Virus record (IMG/VR): IMGVR_UViG_3300046169_000006
Span: 1 to 59,095 of that record
Length of the DNA stretch: 59,095 bases
DNA from: a virus
Reading direction: 5' to 3' (one strand)
Made by a program: the position numbers and the translations under genes. Of this stretch, positions 1 through 59,095 are shown piece after piece (positions within the stretch are counted from its first letter, which is position 1; each line of letters opens with the position of its first letter). The notes under the pieces were generated by a model. That model saw only the letters and a program-made list of their open reading frames with translations, searched no databases and was not told the origin of the DNA.

Positions 1-1574
1 AAAACTTCTTTCGAGCCTTCGACTTGGACCTCCCAATCGCGAGCTCGTTTGCACGGCAACCTAAATGGGTTTCTGGATTCTACGGTTTGTGTGTGGAGTA
101 AGGTACCATCCGCGTAGAACTTTAATGTCATGGGGTAGGCTTCAGCTTCTAACTGGCCACAGGCAAAACTAATTTCTGATGGCATAGAAAACTTCTTGGA
201 CCGCCAGATGTAAGACTTAGGGAGGCCGCCCTGCCACACAACAAGCGTTCGGTTTTCCAAGCACAAGAACAACTTATCTCTCTGTAAGTCTTGGAATCCA
301 GCCGTAGCGTACATATCATGCAGGATGAACTGACGGCTAGAAATGTCAAAGATGAATCCACCTTTGGTTGTCCCGTTGTCGAAGAACGCAATGTACTGAT
401 TATCTTGTTGGTACGCGTGGATAGAGTCAGGTTTAAAGTACTGTTGCCACATCCGGAAGTTAAAATACCCATCAGTGATAATACTTGAGCCCCCCGGAGA
501 TAAAAGCATTAAGCCATCAGGTGCAGCATACATAACACCGCCGCCCGCACTCACAATACTTTCTTTAGAAACGCACGCTTGCTCCAAATCAGACTTAACG
601 ACCGCCATGTTACTAGGGTGCGAGCCTTGAACGAAGTAAGGATTACCTGTTGTAAGAACAGCCAACGTGGTGTCCATCCGGCCTAGCCCAACAATAGGGT
701 AGTCAAGGGTCTGTATGTAGTTCTCAGGCCAAGCATGAGGTCGGTACGGTTCACAGAAGTACAAATCTCTCCCGACAAACCCAGCCATCATGCCGTTGGG
801 CAAGTTGATAAGCCCTTCTAACTCCGCTGGTGGTGTAGACCAGTAGAGGGAAGGTAACTCTTCTTGTAACTCGTCAGGTGCTACAGTGTCTTCGTATTCA
901 TCGAGCGACATTGCAATCTCATCCACAAGAAGGAAAACACCTGCTGTCGCACGGTAAATACGCTTGTGCGTAGCGATGTAACCGGTAGGTGCAGTTGTTT
1001 GTAGCCCTGTAAGTTTTACACGCTGCGAGGTTCGCACGTCGACATTATTAGAGGCCGCCGCCGGTGCAGACTCAACTTCACGACCCGCTGCTTTGTTAAC
1101 AAACGTATATGTGTAAACGCGTGTTTCCTGTGTCTCAGTATCGTCTTCGTCTCCAAGGACGGCCGCAGTGGCCGCCGCTGTAGGTCCTGCTAATCCTAAC
1201 TCTCTGTAGTTAGACGGCAGGTTCGTACTGGCAAGCCCAATCTCTGAGTTTGTTGCTTTTGGAGTCCCATCGCCCGTAAAGAAGGTCCACTCCGCAGTGT
1301 CTCCGGCGATCTGACTACGACACACGTCAACTTCGTTATTCCAGTGAAACCAGTGCTCAACGTCAGATATGTTATCTTGCCCAAAACGGTATATGCTTTT
1401 TATTGTATTCGACTTCTCAAACGTCAGGAGCGTATTACCCATATCTAAGATGGGCTGAATACTGCCAGCGAACACAGGACAGTTCAGAGCGGTTTGTGCC
1501 TGTTCCTGCTTTAAGTATCTAGGCGGTACCTTCGGCGCAATGCCTCCAAAAGACTTCAAGGACACAACTGGCAT
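1..1574 (-). CDS. Tail nozzle/tubular-type structural protein (cut by window edge)
   Basis: The frame is open from an ATG at 1574 (MPVVSLKSFGGIAPKVPPRY) to base 1 without a stop, giving 524 codons. It holds conserved-looking stretches such as GLINLPNGMMAGF, DLYFCEPYRPHAWP and a beta-rich C-terminal half, a pattern I associate with podovirus tail tubular B/nozzle-like proteins that form the distal tail. If the window is circular it continues at 59095 for 15 more residues and stops at 59050, for about 539 residues. It is the next late gene after the endolysin, 19 bases downstream of the endolysin stop codon. No signal peptide or membrane segment is visible. The family call rests on overall character and context, not a catalytic motif; other tail or appendage proteins remain possible. 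Confidence 0.7.
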   Translation of the reverse strand, partial: MPVVSLKSFGGIAPKVPPRYLKQEQAQTALNCPVFAGSIQPILDMGNTLLTFEKSNTIKSIYRFGQDNISDVEHWFHWNNEVDVCRSQIAGDTAEWTFFTGDGTPKATNSEIGLASTNLPSNYRELGLAGPTAAATAAVLGDEDDTETQETRVYTYTFVNKAAGREVESAPAAASNNVDVRTSQRVKLTGLQTTAPTGYIATHKRIYRATAGVFLLVDEIAMSLDEYEDTVAPDELQEELPSLYWSTPPAELEGLINLPNGMMAGFVGRDLYFCEPYRPHAWPENYIQTLDYPIVGLGRMDTTLAVLTTGNPYFVQGSHPSNMAVVKSDLEQACVSKESIVSAGGGVMYAAPDGLMLLSPGGSSIITDGYFNFRMWQQYFKPDSIHAYQQDNQYIAFFDNGTTKGGFIFDISSRQFILHDMYATAGFQDLQRDKLFLCLENRTLVVWQGGLPKSYIWRSKKFSMPSEISFACGQLEAEAYPMTLKFYADGTLLHTQTVESRNPFRLPCKRARDWEVQVEGSKEV

Positions 1575-1593
1575 ATACTAACTCCTAAACGTA

Positions 1594-2415
1594 TTACCCG
1601 ACCATAGCTGCGTAAGTCTTGGGACCTACGATACCGTCAGGCGTTAAATTATGGTTACGCTGCCATTCAACAACAGCAGCTTCAGTCATTTTCCCAAACA
1701 CGCCATCAGCAGATTGCGACAGTGCTTTCTGGACTTTTTTAACTTCTTCTCCGCGAGACCCTACTTTAAGTAAGACCGGTGCCGGAGCTGGAGTGTAAGT
1801 CCCGCCTAGGATTTTTAGCGCACGCTCATAGTGATGCTTGCGATCTTCAAGACCAATATAACCACCGTTTATTCGTTTGGTTGCACCGCGAATATCTTGT
1901 TGGTTTGCATACACGTTAACACTATTCTGTCGCCAAAACCAGCAGGCACTTTCAAGAGCCCCCATTTTTGTTTGGAGGTACTCAAGGGTGTCCGAGAGGT
2001 TTTTGTCTATACTTTCTGAGAACGCAACGTGGTTACTCTTACCTGTCAATTGGATTATACCAAAGCCTCTATGCTTCCACCCGTCACCAGATGCAGTGTC
2101 TCCATTGCTCATACGGTTTGCATACACGACGTTCGCAATCTTCTCTGGCTGACGATGATACTCTTCCGCGTCTCGACCTGCGCGTCTAAAGTACTTAGGG
2201 AACACCACATTAAGGGCTTTCGCACTATAGTTGAGGTTCTCTTCTAAGACTTTAAAGTTTAGACTTTCGTGACCGCACTGCGCAAAGAACATCGCGACAC
2301 GGTTTACGGAGTCTATCCCGTATTTAGGAAGCATTTTTTGCACAGGTTCAAGCCACGCAGCCCATTCAGAGTTTCCGTCTAATAACTGCTCAAGCTGTTT
2401 TTTAGTTACCTTCAT
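1594..2415 (-). CDS. Endolysin, GH19 chitinase-like domain plus peptidoglycan-binding domain
   Basis: This 273-residue lysin should cut cell-wall glycan at the end of infection. Residues about 5-205 fit glycoside hydrolase family 19 as found in phage endolysins: AQCGHES with the likely catalytic Glu50, a second acidic site in EENLNYS (Glu58/59), RGFGIIQLTGKSNH near 116-129 and INGGYIGLEDR near 182-192. After a Pro/Ala linker (about 207-214), residues 215-272 match a PG_binding_1 repeat (VGSRGEEVKKVQKAL, ADGVFG, VVEWQRNHNL). No signal peptide is present, so release should depend on the holin. Its ATG overlaps the holin stop by four bases (ATGA), implying translational coupling. Confidence 0.93.
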   Translation of the reverse strand: MKVTKKQLEQLLDGNSEWAAWLEPVQKMLPKYGIDSVNRVAMFFAQCGHESLNFKVLEENLNYSAKALNVVFPKYFRRAGRDAEEYHRQPEKIANVVYANRMSNGDTASGDGWKHRGFGIIQLTGKSNHVAFSESIDKNLSDTLEYLQTKMGALESACWFWRQNSVNVYANQQDIRGATKRINGGYIGLEDRKHHYERALKILGGTYTPAPAPVLLKVGSRGEEVKKVQKALSQSADGVFGKMTEAAVVEWQRNHNLTPDGIVGPKTYAAMVG

Positions 2416-2807
2416 TTAGCAATTCCTTTATTTTTCTCAAAGCTACGCAGGCCGCCTAAACCAAGCATACCCATCATAACAGTCATCAAAGAGCTCATAT
2501 CAAACTCTGGTAGATCAGGAATTTCTACACCCGCAGCCGTGACACCAAATACGATGAGTGGCTGTAAGACAAAGTGATAGGCGAACGCGACTCCGCAAAC
2601 CCACCCGATAAAGGGGCGCCAACCACCTTTAAACAGCGAGCCTGATGCAGCTTCTGCCTTGTTAATCTCTAACTGACCCTTGGCTAACTCTTGAGCATGA
2701 CGCTCAGACATCGTTGCAATCTCATGCGCCAACGCAGCTTTCTGGTCTTTGTCTTCAATAACTTTATCAAGTAGCCCTGATACAGGACCAATAAGTGCCT
2801 GTAACAT
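2412..2807 (-). CDS. Holin, three-TM (GTA holin-like) family
   Basis: A 131-residue membrane protein with an amphipathic N-terminal region (residues 10-55), then the signature GGWRPFIGWVCGVAFAYHF (about 61-79), a second hydrophobic stretch (LQPLIVFGVTAAGV) and a third (MTVMMGMLGLGG). This arrangement and the WRP motif match the Holin_3TMs family first recognised in gene transfer agents. It should form the inner-membrane lesion that lets the endolysin out. It lies directly upstream of the endolysin with an ATGA overlap, and its own start touches the stop of the EF-hand membrane protein. Confidence 0.85.
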   Translation of the reverse strand: MLQALIGPVSGLLDKVIEDKDQKAALAHEIATMSERHAQELAKGQLEINKAEAASGSLFKGGWRPFIGWVCGVAFAYHFVLQPLIVFGVTAAGVEIPDLPEFDMSSLMTVMMGMLGLGGLRSFEKNKGIAK

Positions 2808-3103
2808 TACTTACCTCCTATATTAGAAAAGCCGAAGTATGCGGCCACAATGGCGGCGATACTCACGTAGTATATGTTCGACATACTAGACAGGAGCGTA
2901 CTGGCGTTGCCGAGCCCTAAGAACTCAGTAAGGACTACACCAAAAGGAAATACCAACATCCCCATCAAAGAGAACCACGCCATCTTGCGTTGGGAGTCGC
3001 GCTTAGCATCTGCGTCCTCCATCTGACGACGACGATCTTCTAGCATTATCTCGCGTTCTTCGGGGTCTATTTTACCATTACCATTCAAGTCGTATTCACT
3101 CAT
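2807..3103 (-). CDS. Membrane protein with N-terminal EF-hand loop
   Basis: Of the possible starts I choose the ATG at 3103, because the preceding 37-codon gene ends on it (ATGA overlap). The 98-residue product begins MSEYDLNGNGKIDPEE, a textbook calcium-binding EF-hand loop (D5, N7, N9, K11, E16). A charged helix (17-40) and two hydrophobic segments (about 41-62 and 68-92) follow. It sits immediately before the holin, so a role in lysis timing, as a pinholin partner or antiholin, is possible but is inference. Only one EF loop is seen, so calcium binding may need dimerisation. Confidence 0.75.
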   Translation of the reverse strand: MSEYDLNGNGKIDPEEREIMLEDRRRQMEDADAKRDSQRKMAWFSLMGMLVFPFGVVLTEFLGLGNASTLLSSMSNIYYVSIAAIVAAYFGFSNIGGK

Positions 3104-3213
3104 TTCTTTTTCCCCAAGCAGGTCTTCCCACGCTTGCAGCGCGCAGGTGACGAACATTTACTGCATGTTTTGAACGGGGCTTTTTTTGCTTTAGTTTTCT
3201 TTGCATAAGCCAT
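3100..3213 (-). CDS. 37-residue basic Cys-rich microprotein
   Basis: An open frame from an ATG at 3213 with a good upstream AGAGGA codes MAYAKKTKAKKAPFKTCSKC and continues with three further Cys/Lys clusters; spacing is C-x2-C-x5-C-x5-C. It is too short for usual gene callers. Its TGA overlaps the ATG of the next gene and its start lies three bases after the previous stop, so the packing supports a real gene. The cysteines could form a small zinc knuckle; the strong positive charge suggests nucleic-acid contact. Function unknown. Confidence 0.6.
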   Translation of the reverse strand: MAYAKKTKAKKAPFKTCSKCSSPARCKRGKTCLGKKK

Positions 3214-3215
3214 AA

Positions 3216-3371
3216 CTATTTCCTCTTCTTGGCAGTCTTAGCCGCATTTTTAAAATCTGATTTGGTTGGAGCTCCTTTAGAGCCTACTTTGCGCATCTTC
3301 TCTTTGGAGCCAGCTGCGATACGTTTCTTTTTCGCGTGGATGTTCGCGTACAATCCGGGTTTCTTAGCCAT
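3216..3371 (-). CDS. Small Lys-rich conserved phage protein (51 aa)
   Basis: The ATG at 3371 overlaps the stop of the preceding gene as TAATG. The product starts MAKKPGLYANIHAKKKRIAA and contains GSKEKMRKVGSKGAPT, a pattern I recognise as a recurrent small protein of marine tailed phages with no assigned function. It is very basic with no hydrophobic segment. Together with its two neighbours it forms a run of three small, highly basic genes. Confidence is high that it is coding and low for any role. Confidence 0.75.
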   Translation of the reverse strand: MAKKPGLYANIHAKKKRIAAGSKEKMRKVGSKGAPTKSDFKNAAKTAKKRK

Positions 3372-3661
3372 TACCATTTCACCTTATCTGCCCAGTAAGC
3401 CGCAGACATTTTGCCCTTGGCTATGTTTTTGCCGTGGCGTGCTTTAAAGCTGGCACGTTTCTTTTTCATCGTGTCGCCTTCACCTGCCTTCGGTTTACCT
3501 GCGGTCTTGGCACCCTGCTCTCCGAAACGAATTGTCTTAACTTTGTCCCCAACTTTCGCCACAACAACGTGGGACTTCTTAGGGTGGCTCGGAGTTTTCT
3601 TTGGTTTGTTGAATCCAGAAACGCCTGCTCGAGCTAGTCTTGGGTCTTTATTATCTGCCAT
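3371..3661 (-). CDS. Basic conserved phage protein (DUF6321-like)
   Basis: The 96-residue product has a Lys/Pro-rich N-terminus (FNKPKKTPSHPKKSH), a short beta-type segment (VGDKVKTIRFGEQG) and a C-terminal signature KRASFKARHGKNIAKGKMSA followed by AYWADKVKW. I associate this C-terminus with an uncharacterised phage family (DUF6321-like, from memory). It overlaps the next gene by one base. The strong positive charge suggests association with DNA or with acidic virion components, but nothing in the sequence proves that. Confidence 0.75.
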   Translation of the reverse strand: MADNKDPRLARAGVSGFNKPKKTPSHPKKSHVVVAKVGDKVKTIRFGEQGAKTAGKPKAGEGDTMKKKRASFKARHGKNIAKGKMSAAYWADKVKW

Positions 3662-3669
3662 GTAGCCTC

Positions 3670-4188
3670 CTAATCAGCTAAGGGGTTGTCCAACGCACGT
3701 TGGAGTTTTTGTGTTAATCTATCTTCAAGTGCTTTCATGTCAACACCTTGGGAGGTGCGTAATTGATCGCGTTTCGTTTCGAACCGGATCTCCGCGTCGT
3801 CGATCATAACGCGCACTTTGTCTTCTGTGTTTCGGACAGTATCTTCCACTCGGTCAACTTGCTGCTCGATGCGAAGGATATCGTCTTTCAACCCGTTCTT
3901 GATGTCGCGAGAGTACTCCACAGCTTCTTCAACTTTCTCCGCCATGCCTGTAACTTTAGCATCCATCGTAGCCATAGCCTGCTGGTATTCTCCGAGGTCA
4001 AGGTTCGCCACCGATTCCACTTTCTGATACATGAGGAATCCAGCGTAGAGAGTGCCGACCACAGAGCTAACGACGCCCAGAAGAAGACCAAGTTGAGTAA
4101 TAGAAAAGCGCAGACCAAAAAGACGCACGCGCTTATCAGGAATGCTTTCAATCGTATCAAGTGTTTCACCTAAGTCTCGTTCTGCCAT
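3670..4188 (-). CDS. Membrane-anchored coiled-coil protein
   Basis: The ATG at 4188 lies one base past the previous stop; a TTG further upstream is a poor choice. The 172-residue product has a single strong membrane segment at about 28-50 (ITQLGLLLGVVSSVVGTLYA) and then a long, charged, heptad-like helix (VEEAVEYSRDIKNGLKDDIL, VEDTVRNTEDKVRVMIDDAE). One membrane span plus a long coiled coil resembles inner-membrane spanins or phage membrane scaffolds, but the orientation is not settled by the sequence. It sits between the exported-protein block and the lysis genes. Confidence 0.7.
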   Translation of the reverse strand: MAERDLGETLDTIESIPDKRVRLFGLRFSITQLGLLLGVVSSVVGTLYAGFLMYQKVESVANLDLGEYQQAMATMDAKVTGMAEKVEEAVEYSRDIKNGLKDDILRIEQQVDRVEDTVRNTEDKVRVMIDDAEIRFETKRDQLRTSQGVDMKALEDRLTQKLQRALDNPLAD

Positions 4189-4189
4189 G

Positions 4190-4606
4190 TTAGTTCTCAA
4201 AATTCGTATCTGTTTTCAACTGGCGGAGTGCTTCTAACTCCTGCTCAAGTTTTCGTATCTCTAGTCTGCGTTGCTGCAACTCAAGTTGATAAAGAGTATT
4301 ACAGTTAATACGCTGCTTGGGCTTATCCAAAGGGATAACAATCCGCGCATAGACGCCAACGTCTTTGCTTTCATTCAGCACCCTGTTCACGTCGTCGTAC
4401 TCGTTACCGACGTTATTCAGGACACCTGTTACGCCGAACTCTAGGTTTGTACCGCCACCGATCGCATTGGAGCAATCAAGGTTTCCTGCCCTAAACTTAT
4501 CAGACTGATAGCTTGTTGGGCCGCTGGGCAACTGTAAATTCAACGAGTTACTATCTGCCATTACGGGTGCAGAGACACATAGCGCGAGTACAGCCCACCG
4601 TTTCAT
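4190..4606 (-). CDS. Exported protein of unknown function
   Basis: The ATG at 4606 overlaps the upstream stop (TGATG). The 138-residue product begins MKRWAVLALCVSAPVMADSN, a clear Sec signal peptide with likely cleavage after VMA. The mature part carries two closely placed features: a Gly-rich segment with two cysteines in the chain, and a C-terminal charged helix (LELQQRRLEIRKLEQELEAL). It is the last of five successive genes with signal peptides (4190-6884), so it probably acts in the periplasm or outer membrane with them. No known family identified. Confidence 0.7.
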   Translation of the reverse strand: MKRWAVLALCVSAPVMADSNSLNLQLPSGPTSYQSDKFRAGNLDCSNAIGGGTNLEFGVTGVLNNVGNEYDDVNRVLNESKDVGVYARIVIPLDKPKQRINCNTLYQLELQQRRLEIRKLEQELEALRQLKTDTNFEN

Positions 4607-4992
4607 CAACGTGTCCCGTCAGTTCGAGAGCATATCTTAGACGATATTATAGCGTTGCTAGGGATATCTGATCTAAGTTTAGACAGCGTGCAAATATAAA
4701 CTGCACGTCGCAGGTCCTCATCTCGAATAAAAACGTCAAAGGTAGATCGTGTTGCATGAGGGACGTGTAACAGCTTCTCAGAAGAGGCAAAGGGTACAGG
4801 GTTCCACTCGGCGTCAAAGACACCCAACTGGTAAAACTCTACATCTTTGCGAGCATTAAACATCGTCATTTCCGTAGATGCTAAACCACCAACGTAGGAT
4901 GGTTTGAACTTAGGATAAGTCGGCGTTAGCTCGTGCGCTCCCAGAGAGTTTGCTGTTAGCAACATCCCTATTATGAAACACAAATTTCTCAT
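4606..4992 (-). CDS. Exported protein resembling a periplasmic pilus chaperone domain
   Basis: The start at 4992 overlaps the previous stop as ATGA. The 128-residue precursor begins MRNLCFIIGMLLTANSLGAH (signal peptide, cleavage near LGA). The mature chain has alternating beta-strand patterning, KPSYVGGLASTEMTMFNARK, then VEFYQLGVFDAEWNPVPF and a Cys pair near the C-terminus. The pattern of an N-terminal strand followed by an S-x-x-M-T-x-x-N-type strand resembles PapD-like Ig-fold chaperones, though it is about half their usual length. The chaperone label is an inference from strand pattern, and the gene is next to a pilin-like exported protein. Confidence 0.65.
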   Translation of the reverse strand: MRNLCFIIGMLLTANSLGAHELTPTYPKFKPSYVGGLASTEMTMFNARKDVEFYQLGVFDAEWNPVPFASSEKLLHVPHATRSTFDVFIRDEDLRRAVYICTLSKLRSDIPSNAIISSKICSRTDGTR

Positions 4993-5486
4993 TTTGCGAT
5001 ACACTCAGCCTGTACAATCGCACGGTAAGTTCCGCCCGGAAGTGCACGGTTATAGCCATACTCAGCCACTGAGGTAACGTTGAACCACGTAGATCCTGCA
5101 ACGGTGAGATCAAACTCGGTCGTCGCTTCGTAGGTCACTTTGTTTGTATCGTAAGCTGACATCGTCGCATCAGAAACTTCACCCACTGAGGTGGAGCCGT
5201 CCCAATATACCACGTCGTTTAGGACTGGACTGGTTGAGAACGAAGTCGGAGTAGTGACACGGGCAATGTACGAATCTGCCAGTGCAACGTCATATCGAAT
5301 AACCGATTGAACACCGCCGTCAGATGTAGCTGTACTTAGTTTGTCTGGGGATGGGTTTCCATAAACACCGTTTACGTCCGTATTAATTATACACTTAGAT
5401 AAAACATTACCTTCGATGACCGCCTCTTCCGCAGAAGCTGATACCGATAGTAATAATGCTGCTGCGTAGATACTAGGTTTCTTCAT
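4989..5486 (-). CDS. Exported beta-rich protein, pilin/SCPU-like
   Basis: ATG at 5486 has a good GGAGA upstream. The 165-residue product opens MKKPSIYAAALLLSVSASAE, a signal peptide cut after ASA. The mature chain is rich in Ser/Thr/Val beta strands and has just two cysteines, one near residue 32 and one near the C-terminus (AECIAK), able to form one disulfide as in many fimbrial or spore-coat-U-like subunits. It precedes the chaperone-like gene. The fimbrial comparison is an inference; it could equally be an outer-membrane or surface-exclusion factor. Confidence 0.65.
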   Translation of the reverse strand: MKKPSIYAAALLLSVSASAEEAVIEGNVLSKCIINTDVNGVYGNPSPDKLSTATSDGGVQSVIRYDVALADSYIARVTTPTSFSTSPVLNDVVYWDGSTSVGEVSDATMSAYDTNKVTYEATTEFDLTVAGSTWFNVTSVAEYGYNRALPGGTYRAIVQAECIAK

Positions 5487-5503
5487 TGCATTGTCTCCAA
5501 TCT

Positions 5504-6391
5504 TTAGTTGTTATACTGCTCGCCGACCATTTGTTCGTGAAGCAGTTGTTGTGCCAATCCGTTACGAAGGCCGCGAGGATTTTCAGGTAACTGAGAATCC
5601 TTTAAGGTTGTGGTCTCTTCGTATACACCTCCGTTCATAGATGTGGCGTAATATGTATACATGTTAACACTTACATTAATAGCACGTATCATCCTATCTT
5701 GCGAGAAGTTATTTGCTAACGTCAAAGCGTTCTGACTTGCAGCTAACCCTCGCTCAAATGTATCTTTAGTAGCCTGTTCTTTTTCAGACTCAATGCTTTC
5801 GTCTTCCTCCTCTTCTTCCCATAGCCCAGAGTCAGTAGCTTCTAGCGTATCTGTCACCGCAGCGTCCTTCATAGGATCGTAGGCGTCGACAACAACTTGA
5901 GCAGTTAAAAGGGAAGTAGGATCAACATATCCCGGACATATTGGGTTAGCTTGTGGAGTGTAGCACTCGTCAATTTGGTATGTATAAACGACAGAGGGGT
6001 CTGTCACTTGCCCTTCACCTTCCACCGCGATCGAGCCTTTGCCCCAACGGGAAATAGGGATATTGTTTAGAGAGACAACTTTGTTGATGGAGTTTCCGGG
6101 AAGGCCTGTCCAGTCGTCTGTCTCACGGAAGATGTAGCCTTTACCGTCAGCATTTTCGTTTTGGACATGGACAAGCATTTGGGCTGCGGGGTCTTTAACA
6201 GTAGTGTATCTGTATATAACCCCGTTTATTGACAGCCCTGAGGAGTCGGGGACAAGCGCATCCATCCCCCACGTGAACCCGTCTACAGCAGCATTGCCTG
6301 TAGTGCCGTATGTAAATGGCTCACAAAAAGAGTAAGAAGGCCAAAACACTAAGAACGCTGGCAGCGCCCAAAAGGGTCTTCGCATCATCAT
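5504..6391 (-). CDS. Exported protein, unknown, with acidic low-complexity segment
   Basis: The first of three consecutive ATGs (6391) is preceded by GGAGG at a six-base spacing, which decides the start despite a 71-base overlap with the upstream gene. The 295-residue product starts MMMRRPFWALPAFLVFWPSY, a signal peptide probably cut near SFC. The mature part has a Cys pair (DECYTPQANPICPGY), a strongly acidic tract (WEEEEEDESIESEKE) and a helical C-terminus (GLAASQNALTLANNFSQDR). No family recognised. It is the second of five exported proteins in a row. Confidence 0.65.
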   Translation of the reverse strand: MMMRRPFWALPAFLVFWPSYSFCEPFTYGTTGNAAVDGFTWGMDALVPDSSGLSINGVIYRYTTVKDPAAQMLVHVQNENADGKGYIFRETDDWTGLPGNSINKVVSLNNIPISRWGKGSIAVEGEGQVTDPSVVYTYQIDECYTPQANPICPGYVDPTSLLTAQVVVDAYDPMKDAAVTDTLEATDSGLWEEEEEDESIESEKEQATKDTFERGLAASQNALTLANNFSQDRMIRAINVSVNMYTYYATSMNGGVYEETTTLKDSQLPENPRGLRNGLAQQLLHEQMVGEQYNN

Positions 6392-6884
6392 CGAGTACCT
6401 CCGCAACTTCTTGCCCCGGCCGTCTATCAGGGTCAGCTTCCCAAGCAGCTTTTGCTTCAGAGCCAATCAACCCGTCGTACGGACAAGGCGTTCCTGCGTC
6501 CATCATGGCTGAGAACACTCGTTCATCGCCGCACATGATAGAAACAGCCGCAACTTTCATACCCATGTCATATAGGGTTTTTGCGTTTTTAAGTTTCTCA
6601 CAGTTCATATCTCGGACAGTTGAGCCCATAGATATACCCAGTATTTGAGTTTGTACTGCACCTGCCACGCCAACCGTACACAGGTCAGAGTTAACACCTC
6701 CGTTAAACTGAGGGGCTACAGCAGAAGGTGGCGGTGAGTTAACGTTTGTCGTAACTTCTCCACTGGTGGTTACAGTACTTGTCGTCGTGCTCTCGGTAAC
6801 AAGAACATCATCTGCGACGGCGGTCCCTACTAAAAAGTAGAACAGGCAACACAGGCTTATTTTATATTTTGTATATTGCATCAT
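6321..6884 (-). CDS. Exported protein with C-terminal membrane anchor, conserved in marine phages
   Basis: The 187-residue product carries a signal peptide (LCCLFYFLVGTAVADD) and ends in a hydrophobic anchor (LLGAASVLSVLAFLLFL). Between them lies a conserved core, NSPPPSAVAPQFN, DLCTVGVAGAVQTQILGISM and MNCEKLKNAKTLYDMGMKVA, which I have seen repeatedly in marine phage genomes without a function. Several cysteines suggest an oxidised periplasmic fold. ATG at 6884 overlaps the upstream stop; the adjacent ATG at 6881 gives a better ribosome-site spacing and may be the true start. It opens the block of five secreted products. Confidence 0.7.
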   Translation of the reverse strand: MMQYTKYKISLCCLFYFLVGTAVADDVLVTESTTTSTVTTSGEVTTNVNSPPPSAVAPQFNGGVNSDLCTVGVAGAVQTQILGISMGSTVRDMNCEKLKNAKTLYDMGMKVAAVSIMCGDERVFSAMMDAGTPCPYDGLIGSEAKAAWEADPDRRPGQEVAEVLDDDAKTLLGAASVLSVLAFLLFL

Positions 6885-7114
6885 TTCTCCACGATCCGGT
6901 CTAGTTTTTCATCTAAACGCTCGAGGCGATCTAAGACGCGGTTTATGTCAGCATGAACTTCTTGCTTTGTGACATACTCTTTCGCCATCTCCTCGCGCGT
7001 ACGGTTGATTAAGATTTGGATACGCTGGAGCTCAGTGACGTAGTTCCTGAGAACAAAACCAATGACGCCAATTAGTACCGTTAGGCTACTGCTCCATATC
7101 ATATCCGTGCCCAT
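6881..7114 (-). CDS. Small membrane protein with coiled coil
   Basis: The 77-residue product has an N-terminal membrane segment (SLTVLIGVIGFVLRNYV) followed by a charged heptad-patterned helix (INRVLDRLERLDEKLDRIVE). One span plus coiled coil resembles small phage membrane proteins near lysis genes (holin-like or spanin-like), but no lipobox or second span is present. The start has an upstream GGAAG. Its stop overlaps the next gene. Confidence 0.65.
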   Translation of the reverse strand: MGTDMIWSSSLTVLIGVIGFVLRNYVTELQRIQILINRTREEMAKEYVTKQEVHADINRVLDRLERLDEKLDRIVEK

Positions 7115-7116
7115 CT

Positions 7117-7335
7117 TTAGTCTTCCGTCCCTACTTCTCCGGCTAGATTAGCTGCTAACATGTCAACAAATGCTTCGCGGCCAACAGACAATTGGTCTAC
7201 GTTGAAGCGTGCGTTTGCTATCTTGCGATCTAAATCTTGGATGTGGTTAACCATTGTAATCTGGTTATCGTCTAAGTCTTCAATGTTGTGTACAACATCA
7301 TTTACAGTAATGGTTTTCTTTTCATTTTTAGCCAT
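7117..7335 (-). CDS. Small coiled-coil protein, DUF6447-like
   Basis: This 72-residue soluble protein begins MAKNEKKTITVNDVVHNIED and contains DLDDNQITMVNHIQDLDRKI, a pattern I associate with an uncharacterised phage family annotated DUF6447. It is predicted mostly helical. It lies two bases upstream of the small membrane coiled-coil gene; a partnership with it is possible but not shown by the sequence. Family assignment is from memory of the motif and should be treated as tentative. Confidence 0.65.
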   Translation of the reverse strand: MAKNEKKTITVNDVVHNIEDLDDNQITMVNHIQDLDRKIANARFNVDQLSVGREAFVDMLAANLAGEVGTED

Positions 7336-7361
7336 TAGTAAGCCTCTCTATTGGTGGTAAG

Positions 7362-7604
7362 TTACTCTGGTGTGCCTGCGTCTTCAGATTCGTCCGGAGC
7401 AGTGATAGCTCCTACTTTAATCTTATGGGCTACACCCATTGCTACTTCGCCCATACGGACAGCAACTGCGTCAGCGTCGCCGCAATCGTGCACATTTACG
7501 CCCCGCACATGTGTTATGTCGGTTGTGCCACAGGTAAATGTTACCTGAGCAACGCCATCGGCAGTACTATCTATTGTATAAGTTACATTGTGTTCAGCCA
7601 TCAT
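7362..7604 (-). CDS. Small protein of unknown function
   Basis: The 80-residue product (MMAEHNVTYTIDSTADGVAQ...) is beta-rich with two cysteines (FTCGTTDI, VHDCGDADA) and an acidic C-terminus. Two adjacent ATGs (7604, 7601) follow an AGGAGA; the second has the better spacing. No family recognised. It sits between the glycosyltransferase and the DUF6447-like gene in the tail region. Confidence 0.55.
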   Translation of the reverse strand: MMAEHNVTYTIDSTADGVAQVTFTCGTTDITHVRGVNVHDCGDADAVAVRMGEVAMGVAHKIKVGAITAPDESEDAGTPE

Positions 7605-7621
7605 TGTTCTCCTATAGACGG

Positions 7622-8728
7622 TTATAAGTATACTTTTTTGTTCGGTAGGTAGCTAACTAAACCCATCGTGTCTGGCCTGTAATCTTCGGGCCACACGATA
7701 TGGAAGTCTTCGTCTGCTGCTCCTGCATATTCTGGAAGGTGGGTCTTCACTTTAAGTAAAGGAATCCGCGCTTCGTCCATAATCCCCTGCTCTTCATACT
7801 TGTCATACTCATCAGCGAGTTTTTTCAGCCACAAGTACCACCCGTAATCGGGGATTAGCGTTTCTTCGTCCTCGGGGTCGCCAAGGGCGTTACGTTCTTG
7901 GATAACAATTCCTGCAACCCGTGTATCGTACACATAAGTTGGGTATTGTTCAAAAAGTTGACGCATTACAAAGTCTCCTCTCAATGCCTTTTTCTTCAGG
8001 TCCAAGTACATGAGAGTGTCTTCACCAACGGTAAAGTCTAAGTTAAAGCGGTTATTCTCTGTAGCGTTCTTACTAAACCAGACAAGCCGCAAGTGGCTCT
8101 CCCAGTTACTAATATATTTGTAGCAGTGAATCGCCCAACGTTGGTGGACGTCTGCAAGTTTAGTCGAGAACTCATCCCCTTCAATTTTCCTAACATGGTT
8201 CCCACTCGTGGTGTCTTGCCACCATTGGTACTCTTGGTAGAAACACCTGTTGCCATACCCGTGCACCTTGTCAGCGTCGTTCGGGTCGTTAACTCCAATG
8301 GTCGGAGACCTCGCCGCGTCATTAACTAGTTCGCCAACCGACCAGTGATAACCGCTTTCTTTGTAGATACCGTACTGGTACTCTAGGGCCAACACATCCG
8401 GGGCTTTATCGCTTTTGGCTAACTCTTTGTAGGTCCAGTAGCCATGCGGAGTAATAAAATCATCCCCGTCTACTAGAACCATGTAATCGTTGTCTGACGC
8501 TTCAAACAAATCAAAGACAGAGTTTTTACCTTTAGAGGGGCCACCATCGGACTCGGTAATGTAATACTCTATGCCGGAGTTGGCGCAATACGTACTGGCG
8601 TCCGAAACGAAATCCTCGTCGAGAGAGTTAATTACAATCACGAGGTCTTCTTTGGCGATCGTCTTGACGTGCCTAGTTACCGCTTTCATATTACGGCAGA
8701 CGAGTGCGTAAAACTTAACTTTACCCAT
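7622..8728 (-). CDS. Glycosyltransferase-like protein (GT-A, family 2 type)
   Basis: The 368-residue protein has a GT-A style N-terminus: strands FYALVCRN and LVIVINSL, a donor-binding region (ESDGGPSKGKNSVFDLFEAS, 59-78) and the metal-binding DxD motif in DYMVLVDGDDF (81-91, D87/D89/D90). The C-terminal 200 residues are Trp/Tyr-rich and unassigned. It should transfer a sugar from a nucleotide donor; the acceptor is not indicated. Its position among tail-fibre genes suggests modification of virion or host-surface components. It is encoded in the late operon, nine bases after the tail chaperone gene. Confidence 0.75.
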   Translation of the reverse strand: MGKVKFYALVCRNMKAVTRHVKTIAKEDLVIVINSLDEDFVSDASTYCANSGIEYYITESDGGPSKGKNSVFDLFEASDNDYMVLVDGDDFITPHGYWTYKELAKSDKAPDVLALEYQYGIYKESGYHWSVGELVNDAARSPTIGVNDPNDADKVHGYGNRCFYQEYQWWQDTTSGNHVRKIEGDEFSTKLADVHQRWAIHCYKYISNWESHLRLVWFSKNATENNRFNLDFTVGEDTLMYLDLKKKALRGDFVMRQLFEQYPTYVYDTRVAGIVIQERNALGDPEDEETLIPDYGWYLWLKKLADEYDKYEEQGIMDEARIPLLKVKTHLPEYAGAADEDFHIVWPEDYRPDTMGLVSYLPNKKVYL

Positions 8729-8736
8729 AACTAACT

Positions 8737-9267
8737 CTAATCCACGGGCCTAACAGGCCATGCGATATTTTCTGGAAACCCTGATTGCTCGGGGAGTTCT
8801 CTCAAGGCCTGCCTGTAAGCAACCATCTCATCTGAAACGGGGCGGTCAGGGAACATGTAAAAATCTGTTGCCGATAAAAGGGAGTTTCGTTTTTGACGGA
8901 TCGCAGCTATTTTCTGGTTAGCGTCAAGGGCGGTAATATCGTATACGATCCTCAACTCGGTATCCGTCTCTTCTAACCGCTCAGTACAAGACTCTACGTC
9001 TGCATCAAACTCAGGTTTGTCTGTAAACACAGTAGGCTTAGCTTGACCGTTAGCAACACTCAGTGTGAAGTCTTGCGCATCTCGTACCCTTTTCCAATGG
9101 TTTTGCGCTCTGAAAGCTGAGGTTTTTGCAAGATGGTGCAGGTTTTCTTCCGTAATAGGTAGTTCAAAGGCAACGCGAGTAAAGTACGCTGGGTTATCGC
9201 CAAGGGTGTACTTTAGCTGCATATTCATGTGCAGTTTGTCTACGTGGATTATTTCATAATCAATCAT
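8737..9267 (-). CDS. Tail assembly chaperone-like protein
   Basis: The 176-residue product has an N-terminal domain of unknown type and a C-terminal segment, IRQKRNSLLSATDFYMFPDR followed by VSDEMVAYRQALRELPEQSG and a final WPVRPVD. That is the typical pattern of the Phage_tail_APC family (tail assembly chaperone, associated with tail fibres), in which an R-x-x-LL-x-x-DW/Y segment precedes an RQALRDLP box. It is placed between fibre-type genes and the glycosyltransferase. It probably helps fibre folding or attachment and may stay in the virion. Confidence 0.75.
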   Translation of the reverse strand: MIDYEIIHVDKLHMNMQLKYTLGDNPAYFTRVAFELPITEENLHHLAKTSAFRAQNHWKRVRDAQDFTLSVANGQAKPTVFTDKPEFDADVESCTERLEETDTELRIVYDITALDANQKIAAIRQKRNSLLSATDFYMFPDRPVSDEMVAYRQALRELPEQSGFPENIAWPVRPVD

Positions 9268-9278
9268 GTCGTAAAATC

Positions 9279-10013
9279 CTATAATAGGGAAAAATAAACT
9301 TGGAAGTCGTCAGCGGAGGCGGCTGCGTTTCCTTTTGATTTTATATTGTTAAAAATCGTATCAAAGTTCTGCACATCATTACCTTGGCTATTTGTAGGCG
9401 TCCACGTAATGAACTTCTCACCCGTACTTTGGTAGTGGTCTCGGTAGTAAGCATAGTCGCTGCGCAAAAGCGTGTACCAAGTACTGCCGCTAAACTTAAA
9501 GTGTATTTTTTGCCAATCAGTGGTTGTTGTGTGGGACAGATTATCAATGGTGACTGTGATGTGCTTTGATGACCCTTGCCCTGTTCTTCTCATCGACTGT
9601 GTCTCTTGATCGAAGACATAGTACATCCCATCGACTGCGTAGTCGCAGACCTGTATTCCAAAAAGATCATTCCCTCCAGCGACATCTGTATAAGTATCTA
9701 TAGTGCCAAATCCAGAGGTCGAAGAACCTGATTCAGGGTGGACAAAAGACGTTTTGCCAGTGCGACCGTAGCCATAGCGGTGAAGGGTACTACTATTAGT
9801 TCCCGTATTAACAGAATTCTTACTCGCATGGATCGTAAAAGTCTCACCCTCTGGACCATAAGTTTGGCCGTAGAAGTCCTCGATACTTATCGTCCCGGAT
9901 TGAGGAAGGCCTGCGGCGTCACCATAGTATTCAGTAAGACTGGTAGGCGGGCTACCGCCCATTTCAGCCTCTATCATCGACATAGACAGCGGACCGCTAC
10001 TAGGAAGCGTCAT
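9279..10013 (-). CDS. Fibre-associated structural protein
   Basis: The 244-residue protein starts MTLPSSGPLSMSMIEAEMGG and contains LTEYYGDAAGLPQSGTISI plus EDFYG, an N-terminal motif common to small marine-phage tail or neck proteins. The rest is Gly/Ser/Thr/Tyr-rich beta structure typical of receptor-facing or fibre-tip domains. Its first 14 bases overlap the end of the large S74 fibre gene, suggesting coupled expression. A structural role is supported by context; binding target unknown. Confidence 0.65.
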   Translation of the reverse strand: MTLPSSGPLSMSMIEAEMGGSPPTSLTEYYGDAAGLPQSGTISIEDFYGQTYGPEGETFTIHASKNSVNTGTNSSTLHRYGYGRTGKTSFVHPESGSSTSGFGTIDTYTDVAGGNDLFGIQVCDYAVDGMYYVFDQETQSMRRTGQGSSKHITVTIDNLSHTTTTDWQKIHFKFSGSTWYTLLRSDYAYYRDHYQSTGEKFITWTPTNSQGNDVQNFDTIFNNIKSKGNAAASADDFQVYFSLL

Positions 10014-13000
10014 TTTTTACTCCTTTCAATTCGTCGATCTCAGCCTTTAAGTCCTTAATAGCTTCAATCAGATAACCAATCGTATTTCCGTAAGCTACGC
10101 TGAGATATTCCCCGTCGTCGTGAACTAGTTCTGGCGCAACTTTCTGAAGTTCTTGCGCAATAACACCCGAGTTTGCTTCTCCGTCTTTTGTGAACGAAAC
10201 GCCGCGCATTTCATAAACTTTTGAGCCGTCTAGTGTTTCGACGTTATCTTTAAGACGCGCATCGGAGTACGCAGTCACGTTTCCTGTCGCAGTATAATCC
10301 CCGCCAGACGTAAATTTATGTCTGAGGTCTCCGGTAACACCATTGATAGCCATGTAGTTCGCATTCCCGGTGGCCTGCCCGTTGTACTCCAGTGACATGC
10401 CCGATGTGATGGTGTCGCTGGTGTTTTCGGAAAACTGAATATACGGTCTATTGGACGTGTCACTTTTTAACACAAGCAGGCAATGTCGTTGGTCGGCGGT
10501 ACCATTAGCTTCGGTTATTATTACCCTGCCGTTCGCGTCCGGTCGTAAGAACGCAGATGCTTGAAACCCGTCGACAGTGTCCGCGTCTAGGCCCGAACCG
10601 GACCCATCATTGCCGCTATCCCAAAACTTTTTCCAATCGCCGAAATCGCCATTACTAACATACCTATTCCAAATGTTGCTGTGAGAAGAAGCTGTAATTT
10701 GGTGCCCGTAAGGGTAGGCGCCCCCGCCGCTGCCGGCATGAGCATATATGTTTAAACCCCAGTGGGCGTTGTTACCGCTTTCAGGGTTATTAGTCGCACT
10801 ATCTTGGTAGCGAAATGGTGCTATCCCGACCGCCTTATCTGTACCAGCTATTTGCCACGCAGAATTAAGATTAGACGTAGAAAAACCATGGGAGATAAAC
10901 GACCCACTAGTTTGGTTAAAGTTGCCCGTTTTCGTATCGTCAGCATCAGAGCGTAGGAAACTGCCTGACCCTATACCATCTAAAGTATCGGCGTCTAAGC
11001 CGGAGCCAGAGCCGTCGTTACCGGAGTGATAAATCGTATTACCAAACGTGAATGACTCGTTTGTGGCTGAATTAAGTTCAAGTGGGTACGGTGTTTCCCA
11101 GCCGTTGTCATCCGCCCGATCAGCGAGAATATAAAATCTATTACTGTTGGCGTGGAGCCAGAAGTCGTCGGCTTGAGTTGAGTCTGCACCATCGCCCGTA
11201 TCTTCAAACTTGATTTGCGGCGAGGTTGCTTGAAGTGTGATTTGGCCAGTAGTTACAAGGTTTCCAGAAATAGTGTCATCTGCATCACTTCTAATAAAAC
11301 TAGCTGCTTGAACCCCGTCGACAGTGTCCGCGTCTAGCCCAGAGCCGGAACCGTCATTGCCGTCTGTCCACGATGCGAACCTATCGGGAGCATGGGTAAC
11401 ACGGTAGGCCGCACTACTGGCAAGATACCAAGCAAAGTCTTCATCGTCGCCGCCTTTACACGCTACGTGCCCACCTGAGCTGAAAGTCCCTGTATTTCCG
11501 CAATGTGACACACGCGCGTACCATTCCCACTTCCCCGTGCCTACATGATCGGTTAGCCAATAAGAAGTCTTATTAGACCCTTGCGCGTTTTCATGTAGCG
11601 TCAAATGCCGATCTTCTGGGACGAGGGCTTGGAATATCTGAACAACTGTTTGATTGTCACCACTAGCAAAAGTTTGGTGAAACCCTCCGAAATTAGGACT
11701 AGCAGACCCTACGGTGTATTGGATTCTAATCACTTTGCCGGAACTATTGGGCGCAGCTTTACCTAAAGTAGTACTGGCGTCTTCATAGTGGTGCGTGACG
11801 GCGGTGCCTCCCTCGTTATTGTAAACAGCGACACCGTTTTGACCGGAAGCAAAGTCTTCGTCTTGGTGTATTCTTGTACCGCTACCTCTTACCGCTGTGA
11901 CAATAGGGTTCCAAGGTCCACGTTCAGGCGAGGAACTAGGCATGTATAGAGCGCGTTTACTGTTTACCTCTAAAAGTCCGGCGCAATATATACTTCCATC
12001 GACGAGTAAGTGACTGTCTATGTTCGCTTTATCTGTGACGTTTAGCTGCCCGTGAATGTTAACAAGAGTATTAGTCTCACTGCCGCCTATGATAAACCCG
12101 TCATTAGACGTTGAAGGCTCATACCCAACTTGGCCATCCGCGTGCTTATATTTAATCCAACCATACTGCTCTTCACTGTTTGCAAAACCATCAAAGTTAT
12201 CTGAGAACTTTATCATGGCCCCGTTGGAAGCGGCGTTTGTTGCCGACTGGATGTATAGAGGGCCGTCATCTTTTCGAAGGGTTAGTTGGCCTGTTGCCAT
12301 GTCGTCTGCGTTCGAACGCAAGAAACTACTAGCGTGGAGCCCGTCCAACAAATCCGCGTTTAAACCGCTACCGCCACCGTCGTTCCCGGAATGCCAAATA
12401 GGGGTTCCCACACTGTTCTGGATAACATAATATCCAGCGGCGGTTTCTGTCGTGTCAAACTCAGTCCCGTACCCAGTGGGCTTAGTTGTAGTGCCTGTAC
12501 TAGGGGTAAAGATTTCTGAACTACCCTCTCGAGTAAGGTCTACAGACACTTGGCTGTACTTAGTTAACGCAATATATACGTCGTAATTATGGTAACCAGT
12601 GTCTTCAGTCGCCTTAACAACAAGGACTCCCGTGCCTGAGGTAGACACACCAACAGTCCCTTCAATACATAAGTCAGCACCAGAATTCCCCTCTCTCCCG
12701 AAAAAGTTCAGGTCAAAAAAACATGTGCCGAAAGCCTCTACGTGGTTGTTGAGACTGCCTCGCATGTGCAAGCCACCATTGCCCTTATTGACTGTAGCGA
12801 CTTTGAAATAAACGGGGAAGGTGGTAAGGTTGCCTTGGTCCGCTGGGCGCCACCGCTTCATCTTCCCGCCAACGTTAAAAAAGGACCCGGAGCCTATTCC
12901 ATCCAAAGTATCGGCGTCTAGCCCTGAGCCTGAGCCGTCATTGCCTGCGTGCCAGATTTTGAAGTTACTTGTAGTAGTTCCCGGACGCCAATAGATGTTG

Positions 13001-13317
13001 TTGTCAGCGCTTTGCGTGTATAGCATGCCGACGCGACCGGAATTATTTTGCCACTCTATCGAAGGAGAGTTACTGTCATGGGTTCTTTTTATTAACAAAC
13101 CCGAATGAAAATCACCATGATTGATAACAAGGCCATTGCCAGTATCAGCCGTAATTGTTGTTGCGCCGGTAATCGTTGTTGCGCCGCTAGTAACAGTACC
13201 GAGAGTCACATTGTTACCGCTCTCGTACTTAGCAGAGTTTAAATTCGTGAAGTTGTCATCAACCTCAGTATTAGTTAGGGGCGAACCCTTTCCTGATCGT
13301 GTTGTAATCGTAGCCAT
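10000..13317 (-). CDS. Tail fibre with five internal repeats and C-terminal S74 chaperone domain
   Basis: The 1105-residue protein begins MATITTRSGKGSPLTNTEVD, a usual fibre N-terminus. Five copies of a spacer-repeat, roughly GNDGSGSGLDADTLDGIGSG followed by SFLRSDADD, separate beta-rich domains; they are encoded near 10571-10613, 10981-11023, 11316-11360, 12340-12390 and 12901-12950. The C-terminal 90 residues are a peptidase S74 intramolecular chaperone (SDARLKDNVETL, EANSGVIAQELQKVAPELV, YLIEAIKDLKAEIDELK) with the expected Ser1018/Lys1023 dyad, which trimerises the fibre and then cleaves itself off. It should bind the host receptor. The repeats could recombine and so change fibre length. 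Confidence 0.9.
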   Translation of the reverse strand: MATITTRSGKGSPLTNTEVDDNFTNLNSAKYESGNNVTLGTVTSGATTITGATTITADTGNGLVINHGDFHSGLLIKRTHDSNSPSIEWQNNSGRVGMLYTQSADNNIYWRPGTTTSNFKIWHAGNDGSGSGLDADTLDGIGSGSFFNVGGKMKRWRPADQGNLTTFPVYFKVATVNKGNGGLHMRGSLNNHVEAFGTCFFDLNFFGREGNSGADLCIEGTVGVSTSGTGVLVVKATEDTGYHNYDVYIALTKYSQVSVDLTREGSSEIFTPSTGTTTKPTGYGTEFDTTETAAGYYVIQNSVGTPIWHSGNDGGGSGLNADLLDGLHASSFLRSNADDMATGQLTLRKDDGPLYIQSATNAASNGAMIKFSDNFDGFANSEEQYGWIKYKHADGQVGYEPSTSNDGFIIGGSETNTLVNIHGQLNVTDKANIDSHLLVDGSIYCAGLLEVNSKRALYMPSSSPERGPWNPIVTAVRGSGTRIHQDEDFASGQNGVAVYNNEGGTAVTHHYEDASTTLGKAAPNSSGKVIRIQYTVGSASPNFGGFHQTFASGDNQTVVQIFQALVPEDRHLTLHENAQGSNKTSYWLTDHVGTGKWEWYARVSHCGNTGTFSSGGHVACKGGDDEDFAWYLASSAAYRVTHAPDRFASWTDGNDGSGSGLDADTVDGVQAASFIRSDADDTISGNLVTTGQITLQATSPQIKFEDTGDGADSTQADDFWLHANSNRFYILADRADDNGWETPYPLELNSATNESFTFGNTIYHSGNDGSGSGLDADTLDGIGSGSFLRSDADDTKTGNFNQTSGSFISHGFSTSNLNSAWQIAGTDKAVGIAPFRYQDSATNNPESGNNAHWGLNIYAHAGSGGGAYPYGHQITASSHSNIWNRYVSNGDFGDWKKFWDSGNDGSGSGLDADTVDGFQASAFLRPDANGRVIITEANGTADQRHCLLVLKSDTSNRPYIQFSENTSDTITSGMSLEYNGQATGNANYMAINGVTGDLRHKFTSGGDYTATGNVTAYSDARLKDNVETLDGSKVYEMRGVSFTKDGEANSGVIAQELQKVAPELVHDDGEYLSVAYGNTIGYLIEAIKDLKAEIDELKGVKNDAS

Positions 13318-13336
13318 GAATCACACCCCTAACTTT

Positions 13337-13795
13337 TTAAGATGCAGAAAGAGTGATGGTCCAAGTCACGGACATCGTATCTTCTGCTGCTTTGTTAACA
13401 ACGCTGAACTTAGTACGACAAAGCATGTCGCCAGAAGTAGCAGCATTAAAGATACCTGCTTCAGTAACAGCACCTGTTGCATCACCAGCTTCAAACGAGC
13501 AAACGTATTTAACTTTCTCGTCATTAGTACCTTCGATAGCGGTTGAATCTAGCGGTTCACGGCTGCCCAACATGGAAATCAGATCGGCCTGACCCGCTGC
13601 CGGAGCAGTTGTACTAGAACCCAGTGCCATGTGAGACATCACGCCTTTAGTAGTACCTGTCATGCGCGAGGCAATGTATGCTAAGCCATCATTTACGATT
13701 AAGTTTTTAACTGTTCGTTGGTCTTTTATTTTTCCGGCCTTGTCCTTGAGGACTATGTTAAGCTGGCCGGAGAGCTTCAAGTTTTCGTTAATCAT
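13337..13795 (-). CDS. Structural protein, tail/appendage, small
   Basis: A 152-residue protein starting MINENLKLSGQLNIVLKDKA, with LIVNDGLAYIASRMTG, MSHMALGSSTTAPAA and a beta-sandwich-like C-terminus (VTEAGIFNAATSG, SVTWTITLSA). This pattern recurs in small tail or fibre-network proteins of tailed phages. It lies between the S74 fibre gene and the repeat protein. No catalytic motif is seen. The structural role is inferred from position and fold type. Confidence 0.7.
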   Translation of the reverse strand: MINENLKLSGQLNIVLKDKAGKIKDQRTVKNLIVNDGLAYIASRMTGTTKGVMSHMALGSSTTAPAAGQADLISMLGSREPLDSTAIEGTNDEKVKYVCSFEAGDATGAVTEAGIFNAATSGDMLCRTKFSVVNKAAEDTMSVTWTITLSAS

Positions 13796-13806
13796 AACGA
13801 TCTCCT

Positions 13807-15369
13807 TCAGAACGTAGTGGAAGCGCCGACAAAGTCTTCCTCAAAGTAAGTAAAGTCAGAATACCCCTGACTCCGCAAAAACCCCGTGTCGGTACTCGAG
13901 GCTGAACTTAGTAGCACCTTGTGGGGCGATACACTTATTGCGTCTCCTAAAAGGGCGCTGTCCACAGAGACCGTTTTTACAAACGATCTTTTCATGGTCT
14001 CTTGGGCTACAGGTATATCATAAAACTGTTTACCTGTAACCATATTTATACTATCAGACGGGGTAACACCATCTATAAATCCTTTGGCAACACCTATGTT
14101 GTGCAGGTCTGTTACCGTGGCAGTATGAGCAAAGGCTCGAATAAACCCTATCTGCACAAGAATTTCATCCGTGAATGATGCCACATCGGTCCGGCTTTTA
14201 CCAAACTGCATAGCTTGTTCGTCGACAACAGTTGCTTCGCCATCAACATCATCTGTAAAGAATGCCGTTTCAGCGAAATGTTTAGCCACTGCTTTAGCGA
14301 ACACCTCATCAGACACCGTAGAATCCTCTGAGAGGGCTTTTCCTAATGCTAGTGTATCAATGGCATCAGAAACGTCTCCCGTGTCTAAGAAAGCCTTGGC
14401 GACGGCTAATACTTCCTCATCAACGATTGCTGTTACCTCAAACACTCCTTTTCCTGCGCTAGTAGTCGCAACGTCAGTGACACTAATCGGTTGCTCACTA
14501 AACGGTTTATGAGGGCCAAGAGAGGGAAGGTCAGCTACTATACCGCCATCTGAAAAACCTGTACCGAACGACTTATTAACAAGTTCTTGGGGGGTCATCG
14601 TTTCCGATAAGCCTTTGCCTACAGCAAACAAGGGGTCGCTGTCAGCTACACTTGCTGAGTCCGTTCGTGGTTTTGAAACTGTAAGTTCGGGCGCATCTAC
14701 TACGCCTAAAGTATCTTGTAGGCGTTTTATCGTCCCAGTGACGACGGCGTCGGTAAGGGCCACAGGGTCAAACTTATTTAGCCCCGAAAGTAAGCTGTGT
14801 ACGTCCGCGACGCTTGCATCATCAGTGTGCGGTTTAGTCAACGCGAGCGTCATTTCCCCGTAGTCTGTGATAGAAACTTCATGCGCCAAGGTCTTAGCAA
14901 AAGAGGAAACGTAAGAATCCGTAGTACTAAGAACCTCAGATGCCTCTTTTCCGAAGGTCTTTTCGTGTATATCAAAAAAGTAAGAGTACTCGGTGAACGG
15001 CTTACTGAGTAGTTTAGCTTGAGCGTCCGCTAAGGTAGCATCGTCAGTGAATGGTTTAAGGAAGTCGACAACGATTTGTTCCGAGGGGCGGATACCATCG
15101 TCAATGTATAACGTTTCCAAGAACGCAGCGAATAACAAGAAGTCGCCTTGTTCCGCCGTTACTATATTTCTCGGGACAGAAATCTTCGAGTTCGCCCAAA
15201 TCCCGAGCTGTTCAAACGTAGCGGATAGTGATGAGACAGCCTGCTGTAGTTTTAGCGGGCTGCTTGAAACCGCACTGGTAGTAGCCTGTATGTCCGCCTG
15301 CGTAGATGTCGTAAGTGGTTCAAAAGTCGCAGAGATCGCATTTACGAATTCAGCGGACTTGATCCTCAC
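13807..15369 (-). CDS. Repetitive appendage protein
   Basis: The 520-residue chain consists mostly of degenerate ~25-30-residue repeats with the pattern x-x-F/L-T/S-D-x-x-S/T-V-x-D-x-x-x-x-x-x-G-K (examples KPHTDDASVADVHSLL, KPRTDSASVADSDPLF, GKALSEDSTVSDEVF). The chain is acidic with almost no cysteines. Such repeats in tail regions suggest an elongated shaft or adaptor in the fibre network. The N-terminus (MRIKSAEFVNAISATFEPLT) is non-repetitive and may anchor to the tail. ATGA overlap with the BppU-like gene upstream. Confidence 0.65.
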   Translation of the reverse strand: MRIKSAEFVNAISATFEPLTTSTQADIQATTSAVSSSPLKLQQAVSSLSATFEQLGIWANSKISVPRNIVTAEQGDFLLFAAFLETLYIDDGIRPSEQIVVDFLKPFTDDATLADAQAKLLSKPFTEYSYFFDIHEKTFGKEASEVLSTTDSYVSSFAKTLAHEVSITDYGEMTLALTKPHTDDASVADVHSLLSGLNKFDPVALTDAVVTGTIKRLQDTLGVVDAPELTVSKPRTDSASVADSDPLFAVGKGLSETMTPQELVNKSFGTGFSDGGIVADLPSLGPHKPFSEQPISVTDVATTSAGKGVFEVTAIVDEEVLAVAKAFLDTGDVSDAIDTLALGKALSEDSTVSDEVFAKAVAKHFAETAFFTDDVDGEATVVDEQAMQFGKSRTDVASFTDEILVQIGFIRAFAHTATVTDLHNIGVAKGFIDGVTPSDSINMVTGKQFYDIPVAQETMKRSFVKTVSVDSALLGDAISVSPHKVLLSSASSTDTGFLRSQGYSDFTYFEEDFVGASTTF

Positions 15370-15701
15370 GCAAAATCCTCCCGGACTTTAAACTTTAACT
15401 TGTCGTACAGCGTCTCACGTAGACCACTGTCTCTAACCACTTCGATTTCGCCTTCGTATGTTCCAGCAGCAACATCAAGGTCGCCTATAGCCCACTGGAG
15501 AACGGCTACGCCTGTGGAAGCTGTATCTGGGTTAATAAAGAAATTACGAGAAAACAGAACACTTTCAGCGCCTGCTTCACGGAAATGTAAAGTAACGGTA
15601 GCGTCTGTTAAGTTTACAGCGGCCCCATCATCGTCGTTAGTTAGGGTTACTCGGATTTGCGGGCCCGTGTCACCCTGTACGTATTTAAATACCTGAGCCA
15701 T
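15366..15701 (-). CDS. BppU N-terminal-like Ig-fold structural protein
   Basis: The 111-residue protein (FKYVQGDTGPQIRVTLTNDD, AVNLTDATVTLHFREAG, VLQWAIGDLDVAAGTYEGEI) fits the short Ig-like domain seen at the N-terminus of baseplate upper protein BppU and in stand-alone phage tail proteins. Probably a tail component connecting the adaptor to fibres. Start overlaps the previous stop (TAATG) and the end overlaps the next start (ATGA), typical of a tightly coupled late operon. Confidence 0.7.
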   Translation of the reverse strand: MAQVFKYVQGDTGPQIRVTLTNDDDGAAVNLTDATVTLHFREAGAESVLFSRNFFINPDTASTGVAVLQWAIGDLDVAAGTYEGEIEVVRDSGLRETLYDKLKFKVREDFA

Positions 15702-16336
15702 TATATACCCCTACTCGCGGTGGATTTATCAAACCCAACAAACTTCGCGCGCAGTCCAACACTGCGTGTATCGCGGCGTTTTGCGTCTGTAGTGTGTTTG
15801 TAAAATTCTGATTTGTAGTAAGCAGCAAGATCAGGGTTCGTCCATTCTTTGCCCGGAATAATTGCCAATCTAGCAATTGCTCCACAAGCAATAGAACGAC
15901 CGTGCGTCTCGAACAAAAAGTCCTCAACCCCGTCAGCGCTCAAAGACGGTTTAATTGCTCCAATCCCCTCAAAGGTATACTTGTTATCAGGCGTTGGATA
16001 AAACCTTATCTGTGTATCCTGATAAATCGTATAACAAGAAGGACGCCCTTTGGACGTTTTAGGAAGATCAAAGTGACGGTCTGACACCCGTTTTATCGGC
16101 TGCCCGTCGACGTAAAGAACCAAAATGTCCTCTAGTACCGACTTTGCAGGGACTTCGATCTCATACTCAGCAGTGTTCTTGCTGGTGAAATCTTTGTCTA
16201 TGTCATACCGCCATATTTGACTGAGTGCGCAAAACTCTGCTGCTGCTTCTTGCAGATGCGACTCGATGATGATTTCCGGACAGCCCGGCAAAATGGGCTG
16301 TATGTAAGGAAGAAAACTAGCCCACTTTACAGCCAT
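15701..16336 (-). CDS. Head-tail adaptor/tail tubular A-like protein
   Basis: The 211-residue protein (WASFLPYIQPILPGCPEIII, HLQEAAAEFCALSQIWRYDI) has a helical N-terminus with E-x-x-L-R-x-A-A-x-E-F-C pattern and a beta-rich middle (YEIEVPAKSVLEDILVLYVD), then a C-terminal helix near AAYYKSEFYKHTTDAKRR. This resembles podovirus adaptor or tail tubular A proteins that sit below the portal. It is immediately next to the DUF6682-like adaptor gene. Function by pattern and position. Confidence 0.65.
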   Translation of the reverse strand: MAVKWASFLPYIQPILPGCPEIIIESHLQEAAAEFCALSQIWRYDIDKDFTSKNTAEYEIEVPAKSVLEDILVLYVDGQPIKRVSDRHFDLPKTSKGRPSCYTIYQDTQIRFYPTPDNKYTFEGIGAIKPSLSADGVEDFLFETHGRSIACGAIARLAIIPGKEWTNPDLAAYYKSEFYKHTTDAKRRDTRSVGLRAKFVGFDKSTASRGI

Positions 16337-16337
16337 A

Positions 16338-17027
16338 TTAAGTCACCTTGCTCATATTGGACGGAGAAACCGCAGCATCCACTTGGTTTTTCATGTTCAG
16401 GGCAGAATTAAACGCGTTGTAAGCTGCTTGAGCACGTTGCTCGTTAGCACCATACTCGGCATCTTTCGAATACGCTCTGTACAGAATCCAATCAATCATT
16501 GGAGACATATAAATATCATCCAGTAGGATTGTTGTGGCGTCAGTGCCTGTTGGATCAAGTTGACTTTCAGTCTGAGCATGCGCTCCGGGAGAATCTGTAT
16601 ACACAACTTCAACTTCAGCAGAAGTCGTAGCCGGTGGGTAAACAAAAAACTCTTTCGGTTGGCGTGGATCAAACGTGTAGTGCTGTATAGCGGTCGTACC
16701 AGTTTCAGCGTGCCATGCGGGGCGTTGGTCGTCCAGCACACTACGTGCCACAAGGCGGATAACCTTGTAACCTGAGTCTGAAGCAAGGTTTCTTGTTACA
16801 TCAAGCAAGCGTAACCCCGAAGGGAAATCTGCTGTCAGAACCTGCCTTGTACCTGCTACACAAGTAAATGACCCTGTTTTTGCGTTTGCGTCAGGACGTG
16901 CAAGAGTAATCGCGAGATAAGACTCGTTCATCCAGTTTTGCAATTCCGTGCGCGGCCAGCGAATGTTGGTGTCTTGTAAGACATCCTCTACTCGTCGGAT
17001 AATGTCAGTAACTTTTACTGTAGACAT
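16338..17027 (-). CDS. Phage adaptor protein, DUF6682-like
   Basis: The 229-residue protein has VTDIIRRVEDVLQDTNIRWP then RTELQNWMNESYLAITLARP, the pattern of phage adaptor proteins grouped as DUF6682-like (from memory), with a beta domain in the middle and a C-terminal helical arm (DWILYRAYSKDAEYGANEQR). It probably forms the ring joining portal to tail. It lies in the expected place, after the coat gene and before the second adaptor. Confidence 0.7.
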   Translation of the reverse strand: MSTVKVTDIIRRVEDVLQDTNIRWPRTELQNWMNESYLAITLARPDANAKTGSFTCVAGTRQVLTADFPSGLRLLDVTRNLASDSGYKVIRLVARSVLDDQRPAWHAETGTTAIQHYTFDPRQPKEFFVYPPATTSAEVEVVYTDSPGAHAQTESQLDPTGTDATTILLDDIYMSPMIDWILYRAYSKDAEYGANEQRAQAAYNAFNSALNMKNQVDAAVSPSNMSKVT

Positions 17028-17037
17028 CCGTTACCCC

Positions 17038-17271
17038 CTACGTACTAGATTTGGGTGCAGCGGCAGCTTTAGCTGTCTTTGACTTAGTAGCTTTAGCTTG
17101 AGGCTTTGGAGCTGGCTTTAAAGATTTAGCCATTTCCTCACCTTCAGCAGTAAGAACCAATTCGTCGCCGATTACTCTGGCTACAACCACGCGTGATCCG
17201 TCAACAATAGCAACTGCTTTATTAGTCAGTAGCTCGGCGTTAACGGCATTGATTACGTCATAAACGTTCAT
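17038..17271 (-). CDS. Small protein with Ala/Lys/Pro-rich tail
   Basis: The 77-residue product has a short ordered N-terminal half (MNVYDVINAVNAELLTNKAV) and a low-complexity, basic, Ala/Pro-rich C-terminus (KPAPKPQAKATKSKTAKAAA). It follows the coat gene after an intrinsic terminator. It may be a head decoration or neck protein; nothing in the sequence fixes this. Its ribosome site (AGGAGG) lies just downstream of the terminator T-tract. Confidence 0.55.
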   Translation of the reverse strand: MNVYDVINAVNAELLTNKAVAIVDGSRVVVARVIGDELVLTAEGEEMAKSLKPAPKPQAKATKSKTAKAAAAPKSST

Positions 17272-17282
17272 AATAACCTCCT

Positions 17283-17309
17283 AAAAAGAAAGGGGGGCAG
17301 AACCCCCCT
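17283..17309 (-). terminator. Intrinsic terminator after the coat gene
   Basis: On the minus strand a seven-pair GC stem (AGGGGGG with CCCCCCT) closes a five-base loop and is followed by TTCTTTTT. It lies directly after the major coat stop codon. Some transcription must read through, because adaptor and tail genes follow with no obvious new promoter. It would raise coat mRNA relative to downstream tail mRNA. Confidence 0.85.
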
Positions 17310-17318
17310 CACCGGCTA

Positions 17319-18329
17319 CTAGCTCGGGTTACCAACAATTGCGGTAACAAGAGCGTCGTTCTTAACAACTTTGCGGCCATAAACGGCTAAACCACGAACG
17401 ATGTCTCCGAAGTCAGTCTGGTTGCGTAGAGGCTCAGTCTTGCTGATTTGCGAAGCAAATGCACACGCAGACTTAGTACCAGCTACCATCAGACGACCCG
17501 GTTTTGCACCAGCTACAGTTGCACCCGAAGAAGTCGCAGACAGACCCGATACGAAGCCTTTACCAGCTTCATTCTTAGGTAGAAGGTTAGATACATAAAC
17601 CGTGAAACGGTCTAGCATGCCAATCTTACCAGTACGGATAGTAGATGACGCATCACCAGTGAAGTACGCTTGAGCAATATCAGTTTGCATTAACAACTGA
17701 CGCTCGAATGGCGATAGGATCAACCAACGGCCTTCTTCAGGAACGTTTTGCTCATCAAGAGCAGCAGACATACGAAGGATAGTGTCTAAGATATTCTTAG
17801 GAGTAGCTTGGTCGATAGGCGCTAAAGAAGTACCTAAGTTGTACTCAGAAGACAATGCACCGGCAGTAGCTCCAACGTTTGCGGAAGCAGCACCTTCAGT
17901 TACAAACCAGTTGTAGAAACATTCGTTTTCAATGTTGATCTTCAACTGCTTAGCAGCATCGTCAGTGAACATGTTCATTAAGTCCATGTCAGCTTGGTGA
18001 GCAAGTACATCGTTTACTTGAACACTGAAATACTTACCTTTGTTGATCTGCATATCTAAGTAGATTGGTGCAGGAACTTCAGAAGCAAGTGTAGTACCAG
18101 CGCCAGCATAATCATTAATAGTGATTGATGGTGCAGTACGGATGCGAATTGTATCGCCTTGATTTTTGATTTCGCCTTCCCAATCGGTATTGGCAATCTC
18201 AGTCATCATAGTGTTAGCGTAGAATTTCGCGTTTAATTTGTTGCTCCACAATTGTGGAATGAAACCGCCTGAGTAAGACGGGGTAGTGTCAAAGTCGCCA
18301 GAGCCGACGACGGGAAAAACAGCAGCCAT
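17319..18329 (-). CDS. Major capsid protein (P22-type HK97 fold)
   Basis: The 336-residue protein (IPQLWSNKLNAKFYANTMMT, GDTIRIRTAPSITINDYAGA, YFSVQVNDVLAHQADMDLMN, WLILSPFERQLLMQT) has the order of N-arm, E-loop-like region, P-domain and A-domain strands typical of P22 coat-like HK97 proteins. It follows the scaffold gene and has a very strong ribosome site (TAGGAGG, then ATG at 18329). Codon choice is clean and there is no signal or membrane segment. Followed by its own terminator. Confidence 0.88.
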   Translation of the reverse strand: MAAVFPVVGSGDFDTTPSYSGGFIPQLWSNKLNAKFYANTMMTEIANTDWEGEIKNQGDTIRIRTAPSITINDYAGAGTTLASEVPAPIYLDMQINKGKYFSVQVNDVLAHQADMDLMNMFTDDAAKQLKINIENECFYNWFVTEGAASANVGATAGALSSEYNLGTSLAPIDQATPKNILDTILRMSAALDEQNVPEEGRWLILSPFERQLLMQTDIAQAYFTGDASSTIRTGKIGMLDRFTVYVSNLLPKNEAGKGFVSGLSATSSGATVAGAKPGRLMVAGTKSACAFASQISKTEPLRNQTDFGDIVRGLAVYGRKVVKNDALVTAIVGNPS

Positions 18330-18392
18330 GATAGGCCTCCTAAAAATTAATAGTTAAGTTGGTCAACAACAGCTGCTTCCATGTTAGCACGT

Positions 18393-19394
18393 TTACGCTC
18401 GTACACGGCCTTCAAGGTAGGCAGTTGTTATATCAGCTTCAAGTTTGTTTGCCTCTTCGTACTTTCCACGCGTATTATAGTTGCGGATACGGTTCCAAGC
18501 TGCTTCGACTTGTTTCTCAGTGAAAATCTTAGCATCCTTACCCCCGCTTTTAGTACTCGCGGAACTACCTGAACGATTTGGCGTAACCTGTTTCTCGAGT
18601 TCGCTTTGGCGAGTTTGCCTCTCTTGAGGCGCCTCTGCGTTTAAGGTTTGCTTATACAGGTCAATATAATGTTTCACTGCTTCGGCATCCCCTTCACTAA
18701 ACGCTTTCGCTGCTTGCTCTCGGCGAGGACCACGAAGTATGGGATCATACTCGTTTAGCCACCCGACCCATCGTTCATCATTGTCGATTGTAGCAAAGTC
18801 AGGCACTAACTGTGTTAGTCTCTGAGCAAAGCTCATCTCTCCAACTTGATTACCAGTATCATTTAACTTCTTCTGAAGTGTATTGATAATCTCGTTTTGC
18901 TGCTCAAAGCGCTCTTCGTAATCCTGAGCTACCTCTTTAGCAACGCGACGTTGAACGTCAATCAGCTCTTCACCAAATTCGGCTCGATCTGCATCAGTTA
19001 CGTAACTGACTTTCTCCTTCGGCTTTGTCGGTTCTTTGGACTTAGCTTCCAGACTCGATGTGAGTGCTTGAAGTTTCGTCGATAAGTCCTTTACTTGGCT
19101 ATGCAAGCGTGGGACCTCAGCGTCGTACTTGCCCCGTAGGGTTTTGTACTTTTGCTCAAATTCATCCGCTACGTCCGTCGGCGACGTGTCAGCTGGCTTT
19201 ACTTCTTCAGGCGTAACTGCTGCTTCCGCTTCAACTGGTACTTCTGCTTCGGTATCCTTGGGGGCTTCCTCTGAAACTTCAGGCTCTTGCTTCTTTGCCT
19301 TCTTTTTCTTCGGCTCTTCCTTTTGGGCTGTTAGCGTTTTCTCTAGTTCTTCCACTTCTGCAAGCTGAGCTTGCACCTGTTTTGGCAATGCCAT
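18393..19394 (-). CDS. Scaffolding protein
   Basis: The 333-residue protein is highly charged and mainly helical: a Lys/Glu-rich N-terminus (LEKTLTAQKEEPKKKKAKKQ), an acidic Pro/Val/Ala segment (30-75), a coiled coil (about 80-190) and a C-terminal helix-turn region (EKQVEAAWNRIRNYNTRGKY, ADITTAYLEGRVRA). Composition, length and position directly before the coat gene fit a P22-like scaffold that guides procapsid assembly and is released. A second reading frame stays open past its stop; see findings. Confidence 0.85.
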   Translation of the reverse strand: MALPKQVQAQLAEVEELEKTLTAQKEEPKKKKAKKQEPEVSEEAPKDTEAEVPVEAEAAVTPEEVKPADTSPTDVADEFEQKYKTLRGKYDAEVPRLHSQVKDLSTKLQALTSSLEAKSKEPTKPKEKVSYVTDADRAEFGEELIDVQRRVAKEVAQDYEERFEQQNEIINTLQKKLNDTGNQVGEMSFAQRLTQLVPDFATIDNDERWVGWLNEYDPILRGPRREQAAKAFSEGDAEAVKHYIDLYKQTLNAEAPQERQTRQSELEKQVTPNRSGSSASTKSGGKDAKIFTEKQVEAAWNRIRNYNTRGKYEEANKLEADITTAYLEGRVRA

Positions 19395-19452
19395 ATTTTT
19401 CTCCTTAAAGCACCAACTCTGTTCCTAGCGTCCCGAGGGTATGCTGTTCCCG

Positions 19453-19713
19453 TTATGGTGTGCTTCTCGTATTTTGCGCGTATGCGCGTTGTTCTACTTT
19501 CGGCGCATCATTGATCGCTTCCAGTAAATCGGTAAATGCTTCCGCTCTTCCTTGCAGCCGGTGGACAGTAGCCATGTCGGTCGCGTGGATGAGTTTCTGC
19601 TTTGCGGACTCTAGTTCCGCTTCAAACAACCTTAATAATGCCGCATTAGCGGGTTCTCTGGTTCTAACCAGAGCGTTAACCACTTGAATGTCAGTACTAT
19701 TAAGATCAATCAT
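19453..19713 (-). CDS. Small helical head-region protein
   Basis: The 86-residue protein (STDIQVVNALVRTREPANAA, LEAINDAPKVEQR) is almost entirely helical with VHRLQGRAEAFTDLLEAI, a motif often found in an unnamed gene between portal and scaffold of marine phages. It has no Shine-Dalgarno; a promoter -10 ends six bases before its ATG, so it may be translated from a leaderless mRNA. Function unknown. Confidence 0.65.
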   Translation of the reverse strand: MIDLNSTDIQVVNALVRTREPANAALLRLFEAELESAKQKLIHATDMATVHRLQGRAEAFTDLLEAINDAPKVEQRAYAQNTRSTP

Positions 19714-19719
19714 AATTCA

Positions 19720-19748
19720 AAAGTATCGTATATGTGTTAACGTGTCAA
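19720..19748 (-). promoter_or_regulatory. Sigma70-type promoter before the scaffold/coat genes
   Basis: On the minus strand TTGACA (19748-19743) and TACTTT (19725-19720) are separated by 17 bases. The predicted start site falls on or next to the ATG at 19713. The -35 and spacer are covered by an operator dyad (19735-19750). Confidence 0.6.
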
Positions 19749-19750
19749 CA
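19735..19750. promoter_or_regulatory. Operator dyad TGTTnACnnGTnAACA, copy at scaffold promoter
   Basis: TGTTAACGTGTCAACA reads as a full match to the dyad found upstream of several transcription units. It overlaps the -35 element and most of the spacer of the minus-strand promoter, a position that would block RNA polymerase. Confidence 0.7.
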
Positions 19751-19760
19751 GATATACTCT

Positions 19761-21800
19761 TTACTGTCCGTTCGGGCGCGGGCTCATAGTATTAGATTGT
19801 CTTCCGCCCATCTGAGAACCGTCTTCTTGCATATTAGCAGCTTGTTCAGCTTGCATCTGTTGCTGCATCATCATTTGCTGTTGGGCTGCTTGCTGCGCTT
19901 GTTTTTTCTCAAGCTCTTCTCGAGACGGTACAAGGCGATCAACATTAGTGTTGAGATTGGACGCCAGATCCCGCATGAGTTCAGCCGTGCCCTCAGGTCC
20001 GACAATTTGTTGAGCAACTGGGCTCTCAAGGATAAGACGTAAGAAGTCGTTCTTTCTAACAGCTTCCGCTTCTTTAACAACAAGCGACATCGCGCCTCGT
20101 GCAATAATTTGTACATCACCAATTAAGTCCGGATCATCCGAGTACCGTAGGTTACGTTGGTACTGGCGCTCGAGCATTGGGGTTAGTACATCATGGTCAA
20201 CGTTACCGATAACCTGTTTAATGCTCTTGCCTGCGTTTGAAATAAGCATGGATAGGCCGGAAGACGTACGTCCTGCGCCCGGAACATGCTGCCCTGTCAT
20301 ATAACGTGGTATACCTGACACTTCGTCTGCTAATTCCATAAACTTCTCAAACACGGCCATAAGCTCACCGGCGTTAGAGTTAGGTTGGAAAAACTGCATA
20401 GGAGCTGAAGCATCACCGTATTCTGATGATTTGAACTGCCATATCTTCCAAGGGTGCATCTGCGTTATGTCTTCGCCTGCCGGTAAACGGCTTATATTCA
20501 CGCCTACCTGCGGTCCAGAAGAAATACCCATGTTATTAGCCAGTGCACGAGCAGCGGCGTTACACATGTTCTGTGCATCCATACAAAGATCGGCTACCCC
20601 ATTTCCGTCGATACGTCCGGGGACTTTCTCGAAAGAAGTGAGGTAGTAAGGTTTACGCCCAATCGGGTCGTAATTAAGAACAGCTTTAATAACTGTGTTG
20701 TTAACCATCCACACTTCACAAGGGTATGATTTATGCGGATCATCTACTTCAGACTCATCCATACCCCATTCCATGAGGATTTTTCCAGGGATTGAGTCCC
20801 AAAGCTGCAACGCTGCGATAACATCGCCGTCTGCATCATCGAAATCTTTATCAGTAACATCTTCCATGTCACTACCGTCTTGCTCTACCCAGTCCATGCC
20901 TACAGCACCGAAGTCAGCAAGGAGCGATCTAACGGCGTCCTCGTCGTAACCTTCTACGCCTAGCATAGCTTCAACGTCATCACGGGTTAGGTGGTGTAGC
21001 TCCATGACGGGCATATTCTGTATATCATCGCCCCAAGGTGCATAATAGAACTTATAAGGGTCTACTCTCTCCCACTCGTCACGTAGTACGTCTACAGCGG
21101 CGAGACCGCCCTGCACATACTTCATGGCCTTACGTTTGCGGGGGATAGGACCTTTCAAGACAGCGAACGGGAATGTCGCTAGATCGTTCGTAAATTCGTA
21201 GAGGGCTTTTACCCAGCCGCCCTCTGCAAGCTGGTCTTCCATCTTCAGTTCCATACGCTCAACACGTTTCTCCGCTTCGAACTTCATAGCTCGTGTAGCG
21301 GTATCTTTCATGCCTGAGGCAAGGTTCTTTAGTTCAGACTGGTCGAGAGGTGCACCGCCCGAAGAGTAATACTGCTGTAGGTTCACCTGCATTATTCTCT
21401 GCAAGTTACTAGCAACTTCCGGTGGGACTTCAGGGATGGGTGTAGCACTAATGCCCCAAGGCTTGTCAGCCCCAGTGCCTAGAAGTGTATCGCGCAACCA
21501 TGCAGTAGCAGTCCTGCACTTAGTACTGACAATACCCATAAAGATTTCAGAGCCGCCTTGTTCACGTATCTCTGCCATCTTCGCTGGGTCATATTCCATG
21601 TTCCTTGCACGTACGCACGCAGACAACCGATCTTCGATCGTATTGCGCTTATGGTCTCGCATAACTTCCCAGCGCTTTCGTACATGCGCTGCTAGACCTT
21701 GTACCATTGGTGTCATCTGCTTTTCAGCAGAGTCGCGAAGCGCCGCAGCCTCTAAATCAGAGGCACGGGCAACAGGAATAAGTTGCGGACCTAGTGCCAT
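19761..21800 (-). CDS. Portal protein
   Basis: The 679-residue protein (KRWEVMRDHKRNTIEDRLSA, STKCRTATAWLRDTLLGTGA, VERMELKMEDQLAEGGW) has the mixed helix/strand stem-wing order and length of podovirus portals, including GVADLCMDAQNMCNAAARAL in the clip/stem helix zone and a Gln/Met-rich C-terminal barrel-like tail (KKQAQQAAQQQMMMQQQMQA). It should form the dodecameric ring for DNA passage. It follows TerL and has its own upstream promoter and operator. The ribosome site is weak (GAGAT). Confidence 0.88.
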   Translation of the reverse strand: MALGPQLIPVARASDLEAAALRDSAEKQMTPMVQGLAAHVRKRWEVMRDHKRNTIEDRLSACVRARNMEYDPAKMAEIREQGGSEIFMGIVSTKCRTATAWLRDTLLGTGADKPWGISATPIPEVPPEVASNLQRIMQVNLQQYYSSGGAPLDQSELKNLASGMKDTATRAMKFEAEKRVERMELKMEDQLAEGGWVKALYEFTNDLATFPFAVLKGPIPRKRKAMKYVQGGLAAVDVLRDEWERVDPYKFYYAPWGDDIQNMPVMELHHLTRDDVEAMLGVEGYDEDAVRSLLADFGAVGMDWVEQDGSDMEDVTDKDFDDADGDVIAALQLWDSIPGKILMEWGMDESEVDDPHKSYPCEVWMVNNTVIKAVLNYDPIGRKPYYLTSFEKVPGRIDGNGVADLCMDAQNMCNAAARALANNMGISSGPQVGVNISRLPAGEDITQMHPWKIWQFKSSEYGDASAPMQFFQPNSNAGELMAVFEKFMELADEVSGIPRYMTGQHVPGAGRTSSGLSMLISNAGKSIKQVIGNVDHDVLTPMLERQYQRNLRYSDDPDLIGDVQIIARGAMSLVVKEAEAVRKNDFLRLILESPVAQQIVGPEGTAELMRDLASNLNTNVDRLVPSREELEKKQAQQAAQQQMMMQQQMQAEQAANMQEDGSQMGGRQSNTMSPRPNGQ

Positions 21801-21831
21801 TTTTTTGATCTCATATATGTGATACTACCCT

Positions 21832-21860
21832 ACAATAGCGTTAATCTGCTAACAGGTCAA
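21832..21860 (-). promoter_or_regulatory. Sigma70-type promoter before the portal gene
   Basis: Minus strand TTGACC (21860-21855), 17-base spacer, TATTGT (21837-21832). Transcription would begin about 25 bases upstream of the portal ATG at 21800. The -35 lies inside an operator dyad. Confidence 0.55.
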
Positions 21861-21862
21861 CA
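21847..21862. promoter_or_regulatory. Operator dyad copy at portal promoter
   Basis: Minus strand TGTTGACCTGTTAGCA matches the dyad TGTTnACnnGTnARCA at every fixed position. It covers the -35 hexamer of the portal promoter. Confidence 0.65.
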
Positions 21863-21864
21863 CA

Positions 21865-23280
21865 TTAAGTCCATCCTCTTGATGAGATTTTCACAACTTC
21901 CCTGCGCTCATCCCCCGATGTCATGCTACCAAACACTTCACCGCCATCTGCATGGAGGCACATGTACTGGAACGCATCCGCGACATCGGACCACGGATGA
22001 GACTTTTCTGGACTCTCGTCCCTTACACCCTTTGTATTTATTTTGTATCGGTACTTACCCGCTAGGGCCTGTACTAACGGCAGTGCGTCTTCAGGGTCTA
22101 TAACTACTCCGTGCTTCCCATCGACGATACGCGTCATAAATTTGTCTACTGCGGCTATACGAGCAGCAACGGAGTTCGTACGTGCGCTCTTAACCATGAA
22201 CCCTTCGTTACGCCAGATGTCAGCCACCGTACGCTCGTCCGTCTGGACACGCTGAAATGCTGCCGGATCTATTATGATTATCGAACGACGGCCCGGAAAC
22301 TTGTTAACGAGTAGAGGTTTTATCACCTCACGCACGAAGCGTAACGCTCCCATACCATCTGATATCTTCGCATCGTACACGACTAGTCGCCCGTCGTACG
22401 CTACTTGTCCTATCACAGCCGCCGGTGTCAGGCCCGCATCAACGCCGATAATTAACGGATCATCCGAAAACATTGGCTTCATAGGCGCGTCGGCAACGTG
22501 AACTGACCGGTCAAATGAACGAAAGACCGGTAAGCCTGAGAGGGATTTGCCGAACTGCGCGTTGATATAGACGTCGATCCAGTCTTCTGTCTTACCCTGA
22601 GCTAGGTTGTCATAGTAATCATCAGGTAGAAACTGCGTCCAATCGGCTTCAGGACTTAGTCCCGACGGCTGGATAGTAACATGGACGTTCTCTGGGGGTT
22701 CGGTGAGGAGAGTTTCCCAGAACGTGTCCATATCTGGTGGGTTTGTCATGCCCCAAATGTGCATGTTTGCATCCCCGTCGTCATTAACGCACCCGACCCC
22801 GTTCATCATTTTATCGGGGTACCGGCCTACACGACCTTGCGCGGCGTTATAGATATCGGGGTGAATTTCTCTAAATTCGTCAAATATGATGAAACTAGCC
22901 TGTAAAGACAGCAGTCTACGCACGTCGTTAGCATCATCTAGGCCCCTAAACAGCACTTCGCACTCAATATCGCCTATTTTTATGACGAATTTGTACTCAG
23001 TTTTGAGGAATGAGCCCATAATACCGTCAGGTATCCACTTTAAGAAGTCTGGAATAGACGTATCTCGCAGCTGCTCTCGCGTATTACGTACCCAAATGCA
23101 CCTAGAACGTCGAATACCGTCCGTACACGGGGCCATTTGCGCCGCATGGTGCACGATTTTCATAATACCGGCGGTAGTTTTGGTGGAACCTACGGGTCCT
23201 ACGGCCAAAGAAATGAACTTTTCCGAGTAGAAAAAGTTGTCTAGGCTGCGAATAACCTCAAAATTAACTTCATGTTGCAT
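21865..23280 (-). CDS. Terminase large subunit
   Basis: I choose the ATG at 23280, overlapping the small-subunit gene by 11 bases, rather than an upstream TTG. The 471-residue protein has an ATPase with Walker A GPVGSTKTT (28-36) and Walker B FIIFDEF (130-136), coupling motif near GMTNPP (177-182), and an RNase H-like nuclease with acidic residues D281 (IIGVDAG), D338 (IIIDPA) and D432/D435 (HPWSDVADAFQY). It cuts and pumps DNA into the procapsid through the portal. The Walker A has Thr-Lys instead of Gly-Lys, a common terminase variation. Confidence 0.95.
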   Translation of the reverse strand: MQHEVNFEVIRSLDNFFYSEKFISLAVGPVGSTKTTAGIMKIVHHAAQMAPCTDGIRRSRCIWVRNTREQLRDTSIPDFLKWIPDGIMGSFLKTEYKFVIKIGDIECEVLFRGLDDANDVRRLLSLQASFIIFDEFREIHPDIYNAAQGRVGRYPDKMMNGVGCVNDDGDANMHIWGMTNPPDMDTFWETLLTEPPENVHVTIQPSGLSPEADWTQFLPDDYYDNLAQGKTEDWIDVYINAQFGKSLSGLPVFRSFDRSVHVADAPMKPMFSDDPLIIGVDAGLTPAAVIGQVAYDGRLVVYDAKISDGMGALRFVREVIKPLLVNKFPGRRSIIIIDPAAFQRVQTDERTVADIWRNEGFMVKSARTNSVAARIAAVDKFMTRIVDGKHGVVIDPEDALPLVQALAGKYRYKINTKGVRDESPEKSHPWSDVADAFQYMCLHADGGEVFGSMTSGDERREVVKISSRGWT

Positions 23281-23620
23281 CGTCGAGCGCCTGACCTTCA
23301 ATAGTTATGGCGTCGTCTCGGTCCTTAGCGCGTGTGATGTTGATGACCACTTGTGGTCCACCACCTGTGTTGTCCGCTTTGGTATCCGGTTCCAGTTTGC
23401 CGAGCTTATTCAGCATTTTTTGGAACTCTATCCGGGCCATTGGGTTAATTTGTGGGTTCTGCATGTGGCGAAACAAGTTGTCTAGGTTAACAGCGCCGAG
23501 CATTCGGGCTACTGTTTCCATTTTCGTGGGATCTTCCTCAATCGCTATCATATCTGCGGGCGATAGAATGGGTTTATCTATCAGTTTGGGGTCGATTGCT
23601 TTGTACAGTTGTTTGCTCAT
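23270..23620 (-). CDS. Terminase small subunit (probable)
   Basis: The 116-residue protein lies directly upstream of, and overlaps, the large terminase gene. It has a helical N-terminus (LIDKPILSPADMIAIEEDPT), a central helix pair (VARMLGAVNLDNLFRHMQNP, ARIEFQKMLNKLGKL) and a C-terminal tail (GGGPQVVINITRAKDRDDAI) of a type seen at the end of small terminases. It should recognise the packaging site. A classical N-terminal HTH is not obvious, so the call leans on context. The ATG has no Shine-Dalgarno; a -10 ends eight bases upstream. Confidence 0.7.
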   Translation of the reverse strand: MSKQLYKAIDPKLIDKPILSPADMIAIEEDPTKMETVARMLGAVNLDNLFRHMQNPQINPMARIEFQKMLNKLGKLEPDTKADNTGGGPQVVINITRAKDRDDAITIEGQALDDAT

Positions 23621-23628
23621 AGTGCTAG

Positions 23629-23657
23629 ATGCTAACTCGTGAACACATTTAAGTCAA
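23629..23657 (-). promoter_or_regulatory. Sigma70-type promoter before the terminase genes
   Basis: Minus strand TTGACT (23657-23652), 17-base spacer, TAGCAT (23634-23629). The start site would be at or within a base or two of the ATG at 23620, so the mRNA may be leaderless. This is the first promoter of the late minus-strand block. Confidence 0.55.
23630..23645. promoter_or_regulatory. Operator dyad copy at terminase promoter
   Basis: Minus strand TGTTCACGAGTTAGCA fits TGTTnACnnGTnARCA at all fixed positions and overlaps the spacer and -10 of the terminase promoter. Confidence 0.65.
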
Positions 23658-23789
23658 TATATACGGAAACCGTCGCCGTCGGTATTAACCCGGGTAGCCC
23701 CTGCCGACGAAAATAACTGAAAAACATGTTATCAACTTAAAAGGGTCAATTTTTGGGTTGCGGTATACGTGATACCTAAGGGCTGGGTG

Positions 23790-23820
23790 CCCCCCGTGCC
23801 CCCGTCGGTCCCTCCCCCCC
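23790..23820 (-). other. Predicted G-quadruplex motif
   Basis: On the minus strand four G runs of 7, 3, 5 and 6 are separated by loops of 1, 6 and 3 bases. This satisfies the standard intramolecular G-quadruplex rule. It is the only such run noticed in the window and lies outside genes, upstream of the terminase promoter. Confidence 0.65.
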
Positions 23821-24060
23821 TCAATGTCTGCGCCGCGCCTATAGTGTAAGGTCGAATCGCTGAATCATTTAATCGATTGTCATGCTTTAGAACCTTGCCG
23901 CCACGCGGTGATAGTGCTCGCCCTTGTGCGCCTTGAGGTTCAATCGCTTTATGCTTTGAATCAATCGGTCACGCTAATAGTTACAGGGAATCACGCTATC
24001 ACGCACCACGCGCAGAAATTCGTGTCGGTGTGTCTATCGAGTAACGTCGGTAAACCTTGT

Positions 24061-24075
24061 ACAGTTAATAACTGT
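24061..24075. promoter_or_regulatory. 15-bp perfect dyad, operator candidate
   Basis: ACAGTTA and TAACTGT flank one central base. Half-site length and symmetry are typical of a repressor site. The sequence differs in spacing from the dispersed TGTTnACnnGTnARCA dyads, so it may serve another regulator. Confidence 0.45.
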
Positions 24076-24105
24076 TAATGACTTGTTCCGCTCGGTGTAG
24101 ATCCT

Positions 24106-24255
24106 ATGAGGTCAGTCCCTCTCACAATGTGTGATGATAAAACGCGATTAGCACGCGGTACTGAACAATTATCGGATAAGTTGCTAAGGGTTAAACCCTT
24201 TAGGGTTTTTCGCAATGGGTATGCAATCCCGCGTATCTATTGTGTAACACCTTAA
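24106..24255 (+). CDS. Possible leader ORF (49 aa), doubtful
   Basis: An ATG at 24106 opens 49 codons (MRSVPLTMCDDKTRLARGTE... ending YCVTP) and stops 24 bases before the first early gene. It has no clear ribosome site. It runs through the hairpin pair at 24186-24210, as a leader peptide in an attenuator would. The product is basic with no recognised family. Chance opening is quite possible. Confidence 0.25.
   Translation: MRSVPLTMCDDKTRLARGTEQLSDKLLRVKPFRVFRNGYAIPRIYCVTP
24186..24210 (+). terminator. Attenuator-like pair of exclusive hairpins / weak terminator
   Basis: Segment CCCTT (24196-24200) can pair with AAGGG (24186-24190), while the overlapping AAACCC (24193-24198) can pair with GGGTTT (24203-24208), which is followed by TT. 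The two hairpins exclude each other. The second has a short A/T stem and T-run like an intrinsic terminator. It lies 70 bases before the first early gene. Confidence 0.4.
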
Positions 24256-24279
24256 CCAATCAATTGGAGTAATACTATT

Positions 24280-24777
24280 ATGCGTAAAATTAACGCTATC
24301 AAAAAATCTATCGACACGCTTGCACGTAATACCAAATCATTGCGCGACAAGTACCACGTAATCCTATGCGAAGTTGCAGGTCATGCCTATGAACACGGCG
24401 ACCCGCGTTTATTCGATAATATACTCAATGCCGCCTCAGGTATGGCACGCAAAGAGATGGTTAAATGGATAACCGCCAATGGCTTTGCACGCATCACAAA
24501 AGATGGCGTAGCTGTTAACAAGTCTGCACGTAAAGAAGCTGATTTCGAGAATGGTGACGCGGTCGTGGCGTATCTAATGGACCAACCTAAATGGTACGAG
24601 ACTGAGCAGACTGTCGCTCAAATCGTTAAGGACTTAGACGTTCAACAACTGATCGCAATGGTCCACAAAAAGATGGACGACGCTGAAGAAAAAGGTGCTC
24701 AGGTACTCAACAAGGACCCAGAAGCTACTGCTAAGCTGATCGATCTAATGGCTGAGCGTGCTAAACGTGCGGCATAA
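24280..24777 (+). CDS. First early gene, conserved phage protein of unknown function
   Basis: The 165-residue protein (MRKINAIKKSIDTLARNTKS) has a recurring phage motif, ILCEVAGHAYEHGDPRLFDN, then MVKWITANGFARITKDG. The C-terminal third is helical and charged (IVKDLDVQQLIAMVHKKMDD). I have seen the central motif in other tailed phages, always unassigned. It has a good TTGGAG ribosome site. Being first in the early block it may be expressed immediately. The small charged helical make-up would suit a host-takeover or DNA-associated protein, but this is inference. Confidence 0.75.
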   Translation: MRKINAIKKSIDTLARNTKSLRDKYHVILCEVAGHAYEHGDPRLFDNILNAASGMARKEMVKWITANGFARITKDGVAVNKSARKEADFENGDAVVAYLMDQPKWYETEQTVAQIVKDLDVQQLIAMVHKKMDDAEEKGAQVLNKDPEATAKLIDLMAERAKRAA

Positions 24778-24788
24778 TCCACTGTATA

Positions 24789-24836
24789 GGGTATTTAGAC
24801 AGGATATGGCTTGTCTAGTCACTTGTCTAAATACCC
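24789..24836. repeat. 13-bp perfect inverted repeat carrying the TGTCTAAATA motif
   Basis: GGGTATTTAGACA (24789-24801) and its exact reverse complement (24824-24836) flank a 22-base spacer with another TGTCTA. It starts 12 bases after the stop of the first early gene. It may act as a hairpin terminator, but there is no adjoining T-run, and the motif repeats elsewhere in the gap. Confidence 0.65.
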
Positions 24837-24876
24837 CAATACGCTAAGTGTATGTTTTTATTATATATATATACTC

Positions 24877-25058
24877 TATTTAGACAATAAGACAATAAGA
24901 CAAGTATAAATAATAACATCAGGGTTTTATAACTCTGATGTGTTGGCGTGCATTTTGCGCTCTCAATGGCATCACCCCCAACATTACTTAATATCTTTGT
25001 CTTATTGTCTAAATACTGTGTATTCAATGACTTACGTACAAGACACTGTCTAAATACC
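24877..25058. repeat. TGTCTAAATA repeat array with 19-bp inverted repeat
   Basis: Within the 345-bp gap (24778-25122) the decamer TGTCTAAATA occurs five times: inverted at 24792-24801 and 24877-24886, direct at 24824-24833, 25006-25015 and 25047-25056. Extra TGTCTA half-motifs are near 24812, 25061 and 25077. Positions 24877-24895 and 24997-25015 form a perfect 19-bp inverted repeat about 100 bases apart. The gap also holds an A/T-rich stretch at 24851-24880. The pattern fits a repressor array or an iteron-type origin. No gene was found in the gap. Confidence 0.7.
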
Positions 25059-25089
25059 TTTGTCTATATGTTGCTTTGTCTACTCAACC

Positions 25090-25105
25090 TGTTTACATGT
25101 ATACA
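25090..25105. promoter_or_regulatory. Operator dyad copy before the 87-aa membrane gene
   Basis: TGTTTACATGTATACA matches the dyad with one mismatch in the right half. It lies 17 bases before the start codon, just upstream of the TAGGAG ribosome site, so bound protein could block transcription start or elongation. Confidence 0.55.
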
Positions 25106-25122
25106 CTTTATAGGAGTAAAGT

Positions 25123-25386
25123 ATGTCTTATGTATCCAAGCGACAACGTCGTATAAACCAAGAAATCCGCAACAGTATCGTCCGCCGCCTCATTGATGTG
25201 GTAGGTCAGGTCCTCGTTGTTTGTCTAATTGCAGGGTGTATTGCACTCATCTCACTCAACTGGATGCTAGGTTGTGGCGAACGCTTTCCAACCGATAGTA
25301 ACGGCAACTACGTACAGGGTGAGTGTGTAACGCCTGCTGATTTGCTTGATGACTACCGCCAAACCCAGACCACAGGGAGCGACTAA
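25123..25386 (+). CDS. Small single-pass membrane protein
   Basis: The 87-residue protein has a basic N-terminus (SKRQRRINQEIRNSIVRRL), one membrane segment at about 26-48 (VVGQVLVVCLIAGCIALISL) and a polar C-terminal domain with two cysteines (LGCGERFPTDSNGNYVQGEC). The basic N-terminus implies N-in, C-out topology, so the Cys pair would face the periplasm. Early expression and membrane location would suit superinfection exclusion or host membrane control, but this is only context. Followed by a TAATG overlap to the next gene. Confidence 0.7.
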   Translation: MSYVSKRQRRINQEIRNSIVRRLIDVVGQVLVVCLIAGCIALISLNWMLGCGERFPTDSNGNYVQGECVTPADLLDDYRQTQTTGSD

Positions 25387-25529
25387 TGTTTGATGCTCTC
25401 TATGAAGTTCGTCCCCGAGGCGACAAGTTTGTGATTGTCCATATCCGCTCAGGTCAGACTGTCGAACGTAACATCAGGTATCGTAGTTACGCTATCGAGT
25501 TATGCCGTCGATACAATGACTGTGTTTAA
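25386..25529 (+). CDS. 47-residue early protein
   Basis: Its ATG overlaps the preceding stop as TAATG. The sequence MFDALYEVRPRGDKFVIVHI is beta-patterned and ends in a basic helix (YRSYAIELCRRYNDCV). Its length, coupling and amino-acid pattern support a real gene too short for many gene finders. Function unknown. Confidence 0.6.
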   Translation: MFDALYEVRPRGDKFVIVHIRSGQTVERNIRYRSYAIELCRRYNDCV

Positions 25530-25554
25530 CTGAATAACTTATTAAGGAGTAATC

Positions 25555-25899
25555 ATGCCACGTTTATCTAATAACGAGGTCAGCGACTACGTCAACGACC
25601 GCAAGCTGTTTAAAACCAACGCAGGGACTATATGGTCCGACTATATTGCATCAGATACCGACAAGCGTGCACTGTATGTTGTCTACTCGTATGACATTCA
25701 CTTTCCGATGTATGTGTATGACGCTGAGTCCAGTATGTGGATAGGTAACAGTAGTAGGTACAGTGCGACTACTTCCAAGCACCAGTCATGTGCACGTCCA
25801 GATGGTGAGATAGTATGGCTCGACCACGACGACATGCAACGTCTAGTCACCGAGCGCTCATACACTAACTACGTCGCATGGCGTATGGAGGTAGCATGA
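25555..25899 (+). CDS. Early protein of unknown function (114 aa)
   Basis: Preceded by AAGGAG at a good distance. The protein (MPRLSNNEVSDYVNDRKLFK) is rich in Tyr, Asp and Ser, with strand-like pattern ALYVVYSYDIHFPMYVYD and MWIGNSSRYS. No membrane or nucleic acid motif is apparent and no family is recognised. Its last four bases overlap the next start (ATGA). Confidence 0.65.
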   Translation: MPRLSNNEVSDYVNDRKLFKTNAGTIWSDYIASDTDKRALYVVYSYDIHFPMYVYDAESSMWIGNSSRYSATTSKHQSCARPDGEIVWLDHDDMQRLVTERSYTNYVAWRMEVA

Positions 25900-26069
25900 A
25901 TATCACAGTTCGTATCGCTAACAACTACGGCAGTCGCGTAGTCTATCCCGTGTGTCAACGTGCTCACGCATTTGCAGATATTGCAGGCACCAAAACTTTA
26001 ACCGACACTGTCCTCGCCACGATACAAACGCTTGGGTTCGGTGTTGTTGTAGAACAGGAGACCCTATGA
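25896..26069 (+). CDS. Early small protein (57 aa)
   Basis: I choose the ATG at 25896, which overlaps the preceding stop and follows a strong GGAGG, over one at 25878. The product starts MNITVRIANNYGSRVVYPVC and contains a single helix (FADIAGTKTLTDTVLATIQT) and a strand end (FGVVVEQETL). Function unknown. The stop again overlaps the next start as ATGA, continuing the coupled early operon. Confidence 0.65.
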   Translation: MNITVRIANNYGSRVVYPVCQRAHAFADIAGTKTLTDTVLATIQTLGFGVVVEQETL

Positions 26070-26539
26070 ATATCTTTGTACTCGACACGTGCCCAACTGT
26101 TGCGGCTCAGATGCAGTGTGACAAGCACGTAGTTAAGATGCCATTAGAATGTGCGCAGATGTTGTCGACCGTTCATCGCGCCTACGGTAGCGACGACGTG
26201 GCACTGTATAAAGCCACGCATAAACACCACCCTTGTACGTTATGGGCGGCACAGTCTACTGCCAACTACTATTGGCTATATGACCACTTCAAGGCACTCA
26301 ATGATGAGTACTTCCATAGGTATTACAAGACCCACTTGTCTTGGTCCAAACTTCGTGACGTTGTTGCATATCCACCAGCTCTGATGCGCGACGACGAACC
26401 GACACCTTTCGCTCAGGCTATGCCCGACGAATACAAGCACGACGATGCCGTCACTGCTTACCGCGCCTACTATATAAATGAGAAGGCAAAAATCCTCACG
26501 TACTCGCGACGTGACAAACCATCATGGTTATCTAGTTGA
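26066..26539 (+). CDS. Conserved phage protein of unknown function (MNIFVLD family)
   Basis: The ATG at 26066 overlaps the previous stop. The 157-residue protein (MNIFVLDTCPTVAAQMQCDK, HVVKMPLECAQMLSTVHRAY, THKHHPCTLWAAQSTANYYW, TPFAQAMPDEYKHDDAVTAY) shows a very conserved pattern shared by many phages and cyanophages, with several invariant-looking His, Cys, Asp and Trp. I do not know an experimentally shown function. The H/K/D/C pattern at D7, C18, H21 and the later HHPC looks like an enzyme active site. Some databases attach DNA-repair names to proteins of this look, which I would not rely on. Confidence 0.8.
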   Translation: MNIFVLDTCPTVAAQMQCDKHVVKMPLECAQMLSTVHRAYGSDDVALYKATHKHHPCTLWAAQSTANYYWLYDHFKALNDEYFHRYYKTHLSWSKLRDVVAYPPALMRDDEPTPFAQAMPDEYKHDDAVTAYRAYYINEKAKILTYSRRDKPSWLSS

Positions 26540-26564
26540 CACGTTATGTGTTTACATGTAATCA
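26536..26564 (+). promoter_or_regulatory. Sigma70-type promoter for the MoxR module
   Basis: TTGACA (26536-26541), 17-base spacer, TAATCA (26559-26564). The TTG overlaps the codon region at the end of the preceding gene. It starts the transcription unit of the MoxR/VWA genes about 40 bases upstream of the ATG at 26610. Confidence 0.65.
26549..26564. promoter_or_regulatory. Operator dyad copy at the MoxR promoter
   Basis: TGTTTACATGTAATCA matches the dyad with one change in the right half and overlaps the spacer and the whole -10 hexamer. Confidence 0.6.
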
Positions 26565-26609
26565 TGTGTAATCAACTGTGTACGTATACGTGCACTTAGG
26601 AGTAATTCT

Positions 26610-27623
26610 ATGCCAAGTATTAATGAATGTAAGAAAGTAGCTACGCATATCTATCGTAGTTCACCGCGTGCTGTATGTATGTTTCATGGCAAGCCGGGAA
26701 CAGGTAAGAGTGACGCCGCGCTACAAATAGCCGACGACTTAGGTGTACCAGAAGATCGTACCCTTGTTGTCCATATCAATAACCACGATGTTGTCGACTT
26801 CACTGGTGTGCCTAGTGTCACTGACGGCATGACTGTATTCAACCCGACCAAGATGTTCTATGACTATCGAGAGGGTTCAGGTGCAGGTCTTATCGTACTC
26901 GAGGAACTTGCTCAGTCTAGTCAACAGTTACAGACATGGGCGGCAGGTTTTGTACTCGAACGTCAAACCCCTATGTTCAAGCTAGACCCCGAGGTCCGCA
27001 TCATTGCGACAGGCAACCGCGCAGAAGATCGTGCAGGTGCTAAGCCGCTACTAGGTCATCTTAACGATCGTATGTATCACTTCGATGTAGAGACATCACT
27101 CGACGACTGGTGTGAGTGGGCTATGGAGAATGGTGTTGATGCAATGGGTATTGCGTTCTTACGCTTACGTCCCAACCTGCTCAACGACTACGACCCCAAC
27201 CGACGTAGCAATCCAACGCAACGCTCATGGACCAAGCTGTTCACAGAAGTGCCTAACGACTTACCCACTAACCTGTATATGACAGCGGCTGAGGGTAAAG
27301 TTGGTGAGGGTGCCGCCGCCGAATGGGTAGCCGCACGTGACATGATGCACAAAATGCCCAGTATAGATGCCATACGTCTACACCCTGCTGATGCTGAGGT
27401 CCCGACTGAGCCTGCTGTTAAGTATGCAGTAGCCACGTCACTATCTATGTCCGCCACACCTGAGAGTTTCACACGTGACATGACCTATGTGTCTCGTCTG
27501 CCTAAGGACTTTCAGATGGTGTACGTCACTGACGCCCTTCGCTTAAAGCCTGAGTTGCAACAGACACAGGACTTTATCCAGTGGGCTATCGCTAACAAAG
27601 ACATATTCATGGGAGGTGAATAA
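26610..27623 (+). CDS. MoxR-type AAA+ ATPase
   Basis: The 337-residue protein has Walker A GKPGTGKS (27-34), Walker B LIVLEEL (94-100), sensor-1 region IIATGNR (131-137) and a conserved Arg in HLNDRMYHF (150-158), the order found in MoxR-family AAA+ proteins. These act as chaperone-like ATPases that usually work with VWA-domain partners. Two genes downstream is such a partner. The three genes are coupled: stop and start overlap (TAATG) at 27623. Early expression under an operator suggests use during takeover or replication rather than virion assembly. Confidence 0.85.
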   Translation: MPSINECKKVATHIYRSSPRAVCMFHGKPGTGKSDAALQIADDLGVPEDRTLVVHINNHDVVDFTGVPSVTDGMTVFNPTKMFYDYREGSGAGLIVLEELAQSSQQLQTWAAGFVLERQTPMFKLDPEVRIIATGNRAEDRAGAKPLLGHLNDRMYHFDVETSLDDWCEWAMENGVDAMGIAFLRLRPNLLNDYDPNRRSNPTQRSWTKLFTEVPNDLPTNLYMTAAEGKVGEGAAAEWVAARDMMHKMPSIDAIRLHPADAEVPTEPAVKYAVATSLSMSATPESFTRDMTYVSRLPKDFQMVYVTDALRLKPELQQTQDFIQWAIANKDIFMGGE

Positions 27624-28654
27624 TGAGTATCCAAGAACAACTTCAAGCCGCGATACTTGCGGCTCAATCAACGCCTGTGCCGACGCACGACTCATCGTGC
27701 CCTGTGCCTGCTAACGTAACGACGGCGCCGTCGACTGTACCCGTAGAAATACCTACTGCCGACGACGTACCTGCCGCTCCTAAGTTTGCTATCAAGAACT
27801 TAGATGAGAAAGCTGTACTCGTTCAAGTCAAACGTCGTATGTATTCTCCTTATAAACATGATGCTGAGGAGAGTGAGAAGTATGGTGCAGGCAACGTCAA
27901 CAAGCACCTGTTCGAGGGACGTGACAACCGCGTTAAAGAAGCAATCAGTAAGTACACTACAGTGTATAACTTCGTTAAAGATAACACTGTGCCGTGGACC
28001 ACTGGTGTGGAACTGCTCAACATCGTCAACTACATGGAGTTTACCGCAGGTCTACGCCCACTGATTAACGAGGCTGACCAAGCTGTTGAGGACTTATACA
28101 ACAACTGGGACTATGAGGTTACTGCTGACTTGCATCGCTTGTCACAGATTGCCACCAGTAAAGGTAAGCCTAACCTAGTCAACCCATCGGACTATCCAGA
28201 TGCTGACACTATGCGTGCTCGGTTTAGTATCGAGGTACGTTATATGCCAGTGCCTACCGCCGACGGCTTCGACCCCCGGCTCGGTATCAGCGACGACGAC
28301 AAGGCTACAGTTCAGAAGCAACTCGACGATGCTAGTGCTAACGCAAGTACACACGTCCTTACTCAGATGCTCAAACCAATGCGTGCCGCTATCGCTAAGC
28401 TGAGTGTACCTATCGGTAACGACGGCAGTGTGTTTCGTGACAGCATGATCGACAACATGGTCGACGTGGCATCACGCATGGCTAAGGTCAACATATCTGA
28501 CGACCCAGTTATCGCTGAGCAAATCAAGGACCTACAGTCCTTAGTCGGTACGTACGCCAACAACAAAGACATGTTGCGCAACTCGCCATCTGTGCGAGCC
28601 AAAGCCGCAACGCAAATCGACGACCTTATGAGTACGATGCAAGGTCTAGTATAG
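27623..28654 (+). CDS. MoxR/VWA-linked protein of unknown function
   Basis: The 343-residue protein has a Pro/Thr-rich N-terminal 60 residues and a mostly helical remainder (VLVQVKRRMYSPYKHDAEES, FVKDNTVPWTTGVELLNIVN, AVEDLYNNWDYEVTADLHRL). The 70-residue C-terminal part is helical (MIDNMVDVASRMAKVNISDD). It lies between the ATPase and the VWA-metallopeptidase gene, and may be the substrate or a linker. It does not match a family I know. Position between two genes of a known type of pair is the strongest clue. Confidence 0.7.
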   Translation: MSIQEQLQAAILAAQSTPVPTHDSSCPVPANVTTAPSTVPVEIPTADDVPAAPKFAIKNLDEKAVLVQVKRRMYSPYKHDAEESEKYGAGNVNKHLFEGRDNRVKEAISKYTTVYNFVKDNTVPWTTGVELLNIVNYMEFTAGLRPLINEADQAVEDLYNNWDYEVTADLHRLSQIATSKGKPNLVNPSDYPDADTMRARFSIEVRYMPVPTADGFDPRLGISDDDKATVQKQLDDASANASTHVLTQMLKPMRAAIAKLSVPIGNDGSVFRDSMIDNMVDVASRMAKVNISDDPVIAEQIKDLQSLVGTYANNKDMLRNSPSVRAKAATQIDDLMSTMQGLV

Positions 28655-28664
28655 GAGTAATGAT

Positions 28665-29813
28665 ATGACTGCCACTATTGAGCACACTGCACTCGAAGAA
28701 GTGCAACGCAAGGTTAGCAAGGCAAAGTCACTTTTGTTTTTAGATCACCCATTCTTTGGTACTGCATGCTGTAAGCGCCCTATCATTTACACTGATACTG
28801 TGCCTACTGCCGCTATGTCTGGTACAGGACAGATGTACCTTAACCCTGACTTCATCGCACCACTTACCAATAGTCAGATACAGTTCCTACTAGCGCATGA
28901 GGCGATGCACTACATGTTGTCTCATGCTACACGACGTAAGAACCGCAACGCTCAAGCATGGAACGTAGCCGCTGACAAAGTTATCAACGACACGCTTATC
29001 GAGGCAGGTGTTGGTACGTTTATTGATGGCGGTGTTACACTCGACGGCGCACGTGATATGGCGACTGAAGAACTGTACGATGAGAATGACGACGGCGGTG
29101 GTAATGGTCCGGGAGGTATCGGCGACGACATCGGCGACCCAACTGACGAGGACGGCAACCCACTCGACGAGGCTACTATCAATCAGTTAGAGGCACAGGC
29201 TAAGGTCGACACTATCCAGTCTGCCAAAGCCGCTAAAGCTGTCGGTAAGTTACCTGCATGTATCGAGCGCATCGTCGACGAGATAGTTAACGTGACAACT
29301 CCTTGGTACGATATACTCGAGCGTCACATGTCGGGTAAGATCAAGGACGGCTACTCATGGAGCAGACCCAATCGTAGGTTCGTCGGTCGAGGCATATACA
29401 TTCCCGGAACCGACTACGTACCCAAGATGGGACCGCTAGTACTAGGTGTCGACACATCATGTTCTGTAGGTGAGGACGAGATTGCCCAGTACAACGCTCA
29501 CATCAACCGCATCATTGACACGTGTAACCCTGAGGTTGTGCATGTCGTGTACTGTGACGCCCACGTTCAAGGTGTTGAGGAGTTTACACCTGACGACTTC
29601 CCTGTTCGCATCAATGCTCAAGGTGGCGGCGGCACTTCATTCCAACCAGTCTTTGACTGGATAACCAACAACGCTATCGAACCTGAGTGCGTTGTATACC
29701 TGACTGATGGTTACGGCGATCAGTCTTCTTTCACTAGTGACATCGACACAGTCTGGCTCACAACAGGTACCACCGCCTTTGACTGGGGACATGTTATTAA
29801 ATTTGAGGAGTAA
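28665..29813 (+). CDS. Putative metallopeptidase plus VWA-like domain protein (DUF2201 type)
   Basis: The 382-residue protein has an N-terminal zincin motif, LAHEAMHYMLSH (H78, E79, H82), of the DUF2201_N/putative metallopeptidase type, a Gly/Asp-rich linker (139-165) and a C-terminal VWA-like domain. The MIDAS ions are supported by DTSCS (263-267), the Thr of GGGTSF (T324) and YLTDGYGD (D348). Such VWA proteins act with MoxR ATPases in other systems. Peptidase activity is suggested by the motif only. Good GGAGTAATG-type ribosome site; the gene is ten bases past the previous stop. Confidence 0.88.
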   Translation: MTATIEHTALEEVQRKVSKAKSLLFLDHPFFGTACCKRPIIYTDTVPTAAMSGTGQMYLNPDFIAPLTNSQIQFLLAHEAMHYMLSHATRRKNRNAQAWNVAADKVINDTLIEAGVGTFIDGGVTLDGARDMATEELYDENDDGGGNGPGGIGDDIGDPTDEDGNPLDEATINQLEAQAKVDTIQSAKAAKAVGKLPACIERIVDEIVNVTTPWYDILERHMSGKIKDGYSWSRPNRRFVGRGIYIPGTDYVPKMGPLVLGVDTSCSVGEDEIAQYNAHINRIIDTCNPEVVHVVYCDAHVQGVEEFTPDDFPVRINAQGGGGTSFQPVFDWITNNAIEPECVVYLTDGYGDQSSFTSDIDTVWLTTGTTAFDWGHVIKFEE

Positions 29814-29816
29814 TGT

Positions 29817-30377
29817 ATGACAGCAAGAAATAACGCGTCGCTCATTGCGGCAGAACTTTCCAAAGATACAGGCTTTCAACGTGTAACGATCGACATCGAC
29901 CCAACGCAATGGTCAACTCGTCGTCGCAACATCATTTTACGGGCTCTCAGACACGGCATAACACAGTGTGGGTATGAGACAGGTTACTTTATTAAATGCC
30001 TGACCGAAGCATACGGCTCGTCCGTTGTTACTATGAACAACTGGACTCGAGACATTCCTGCTGATGCTGTGGACCCAGATAAGTTTGACGAACTCGTAGC
30101 CTATACCTGTGCTTGGGTTAAACTCAAAGCCGCAGGCATGAAGGCGGAAGACCTAGACTACTATAGTAGGTACACGCTCAACAACTGGGCGCATAATATT
30201 AACAACGGTCAACGCCCTTCGACGTTCCCAACTCCTGATATTAAAAGCGCGACCGAGAAAGCGCTGTTTATCAAGCAATACCTAAAGAAAGACGAAACTG
30301 AATTAGAGTTTCGTGAAGCCCTTGCCGCAAAGATAGAACGTGGTGAGATGTTATCCATTAGTATGAATGCCCGATAG
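29817..30377 (+). CDS. Early protein of unknown function (186 aa)
   Basis: Preceded by GAGGAG three bases after the VWA gene stop, so it belongs to the same operon. The protein is helical and basic (STRRRNIILRALRHGITQCG, TEKALFIKQYLKKDETELEF), with several Trp and Tyr in its middle. A single Cys cluster is not present. No family recognised. Its sequence suggests a soluble regulator or adaptor. Confidence 0.65.
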   Translation: MTARNNASLIAAELSKDTGFQRVTIDIDPTQWSTRRRNIILRALRHGITQCGYETGYFIKCLTEAYGSSVVTMNNWTRDIPADAVDPDKFDELVAYTCAWVKLKAAGMKAEDLDYYSRYTLNNWAHNINNGQRPSTFPTPDIKSATEKALFIKQYLKKDETELEFREALAAKIERGEMLSISMNAR

Positions 30378-30387
30378 GAGGTGCATC

Positions 30388-31077
30388 ATGGCTTATGTAA
30401 GAAAAACTGACACCCTTTGTTATGACATCCGAGAGAATGTTCGCCACATGAAATCCAAAGCATTACAGGCTCACCCAGTCCCAGACATTCAAACTGGTAC
30501 TGCCGATTACAAACACGCAGTCGAGTCTATTATTACAGCATCGTACGCTGATGCTCCCGAGTTAAAAGGTAAACTGCCTGACTCATGGCTAAAACGTTTT
30601 GATAAAGTAGAGGTCGAGTTCGTCAATGAGGACGAGGACAGTAAGCGAACCCATAACTTCACAGTGTCAATCCACACTCCAACTGGTGAGGATTTATTGT
30701 TACCGCCTACTGCTAACCAGACATACTACGGTGCTCGCGTTGAGATGAGCCGTAAAGATATGACTGAGGGCTTATGTGCTTGGCTTGATGGCGCTAATGC
30801 TGTGAACGACAGACGTCGCACGATTGCTGAGCAGTTTGACAACGTCGAGCAACAACTCACTGCATACATGAGGCAACATGCTTCACTCAATGCGGCAGTC
30901 AAAGAGATGCCTGAGATGGAGATGTATGTACCTCCGCAGTACATGGATAAGATGCGCGAAGCTACGGTCCCTCGCAAGAAGAAGAGCGGTAGTAATGAGC
31001 CAACAGCATCTGAGGAGTTAGGTATTGATCGCGATGCACTTGCGACAATGGCTATCGCCCATCGGTTAACGCAGTAG
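30388..31077 (+). CDS. Early protein of unknown function (229 aa)
   Basis: I choose ATG 30388, seven bases after AGGAGG, over one at 30367. The N-terminal half is mixed (MAYVRKTDTLCYDIRENVRH, MKSKALQAHPVPDIQTGTAD) and the middle beta-rich (FTVSIHTPTGEDLLLPPTAN), followed by a long helix (RRTIAEQFDNVEQQLTAYMR) and a basic tail (MREATVPRKKKSGSNE). Overall this recalls phage proteins with an N-terminal OB or wing domain, but no family is identified. Confidence 0.65.
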   Translation: MAYVRKTDTLCYDIRENVRHMKSKALQAHPVPDIQTGTADYKHAVESIITASYADAPELKGKLPDSWLKRFDKVEVEFVNEDEDSKRTHNFTVSIHTPTGEDLLLPPTANQTYYGARVEMSRKDMTEGLCAWLDGANAVNDRRRTIAEQFDNVEQQLTAYMRQHASLNAAVKEMPEMEMYVPPQYMDKMREATVPRKKKSGSNEPTASEELGIDRDALATMAIAHRLTQ

Positions 31078-31219
31078 TATCTGGATGTGGTGTCATCATT
31101 CCTCAAGCAGGCGACCCGACGCGTCTGTATATGCCAGATCAGTAAGTATGACAAATAGAAGCCACCCAGACCGGAAATCTGGCAGTCGTCGGGACTAATT
31201 TATTTTTAAGGAGATTGTG

Positions 31220-31513
31220 ATGAAGACAAGTAAAAGAAGAAACCTATCCGCCAAAGCACGTGCGGCAGGTCTACCAGTTAACTGTGTTCTACAGCGTGTA
31301 CAACGCTTAGGTTGGAGCGAACATAAAGCCCTGACTACACCTGTAGGTAAGTATAATAAAAGTAATCGCGTCGTTCCGCCCGTGGAACATACGCCTGTAA
31401 CGACGGAACAACCGTCGTCGGCTATTTTTGACGCGCCTGTTCGGGCTAAGTTCGTCAAGTTAGCCGCTATAACTATCATCGTAGCCGTCATCGTATGGGC
31501 GGTCAACGCTTAG
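31220..31513 (+). CDS. HTH-like protein with C-terminal membrane anchor
   Basis: The ATG at 31220 follows AAGGAG by six bases. The 97-residue protein has an N-terminal helix-turn-helix-like part (RNLSAKARAAGLPVNCVLQR, VQRLGWSEHKALTTPVG), a motif seen in phage DNA-binding pieces near homing-nuclease-like proteins. A Pro/Thr-rich linker (VVPPVEHTPVTTEQPSS) and a C-terminal membrane span (LAAITIIVAVIVWAVNA) follow. A DNA-binding domain tied to the membrane is unusual. It directly precedes the polymerase gene. Confidence 0.7.
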   Translation: MKTSKRRNLSAKARAAGLPVNCVLQRVQRLGWSEHKALTTPVGKYNKSNRVVPPVEHTPVTTEQPSSAIFDAPVRAKFVKLAAITIIVAVIVWAVNA

Positions 31514-31524
31514 GAGCGTATCTT

Positions 31525-33441
31525 ATGAAAATTTGTACTGTCGATCTCGAGACATATTGGAGTGTAACGCATTCCCTGACTAAGATGTCACCCATTGCAT
31601 ACTGCATGCACCCTGAGACAGAGATCATCTCTTGTTCGTTTAAGTTCAACGACGACTCATCATTTGTCGTTGTCGGCGAGGACGCAGTGCAGGCTTATGT
31701 AGATAGCGTTGATTGGTCTGAGTACTGGGTTGTTGGACATAACTTGTCTGGCTTTGATGCAATGATCTTATCGTGGAGGCTAGGTATTAAACCTAAACTA
31801 TGGGGTTGCACGCTTGCAATGGCACGCCCCATTCACGCCAAAGATGTAGGCTTGTCTCTCGCCAAGTTGGTTGAGCACTACAATCTCGGCTACAAGAACC
31901 AGTCTATCCTGTTCAATACTAAAGGTAAGCACCTTATTGATTTTACTGAGCAAGAGGTTGCTGACATGTGTAGGTACAATGCTGATGATACAGATCAGTG
32001 TTATGGTCTACTACGCAAGTTGATGCCGCAGACTAAGCGCGACGAAGTTAAGTTGATCGACCAGACTATTCGTATGTTGGTTGAGCCACAGTTTACAGCG
32101 GACCTTGATCTACTACGCCGCACACTGGTGGAAGAGACCGAGCGCCGTAAACTCGCAATGATTGATGCCGCACATGCAATGGACGTGTATGACCCACTCG
32201 CATCTGAGGAAGAAAACGTAGAGGCTACACTCAAGGTACTGTCATCAGCACCTAAGTTTGCCAAGTTCCTACTTACGTTAGGTGTAGAGGTTCCATTAAA
32301 AGTATCTAACACCACAGGGAAAGAAATCCCTGCCCTTGCTAAGACTGACCAAGAGTTCCTAGACTTACAGGAACATGACAATCCCGTCGTCGCCGCAGCC
32401 GCAGCCGCGCGTTTAGATGCGAAGTCTACTATCCTACAGACACGGATACAGGCATTCATTGACGCCGCCGAAGCACACCCTGACAACATGGTGCCTATCC
32501 CGCTCAAGTATTACGGAGCCGACACAACAGGACGTTGGAGTGGTTGGGGCTATAACCCACAGAATCTACCACGTGTTAACCCTTACAACCCAAGATTGTC
32601 TGATGCGTTACGCAAATCGCTTCGCGCACCAGAGGGATATAAAGTAGTAGTTGCTGACTTGTCGGGTATCGAGTTGAGAGTAAACCACTTCTTATGGAAA
32701 GAGCCATCAAGTTCGGAAATGTTCACCAAAGACCCTGAGAATGCTGACCTGTATAAGGACTTCGCCAGTAGATTATACGACGTGCCTTACGAAGAGGTAT
32801 CCAAGCAACAACGACAAGTAGGTAAAGTTGCTCACCTTGGGCTAGGGTTCGGTGCAGGGTGGAAAACATTTATGACTGTTGCAAAGATCATGGGTGGTGT
32901 TGAACTAGGTGAACACGAGAGCCAAGAGATTGTAGATAAATGGCGCAGTGAGTACTATAACATCACTAAAGGATGGCGCACGTGTCACAGTGTACTGCCA
33001 ACGATTATGCGTGGTGCTACTAGTGAAGCTGTTGACCCTTGGGGCATGGTTATCCCAACTCCACAAGGGCTACAAACCCCTAAAGGTATAATACGTTACC
33101 CTGACTTGCGCACTGAGCGTAACGACGACGGACGTATGGAATTTGTTTATGGTCATGGTCGCAACAAGGCTAGGATATACGCAGGGAAGATCGACGAGAA
33201 TATCGTCCAACATCTTGCCCGTTGCGTTATCGCAGACAACTCCTTAGAGGTTCACCAACGACTCGGTTTGACCCCTGCCCTGATGGTGCACGATGAACTT
33301 GTTTACGTCGTCCCCGAATCGGAGGCACAGGAGGTACTAGATGTAGTACAAGATATCATGCGTACTCCACCCACGTGGTGGCCCGAACTAATTACATGGT
33401 CGGAAGGTGACATCGCAGACACGTATGGTGACGCTAAATAG
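31525..33441 (+). CDS. polA: Family A DNA polymerase with 3'-5' exonuclease
   Basis: From the ATG at 31525 (AGGAG eight bases before), the 638-residue enzyme has exonuclease motifs VDLET (D7, E9), GHNLSGFDAMIL and YNADDTDQC, then polymerase motif A VVADLSGIELR (D378), motif B RQVGKVAHLGLGFGAG and motif C MVHDELVY (H589, D590, E591). In the O-helix, R430, K434, L438 and F442 match the spacing of E. coli R754, K758, F762, Y766, so the key 762 position is Leu and the 766 position is Phe. It is the replicative polymerase. No 5' nuclease domain is present, as in T7-like enzymes. Confidence 0.95.
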   Translation: MKICTVDLETYWSVTHSLTKMSPIAYCMHPETEIISCSFKFNDDSSFVVVGEDAVQAYVDSVDWSEYWVVGHNLSGFDAMILSWRLGIKPKLWGCTLAMARPIHAKDVGLSLAKLVEHYNLGYKNQSILFNTKGKHLIDFTEQEVADMCRYNADDTDQCYGLLRKLMPQTKRDEVKLIDQTIRMLVEPQFTADLDLLRRTLVEETERRKLAMIDAAHAMDVYDPLASEEENVEATLKVLSSAPKFAKFLLTLGVEVPLKVSNTTGKEIPALAKTDQEFLDLQEHDNPVVAAAAAARLDAKSTILQTRIQAFIDAAEAHPDNMVPIPLKYYGADTTGRWSGWGYNPQNLPRVNPYNPRLSDALRKSLRAPEGYKVVVADLSGIELRVNHFLWKEPSSSEMFTKDPENADLYKDFASRLYDVPYEEVSKQQRQVGKVAHLGLGFGAGWKTFMTVAKIMGGVELGEHESQEIVDKWRSEYYNITKGWRTCHSVLPTIMRGATSEAVDPWGMVIPTPQGLQTPKGIIRYPDLRTERNDDGRMEFVYGHGRNKARIYAGKIDENIVQHLARCVIADNSLEVHQRLGLTPALMVHDELVYVVPESEAQEVLDVVQDIMRTPPTWWPELITWSEGDIADTYGDAK

Positions 33442-33495
33442 TATCAAACGGATAATAGATTTTTAAAAATATATGATATTTATTATTACTAAACT

Positions 33496-33531
33496 GCCTA
33501 AATTGTTAGCGATAACGGTTAAATTTTAGGC
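33496..33531. repeat. Structured inverted repeat after the polymerase gene
   Basis: GCCTAAA (33496-33502) pairs with TTTAGGC (33525-33531) and encloses a small inner dyad GTTA-GCGA-TAAC. It may be a hairpin or a protein site between the polymerase and nuclease transcription units. It lacks a strong T-run, so it is not called as a terminator. The rest of the A/T-rich 190-base gap carries a degenerate half-copy of the operator near 33596-33606. Confidence 0.4.
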
Positions 33532-33631
33532 AACAACCTACTTTCATGTTGAAAATAAGTGTTCATTATCAGTACAGATAGTGGCATACTAATACATATA
33601 CATGTAAGCTCATACCAAGGAAGGAAAGAGC

Positions 33632-34201
33632 ATGCCTAGCAATAAGAAGGGCATCAGCCCCCTAGCGGCTACAACAGAGCGTTTTTTACGGAACCCTGAT
33701 AAGGTTAACGACTGGTTAGTTATAACCGACAAACACATGCAGAGTTACGCAAACGATAAAGATTTGTTTGTGCTACCGAAACAACATGAGTTTATGGAGC
33801 CAGTGATAAAAGCCTACGCGCATGACCTTGCAGGGTTTGCGCAGTATTTGCTCGAACTGAGGGACAACTTCGACAAGAAGTCTCGACAGTTTGTGGACGT
33901 ACAAGCGGTATATCGCCGAGTTAACGGACGGCATGTACAGCAATCACGTCGTCAGCGGATAGCTAAGGCAGTAAAGAAAGCGGAGGAACTGTTTGGTGAA
34001 ATTGCATACACAAAACGTATGCAATGGATGGCTGAGTTAGAACATGAATGGGCACGACGACGACTAGCGTTTCTCGAAACACAACGCGAGCGACTGAAGC
34101 AAGAACGTCTATCGACGGAACTGCGAACAGAAATGCTCCTCGAGTTTTGGGAAATAATTGATACTGAGATTTTTATGGGAGAATTACCACCGTGGAACTA
34201 A
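33632..34201 (+). CDS. Early protein of unknown function, helical (189 aa)
   Basis: Preceded by GGAAGG. The 189-residue protein is helical, with coiled-coil-type segments (FAQYLLELRDNFDKKSRQFV, RRLAFLETQRERLKQERLST). Its middle is basic (VQQSRRQRIAKAVKKAEELF). The ending overlaps the nuclease start by ten bases. It may be an accessory to that nuclease but the sequence gives no direct proof. Confidence 0.65.
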   Translation: MPSNKKGISPLAATTERFLRNPDKVNDWLVITDKHMQSYANDKDLFVLPKQHEFMEPVIKAYAHDLAGFAQYLLELRDNFDKKSRQFVDVQAVYRRVNGRHVQQSRRQRIAKAVKKAEELFGEIAYTKRMQWMAELEHEWARRRLAFLETQRERLKQERLSTELRTEMLLEFWEIIDTEIFMGELPPWN

Positions 34202-34857
34202 TAAAGGCTTGGAGTTATTCAGCCCTAACCGCGTTTGAAACTTGTCCGCGCCGCTTTGAGTTAACACGAGTTACTCGAGAGGTTAAGGAGCCGCAGACAG
34301 AAGCTACTATCTGGGGTAACGAGGTACACAAAGCATTGGAACTGTTTGCTAAAGACGGTAAGCCATTGCCCACTCACCTCAAAAAGTACGAGCGTTACGT
34401 AAAAAAGATTCTGTCCTATGAGGGAAAGCGTGTGATCGAACAACAGATCGCGCTCGACCGCAATTTCCGTCCTACTACATGGATGGCAAAGGACGTATGG
34501 GTTCGCGGCATCATCGACATCGGTGTTGTGGGTTCCGACAGAGCATACTTACTAGACTGGAAAACTGGTAAGCGTCGACCAGATACAGACCAACTCAAAC
34601 TATTCGCCGCACTAGCGTTCGCTGTGTATCCGTGGATAGATAAAGTTACGACTGGATTTATCTGGCTAAAGTCTGGAGAGTTTGATAAGCAGGTGTTTAC
34701 ACGTGAACAGTTACCAGAGATATGGAACGAATTTATGCCACGCCTAAAACGCCTAGCCATTGCCCACAACGAAGACAAGTGGACGCCCAAGCCTAGCGGA
34801 CTGTGTAAAAACTGGTGCCCTGTTGGTAAACACAACTGTGAATTCTGCGGAGTATAA
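34192..34857 (+). CDS. PD-(D/E)XK exonuclease of RecB/Cas4 type
   Basis: A GTG start at 34192 gives 221 residues. Motifs are SYSALTAFETCPRRFEL (9-25), WGNEVHKALE with H46, D109 (GIIDIG), D122 and K124 (LLDWKTGK) and Q134, the order of the PD-(D/E)XK RecB-like exonucleases. C18 together with C205, C209, C216 and C219 near the C-terminus suggests an Fe-S cluster as in Cas4/AddB enzymes. No CRISPR array or cas gene is in the window, so it is better read as a recombination or replication exonuclease. Confidence 0.85.
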   Translation: MELIKAWSYSALTAFETCPRRFELTRVTREVKEPQTEATIWGNEVHKALELFAKDGKPLPTHLKKYERYVKKILSYEGKRVIEQQIALDRNFRPTTWMAKDVWVRGIIDIGVVGSDRAYLLDWKTGKRRPDTDQLKLFAALAFAVYPWIDKVTTGFIWLKSGEFDKQVFTREQLPEIWNEFMPRLKRLAIAHNEDKWTPKPSGLCKNWCPVGKHNCEFCGV

Positions 34858-34858
34858 A

Positions 34859-35032
34859 GTGGACAACATAAGAGACTTATCCATCGACAGACTGATGAAA
34901 CTAAACACCGAAGACCTGCTCATCCTAGCGTTGAGCCAGAGCAAACTCACTGGATTAGAGATAGAACTCCTTAATCGCTTAGAGCAATTCTTGTCTATGC
35001 ACGGAGACTACCTCGAGGAGACTCACCACTAA
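34859..35032 (+). CDS. Small helical protein (57 aa) with GTG start
   Basis: The GTG at 34859 has a perfect GGAG six bases upstream and lies one base past the previous stop, so it is favoured over in-frame upstream starts. The product (MDNIRDLSIDRLMKLNTEDL, LEIELLNRLEQFLSMHGDYL) is helical and acidic. It ends in TAATG, coupling to the next gene. Function unknown; it may partner the adjacent nucleases. Confidence 0.6.
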   Translation: MDNIRDLSIDRLMKLNTEDLLILALSQSKLTGLEIELLNRLEQFLSMHGDYLEETHH

Positions 35033-35346
35033 TGGGTATGACACCTGAAGGTAAAGTCAAAAAGAAGTGTAAAGAGTATCTTCAACAGATCGGTGCTTGG
35101 TACTATATGCCTGTAAGTAATGGTATGGGGCGCGTTGGTTGTCCTGACATTCTGGTATGCCACAAGGGTTTATTCATGGCCTTTGAGACTAAGGCGCCGG
35201 GAAAGATAAAGAATGTTACGGCTAATCAAGAGCGTGAAATAACTGATATACAACGTGCTCACGGGTTAGCACTTGTTGTCGACGACGTCGAGCAAATGAA
35301 AGAGGCTATACATGACAAAATCAACGAAGCAGGAATTAAAGACTAA
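35032..35346 (+). CDS. VRR-NUC domain nuclease
   Basis: The 104-residue protein fits the short, phage form of VRR-NUC: MTPEGKVKKKCKEYLQQIGA, VSNGMGRVGCPDILVCHKG and MAFETKA, with the catalytic D39, E52 and K54 and a following Gln66. This family cuts branched DNA structures, so resolution of replication or packaging intermediates is likely. It is in a three-nuclease block. Confidence 0.85.
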   Translation: MGMTPEGKVKKKCKEYLQQIGAWYYMPVSNGMGRVGCPDILVCHKGLFMAFETKAPGKIKNVTANQEREITDIQRAHGLALVVDDVEQMKEAIHDKINEAGIKD

Positions 35347-35584
35347 AGCGGCTTACAACAAGAAGCCGAGCGTCCAGAAGAAACGCGTAGCTAATAACAA
35401 AGCACGCCGTGAAGCTATTAAGGATGGGCGCGTTAAGAAAGGTGACGGTAAAGATGTTCACCACAAGGTGCCATTAGATAAAGGTGGCAGTGATAAGAAA
35501 TCAAACACCAAAGTGGTTAGTAAGAAAACTAATCGCGGCTGGCGTAAGAAGAACCCTGAAATGTATACCAAGAGAGGTAACTAA
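35312..35584 (+). CDS. Small HNH-like nuclease protein (90 aa)
   Basis: The ATG at 35312 has GAGG in the right place and overlaps the VRR-NUC gene by 35 bases. The C-terminal half reads KDVHHKVPLDKGGSDKKSNT followed by KVVSKKTNRGW, an HNH-like betabeta-alpha pattern (HH, N) often found in small phage HNH proteins. The N-terminus is very Lys-rich. The metal-chelating cysteines of larger HNH enzymes are missing, so activity is uncertain. Confidence 0.65.
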   Translation: MTKSTKQELKTKAAYNKKPSVQKKRVANNKARREAIKDGRVKKGDGKDVHHKVPLDKGGSDKKSNTKVVSKKTNRGWRKKNPEMYTKRGN

Positions 35585-35997
35585 TGGACAACTCTGAAGA
35601 ACGAGTATGGGCATACCTACGGAAACATGGAGATTCCGTTGACGCTTTTGACGTGTCTATCAACTGTGACGTGCGGCAGAAAGATGCCGAAGATATTATC
35701 GCTAAGCGCAATGAGTTATTGAACAATGTGCCAACGCGATCACACAACATAGGTAAGTCAGACTACTCTAAATATAACATCCAACCGTGGGACATCTGGT
35801 TGGAGTATGACCTCAATCCGTGGGACGCAGACATTGTGAAGCGCGTCTTACGTGAGAAACCCGGAGAGCGTCGTCTCGACTACGAGAAGATCAAACATAT
35901 ATGCGACGAGCGCATACGACAAATCGACACCGGAGTAGCTGAGGATAAATGTTATGTTAATTTGGAAGAAGAAGAAAGCACTACTCTTAAAAAGTAG
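35584..35997 (+). CDS. HTH plus DUF3310-like protein
   Basis: The 137-residue protein has an N-terminal HTH-like part (VWAYLRKHGDSVDAFDVSIN) and a C-terminal domain, YNIQPWDIWLEYDLNPWDAD then IVKRVLREKPGERRLDYEKI, of the kind grouped as DUF3310, whose members often occur next to replication genes in phages. Its end overlaps the SF2 helicase start by 44 bases. Function unknown, with DNA contact plausible. Confidence 0.7.
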   Translation: MDNSEERVWAYLRKHGDSVDAFDVSINCDVRQKDAEDIIAKRNELLNNVPTRSHNIGKSDYSKYNIQPWDIWLEYDLNPWDADIVKRVLREKPGERRLDYEKIKHICDERIRQIDTGVAEDKCYVNLEEEESTTLKK

Positions 35998-37525
35998 AGA
36001 GCCTGATAGAATAACCAATGTGATACCCACCGCGAAGCAGTTCACGGTTAAAGGTACCCCATACGTGGCAGTCCCACATAAACTGACTGAGACTAAAGTT
36101 CTACGTAACTTAGGCTATGAGCCACCTGCTCCCATACGTGAGTACTACGAGTGGCCGGGGCGTTATAAGCCGTTCGACGCACAACGTGAAGCCGCCGCTT
36201 TCTTGTCTATGTATGATAGAGCGTTCAACCTGAGTGAGTTAGGGACAGGTAAGTCGTTGGCGTCGTTATGGGCGTACGATTACCTACGTAGCATCGGTCA
36301 TCTGAATAAGGTCTTAATAGTTTCACCACTATCAACGCTTGAGCGCACGTGGGCAGACGAAGTGTTCCAACACTTCCCACACCTTGAGTATGCTGTGTTG
36401 CACGGTTCCAAACAGAAGCGCATCAAACTTCTTAACACCGACGTGGATGTCTACATTATTAACCACGATGGACTACAGATCATCGAGCCGTTGTTAGCTG
36501 ACCGTCCAGATATCGACTTAGTTATTATCGACGAGATAGCACAGGCCGCACGTAACGCAGGCACTGATCGTTGGAAAGCTATTAACAAAGTAGTTAACCG
36601 CCACAAGACAAAGCGTGCTTGTTGGGGAATGACTGGTACACCTACGCCGAACGCACCTACTGATGCTTGGGCACAGACTAGGCTAATATCACCTAGCAAT
36701 GTACCGCCATACTTTAACCGCTTTAAAGGACAAGTGATGAAGCAGTTATCACAGTTCTCGTGGGTACCGAAGGAAGGAGCAACGGAGATTGTTAAAGATG
36801 TTATGCAACCCTCTGTTCGTTTCACCCGAGATGAGTGTGTTGATCTACCACCGCTAATGTATGAGACTCGTCAGGTTTCTCTGACTAAGGAACAGGACAA
36901 GGCTTATAAGGAGATGGTCGCAAGGATGCGCACCCAAGCAGAAGAGGGTGAGATCACCGCAGTAAACGAAGCCGTTAAGATGGGTAAGCTAGTACAGATT
37001 GCCTGTGGTGTTGTTTACTCTAATGATAAGGAGGAAGTGACAATACCCTCGACGCCTCGTGTAGAAGAAACACGCGAGATAGTACGCGCAGCGGAGGGCA
37101 AAGTTATTGTGTTCGTACCATACGTAAGTTCGGTCAACATGGTAGCAGAAGAACTGAGTAAAGACTTTACTGTTGAAGTCATTCACGGTGGAGTTAAGAA
37201 AGATGAGCGTGACCGTATATTTGGTGCGTTCCAAAAGAGTAAAGACCCTAAGGTTATCGTGGCTCAACCTGCCGCTATGTCCCACGGTCTTACATTGACG
37301 TCAGCATCTACCATCATCTGGTACTCATGTGTGACGTCAAACGAAGTATTCGAGCAGGCTAACGGTCGGATTAACAGGCCCGGCCAGAAGATGAATAACT
37401 TCATCATTATGTTAGAAGGTACACCAGTGGAGAAGCGTATCTACAGTCGACTGCGTAACAAGCAGAAGATGCAGGGTGCCCTACTCGACGAAGTGAAAGC
37501 ACATCGCGACGCTGTCATGTCTTGA
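35954..37525 (+). CDS. SF2/SNF2-like helicase
   Basis: The 523-residue protein has a Walker A in LSELGTGKSLAS, motif Ia near VLIVSPLSTLERTW, a Walker B of DEIA in LVIIDEIAQAARNA, motif III WGMTGTPTPN, and C-terminal HGGVKKDERDRIFGAF and QANGRINRPGQ (motif VI). That order is typical of SNF2-like/DEAD helicases coded by many phages. It may unwind or translocate on DNA near forks or recombination junctions. The start at 35954 lies inside the preceding gene. Confidence 0.88.
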   Translation: MLIWKKKKALLLKSREPDRITNVIPTAKQFTVKGTPYVAVPHKLTETKVLRNLGYEPPAPIREYYEWPGRYKPFDAQREAAAFLSMYDRAFNLSELGTGKSLASLWAYDYLRSIGHLNKVLIVSPLSTLERTWADEVFQHFPHLEYAVLHGSKQKRIKLLNTDVDVYIINHDGLQIIEPLLADRPDIDLVIIDEIAQAARNAGTDRWKAINKVVNRHKTKRACWGMTGTPTPNAPTDAWAQTRLISPSNVPPYFNRFKGQVMKQLSQFSWVPKEGATEIVKDVMQPSVRFTRDECVDLPPLMYETRQVSLTKEQDKAYKEMVARMRTQAEEGEITAVNEAVKMGKLVQIACGVVYSNDKEEVTIPSTPRVEETREIVRAAEGKVIVFVPYVSSVNMVAEELSKDFTVEVIHGGVKKDERDRIFGAFQKSKDPKVIVAQPAAMSHGLTLTSASTIIWYSCVTSNEVFEQANGRINRPGQKMNNFIIMLEGTPVEKRIYSRLRNKQKMQGALLDEVKAHRDAVMS

Positions 37526-37550
37526 CAGATGAACGCATATAAACTAATCT
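37522..37550 (+). promoter_or_regulatory. Sigma70-type promoter for the AlpA-like gene
   Basis: TTGACA (37522-37527), 17-base spacer, TAATCT (37545-37550). It starts inside the end of the helicase gene and would drive the AlpA-like regulator and the following SSB-like gene. Confidence 0.7.
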
Positions 37551-37565
37551 GTTTACAAGTGAACA
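37550..37565. promoter_or_regulatory. Operator dyad copy at the AlpA-like gene promoter
   Basis: TGTTTACAAGTGAACA fits TGTTnACnnGTnARCA exactly and lies from the last base of the -10 over the transcription start. Confidence 0.75.
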
Positions 37566-37581
37566 CATATAGAGGTAAAAA

Positions 37582-37785
37582 ATGAACTTGCTTAAACCTG
37601 AAGAGGTAAGTGAAAAACTTGGTATCACCAAGGCGGCGCTACCTGCGTTGCGAAGAAGAGAGACGACCTTCCCCCAACCCATAAAGGTATCACAGAAAGT
37701 ACTCAGGTGGGACGAGGAAGATATTGATAACTGGCTGAACTCAAAAAAGGAGAGTAACAATGGCGAAAGTCGGAGAACTGGATGA
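37582..37785 (+). CDS. AlpA/MerR-type small DNA-binding protein
   Basis: The 67-residue protein (LLKPEEVSEKLGITKAALPA, LRRRETTFPQPIKVSQKVLR, WDEEDIDNWLNSKK) is a winged helix-turn-helix of the AlpA/excisionase type. Such proteins serve as excisionases or as regulators of phage genes. Its promoter carries a perfect operator, so self-control is possible. It is the only clear small HTH regulator in the window apart from the membrane-anchored one. Confidence 0.8.
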   Translation: MNLLKPEEVSEKLGITKAALPALRRRETTFPQPIKVSQKVLRWDEEDIDNWLNSKKESNNGESRRTG

Positions 37786-38161
37786 TGAATCCTTAACAAA
37801 AATCTATATTGCCGCGCGCGATCGTCGTGCGCAACGGAAGGCGGCGTTCAACGACGACGACTCCGGAGATAAGCTGAAGCAAGAGAAGATCGAGATCGAG
37901 TTCTTGCGTAGGTTCCAAGACCGAGGAATAGACAGTGTGTCTATCCGTGGTGTAGGTACTGCTTACAGGTCAACACGTTCATCTGCTACAGTAGCGGATT
38001 GGGACGCGTTCTTAGACTATGTACGCGACAAAAACGCATGGGAACTCCTTGAGCGCCGTGTAAACAAAACTGCGCTTGAGCAGATCAAAGAAGTAGAAGG
38101 CGACTTAGCCCCCGGCACCAACTGGTCCGAGACTGTTGTCATCAACTTCCGCCGTAAATAA
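37760..38161 (+). CDS. Phage protein of unknown function, in replication block
   Basis: The 133-residue protein overlaps the AlpA-like gene by 26 bases and has a good AGGAG ribosome site. The C-terminal pattern AWELLERRVNKTALEQIKEV then APGTNWSETVVINFRRK recurs in phages near SSB genes. It has a charged helical N-terminal half. Probably a partner in DNA replication or annealing, but this is by association. Confidence 0.7.
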   Translation: MAKVGELDDESLTKIYIAARDRRAQRKAAFNDDDSGDKLKQEKIEIEFLRRFQDRGIDSVSIRGVGTAYRSTRSSATVADWDAFLDYVRDKNAWELLERRVNKTALEQIKEVEGDLAPGTNWSETVVINFRRK

Positions 38162-38177
38162 CTGAGAGGTAATAGAA

Positions 38178-39125
38178 ATGTCTAATGATATGGTTGCTAT
38201 AACAGCATCAAAACTTCCTGCCCACTTGGCAGGTAAAGTTAAAACTAACAACGTGTTTGCATCTGCGGTTTCCGTAGGCGGCTTTCCCGTTATTTCTATC
38301 AAGGGTAAAGTGTTCCACATCCAACGTGGTGACGAACGTACTCTTGTAACTAAAGACGACAGTGGCGACCCATCTGCCTCACTGGAAGCAGTGATTGTAG
38401 CGGTTAACCCTAACAAGTCTAAGGTATTCTACGACAGTGGTTATGAGGAAGGCAGTGTAGCTAAGCCAACTTGTTACTCTAACGATGGTATCCAACCTGC
38501 GTCAGACGCTGAAAACCCACAGGCAAACAAATGTGCGGCATGTCCAAACAACATGTGGGGTTCACGCATCACTGACAACGGCGGTAAAGGTAAGGCTTGT
38601 GGCGACTCTATGCGTCTAGCTATTGCGGCTCCAGATCAACTGAATGACCCTATGTTACTTCGTGTACCTGCGGCGTCACTCAAAACTCTTGGGCAGTACG
38701 GACAGCAACTCGCCAAGCGCGGTGTAGAACCTCACCACGTTATCACTAAGATCGGGTTTGACTACAACGTTGCCCACCCCGCGTTGACGTTCAAGGCGGT
38801 TCGGTTCGTCGAAGAAGCTGAGTTAATAGAAGTAGAAGCAACGCTGTTGGATGAAGAAGAAACCATCACACAGATCACTGGTATTGCTAACCCCAACACA
38901 CCAGAGATTGAGCACAAAGCGGCGGAGCCTGCACCTGCACCTAAACCTAAGCCTAAGCCTGCTCCTAAACCTGCACCTGCTCCTAAGCCTGCTCCTGAAC
39001 CAGTGGTCGAAGCTACGCCTGAACCTGTAGTGGAAGCCGCACCTGAGCCTAAGCCTGCACCTGCAAAAGTTGACGATTACGACAGTATAGACGAAGCATT
39101 AGATAACTTGGACTTTGACGACTAG
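38178..39125 (+). CDS. Single-stranded DNA-binding-like protein with P/A/K repeats and acidic tail
   Basis: The 315-residue protein has an OB-like N-terminal part (VFASAVSVGGFPVISIKGKV), a Cys cluster (PTCYSNDG, NKCAACPNNMWGS, KACGDSM) that could bind zinc, then a long Ala/Pro/Lys repeat (about 248-300) and an acidic C-terminal tail DSIDEALDNLDFDD like that of SSB or T7 gp2.5. Such a tail recruits replication partners. The repeats are written as a chain of PAPKPKP-type units and may vary in number. It is the last gene before a strong terminator. Confidence 0.75.
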   Translation: MSNDMVAITASKLPAHLAGKVKTNNVFASAVSVGGFPVISIKGKVFHIQRGDERTLVTKDDSGDPSASLEAVIVAVNPNKSKVFYDSGYEEGSVAKPTCYSNDGIQPASDAENPQANKCAACPNNMWGSRITDNGGKGKACGDSMRLAIAAPDQLNDPMLLRVPAASLKTLGQYGQQLAKRGVEPHHVITKIGFDYNVAHPALTFKAVRFVEEAELIEVEATLLDEEETITQITGIANPNTPEIEHKAAEPAPAPKPKPKPAPKPAPAPKPAPEPVVEATPEPVVEAAPEPKPAPAKVDDYDSIDEALDNLDFDD

Positions 39126-39143
39126 TCATCGCCGTTCGTTGGT

Positions 39144-39169
39144 AAAGGGGGCTTGCCCCCTTTATTTTT
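39144..39169 (+). terminator. Strong intrinsic terminator after the SSB-like gene
   Basis: AAAGGGGGC (39144-39152) pairs with GCCCCCTTT (39155-39163) in a tight loop and is followed by ATTTTT. It ends the transcript of the AlpA-like/SSB-like operon. Confidence 0.9.
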
Positions 39170-39170
39170 C

Positions 39171-39186
39171 TGTTAACACGTAACTT
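39171..39186. promoter_or_regulatory. Partial operator dyad before the primase-helicase gene
   Basis: TGTTAACACGTAACTT has an intact left half of the dyad and a degenerate right half. It lies between the terminator and the start of the large primase-helicase gene, 13 bases before its ATG. Confidence 0.4.
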
Positions 39187-39199
39187 TAAAGGTAACGGC

Positions 39200-42148
39200 A
39201 TGGGTACACAAGAGTTCCTAAAATTAGTCCTGCCGTCAACAGGACAGGCCGTACTTGGTTTGGTCCAAGTAAATGACGATGGTAGGTCATGGTTTAAGTG
39301 GAAGAATTATCCCAGTGCTGATGAGGCCGCGAGAGCAGCTTTGTTCTTCGACAGTAAAGGAGAGACTGTCTATTTCGGAGTAAACTCATTTGGTGACTGG
39401 TACGATGACGAGAAGACAGGCAAACGCCGCATTCGTACGCAAGATAATGTGGTGGCGTGTCGCTCGCTGTTCGACGACTTTGACGTCGATGTAGATAAGA
39501 GAGACGCGTACGATACAAAACAAGAAGCACTTCAAGGTGCCATAGAACTTGCTAAGGCTATACGATTGACCCCATCAATCGTGAACTCCGGTGGAGGCTA
39601 CCACAGCTACATCCACCTTGATGAAGATATTACTCCTGAGGCATGGGAAGAGTTGTCCGCGATGAAGCGTGACATCACAATGCACCTTGGGATACTTGCA
39701 GACCGCGCGGTAGACAGTGATACAGCACGTATCTTACGTCCCATCGGTGTGCACAATAGAAAGTATACTCCACCTCGCCTAGTTGAACTAGTTAAAGAGG
39801 GAAAGGTTTACTCAGTTGATACTGTACGGACCAAACTCCAAGAGTATATAAGAGATAACAATGTACAACCTGCTCCTACTACACGTAAGGCAGGGGCTGT
39901 TAACCCATTCGCCGCCGCACTAGGCGATCACCCTGATAGCGACGCCGAAGCCGTAGCACGTAACTGTGCGGCAGTTCGTGAGTTTAAAGAGTCCGGTGGC
40001 AACATAGCGGAACCTCATTGGCATCGTGCGATTGGGGTGGTTAAATTTTGTACAGACGGCGAGGCGAAAATCCACGAGTGGAGTGAAGGCTACGAAGGTT
40101 ACTCACAGGCTGAGACGCAAGAGAAGATTGATGAATGGACAGTAGGTCCCACGTCATGCGTTGAGATGGATAGACACGTCGGGTGTATGAAAGACTGTCC
40201 GTTCGCTGATAAGTGTAAGTTCCCTCTACAGCTAGGCTTTACAGAGGATGCAGAGTCCGTCGCCGAGCCTACCGTCGCCGTTGACGACGCGCAAGAAGAG
40301 GAAACGACGAAGCCGAATACAGTTATCGAAGGGCAAACAATCCCTTGGTGGCCGCAGTCTGGCTATCGTTGGAATGGTTCTGCTCTGTCACGTTCGTATG
40401 TAGACGAGGACGGCGTTGTTCATTGGACACCGTTCTGTAGGTCATTCATCTACCCCATCAACCGCATCCAAGACAGTGAAGGTACTTGGGTAATCCACTG
40501 GAGAGCACTTGAGAAGAACGGTAAGTGGCGTGAGTTCTTCATGCCTATGCACGAGTTAGCATCAACCGACCTTATGGCTAAGACACTTGCATCGTACGAG
40601 GTGTTCCTAACGCGCTCCAAAAGTTCGAGGAATTATATGGCTGAATTTGCAGAAGGTTTGATTGAGACACTACAGGCTTGGCGTATCGAGACCAAGACGT
40701 TCACTCAGTTTGGTTGGCTTAAAGACCGCACAGGATTTGTTCTAGGCACCAAGCTACTTACACTAGATGATGAGCATGAGGTTCTGTGTGACCCTGCTAT
40801 CCCCACGGATATCGCCGTCGACTTTGGACGTAGCGGTACACTCGAGGAATGGATCGCTAACATAGATACGCTGTATAACCGCAAAGGCGCTGAGCCATTT
40901 CAGTTTGCACTGTGTCACTCAATGGGTTCAGCACTTGTAGAGTTAATGGGTAGTAGTAACTGGCACGGTTTACCCTTAGCGTTCACTGGACATGGTGGTA
41001 CTGGTAAATCTACTGCCGCTAAGATTGCTTGTGGATTCTATGGCAACCCAGAGTTCATGGAACGCCAGACAGGTGAGCAAGGCTCCACGCTGAATGCGGC
41101 TATCAAACGTATCGCTATCATGGGTTCTATCCCTGTACTCCTTGACGAGTTCTCAGGTAGATCACCAGACGAACTTACACGAACAGGTTATGCGTTAGCT
41201 AACGGACGTGATAAAGAGCGACTAGGTACAAATGGTAAGTTCAGTACTGTTGGTGGCCAGTGGTTTAAGAACAGCTTCATCACATCCAATGACTCCATCA
41301 TGGAAAGTATCAGTAAGCTACCGGCAGGTTATAGAGTTGAAGCCACGCAGTTACGTTTCTTTGAGGTGTCACTGCCTGCTGATTACAGGAACAAAACGTT
41401 CCCAGATATTTCACAGTCCTTTGTAGAGAACCACATGGACAATGTGTACGGCGAGGCTTGTGTTCCATACTTGCGATTCATCATTAAGAACCAAGACTGG
41501 GTACGTCGCCAGATGGTATCAGCACGTAGCAAGTTTAACCCTGAGTCTGAGGATGATAACAAAGAGCGCTTCTACCGAGACACGATCGTAACCGCCATCG
41601 TGGCAGGTAAGATTGCTGAGAAGTTAGGACTGATAAACTTTGACCTCAAAGGTATGAAGCAGTGGGCAATGAACCAAGTGCTGACAATGCGGGAGAACCG
41701 GAAAGAGAACAACACGGATATTAGTGAACAAGTCGCGGCGTTTATCGCAACACTTCCCGGCCGTCTTATCATCACGAAGCACTTCGGTGATAGTCGGGCT
41801 AAGGTTAAAGAAGCCCCTATGGAGTTCTTACGTGGTCCTGCTGTCGGTCGTGTTTGTACAGATGATAAGAAAGTGTACGTCACTGTCAAAGCAATCGCTG
41901 ACTGGTGTAAGGAGCATGGAGTAGCACCTGCCGCTATCCGAGAGGAACTAGACAAAGCAGGCTACCTAATCCACCAAGCCGATGGTTCATACAATCCACG
42001 GATAACTCTTGGCTCGGGTACTACAGTCCCCAGTGGTCAGGCTAGATGTTATGAACTCAAGTACTCCAAGTTCTTCGACGGCAAAGCATTAGCACTTGTC
42101 GAGACAGAAGACGGCGTAGTGACAGAGACACAACTAGACCATGAATGA
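39200..42148 (+). CDS. AEP primase fused to DUF927-type helicase
   Basis: The 982-residue protein begins with an archaeo-eukaryotic primase region: motif I FDDFDVD (91-97), motif II SGGGYHSYIHL (130-140, H135) and motif III VDSDTARILRPIG (171-183). A Cys-rich linker (CVEMDRHVGCMKDCPFADKC) follows, then a DUF927-like ATPase with Walker A GHGGTGKS (597-604) and Walker B PVLLDEF (645-651). The C-terminal part probably helps DNA loading. It makes primers and unwinds DNA for the PolA replisome. It is preceded by a small operator half and has its own start site region. Confidence 0.85.
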   Translation: MGTQEFLKLVLPSTGQAVLGLVQVNDDGRSWFKWKNYPSADEAARAALFFDSKGETVYFGVNSFGDWYDDEKTGKRRIRTQDNVVACRSLFDDFDVDVDKRDAYDTKQEALQGAIELAKAIRLTPSIVNSGGGYHSYIHLDEDITPEAWEELSAMKRDITMHLGILADRAVDSDTARILRPIGVHNRKYTPPRLVELVKEGKVYSVDTVRTKLQEYIRDNNVQPAPTTRKAGAVNPFAAALGDHPDSDAEAVARNCAAVREFKESGGNIAEPHWHRAIGVVKFCTDGEAKIHEWSEGYEGYSQAETQEKIDEWTVGPTSCVEMDRHVGCMKDCPFADKCKFPLQLGFTEDAESVAEPTVAVDDAQEEETTKPNTVIEGQTIPWWPQSGYRWNGSALSRSYVDEDGVVHWTPFCRSFIYPINRIQDSEGTWVIHWRALEKNGKWREFFMPMHELASTDLMAKTLASYEVFLTRSKSSRNYMAEFAEGLIETLQAWRIETKTFTQFGWLKDRTGFVLGTKLLTLDDEHEVLCDPAIPTDIAVDFGRSGTLEEWIANIDTLYNRKGAEPFQFALCHSMGSALVELMGSSNWHGLPLAFTGHGGTGKSTAAKIACGFYGNPEFMERQTGEQGSTLNAAIKRIAIMGSIPVLLDEFSGRSPDELTRTGYALANGRDKERLGTNGKFSTVGGQWFKNSFITSNDSIMESISKLPAGYRVEATQLRFFEVSLPADYRNKTFPDISQSFVENHMDNVYGEACVPYLRFIIKNQDWVRRQMVSARSKFNPESEDDNKERFYRDTIVTAIVAGKIAEKLGLINFDLKGMKQWAMNQVLTMRENRKENNTDISEQVAAFIATLPGRLIITKHFGDSRAKVKEAPMEFLRGPAVGRVCTDDKKVYVTVKAIADWCKEHGVAPAAIREELDKAGYLIHQADGSYNPRITLGSGTTVPSGQARCYELKYSKFFDGKALALVETEDGVVTETQLDHE

Positions 42149-42323
42149 TATTGATCTATCCATTCCGCCAGAGCGGATCGTCGATGCGTTGGTAAAGATA
42201 CAGCGTACGGCGACGCCTGCTATGAAAGCGTTCTTGATATACCACATCAGAGCGCGAGGCGGGATAGTGCCTCCAGCTTGTGAACAAGAGTTGCACCAGA
42301 ACCGTAGCGTTCACGCGATGTAG
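42141..42323 (+). CDS. Small ORF overlapping the primase-helicase end (uncertain)
   Basis: The 60-residue frame starts inside the end of the primase-helicase gene (8-base overlap) and runs against the 3' end of the integrase on the other strand. MNDIDLSIPPERIVDALVKI is helical. No clear ribosome site and no known family. It may be a real tail gene of the operon or a chance frame. Confidence 0.4.
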   Translation: MNDIDLSIPPERIVDALVKIQRTATPAMKAFLIYHIRARGGIVPPACEQELHQNRSVHAM

Positions 42324-43530
42324 CATGTCCCATCAAATCAGCACATAGCCTATCAGGTTCTTTTAATGCCAGTAGGCGATCTTCGAAACTATGACGGAGG
42401 CTATATACAGTATGGCCTTTCGTTTCTAACAAACCCTTCCTCCTCAAATACCTATTCATATCATCAGAGAACCTATCTTTACCTGCGTATCGTGGGAAAC
42501 CATTTGGATGCCTGCGCATAGCGGTAAGCGATACCCCAACAAGAGGTATCTCACGCGCTGAGACTCTGTTCTTCAAAGCCCTCGTGGCGTTTGGTCTAAC
42601 TTTTATATGGGGTATGTTACCAGATAGGTCTATGTCCTCAGGCTCTAAGCCTGCCACTTCCGCAGGTCGGCACCCTGTATTCACCAACACAAGGAAGATG
42701 TCTCTCGCCTCTTCGTTAGGCCCTGTAAGTATCTCTTCAGTAAAGTTATCTTTCATCCACGCCACAGAGAATGGCGGCCTATGGTTCTCGCTCTGTACAA
42801 ACCGAAGACCTTTGAAGTGGTTAACTAGCGGCAACCGCTTACGGTCTATGATTGTCTGGAACGCAGTTGAGATGTAGCTGATATCTTTGTTGGCGTTGTT
42901 AGGCGTCGCCCCATCGTCGACGATACGGTCCTGCCACCAGTCGCGGAACTCAAGCGCATCATCTCTCTCGACATTCGCAATGTCCACATCCCCCAACAAA
43001 CCTACCAAGTTCTTAAAGGCTTTCAGTCGTGGGTTTCTCCACCGGCGCATCTGGTCCGCACTCTTACCAACTAGCTTTGTCTTCTCGAAGTCGAAGTACA
43101 AGTCATTCATGTCAGAGAGTTTTATCGTCGGTCGTTTGACTGAGCCCAGTACAGCACCACTGACGACAGGGTCGTCGGCCTCGCTTGGGTTTAGCGCTTC
43201 TATGCGACGTAGAACTTCTTCTAACCCTCTACCCAGTAACTCCTTCTCAGGACGATACCGTACCCCTCGTGCCGCCGCCACTTTAACCATAGCTTCAAAC
43301 TTCTCAGAGTCACTGGAGCCTTCCGATAGAGCAGTCCAGTAGTTAAGGAGGTTGTCCTCCACCTCTGGAACCTTACGCCGTGCCTCACTTTCGCTGTCAG
43401 TCTTTAGAGATATTTGACAAGGCCACGGGTATCGTAAGGCTGTGAACCGCTTAGGAACTCTCTTTACAAAGTAGTACGTTTTCCTCGTTGTATCAGGGCC
43501 ATCCGTCGTAGATAGCCCTAAATCCTCCAC
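42247..43530 (-). CDS. int: Tyrosine recombinase/integrase
   Basis: The 427-residue protein has a DUF6538-like N-terminus (KTYYFVKRVPKRF), a core-binding part (140-235) and the catalytic fold: R288 in GCRPAEVAGLEPEDIDL, a basic residue region (RALKNRVSAREIPL), Y376-x-x-R379 in YSLRHSFEDRL, H402 in LMGHAT and Y409 in RERYG. It recombines attP and attB to integrate the phage. The first His of the second box is replaced by Tyr, as I have seen in DUF6538-type relatives. The start is a GTG at 43530 with the only GGAGG inside the first codons, which is unusual. Confidence 0.92.
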   Translation of the reverse strand: MEDLGLSTTDGPDTTRKTYYFVKRVPKRFTALRYPWPCQISLKTDSESEARRKVPEVEDNLLNYWTALSEGSSDSEKFEAMVKVAAARGVRYRPEKELLGRGLEEVLRRIEALNPSEADDPVVSGAVLGSVKRPTIKLSDMNDLYFDFEKTKLVGKSADQMRRWRNPRLKAFKNLVGLLGDVDIANVERDDALEFRDWWQDRIVDDGATPNNANKDISYISTAFQTIIDRKRLPLVNHFKGLRFVQSENHRPPFSVAWMKDNFTEEILTGPNEEARDIFLVLVNTGCRPAEVAGLEPEDIDLSGNIPHIKVRPNATRALKNRVSAREIPLVGVSLTAMRRHPNGFPRYAGKDRFSDDMNRYLRRKGLLETKGHTVYSLRHSFEDRLLALKEPDRLCADLMGHATSRERYGSGATLVHKLEALSRLAL

Positions 43531-43543
43531 GCCGCAAGCACAA

Positions 43544-43570
43544 AATGTTACCTAGAATGTTACCTAAAAA
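43544..43570. repeat. Direct repeat upstream of the integrase, copy 1
   Basis: A 27-base sequence holding two tandem AATGTTACCTA units. An identical copy lies at 43708-43734. Pairs of such units beside an integrase are typical of arm-type integrase or excisionase sites, or duplication of an attachment core. Confidence 0.7.
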
Positions 43571-43658
43571 ATGAGAGTGATGAGTCGTGCAGGGTGCTAA
43601 GTGCCTGTAATCATTGAATAATGTATGAGGAATGTGGCGGACAGACAGGGATTCGTGC

Positions 43659-43697
43659 TATCTGTTTACGTGTTTGTTTTCAATAGGTTAACAGATA
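43659..43697. repeat. Inverted repeat TATCTGTT...AACAGATA in the attP region
   Basis: Eight-base arms at 43659-43666 and 43690-43697 each contain one half of the operator dyad (TGTTTAC at 43663-43669 and GTTAACA at 43687-43693). They lie between the two direct repeats, in a region likely to hold attP and the integrase promoter. Confidence 0.5.
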
Positions 43698-43707
43698 CAA
43701 AAACAAG

Positions 43708-43734
43708 AATGTTACCTAGAATGTTACCTAAAAA
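43708..43734. repeat. Direct repeat upstream of the integrase, copy 2
   Basis: Identical over 27 bases to 43544-43570, again two AATGTTACCTA units. It abuts the late-operon terminator. The 137-base interval between copies is non-coding. Confidence 0.7.
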
Positions 43735-43770
43735 GAGGCCCGACCTGAAGGAGTAAAACAAGTCGGGCCT
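43730..43770 (-). terminator. Intrinsic terminator at the end of the late operon
   Basis: Positions 736-747 and 759-770 of the 43,000 block (AGGCCCGACCTG and CAAGTCGGGCCT on the plus strand) form a 12-pair stem with one mismatch and an 11-base loop; on the minus strand it is followed by CTTTTT. It lies 45 bases past the stop of the giant virion protein. Confidence 0.92.
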
Positions 43771-43814
43771 TAGGTGTCACAAGGGGGAAACGTCCGTGAC
43801 TACTTCAAGGTAAA

Positions 43815-46800
43815 CTATTCAAATCTTTTCTTCGCTTTACTTTCCCGCTTCCATTGCTGCATTGGAGCTTTGTACAAATCACCGATATTCTGGCGTCTCA
43901 AGGCTGATGGGTCCTTACCAAAGAACGGTCGCACTCTATCTTTTTGTTTCTGCAAGTCACGGAACTCATCGCGCAACTCAGACATGGTGCTTTTATCTTT
44001 GGCTCGTGAAGCGTCAATGTACTCTCTACGAATACGACTTGTCTGCTCGCTAAAGTATGCGCTCAACTCGTACTGCTGACTTCTTGTCCACTTAATCTTG
44101 TTGATCTCACTGGCTGGTAGCCCAAGGGCATTGACTAACAAACTGCCAATGTTCACGTCTCTAGGGTCTACTACCACGTCGCCGTTCTTAAACGAAACGC
44201 CTTCTGTCCCTATTCTATACGACTCGATAGCGGTTCGTATACCTTTTGGTACCATATATTCTATGGCTTTTAGTGGATCGCCCTGCCCAAAGTACTCGAC
44301 AGAACGCGTGAAGTTAATAGCAGTAGTACCAGATGGACCGGCTGCAAGGTTAAACACAAGGTCTTTTACGCCATCCTCAGACACATCGTAATCAAGGTAT
44401 GGGAATGGGTCGAATATCTTACCTTGGCTTAACTTAGTCGACATGTCGATACCAACGAAGTTGAATACCCCTTTGGATAACACCTCGCCCATCTTGCCGG
44501 GAACTTGTGTTTGAATCCAGCGATCTAGGTCTTCTGGCTCATCTTCCCCAGAGAACAAGAATACTAGGCCAGCTAAGGTTCCTACCAGTGGGATACCTGT
44601 AACACCGGCAAAGATACCTGCGTGAGCAGTCATGTAAGCTAGGGTACGCATACCCATCGCTCGCATCTCTTTACTCTCACCTTTAAACGATTGCTTAGCG
44701 GCGTTAACGTAAGCCCACACCATCATAAACTGGTACTTTCGATACTGGGTGGTTAGTTTAGGTAGTTTCTTAATAATTAACGGAGCATCCATACGAGAGA
44801 AGTTACCCTGCGTATCTTCCACCACACTGATTGCGTACTCAGCAGGTGTCATCCCCTGTCGTCTAGCCACTTGAGGTTTTGCTGTTGCCAAGTCAAACGC
44901 GGCTACCGCCGATGAAATACGGTTATGGGCTTCGACCAATCGCGCCGCTTGGTACAGTTTGTGTGTAATCATACCTAGCTTGTCGGACGCTACGTTCAGT
45001 GCCTCGTACCCTGTATTGAAACGATCGAAGGATGACAAATCTTCTTCCATACCAACGTCTAGTAAGTTCCGTAACTGAAGTTCTTCGAGGAGTGCTTTGT
45101 ACTTCGATGGTACTTTATCTAAGTCAATCTCAGTCTCAAATTTCTTAGTCATCCTAGCTGAACCAATGGCGACTTTGTACCCACGTGTTAGCTTATTCCA
45201 TGCCCCCGCGTAATCTCCGAAGTCACCTGCTAATCGTGGAACTGTAACCATCGCAGGCTGAGTGGCGTTCGTGACGTGATAACCGATACTAGATGTCAGC
45301 ATGTACACAGAGTTAAGAGCGGCGACACGGTCTTGGATACGTTGGAATAATGTATCTTGGTAGATAAGGGTATCTTTGTAGTGAGCCACCAACATGTTAT
45401 ACACAGGGCTAAGGGCTTCACGGTCTTGCTCAGTCTGTTTCTGCGCCTCTGCCAGTGCCATGTTAATTTCTGCACCATGCTCCATCGTAGAGATCATAGC
45501 TGCTTCTGCTCTTGCGTGAGACAAGAACGAGCGGACCATGTTCGTTTCATAACCTGCACGGTTCTTACGTTTAGCACCTGACACTCTTGCATCTCTCTCA
45601 TCCAGAGAGTCGAAGTACATATCGCGTACCATCTCAGCAAAGGCTTGTTTAGACGCCGCATCTATCTGGTTTGCATCCGCCGCCTTTAGTGCACCGAGTA
45701 CTCTCTGGAACACTTCTGGGTTACTCACTCTATCAGACATCAAGTCTTCTGTTCGTTCTGACGGTACTGCGTATGCGAACTTTCCTTTACTCGCCTCAGT
45801 AAACTTCTTAGCCGCACCCATAGTGTCGAAGAAACTTACCACATAGTCGCTTGGACTAGACTTTAGGTCTTCCACGGCTTTACGTGTTGCTTCGGTAGAA
45901 TCCTTCGCGTCTTGTGCTTCTGCATCAAGGAGTGCTTGTGATTTTAAGACCCCAGCGTAACCACCAAAACGTTTCAGTGGAGCATAAGGCCCCTCTAGTT
46001 CTGCGGCACTAAAGAAACTTCTAGGAACATCTAGCAACTTAGCAACTGCTTGTTTGCGCAAGCGCATGTTTTCGCCGTGTTGGAAGATATCCCGAACAAG
46101 GGCTTGCTCTACAGGGCTAAGGCGGTTGAACTTCTGTTGCATCACAGGGTCAACTTTTATAGCACGTACATTCCCATCAACATCAGTGAACTGTGGGTCG
46201 TAGCCCCACTTCTGGAAGAACGTAGACTTACTGATAAAGTCGTTAACAGCAGCTAATCGCTCAGGCTTTATCTCTCTGGCCCGTACTGCAATAGCTTCCA
46301 CCTGACGTCGTATATCTTGGCGCGTCTTATCAGCTTCTTTAATTGCCTGATACATTCTACCTGCCGCAGGCATACGACCTTTAACTTCACGAACAAATTG
46401 ATGGAGGAACTTGAGAGACTGCGTCGCACCTCTCGATACTTCAGCCAAATCATCAAGGGCTTGTTTAGCTGTTGGCCCCATGTTCTTACGGACCCACTCA
46501 CCTTTACGGTTATGCTCTTCTTGCGACGCGGGTGTAGGGTTTACAGAACCCGCCATAGTATCTGACTGGTAGTCTGTGTTGTCGTTGATAGGGTCACGAA
46601 GGTTTGCGTTCTTAACTTTACCTAAGTACTCCACAAAGGTGGTGCTCGGGAGATAGTCTTTATTGGCAAGTTTATCGTAGAAACTCTTCATTGCTTTACC
46701 TAGGCGAGAGAAGAACTTCTCTACCGCACTTACAGGCGCTTCTTGCGTTGTTGCCCATCGTGATACTTGGTCAGCATACCACTCGTTAAATGACTTCCAG

Positions 46801-49800
46801 TAGGGAGCCACTTGGTTGAACGGAATGTCTGGAGTGCTTGTCGTCTTGCCTGTCTTTCTAGCACGTAGTGCTTCCACAAGACCTTTAGCTGACTTCGTTG
46901 TTTGTTCACGTAACCACTTGCCATGCTCTTCAACAAGCTGCTTCTGCATCTCTGGAGGTGCTTGGTCAAACACTTCCTTCTGGTGCACGTGGCCCATTTC
47001 GTGAGCAATAGTTTCTAGGACTGCGATCTTAGATGCTTGTTCGTCGTAGATGATGTAGTGGCTGCCGTCAGGTAAACGACGCGTCGAACCACGCTCACTG
47101 GCATCTAGTGTTCCAGAACCAACGGCTCTGAGTGGCCCTGTGAAGTTTAGTTTGTCAGCCCGCGCATCGTCTAGTGTTGTAACATATACATCCGCACCCA
47201 GACCTAGTTGGGCTTTCCACTCGCGAATAACACCTTGTGTCTCAGGGCTTACATTGTCAGAGAACGCGAGGCCCTCTTCGTAAGTTACGTAAGGCTGTTC
47301 GTCGTGTATGCGTTGCGCTTCGGCCTCTGCGTCTTTCTTAGCTTGAACCAGACTCGCTACTTGCTCTGGAGTAAACTCGTTCCCCACATAACTTTCAACG
47401 TCGACGTTTGTAAACATGGTACCCTTAGCCGCGACGTATACAGGAGCACCAGTAATGGCACTGTACCCACGTACAAGAGCGATATCACCTTCTTGGTAGA
47501 CAACTTCACCACCGATCTTTTCGGCGACGGCATCTACAGCGTTTAACTCAGATTCTTTCGCTTTACGCTTAGCTTCGGGGGCTTCTTCAGGATTCTTTGG
47601 AGGCTTGACTACGCGACGTTTCTTCTTGGTAACAACTGGCACCTTCGCCGCGCGGGCATTTTGTTCCTCAGCACTTAGCTGTTGAGCTTCTGGCTCGGCG
47701 ACTTCAGGTTCAGTCCGAGTTTGTTGTACTTCTCCGCCATCTTGGCTAGACGCTTCTTGGTTTCCTTGGCTTTCAGCTTGTCCGACGCTGTCGGTTGTTT
47801 CAGTATTGTTTTGGGCATCTTTAGTATCCTGTATATGTTCACTGCGCAGTTGGTCAAAATAAGCGGCTAACCCGTCTTCATCCAAGTCCCCCATTTGGAA
47901 CTCTGTATGGTAACTAAGCCACTCGAAGCGATACCCTGCGTCCATGTCATCAAACTTTACGTTACCATCTTTCTGTGTAGATTCAAACTTACCCCATGCA
48001 CGCGCCGCAGGTTTGTAAGCACTGTCCGCTTTCATCTCTGCATCATGCTGGGCGCGAACTGCCGAAAGCTCGTCCGTCGTCTGTTGCTGTATTGGCGTTT
48101 CTTCCTGCGATTGGGTGTAGGCGCGGTCTTCTGCACTTACGTCAGTGTAAGCACCTTGATTAGGAGAAGCCAGTGTCTCCATACTGTTCCCGACTTCTTG
48201 AACTTCTAGGGCCGCTTCGTTGGCGTTGAGATCAAGGGCTTCAACATTTTTAACCCGCGTGGCTCTTAGCCCCGCCTGAATCGCGGCAACGTCTCCTTTT
48301 CCATCAGCACCGATAACACCATTCTCTTTGGCGATCTTCTCCAGTACACGGCCTACTTGTTTAGCAACTGTTCCTTTACCTACACCTGCTAGGTCTGCAA
48401 TTACCGCATCGTTCCACTTGCCGTTAACTTGCAGAACTTTGTCTATTTCATCGTTGTTAATAGCGTCACGGATGACATCAAAAATTCTCTTCTGGGCTTT
48501 AGGTAACGCTAGGTCTTCAGGGATAGAGACTGCTTCTGCATCTAGTGCAGGTTCTTCCTGAGTACTTTCGTCGGTCGTTTGCGCTGCGGGCGCCTCTGCA
48601 ACGACGGGTTCTACCGGAGCAGGTACATCTTCTGCTACAGTTTCAGTCGGAGCTGGTTGCTGTTTGTATAAGTCGTCGACGGTATTCTGGAACGCGTTGT
48701 ACTTTCTAGCGGCTAAGGTTTCGACCAACTCAGGGTTCGTTTCGCGCCAGTTATTACCTAACTTCTCTGTGGCGTAACTTATAGCCTGACCTTCTATACC
48801 TGCCACAGGCTCAGGTGCAGTCTCAGCCGCAGGCTCTGCTACAGTTTCTTCAAGGGGCGATGTAACTTCTGGGAGGGCCGCCGCTTTCTCTGCAACTATC
48901 TTGTCTAGCATAGTCTCGAAGCGTGACTTCCTGCCGCCACCTTTGGAATACATGCCACGGCCATCAGCCGCTAACTGGGATAATGACGGCTCGTCTTGCT
49001 CCCAAGTCTCTCCAAGCAGTTCACGAGCCTTCTCAATAAGTTGTTCTTTCTTTGTAGCAGGTTTCTTTGACTTAGATTCTTTCTCTGACTGAGCAGGTTC
49101 CGCCACGGGGGCAAGGTCTGGTAGATCAAGGCCCATAGCCGCCTGACGCATCTGACCTATTACAGCAGCTACTTGGGGGTCTAGGGCTGCACTTGCTTCG
49201 TTGAAGGCGTCATCATCTAACTGTAAAACCTCAGGTGTCGCATCGACCACACTCTTGGCCTGTGCAACAGTTTCTACGTGCGCGTCTAACCCAGATACGT
49301 ACTCTGCTTCAAACTGCGCTGAAGCATCATTTTCTTTCTGGTAGCTTTTGACATAAGTCTTTGCTGCTTTCTGTATATCTACAGGGTCAAAGATTTCTTG
49401 CTCATCCAGAAAGGTTTCAAAGTTCTGCCCAATCTCAGTCTCTGGGTTGAGAACGTCTACTTCAAGCGCCTCTGTGGCTTCAGCTTGACGTGCTTTGATA
49501 AACTCATCGCGGGGTGTGTACGTAGAAGCTGCTTCACGGCGTGTTCGTCCACGAGCGGTTCTCTCTGCTTTCTCTTCTAGGGCCTGCTTTTCGGCTTGCG
49601 CTTTCGCCACCTTGGCGTCTTCTTGCGCTTGCGCCTCTAGGGCAGCATCTTCTTCTAACTCGCGTACATAGTCGGCTTCTTCCTTGGCAGCCACAGCTTT
49701 ATTAACAGCACGGTTAGACCTAAACTGCGTGGCGGCACTCATCGAACCACCCATTCCCATACCAGTAAAGCCGCCAATAACAGCAGAACTACCGACGTCT

Positions 49801-50759
49801 TCGTAAAACGGCTTGTCATTGCCTAGGTTCGTGAAGCCTTGCTCTTGGCCACTCTGTAAAAATTCTTCCGCGCCTTCTACAGCTAGGCCTCTACCTGTAG
49901 ATTTTATAATACTGCCCTTACCCACTTCATCGATAAGGTCTTTGACTCCGCCAGCTGCGGCAGTATCTATGTCCATTTTATTAAACTTCGCACCGCCACG
50001 GGAGATTAGACTGGTTCCTATCCCTGCTGCGGCGCCGTACAAACGGTCATTGCTGTAGTCTGTCCCGATACCATCGTAGTCTTGGCGGACAATGTTAGCT
50101 ACAGCATCACCCCCAGCGACAGCACCCTCACCAATGGCACCGGCAGTCATACCACTGATAGGTTTTAACCCTGCGCCTTTAGCGGTTAACTTAACACCTT
50201 TACCTATAACACCACCCGCAAAGATATGAGGTACTGTCTGGCCTATAAGGTTAAATATCTGGGATGGGTTCTCTCCAATGTACTCTGCGGCTTCCCCACC
50301 TTGCGACACCATAGTGTCATAGATGTGGTACATCTTGTCACCCATACTCGCGTCATCAGGCAACGTATCAACTGTCGCAGCGGCTTCTTTAATACGTTGG
50401 CCTAACTCTGCGTTCTTATTTTGTTGAAAGTCAGATAGAAGTTTCTCATCACCATACTCCCCCAAGTCATACAGACCTTGAGCGATAGGGTCAGCAACAT
50501 AGTGAAGCCCGTCGACAAGACTACCTAGAGAGGTAACGGCGCCAAGGGCTTTGGGTATACCTGTGAGAACACTTGCCCCAACGTCAGCCGTTCTGCGTAA
50601 AAATCCGGGGTCCTCAACTTCCACTTTAGACTGCTGGGATTCATACTTTTCGAGCAGCTTCTTTTGCTGATCGCTTAGACCCGTGTTGCTATCATCCTGC
50701 ACTGGCTGCTGATTTTGGTACTTCTCGATAAGGGCCTTCTGCTGTTCCGTAAGTGCCAT
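43815..50759 (-). CDS. Giant polyvalent virion protein with zincin and PLxRFG-type region
   Basis: The 2314-residue protein has an N-terminal Gly-rich, membrane-like part (about 60-360), long acidic/Ala-rich coiled coils, and HTH-like and unknown modules. A zinc metallopeptidase follows with AHEMGHVHQ (H1253, E1254, H1257) and a third ligand in FNEWYAD (E1326). The C-terminal third is of the PLxRFG (PYAPLKRFGGYAG) large polyvalent type, with a hydrophobic segment (FAGVTGIPLVGTLAGLVFLF) near 2000-2060. It is likely injected with DNA, may form a channel and modify host proteins. Position as the last late gene fits an internal virion protein. Confidence 0.85.
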   Translation of the reverse strand: MALTEQQKALIEKYQNQQPVQDDSNTGLSDQQKKLLEKYESQQSKVEVEDPGFLRRTADVGASVLTGIPKALGAVTSLGSLVDGLHYVADPIAQGLYDLGEYGDEKLLSDFQQNKNAELGQRIKEAAATVDTLPDDASMGDKMYHIYDTMVSQGGEAAEYIGENPSQIFNLIGQTVPHIFAGGVIGKGVKLTAKGAGLKPISGMTAGAIGEGAVAGGDAVANIVRQDYDGIGTDYSNDRLYGAAAGIGTSLISRGGAKFNKMDIDTAAAGGVKDLIDEVGKGSIIKSTGRGLAVEGAEEFLQSGQEQGFTNLGNDKPFYEDVGSSAVIGGFTGMGMGGSMSAATQFRSNRAVNKAVAAKEEADYVRELEEDAALEAQAQEDAKVAKAQAEKQALEEKAERTARGRTRREAASTYTPRDEFIKARQAEATEALEVDVLNPETEIGQNFETFLDEQEIFDPVDIQKAAKTYVKSYQKENDASAQFEAEYVSGLDAHVETVAQAKSVVDATPEVLQLDDDAFNEASAALDPQVAAVIGQMRQAAMGLDLPDLAPVAEPAQSEKESKSKKPATKKEQLIEKARELLGETWEQDEPSLSQLAADGRGMYSKGGGRKSRFETMLDKIVAEKAAALPEVTSPLEETVAEPAAETAPEPVAGIEGQAISYATEKLGNNWRETNPELVETLAARKYNAFQNTVDDLYKQQPAPTETVAEDVPAPVEPVVAEAPAAQTTDESTQEEPALDAEAVSIPEDLALPKAQKRIFDVIRDAINNDEIDKVLQVNGKWNDAVIADLAGVGKGTVAKQVGRVLEKIAKENGVIGADGKGDVAAIQAGLRATRVKNVEALDLNANEAALEVQEVGNSMETLASPNQGAYTDVSAEDRAYTQSQEETPIQQQTTDELSAVRAQHDAEMKADSAYKPAARAWGKFESTQKDGNVKFDDMDAGYRFEWLSYHTEFQMGDLDEDGLAAYFDQLRSEHIQDTKDAQNNTETTDSVGQAESQGNQEASSQDGGEVQQTRTEPEVAEPEAQQLSAEEQNARAAKVPVVTKKKRRVVKPPKNPEEAPEAKRKAKESELNAVDAVAEKIGGEVVYQEGDIALVRGYSAITGAPVYVAAKGTMFTNVDVESYVGNEFTPEQVASLVQAKKDAEAEAQRIHDEQPYVTYEEGLAFSDNVSPETQGVIREWKAQLGLGADVYVTTLDDARADKLNFTGPLRAVGSGTLDASERGSTRRLPDGSHYIIYDEQASKIAVLETIAHEMGHVHQKEVFDQAPPEMQKQLVEEHGKWLREQTTKSAKGLVEALRARKTGKTTSTPDIPFNQVAPYWKSFNEWYADQVSRWATTQEAPVSAVEKFFSRLGKAMKSFYDKLANKDYLPSTTFVEYLGKVKNANLRDPINDNTDYQSDTMAGSVNPTPASQEEHNRKGEWVRKNMGPTAKQALDDLAEVSRGATQSLKFLHQFVREVKGRMPAAGRMYQAIKEADKTRQDIRRQVEAIAVRAREIKPERLAAVNDFISKSTFFQKWGYDPQFTDVDGNVRAIKVDPVMQQKFNRLSPVEQALVRDIFQHGENMRLRKQAVAKLLDVPRSFFSAAELEGPYAPLKRFGGYAGVLKSQALLDAEAQDAKDSTEATRKAVEDLKSSPSDYVVSFFDTMGAAKKFTEASKGKFAYAVPSERTEDLMSDRVSNPEVFQRVLGALKAADANQIDAASKQAFAEMVRDMYFDSLDERDARVSGAKRKNRAGYETNMVRSFLSHARAEAAMISTMEHGAEINMALAEAQKQTEQDREALSPVYNMLVAHYKDTLIYQDTLFQRIQDRVAALNSVYMLTSSIGYHVTNATQPAMVTVPRLAGDFGDYAGAWNKLTRGYKVAIGSARMTKKFETEIDLDKVPSKYKALLEELQLRNLLDVGMEEDLSSFDRFNTGYEALNVASDKLGMITHKLYQAARLVEAHNRISSAVAAFDLATAKPQVARRQGMTPAEYAISVVEDTQGNFSRMDAPLIIKKLPKLTTQYRKYQFMMVWAYVNAAKQSFKGESKEMRAMGMRTLAYMTAHAGIFAGVTGIPLVGTLAGLVFLFSGEDEPEDLDRWIQTQVPGKMGEVLSKGVFNFVGIDMSTKLSQGKIFDPFPYLDYDVSEDGVKDLVFNLAAGPSGTTAINFTRSVEYFGQGDPLKAIEYMVPKGIRTAIESYRIGTEGVSFKNGDVVVDPRDVNIGSLLVNALGLPASEINKIKWTRSQQYELSAYFSEQTSRIRREYIDASRAKDKSTMSELRDEFRDLQKQKDRVRPFFGKDPSALRRQNIGDLYKAPMQQWKRESKAKKRFE

Positions 50760-50769
50760 TCGGGACTCC

Positions 50770-52293
50770 CTATTGACCTATAAATGCGGCTTTGTCTTCG
50801 TCGCTAAACCTACTCCACACGGCAGGGTCTACTCCGTCGGGTGCCGGAATACTTGGAGCGGCTCCCATATTTCCAAAGTAGTGCTCCTTGAACTTCGCAA
50901 CTGCGGCGTCCTGTAAACCCTCACCACTTTGTCCAAGGTAGGCGAAGGCTTCTGTTGACATGAAGCGAGTAAGAGCTGCCTTGAAGTCTTTTTCACTTTG
51001 CCCTAACCCACTTTTCAGGTTATCGGTTTCAGCTTTAAGTTTTTGAATTTCCTGTTCTGCCAGTCGCTGTACAGTACCTTCTGGATCTGTTTTCAACTTC
51101 TCTGTTATGTTCTGGGAAGTGATTAACTGCGTCTGAGCCTTTGACTTTTGCAGAGCCGCTTCTTGTGCCACGACTTCGAACGCAGTTCCCGGCTGGCTGA
51201 TCTGGCTAAACAACCTGTTTGTTACCATCTCTTCTGCGTTGTCACCCGTTTCAGAGAACAGGGTTCTCTCCACATCACCTCGTGTTTCCACGATGGATAC
51301 GGTACCGTCGTCGAGGCGATCAATACGAAGAGTGTTTCCGTCGTCTACTGTGTCGTACTCGGCTACCAAGCCATCAAGGCCGCCTTCGGCTAATGCGTTT
51401 TTATGACTGAGCGTTAGTTCTGTCCCTCTGGTTTGTAGGACGTCCAACCCAATACTATTGATTGCACTTATCATCTGCTTTTTACGCTCTGGAGAAATAT
51501 CTTCAGAATTGCGTATCATCTCTACAGTAGCCGCCTCGGCTTCCTCAACAGTCCCAAAATCAGAATTGTTAATAGTCTGGAAGATGTTTGCCTCAGCATT
51601 TGCGCCATCAATTTTCGAGTTAGCGTCCATCTCTCCAAGGCTTTGCGTAGCGTCCGTGTTCATATTCGTGCTGATGCCCGCATCAATTGCGGAGGGTAGC
51701 ACTGCTTCTTTCAACTCCACATCGGCAGCAGTCCCGCGATTGTTTAACTCCAGACCTGTGTTCGTTAAGTCCTGTTGGTCCAGCTTCTTGGGGTTCATCG
51801 CAGCTGACTGATCGTTAGCAAGGCCTTTCGCGGTGTTATCTAGGTTCCCGCCTTCGTTCGCTATCACCTGCGCATCTATTTTCAGTGGGTTCAGTCCCGC
51901 ATTTAAGTCGTTATCAAGCTTCTGGCCATCGGTTGATGTCGTCGTCGCGTCTACATCCGCCTCTAGCTTCTTATTTTTGAGGCCTGCATTTAACACCAAC
52001 TGGTTAAAGATTTTTTCTTGGAGTTCATTGCCTCTCAGCTTGGCTTCCAGTTCGGCGTTAGATTGCCTTAGTTTGAGGCCTCCTTCGGCGTCACCAAATT
52101 TAGTGTAAACCTTAGAGAGCTCCTCATTGCGCTTTTGGTCGAGCGCTGTGCCCTCCAGTAGCTTACCATCCATGTCCTTATATTCTTCGCTCATTACCTT
52201 TTTAGAGCCGATGGTTTTGCCTAGGTTATTGAATGTCCCATAGACTGAGTTAAAGTTATCAGCAAATTGTTGCCAACTGGATTTGCGTCCCAT
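50770..52293 (-). CDS. Internal virion protein, coiled-coil rich (507 aa)
   Basis: The protein is mostly helical, acidic and low in Cys, with repeated Asn/Asp/Leu segments in the middle (LDNDLNAGLNPLKIDAQVIA, AMNPKKLDQQDLTNTGLELN) and a C-terminal helical tail (LKAETDNLKSGLGQSEKDFK). It lies between the giant protein and the S74 virion protein and has the look of an internal core or ejection protein. No enzyme motif seen. Confidence 0.7.
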   Translation of the reverse strand: MGRKSSWQQFADNFNSVYGTFNNLGKTIGSKKVMSEEYKDMDGKLLEGTALDQKRNEELSKVYTKFGDAEGGLKLRQSNAELEAKLRGNELQEKIFNQLVLNAGLKNKKLEADVDATTTSTDGQKLDNDLNAGLNPLKIDAQVIANEGGNLDNTAKGLANDQSAAMNPKKLDQQDLTNTGLELNNRGTAADVELKEAVLPSAIDAGISTNMNTDATQSLGEMDANSKIDGANAEANIFQTINNSDFGTVEEAEAATVEMIRNSEDISPERKKQMISAINSIGLDVLQTRGTELTLSHKNALAEGGLDGLVAEYDTVDDGNTLRIDRLDDGTVSIVETRGDVERTLFSETGDNAEEMVTNRLFSQISQPGTAFEVVAQEAALQKSKAQTQLITSQNITEKLKTDPEGTVQRLAEQEIQKLKAETDNLKSGLGQSEKDFKAALTRFMSTEAFAYLGQSGEGLQDAAVAKFKEHYFGNMGAAPSIPAPDGVDPAVWSRFSDEDKAAFIGQ

Positions 52294-53309
52294 CAGTGGA
52301 CCTCCTTAAAATCAATGTTCAGTAGATCGTATTTGACCGCCTTGTATCCATTATCCATCATCACAACCGCGTCTGGATAGCTCAACTCGACTTCATCGGC
52401 CATTACACCTTGGAAGCGACGGTCATCACCGATGTAGTTAAACTGGTAAAGGGTTAGTGCTGTACGCTGATCGACGCCGACTTCTTCAATGTTTTCTTTG
52501 ATACGACGGTCCGAGAAGGCTGTGTATGCAGCTGCCGCACCACCTAGTAAGCCACCGATATCACCAAGCATACTCTCTTGGCTGTTCATGTAAGATTGTG
52601 TTTGGTTGTTAAGGACTGTGCTCAAACCCTGTATCTGCATGTTCTGACCTGCTGCAATAGTTCCTGCGGCTTGGCCCATACCAGCAACCATGTTTTGACC
52701 GGCTGACTGTGCGTTCATACCTGCTTGAGAACCTGCGCTCGTAGCCCCGCCGTACGCGGCAGTAGATGCGCCTGCTAATCCACGGCCAAGACCTGTGGCA
52801 TCTAGCTTTCTTGCGTAGCCCATTTGCTCCGCTCTGTTTCTAGCACCTGTCATAGCATTGGCTCGTGACGCGGCTTGTTGTAAACCTGAGGCAGCGTTCA
52901 TACCAGCGAACCGGCCTGAGTTAGGGTTAACACCCATTGAGGCACTCGCACGTTCGTTTTGTGCTCTCGCTATACCAAAAGCACGACCTGAGTCAGCTGC
53001 TGCTTGGGCGGACACTTGATCCTTGTAGGATTCTGTATTGAAGTTCTCAGCGTCAGCTACCAGTCCTTTTTCTAGGGGTCTAAACGTCTCGACCTGATAG
53101 TCGTAGTAGTCTTTAGCCTGATCCATCTGCTGTTGTTGGGCTGCCATCTGGGTGTCAGCAATCTCTTGGAGCATAGGAGCGTTCTGCTCATACATCTCTT
53201 TGGAGAACTCAAGTTGGTCACGACCTAATTGCTCTTGCAGCTCCGCCGCATACGCACTGGCTTCTGCTACAGCAGTGTAATCGGGAGCTTCTACGTCTGG
53301 TTTACTCAT
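52293..53309 (-). CDS. Virion protein with C-terminal S74-type auto-processing domain
   Basis: The 338-residue protein has a helical, Gln-rich N-terminus (QEIADTQMAAQQQQMDQAKD), an Ala/Gly/Ser-rich middle (GLAGASTAAYGGATSAGSQA) and a C-terminal chaperone-type domain, SDRRIKENIEEVG (S266/K271 dyad), LYQFNYIGDDRRFQGVMADE and YKAVKYDLLN. The S74 domain is unusual in an internal-core type protein and may help its trimer assembly. ATG overlaps the next gene stop. Confidence 0.75.
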   Translation of the reverse strand: MSKPDVEAPDYTAVAEASAYAAELQEQLGRDQLEFSKEMYEQNAPMLQEIADTQMAAQQQQMDQAKDYYDYQVETFRPLEKGLVADAENFNTESYKDQVSAQAAADSGRAFGIARAQNERASASMGVNPNSGRFAGMNAASGLQQAASRANAMTGARNRAEQMGYARKLDATGLGRGLAGASTAAYGGATSAGSQAGMNAQSAGQNMVAGMGQAAGTIAAGQNMQIQGLSTVLNNQTQSYMNSQESMLGDIGGLLGGAAAAYTAFSDRRIKENIEEVGVDQRTALTLYQFNYIGDDRRFQGVMADEVELSYPDAVVMMDNGYKAVKYDLLNIDFKEVH

Positions 53310-53730
53310 CGTCTAATCCTCTAAAATAGTTCTCAGGCCACAGAACCAAAACAATTACGTCTTGGCCGTCTGCGCCTGCCTGTGCCATAACGCCCTCTTC
53401 TACGAAGCCGATACGCTTATCAATTTTCAGTGCTTTGGAATTAGTTTCTGCAACAAATCCCGTCAGCCGTCTTAGCTTACAGAACCGAAACGCGTAGTTA
53501 GCCGCGTGGTCTAGTAGCTTTAAGAACAGTTTACTGGGTTTGCTGGCAGCGATATGAGCAGTGGCATTACTCTCGTTAAAGTTGTTGAACACAACACCAC
53601 ATACTATTTGACCGTTGACTTCAGCGCCCATCGCGTAAAACGAACCCCAAGGAACTTTATGGCCCGTTTGCTGTTGAACCCACTCTCCGACTCGATCTTT
53701 GTCGTCGAATACTAAACGAGAGGTGGTCAT
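53302..53730 (-). CDS. GNAT-fold protein, internal virion type
   Basis: The 142-residue protein has GNAT pattern: QIVCGVVFNNFNE, LLDHAANYAFRFCKLRRLTG, VAETNSKALKIDKRIGFVEE. In T7-like phages a small protein at this place in the operon (gp13) has the same fold. Whether it still transfers acetyl groups or has a structural role is not told by the sequence. It has a good AGGAG and an operator just upstream. Confidence 0.7.
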   Translation of the reverse strand: MTTSRLVFDDKDRVGEWVQQQTGHKVPWGSFYAMGAEVNGQIVCGVVFNNFNESNATAHIAASKPSKLFLKLLDHAANYAFRFCKLRRLTGFVAETNSKALKIDKRIGFVEEGVMAQAGADGQDVIVLVLWPENYFRGLDDE

Positions 53731-53739
53731 GGGTACTCC

Positions 53740-53755
53740 TGTTTACACGTTAACA
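53740..53755. promoter_or_regulatory. Operator dyad copy before the GNAT-fold gene
   Basis: TGTTTACACGTTAACA matches the dyad exactly. It overlaps the ribosome site edge and lies 10 bases before the ATG at 53730. A possible promoter, GTGACT-17-TATGCT, lies just upstream near 53770-53800 on the minus strand. Confidence 0.65.
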
Positions 53756-53797
53756 CATAAGTACTTAGTAGCATACCGTTTCGTTTTAATAAAGTCA

Positions 53798-54673
53798 CTA
53801 TTCTTCATAACTTTCTCGGGTGTATCTTCTTGTTCTAACCTGCACTCCGTTCTCCCATGTCGTACCCATATAAGGAACTTCCACAATCGCAACGTCTCTG
53901 ACAACGTTCTCTTCCCCTTCGTACGCGTGGTAAAGGGTAACTCGATCTTGGTCTAGCCAGTGTCCAGTCGCTAATACGGCGGAGCGATCGGGGGCCCCGT
54001 CTAATACAGATAAGGCTTCGTCCGAAATGGTCAGGCCATAATCATACCCTTTGCGCCGCACCTCGCCCGTGTCTTTGTGCACTCTAACAGAGTACAACTT
54101 ATAAACCTTATCAAAGAACTGCACTGGTGGAACTGGACCACTACGGGTGTAGCGTAGGTGTATCCAGTCATCTTTTAAGGCAATACCTGTGGGGCGTTCG
54201 TCCACGTCGATCGGAACCTGCGCATACAACTCTTCGAACTCAACAGGGTTTTCAACCGCACTATACTCGAGGACATCCCCTAACCCTTCCGTCTTAGTTA
54301 GGAGCGGCTCAGAAGTTATTTGTACGACACCATCTTGGAGGGTAATGTTTCCTGTCAACGCGTAAGCTGTATTAGCGGCTATAAAACTTGGGCGGTAAGG
54401 GTTAAACCCTGTAGCATCAATTGCTTCTTGGACTTCTTGCGTTGTTGGTTCGTGTTCAAAATCAAAACAATCTCGCGTCAGCTCTTGTCGGTGTTGGTGG
54501 GTAGCCATATTGTAGTGAATCTTATCGTGTACTTCTTCACTGTACTCTATGGGGTCTACAGCAACCATCCGGACGTTAACAAACCACGTATCGCCGCATT
54601 TATATCTCGATTCTTCTTCCCAGCCTCCCGTGAGGCATAAAGGATCATCATCTGGATTGTACGTATTAGTCAT
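53798..54673 (-). CDS. Tail-region structural protein (291 aa)
   Basis: The ATG at 54673 overlaps the upstream stop by 8 bases. The protein (MTNTYNPDDDPLCLTGGWEE) is beta-rich with an even spread of Tyr and Val (AANTAYALTGNITLQDGVVQ, YGTTWEN-like end). A predicted structural role in the tail is from position and composition. No motif recognised. Confidence 0.6.
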   Translation of the reverse strand: MTNTYNPDDDPLCLTGGWEEESRYKCGDTWFVNVRMVAVDPIEYSEEVHDKIHYNMATHQHRQELTRDCFDFEHEPTTQEVQEAIDATGFNPYRPSFIAANTAYALTGNITLQDGVVQITSEPLLTKTEGLGDVLEYSAVENPVEFEELYAQVPIDVDERPTGIALKDDWIHLRYTRSGPVPPVQFFDKVYKLYSVRVHKDTGEVRRKGYDYGLTISDEALSVLDGAPDRSAVLATGHWLDQDRVTLYHAYEGEENVVRDVAIVEVPYMGTTWENGVQVRTRRYTRESYEE

Positions 54674-55745
54674 AGTAAGACGCCTTAGATACAGCAAAGC
54701 CTACAGAATGAGTGTTCCTTGACCCGTTTGAGTACGGAAGATATCCACCCTCAGCGACATCGTTACTTGTAAAGCCGCCCATGAGAGCAATAGTCCCTAT
54801 AAACGCCGCCAACCCAGCGCCACCCGTCACTATGCCAACGACGATAGCGGTAAGGACACTACTGGAGTCAGATTCATGTGCCCAAACATGCCCTCTGGCG
54901 TAAACCCCATGCTGGGATTCAAAGTACAAAGTGCCCCCTGAAGTTCTTCGGAGGCGGTAGCCTACGCGAGTAAAAATCCACCAAAGGTCAGAGCGTGCCC
55001 AAGCGTAACTCTCCCAGTCATAGGTACCACTGTCGGACGCGGAATACTGGTACTCGTTACACCCGTGGGCGATTGAAGGGCAGTAGTAGATTAAGTCACT
55101 GTCAGTGGCAGTCTCCGCCGCCGCTATACGCTTTTTCTTTGTCGTCGCGTTAATATCTAGCTTTACCGTCCAACCTGAACCGCGAGAGCCTGTATGTGGT
55201 GTCGAAGGCGAGGTTATAGTTCCCCCATCAATAATGCGCAGTGGTTTAAAACGAGAGTCGAAGGTTACTTCTCCATTTGCGTTGAAGTTCTTCCACCCAT
55301 ACTCGTCGCCCATAGCTTCTTTGTATACGGTATTGGTCGTCTTGAAGGACGGGATTGTCTGGAAACAATACAGTGTGGGTTTGTAGCTTACACCTTTACT
55401 ACTAAAAACCCAGATTTCCCAGTTGCTAGTGATCCTTTTAGTTAAGATAATCGCTTGGTATGCTGCGCTACTGCCTGTCGATGTAGGCTTTATAAAACAC
55501 ATGGGGGGCTTAGTGTCCGAAGTGCTTCTGGGAACCTTAAACTTATAGATATACCCGCGATCAGGCATGTTATTCATGTTCTTGTTTTCGTTGGGGCCAA
55601 AGGATTTATTGCCGGGGCCGTCCATTAATTCTGGTACTCGTGAACTCTGAAACGAGGTGAATTTCCCACAGAAGTGCATTGAGTGCAGCTCTGAGTTAAT
55701 GAGTAAGTTGTTGTCATCATTATGGCAAGAAAAACCAACAGCCAT
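54666..55745 (-). CDS. Tail-region protein with C-terminal membrane-like segment (359 aa)
   Basis: ATG at 55745 has GGAGG four bases before. The protein is rich in Ser/Tyr/Trp (SCHNDDNNLLINSELHSMHF, YAWARSDLWWIFTRVGYRLR) and has a hydrophobic, Gly-rich segment (VLTAIVVGIVTGGAGLAAFI) near its end. Such a segment in a tail gene product could enter the host membrane on ejection. Family not recognised. Confidence 0.65.
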   Translation of the reverse strand: MAVGFSCHNDDNNLLINSELHSMHFCGKFTSFQSSRVPELMDGPGNKSFGPNENKNMNNMPDRGYIYKFKVPRSTSDTKPPMCFIKPTSTGSSAAYQAIILTKRITSNWEIWVFSSKGVSYKPTLYCFQTIPSFKTTNTVYKEAMGDEYGWKNFNANGEVTFDSRFKPLRIIDGGTITSPSTPHTGSRGSGWTVKLDINATTKKKRIAAAETATDSDLIYYCPSIAHGCNEYQYSASDSGTYDWESYAWARSDLWWIFTRVGYRLRRTSGGTLYFESQHGVYARGHVWAHESDSSSVLTAIVVGIVTGGAGLAAFIGTIALMGGFTSNDVAEGGYLPYSNGSRNTHSVGFAVSKASYYD

Positions 55746-55746
55746 A

Positions 55747-56049
55747 CTACCTCCCAAACACTGTAAACATAGTTGAAGTTGTATTCCCCGCAGAGGCGCC
55801 CGTTTGGCGTTTGATCGTGAGCTTCTTAGAAGCTACTGAAGCCGTGTGAATATACGCCTCATCATCTCCGCTCACTTGGTCTATCATTTGCGGGATTACG
55901 AGGAACTCACTGCATAAAGGAGATAGGTTGTGCACCACGTTGGTATCAGACCCCTCAACGGTGTAAGTCGCCAAGTAGTTCCACGTGATATCTTCAGTGG
56001 AAAAGGTGACCTTTCCGTCTTTATCCCATACCTTAATACCCTGCGCCAC
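55747..56049 (-). CDS. Small tail protein (100 aa)
   Basis: The 100-residue protein (IKVWDKDGKVTFSTEDITWN, HTASVASKKLTIKRQTGASA) is all-beta and typical of small tail or tail-tip pieces downstream of J-like proteins. It lies between the J-like gene and the next tail gene with tight coupling. Confidence 0.6.
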   Translation of the reverse strand: MAQGIKVWDKDGKVTFSTEDITWNYLATYTVEGSDTNVVHNLSPLCSEFLVIPQMIDQVSGDDEAYIHTASVASKKLTIKRQTGASAGNTTSTMFTVFGR

Positions 56050-59000
56050 TAGGTTATCTTTCCTATGCGGACCCGAACTTGGTTATCGGAGTCAATCACT
56101 TCTATCTTTTCGTGTGTCATATTAAGGCGGTTAGTGTTGCTACCCCCGACGATATCTAAAGAACCTCTGAACGTGGCATTGTTCATTGTCATTTGGCCTG
56201 ATTTATCTATTTTCCACCCCGTTTTATTTGCCGCGCTCCAAGAGGCGGATTGAATAGTATTCCCAATATACGCGTTTGTAATCGCACCGTTGGCAATATA
56301 CGTTGAGATGTTAGCTGCGGTGATCTCGTCCAAGGTCGCGAAGTCGCCCTGATTAGCGATACTAGCAGCCGCGTTTTCACTAGTAGTATCAGCCACCTTT
56401 TGCCAATGGCTGGCAGCGTAACTCCCAGTGCCTTTACCTGTTTTACACCTATACAACCCTACGGCCGCCCCCCTATCCCAGAGGTCCCCTACGTCGTACG
56501 GAGTTGTAGGCTGCGAAACAAACACGCGCCTTTTCCCGTCTGCGGTGTCTTGCGCGTCAACTGCCTTACTGTACGCATCTACCGCCTGCTGGTCTGTAAG
56601 TTCTACCCATTTGTACCCGCTCTGGTACACATAGCGAAATAGTTTTGCGTCCTGTGTCTTCCACCAGAAATCCCCTAAATGAAGACTTTTCTCGTCGTTA
56701 TTAGCCCAACCCAGTTGAGGGTCTGAACTCTGGAAAAAGGACTCAACTTTACCATCTAAAGTTCCAGCGAGCTCTGAACTCAGATCAGCATGGTTAACCG
56801 CGTCTTTACTGGCCAGATCCCCAGCGTCAGAAACTTTGGCAAGTGTTATTGTGTTATAGGACGCTAACTCGCCTAGGTCTTCAACCATGTTTTGTTTAAG
56901 TGGTGTACCGGCTTGAAGAACAATGTTCCCGTTGTTGTCTTTAATCGACAACCCTCTAGTGTCTATTTTAGTAGAGTCTATAGAACCAGCTTCGATACGT
57001 GCAGCGTCAATAAACCCAGCGGTAATCTTGGCAGCGTCCATAGAAGCAATCTTTGCATCATCGACAGCTAACTGACCTATCTTGGCGTTGTTAATCGTAC
57101 CGTCAGCAATGAACGCATCTGTTATGTAAACTCCCGCAGGTGCTAACACTCCATTGATCGTCGTGGGAGAAGACCGAACAATAAATGGAAGGTTCTGAGG
57201 GTCCGTACTCCACGAGGAGCCGGTGTAGTATTTGGTAACATTTGCCCCGTCACTCGTGTCTACCCAGACTTTGCCTTTGTAAAGGTTCGCCGTTGGCGCA
57301 GAAGCACTGTGAGAGGCTGGGGGCGCTATAAAAAACGAGTCAGCTTTGATACCAAACTCAGACGTTGGGTTTGACGTGTTGCCGGTAGAGATCAAACCGT
57401 ACCCTGACACATGCCCAGCGGCATCTATCTTCACCGTATTTTTTGCCTTAATCGCGCCATCAGCAGCTACCCGAGCAGACGTCTCAGTACTTACTGCCGC
57501 AGTAATATCACCCCCTAAAGATGCTTGTGCCGTGGTGATTTGACTAGACAAGGCAGAGTCCTGCGTCGATCTAGTTTGCCTCTCTACCTCCAACGCGGCT
57601 TCTAGGGCTGATTTGTTACTGCCCACGGTAGACGTCAAAGAAGTTACGTCAGAAGCAGTCGACGAAATATCAGTCGTATGTGTATTCAACGTACTGTTGA
57701 TAGTCGCTAGGCTGTTGTTTGTGCTTGTTACTAACGTCTGAATACTGGTGGCTAATGCTTCGTCTTCAGTAACACGAGATGTCTTTTCCGAGCGAATGGC
57801 AGAGAACCAGTCAGCAAACCCAAAGTCCATTGCGTCAACCCACGCAGTGCCGTCGTAACGGTACATTCGCATTGAGCTGATCGAATAGTCACCTTCGATA
57901 TAGTCATCTGCAAGTGTTACATCAGTGTCGATCCACAAGTCGCCGGGGCTAAGAGGTGCATCTTCAGTCGGAGTCGGAGCTCCTGCTTGGTAAAACACAC
58001 GAGACTTTGTATTCGCAAACGCTGTAAACGTTTCAATCTCAGAGGCTAGTGCAGTATCAGCCGCGCTTCTCGCTTCTCGCTCTGAGTGGATTAAACCTTG
58101 CGCAAGCAGGGAAACGTCATCACCAACGTAGTCTCCGCGAAGCTGAGATGCTAAAGTACTTATCTCACTGATACGAGAAGTGTCAGCGTCTTGTAATATA
58201 TCAATCTGACTAGTATGCGCAGCAACAGCATCACCTAGGGTAGCGTACTCGCCAATCTGTTCCCACTTGGTAGTGTCTGTTCCCGGAGTAACATTCGTAG
58301 ATGTAGCAAGGGCCACATACAAAAAGCCCTCGTAAACAACTTGGTCGTCTACCGCGTAAGCTGTAGAACTATCCCACGTGGGGAGGTTAAGAAGTTCGTT
58401 GACTTGGCCTTGTACAGTGGCAATACGAGCGGCGACAGAACCAGCAACATTCTCGCCACCATCAATTAAATCAATTCTATCACTTAGCGTAGCATTAAGT
58501 TCTGACTCAGATATCTGACTACTTAGTAATCCAATTAGATAGGCAGGGTCTTGACCCGTATCGCCACGTAAACCAGCAACAGCATTAAACGGACCCGCTA
58601 CACCTTCTACGTTTACAAAGCGTATCCAGTACCAACGAGAACCCCCTGCTCCAATGTTATGCACCCAAACTGAACCGGGGGCCATACCCACAAGAACCGC
58701 CTCACCTAAGGTAGGGTAGGTTTCAGGGTCTGCGTCTGCTTGTTCTTGCGTTTGCTGCGCTGCCCAAATCTCCGTATACGCGTGGCCTTGGTATGGAGCC
58801 TTATCCCATGTAACAATGATGTTTGCTATCGCCCCGTCAGCATCCAGATTCAATGGCGGTGGAGGTGTAGCGTAAATCATGTTTCCTGTTGAAGAGCCTA
58901 GGTTCCCGCCAGAGTACTGGGCCAAGCCAGCGGCAACGAGTTTACGCGCCGTTATGATTTCATCTAGCCCACGACCGTCGATGTTTTCTCGCAACCGGTC

Positions 59001-59057
59001 GATGAACTGACGTAAGTCTCTTGGGATATCACTGGAAACTGTAGGTAAACTAGGCAT
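56049..59057 (-). CDS. J-like central tail/fibre protein (FN3 and DUF1983-type region)
   Basis: The ATG at 59057 has GGAG seven bases upstream, so it is preferred to a TTG at 59063. The 1002-residue protein has an FN3-like part (PPPPLNLDADGAIANIIVTW), a collagen-like GLRGDTGQDPAY, long coiled coils and a DUF1983-like region (INGVLAPAGVYITDAFIADG, AARIEAGSIDSTKIDTRGLS). This is the make-up of lambda J-type host-specificity proteins. It should form or contact the tail tip. Its start overlaps the end of the nozzle gene across the circular join. Confidence 0.8.
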   Translation of the reverse strand: MPSLPTVSSDIPRDLRQFIDRLRENIDGRGLDEIITARKLVAAGLAQYSGGNLGSSTGNMIYATPPPPLNLDADGAIANIIVTWDKAPYQGHAYTEIWAAQQTQEQADADPETYPTLGEAVLVGMAPGSVWVHNIGAGGSRWYWIRFVNVEGVAGPFNAVAGLRGDTGQDPAYLIGLLSSQISESELNATLSDRIDLIDGGENVAGSVAARIATVQGQVNELLNLPTWDSSTAYAVDDQVVYEGFLYVALATSTNVTPGTDTTKWEQIGEYATLGDAVAAHTSQIDILQDADTSRISEISTLASQLRGDYVGDDVSLLAQGLIHSEREARSAADTALASEIETFTAFANTKSRVFYQAGAPTPTEDAPLSPGDLWIDTDVTLADDYIEGDYSISSMRMYRYDGTAWVDAMDFGFADWFSAIRSEKTSRVTEDEALATSIQTLVTSTNNSLATINSTLNTHTTDISSTASDVTSLTSTVGSNKSALEAALEVERQTRSTQDSALSSQITTAQASLGGDITAAVSTETSARVAADGAIKAKNTVKIDAAGHVSGYGLISTGNTSNPTSEFGIKADSFFIAPPASHSASAPTANLYKGKVWVDTSDGANVTKYYTGSSWSTDPQNLPFIVRSSPTTINGVLAPAGVYITDAFIADGTINNAKIGQLAVDDAKIASMDAAKITAGFIDAARIEAGSIDSTKIDTRGLSIKDNNGNIVLQAGTPLKQNMVEDLGELASYNTITLAKVSDAGDLASKDAVNHADLSSELAGTLDGKVESFFQSSDPQLGWANNDEKSLHLGDFWWKTQDAKLFRYVYQSGYKWVELTDQQAVDAYSKAVDAQDTADGKRRVFVSQPTTPYDVGDLWDRGAAVGLYRCKTGKGTGSYAASHWQKVADTTSENAAASIANQGDFATLDEITAANISTYIANGAITNAYIGNTIQSASWSAANKTGWKIDKSGQMTMNNATFRGSLDIVGGSNTNRLNMTHEKIEVIDSDNQVRVRIGKIT

Positions 59058-59095
59058 TTGCAAGCTCCGACATTGATGTTGCCATTGCTATAGAA
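59050..59095 (-). CDS. C-terminal end of the tail nozzle-type protein (circular continuation)
   Basis: Read leftwards from 59095, in phase with the two leftover bases at positions 2 and 1, the sequence codes FSIAMATSMSELANA and then a TAG at 59052-59050. The stop lies inside the start of the next gene (ATG at 59057), an 8-base overlap of the kind seen between other genes here. This is what a circular or circularly permuted genome would show. If the molecule is linear with real ends here, this would instead be an unrelated fragment. Confidence 0.65.
   Translation of the reverse strand, partial: SIAMATSMSELANA

Follow-up and report, generated by a model that had tools for sequence, protein, structure and literature searches.

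Dispersed palindromic sites that track lysogeny genes in uncultivated phages, candidate operators of an undescribed repressor

In phage λ the palindromic operators of CI and Cro overlap promoter elements, control the lysogenic state and are clustered in one immunity region. The C1 repressor of coliphage P1, a plasmid prophage, uses dispersed operators, which are asymmetric. Dispersed-operator immunity with sites that block elongation is best characterised in the mycobacteriophages: in cluster A, more than 20 dispersed repressor sites, the stoperators of L5 gp71, occupy promoters and intergenic DNA (PMC9283540, PMC6550527), and D29, a lytic derivative, has lost the repressor and kept the sites (PMC5712189). 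Here we analyse a dyad repeated along the genome of an uncultivated phage, for which the best explanation, and one that we consider fairly probable, is that the copies serve as operators for a lysogeny (immunity) repressor, most likely the product of g33632, that would block promoters and maybe elongation within genes.

The window, a complete IMG/VR record of 59,095 nucleotides, carries the exact pattern TGTTNACNNGTNARCA at 8 places (12 strand matches), where shuffles expect 0.01. Scanning with a symmetrised matrix (consensus TGTTTACATGTAAACA) gave 16 sites scoring 20 bits or more, spread from 3730 to 53740, all of them above the top score obtained over 50 Markov-shuffled genomes (17.6 bits). 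The dyad is a 16-bp palindrome, often matching both strands. When palindromes were clustered without a prior motif, this family was the largest in the window and in the records G001 and G002, with 11-14 copies vs 4-6 in shuffles, whereas a simple enrichment of gapped 4-mer dyads did not clearly bring the motif out. A preliminary description, made from the letters of the sequence, had proposed the dyad from seven copies. It was right about the motif and underestimated its number: five of its copies (19735, 21847, 23630, 37550 and 53740) are exact, those at 25090 and 26549 carry one mismatch, and to these are added three exact copies inside genes (7153, 34694 and 37960) and further matrix sites at 3730, 5654, 14027, 18374, 24513 and 35256. 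The literature that we searched holds no description of this dyad operator.

Although 94.6% of the genome is coding, 8 of the 16 sites are intergenic, with 1.0 expected:
18374 to 18389, minus strand: TGCTAACATGGAAGCA, before the major capsid gene
19735 to 19750, minus strand: TGTTGACACGTTAACA, before g19453 (scaffold), containing the -35 of TTGACA-N17-TACTTT; equivalent in most relatives
21847 to 21862, minus strand: TGTTGACCTGTTAGCA, overlapping the -35 of the portal gene; recurs in relatives
23630 to 23645, minus strand: TGTTCACGAGTTAGCA, 10 bp before terS, at the -10 of the candidate promoter TTGACT-N17-TAGCAT; recurs in relatives
25090 to 25105, plus strand: TGTTTACATGTATACA, 18 bp before g25123
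26549 to 26564, plus strand: TGTTTACATGTAATCA, ahead of the MoxR-like ATPase gene and 3' of TTGACA
37550 to 37565, plus strand: TGTTTACAAGTGAACA, over the -10/start of TTGACA-N17-TAATCT, 17 bp before alpA
53740 to 53755, minus strand: TGTTAACGTGTAAACA, 10 bp before the GNAT-like gene

The other 8 lie in the 3' parts of genes:
3730 to 3745, minus strand: TGTTGACATGAAAGCA, in a gene, 69 bp before g3371
5654 to 5669, minus strand: TGTTAACATGTATACA, in a gene, 168 bp before g4989
7153 to 7168, minus strand: TGTTGACATGTTAGCA, 3' end of g7117, 39 bp before g6881
14027 to 14042, minus strand: TGGTTACAGGTAAACA, in a gene, 232 bp before g13337
24513 to 24528, plus strand: TGTTAACAAGTCTGCA, within g24280
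34694 to 34709, plus strand: TGTTTACACGTGAACA, in cas4exo close to its 3' end; gS follows 150 bp later
35256 to 35271, plus strand: TGCTCACGGGTTAGCA, in the VRR-NUC gene close to its 3' end; DNA kept, amino acids vary
37960 to 37975, plus strand: TGCTTACAGGTCAACA, within g37760

Three weaker dyads accompany them:
1906 to 1921, no strand assigned: TGCATACACGTTAACA, in the endolysin gene; equivalent in G001, TGTTAACACGTATGCA
33595 to 33610, plus strand: CATATACATGTAAGCT, weakened, before g33632; TATATACATGTAAACA, TACATACATGTAAACA and TACTTACATGTAAACA in relatives; proposed autoregulatory operator
39171 to 39186, plus strand: weak, before the primase/helicase gene; equivalents in relatives strong

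Downstream of a site, the first start codon lies at a median distance of 45.5 bp, whereas random positions give 625. Placement in non-coding DNA, as first proposed, thus holds for half of the sites, the in-gene half being mostly close upstream of the next start codon. The proposed association with promoters was borne out, since some sites contain the -35 (g19453 and portal) and others fall at the -10/start (alpA and terS), and either location suits repression. As for the partial copies suspected earlier, that before the primase scores a weak 7.4 bits in the window, yet relatives carry a strong equivalent (22.1 bits in G001), and that near 33596 is a weakened dyad with counterparts ahead of g33632 in about a dozen relatives, though not recognisable in every relative.

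To these observations we can add conservation. In 160 loci of relatives, collected from viral contigs with TerL and SNF2-helicase queries (the contigs being partial), the dyads recur at orthologous places in approximately a hundred uncultivated relatives: before terS, portal, the scaffold unit, capsid, MoxR, alpA, primase and GNAT, as well as within the cas4exo and VRR-NUC genes. In 40 contigs anchored on TerL or SNF2, the matrix hit such corresponding places 165 times; matrices with permuted columns averaged 0.9 hits. At the VRR-NUC site the residues vary across relatives (RAHGLAL, RVNGLAL, CAYGLAL, SANGLAL), the dyad persists with the codons GGG TTA GCA, and the codons at this position differ in the relatives that have no dyads. 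The mean score there was 16.3 bits, compared with -7.8 after synonymous resampling, and selection appears to act on the DNA element itself; the effect was weaker for the sites in cas4exo (15.3 vs 7.4) and g37760 (9.1 vs -4.4). An equal number of copies in genes and in promoters had been put forward as an argument against operators. The numbers are indeed equal, 8 and 8, but the in-gene copies tested are selected and lie ahead of the next gene, a likeness to stoperator systems. Could the dyads instead serve a plasmid prophage as scattered parS/centromere sites for partition? The 16-bp outline TGTT-N8-AACA is that of parS, and N15-type phages disperse their centromere sites. We regard this as highly improbable, since the dyads sit on promoters, their bases differ from parS, and the proteins scanned include an integrase and no match to ParA or ParB.

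We then compared the distribution of the dyads with that of the following features, which bear on lysogeny:
33632 to 34201, plus strand: g33632, 189 aa, candidate repressor of an undescribed family, present only in relatives with a filled integrase slot
34859 to 35032, plus strand: gS, undescribed 57-aa helical protein with a GTG start, co-occurring perfectly with g33632 and the integrase slot
42247 to 43530, minus strand: tyrosine integrase
43634 to 43655, no strand assigned: candidate attP core TGGCGGACAGACAGGGATTCG, which on reading the letters resembles the 3' end of a tRNA-Ser gene (a search for Rfam families and tRNA genes found none)

Across relatives the sites track the lysogeny genes, as in a temperate-phage regulatory network, and by its gene content the phage would be temperate. 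In dyad-rich records with integrase, g33632 and gS, sites of at least 17 bits numbered 78 in 323 kb (0.24/kb); in the G003/G005/G006 clade, where this module is lost, 12 in 154 kb (0.08/kb); and in the dyad-less lineages 0 in 165 kb, some records in these counts being near-identical. The isolates Rollin and RHph_TM3_14A, annotated and with related TerL and primase genes, have zero dyads in their first 50 kb, and palindrome clustering found no replacement dyad in most dyad-less contigs. A PF00589 integrase was present in 13 of 34 records and in none of the dyad-less or G003/G005/G006 ones; that of G001 was detected through its similarity to the window integrase. A direct integrase query of viral contigs matched one relative, and the state of the slot was taken from PF00589 and the gap between the primase and giant genes (this gap alone in the tables, where G003 was set absent by hand, no integrase being seen there). 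Where the slots were covered, co-occurrence had no exceptions (integrase slot with g33632, 10:6; integrase slot with gS, 11:9; g33632 with gS, 37:18). Moreover, an unbiased comparison of ORF clusters returned g33632 as the best separator (34 dyad-rich contigs, 0 poor, 0 mid), with gS as the next fully separating cluster (24 rich, 0, 0). In an SNF2 tree of 81 contigs, some inner branches of which are weakly supported, the contigs lacking dyads fell into three groups, namely L134/L135, L132/L133 and a clade of 17 rows, which are nested among dyad-rich contigs. The co-loss amounts to 2-4 changes on the tree, too few for a test of independent loss to reach significance, so it is strong as a pattern and not as statistics. 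The alpA and GNAT dyads are still strong in the G003/G005/G006 clade, which has no g33632, gS or integrase; this points to a recent loss or to use of those sites by another factor.

The repressor might instead be supplied by the host. Phages can use host repressors, and one such protein (LexA-type or another stress regulator, for example) that bound the dyads and silenced the prophage would produce the same loss of dyads alongside the integrase; besides, neither the 50 proteins scanned with PHROGs nor the Pfam scans gave a match to a CI- or Cro-like helix-turn-helix repressor. We consider a host repressor unlikely, because it leaves the exact co-loss of g33632 and gS unexplained and because the consensus differs, as had been claimed, from the box CTGT-N8-ACAG, which is that of gammaproteobacterial LexA and may not be that of the host. 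A host search with TerL in genome contigs found no host and no prophage; its one match, 57% identical, is a 3.9-kb contig of an Opitutaceae MAG.

The preliminary description had named another repressor candidate:
37582 to 37785, plus strand: AlpA-like protein, probably a target of the network and not its binder

AlpA carries a helix-turn-helix, and its gene lies behind one of the strongest dyads, a dyad kept in dyad-rich contigs and in G003/G005/G006, all of which would suit a master regulator that binds the dyads. However, alpA and its promoter persist in the zero-dyad lineages, at 70-79% identity and with a near-identical helix-turn-helix region (EKLGITKGALPALRRRE vs EKLGITKAALPALRRRE), which argues that AlpA is probably not the binder. 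In addition, dyads persist in relatives whose AlpA is only 52-61% identical, and a gene heading the replication operon is poorly located for a lysogeny repressor. We therefore find it quite unlikely that AlpA fills this role.

The best candidate for the dyad binder is probably g33632. Its predicted model is all-helical and confident (pLDDT 92.6), and an invariant basic patch, RR-NGR-Q-RR-R (R95, R96, N98, G99, R100, Q103, R106, R107 and R109), lies on one long helix. The protein had no match among isolate phages, no significant Pfam match, no PDB sequence match, no fold match in PDB (Foldseek) or BFVD and no DNA-binding family or fold, so that we infer DNA binding from conservation and context. 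The same perfect co-occurrence applies to gS, which follows a conserved in-gene dyad after 150 bp, and gS might bind the DNA in place of g33632, or act together with it as co-repressor or antirepressor. This seems doubtful to us: gS is short, its structure model is of low confidence, and besides the start its conserved residues are few (E34, E36, L37, R40 and E42), with no conserved basic patch.

How would a network centred on g33632 work? About 16-18 sites in the prophage would be bound by the repressor, most probably a symmetric dimer of g33632. Those over the -35 or the -10/+1 would block initiation at early units (MoxR, alpA, primase) and at late units (terS, portal, scaffold, capsid, GNAT), and, by analogy with stoperators, the in-gene sites upstream of the next gene may be roadblocks to elongating polymerase. 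In the rightward run g33632 is followed by cas4exo, gS, VRR-NUC, HNH, SNF2, alpA and the replication genes. The dyads in cas4exo, VRR-NUC and g37760, together with the alpA and primase operators, could end transcription after g33632; as these in-gene sites are directly downstream of g33632 in the same run, a lysogen could transcribe the repressor gene and still keep the replication genes behind it silent. The weakened operator before g33632 suits autoregulation. Binding of g33632 to the dyads, and repression by that binding, are what conservation and genome context suggest. The idea of a single network of dispersed operators governing early as well as late genes, put forward in the preliminary description, is well supported by conserved placement, overlap with -35 and -10 elements and joint loss with the integrase; its choice of AlpA as the binder is not. 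Because the dyads track the integration gene and two small genes, and are mostly absent otherwise, they look like a previously undescribed whole-genome off-switch for a dormant phage.

More tentatively, and with somewhat less than even confidence, we propose that g33632 founds a new family of immunity repressors in a large uncultivated group, with a DNA-binding fold new to solved structures, approximately 16 dispersed palindromic operators that include selected in-gene roadblocks, and gS as partner or antagonist. If this is true, the dispersed-operator strategy would prove more general, since this version, apparently independent, uses palindromic sites and a repressor of no recognised kind. 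Dyad density, g33632 and gS would then be a sequence marker of temperate versus lytic members in metagenomes, and the relatives would provide a natural series of lysogeny losses with decaying operators. Operators in coding regions, under selection at the DNA level, would be unusual.

Compared with the systems described, the dyads share with the λ CI/Cro operators their palindromic form and their overlap with promoter elements; unlike those, which are clustered, they are genome-wide, and the proteins scanned include neither CI nor Cro. One repressor with many scattered operators would also be shared with P1 C1, the difference being that P1 is a plasmid prophage with asymmetric operators and the sites here are palindromes. 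The likeness to L5 lies in one site present in many copies over early and late regions (16 here, from 3730 to 53740), and in the presence of copies ahead of genes both within promoters and elsewhere (here 8 intergenic and 8 in-gene). L5 sites, however, are 13-bp, asymmetric and oriented with transcription, whereas those described here are 16-bp palindromes, half of them in coding sequence, and the L5 repressor is a monomer with helix-turn-helix domains, whereas the candidate g33632 has no recognised helix-turn-helix or fold. The G003/G005/G006 clade looks similar to D29 in retaining some sites while having no candidate repressor, and may have followed the same path. Finally, the proposed stop of transcription after g33632 would match the stoperator logic of L5 (PMC9283540, PMC6550527).

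When the ends of the contig (1-59095) are joined, a single reading frame runs across the junction and stops soon past it (FYADG...ELANA*), so it probably represents a near-complete genome that is circularly permuted. Between its leftward late units and its rightward early units lie about 640 bp (23640-24280) in which no gene is convincing, and the relative G001 has a gap of similar length. The window also contains a 2314-aa gene (43815-50759), whose length and identity differ strongly between relatives.

G012, an uncultivated relative lacking the 16-bp dyad of the window, carries six copies of a different dyad, AAGTCCAC-N1-2-GTGGACTT. One copy each was found in the related records G009, G010 and L138, and none in the window. 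The G012 copies are possibly bidirectional terminators or another operator. In the clade that lost the integrase (G003, G005 and G006), one encoded protein appears similar to sigma-70 region 4, and another, a small one, appears HTH-like, as judged by reading the sequences; the genes of G003 are listed below, and G005 and G006 have equivalents of both.

G012 (L193) 524, 1123, 1792, 2568, 3990 and 9506: copies of the second dyad
G003 (L176) 15136-15444: sigma-70 region 4-like protein
G003 (L176) 14814-15134: small HTH-like protein

Finally, the attP-like sequence of the window (43630-43660) resembles the 3' end of a tRNA-Ser gene, whereas that of the relative G002 (about 21100-21140; L174 about 1100-1140) resembles the 3' end of the ssrA/tmRNA gene, so relatives may use different RNA genes for integration.
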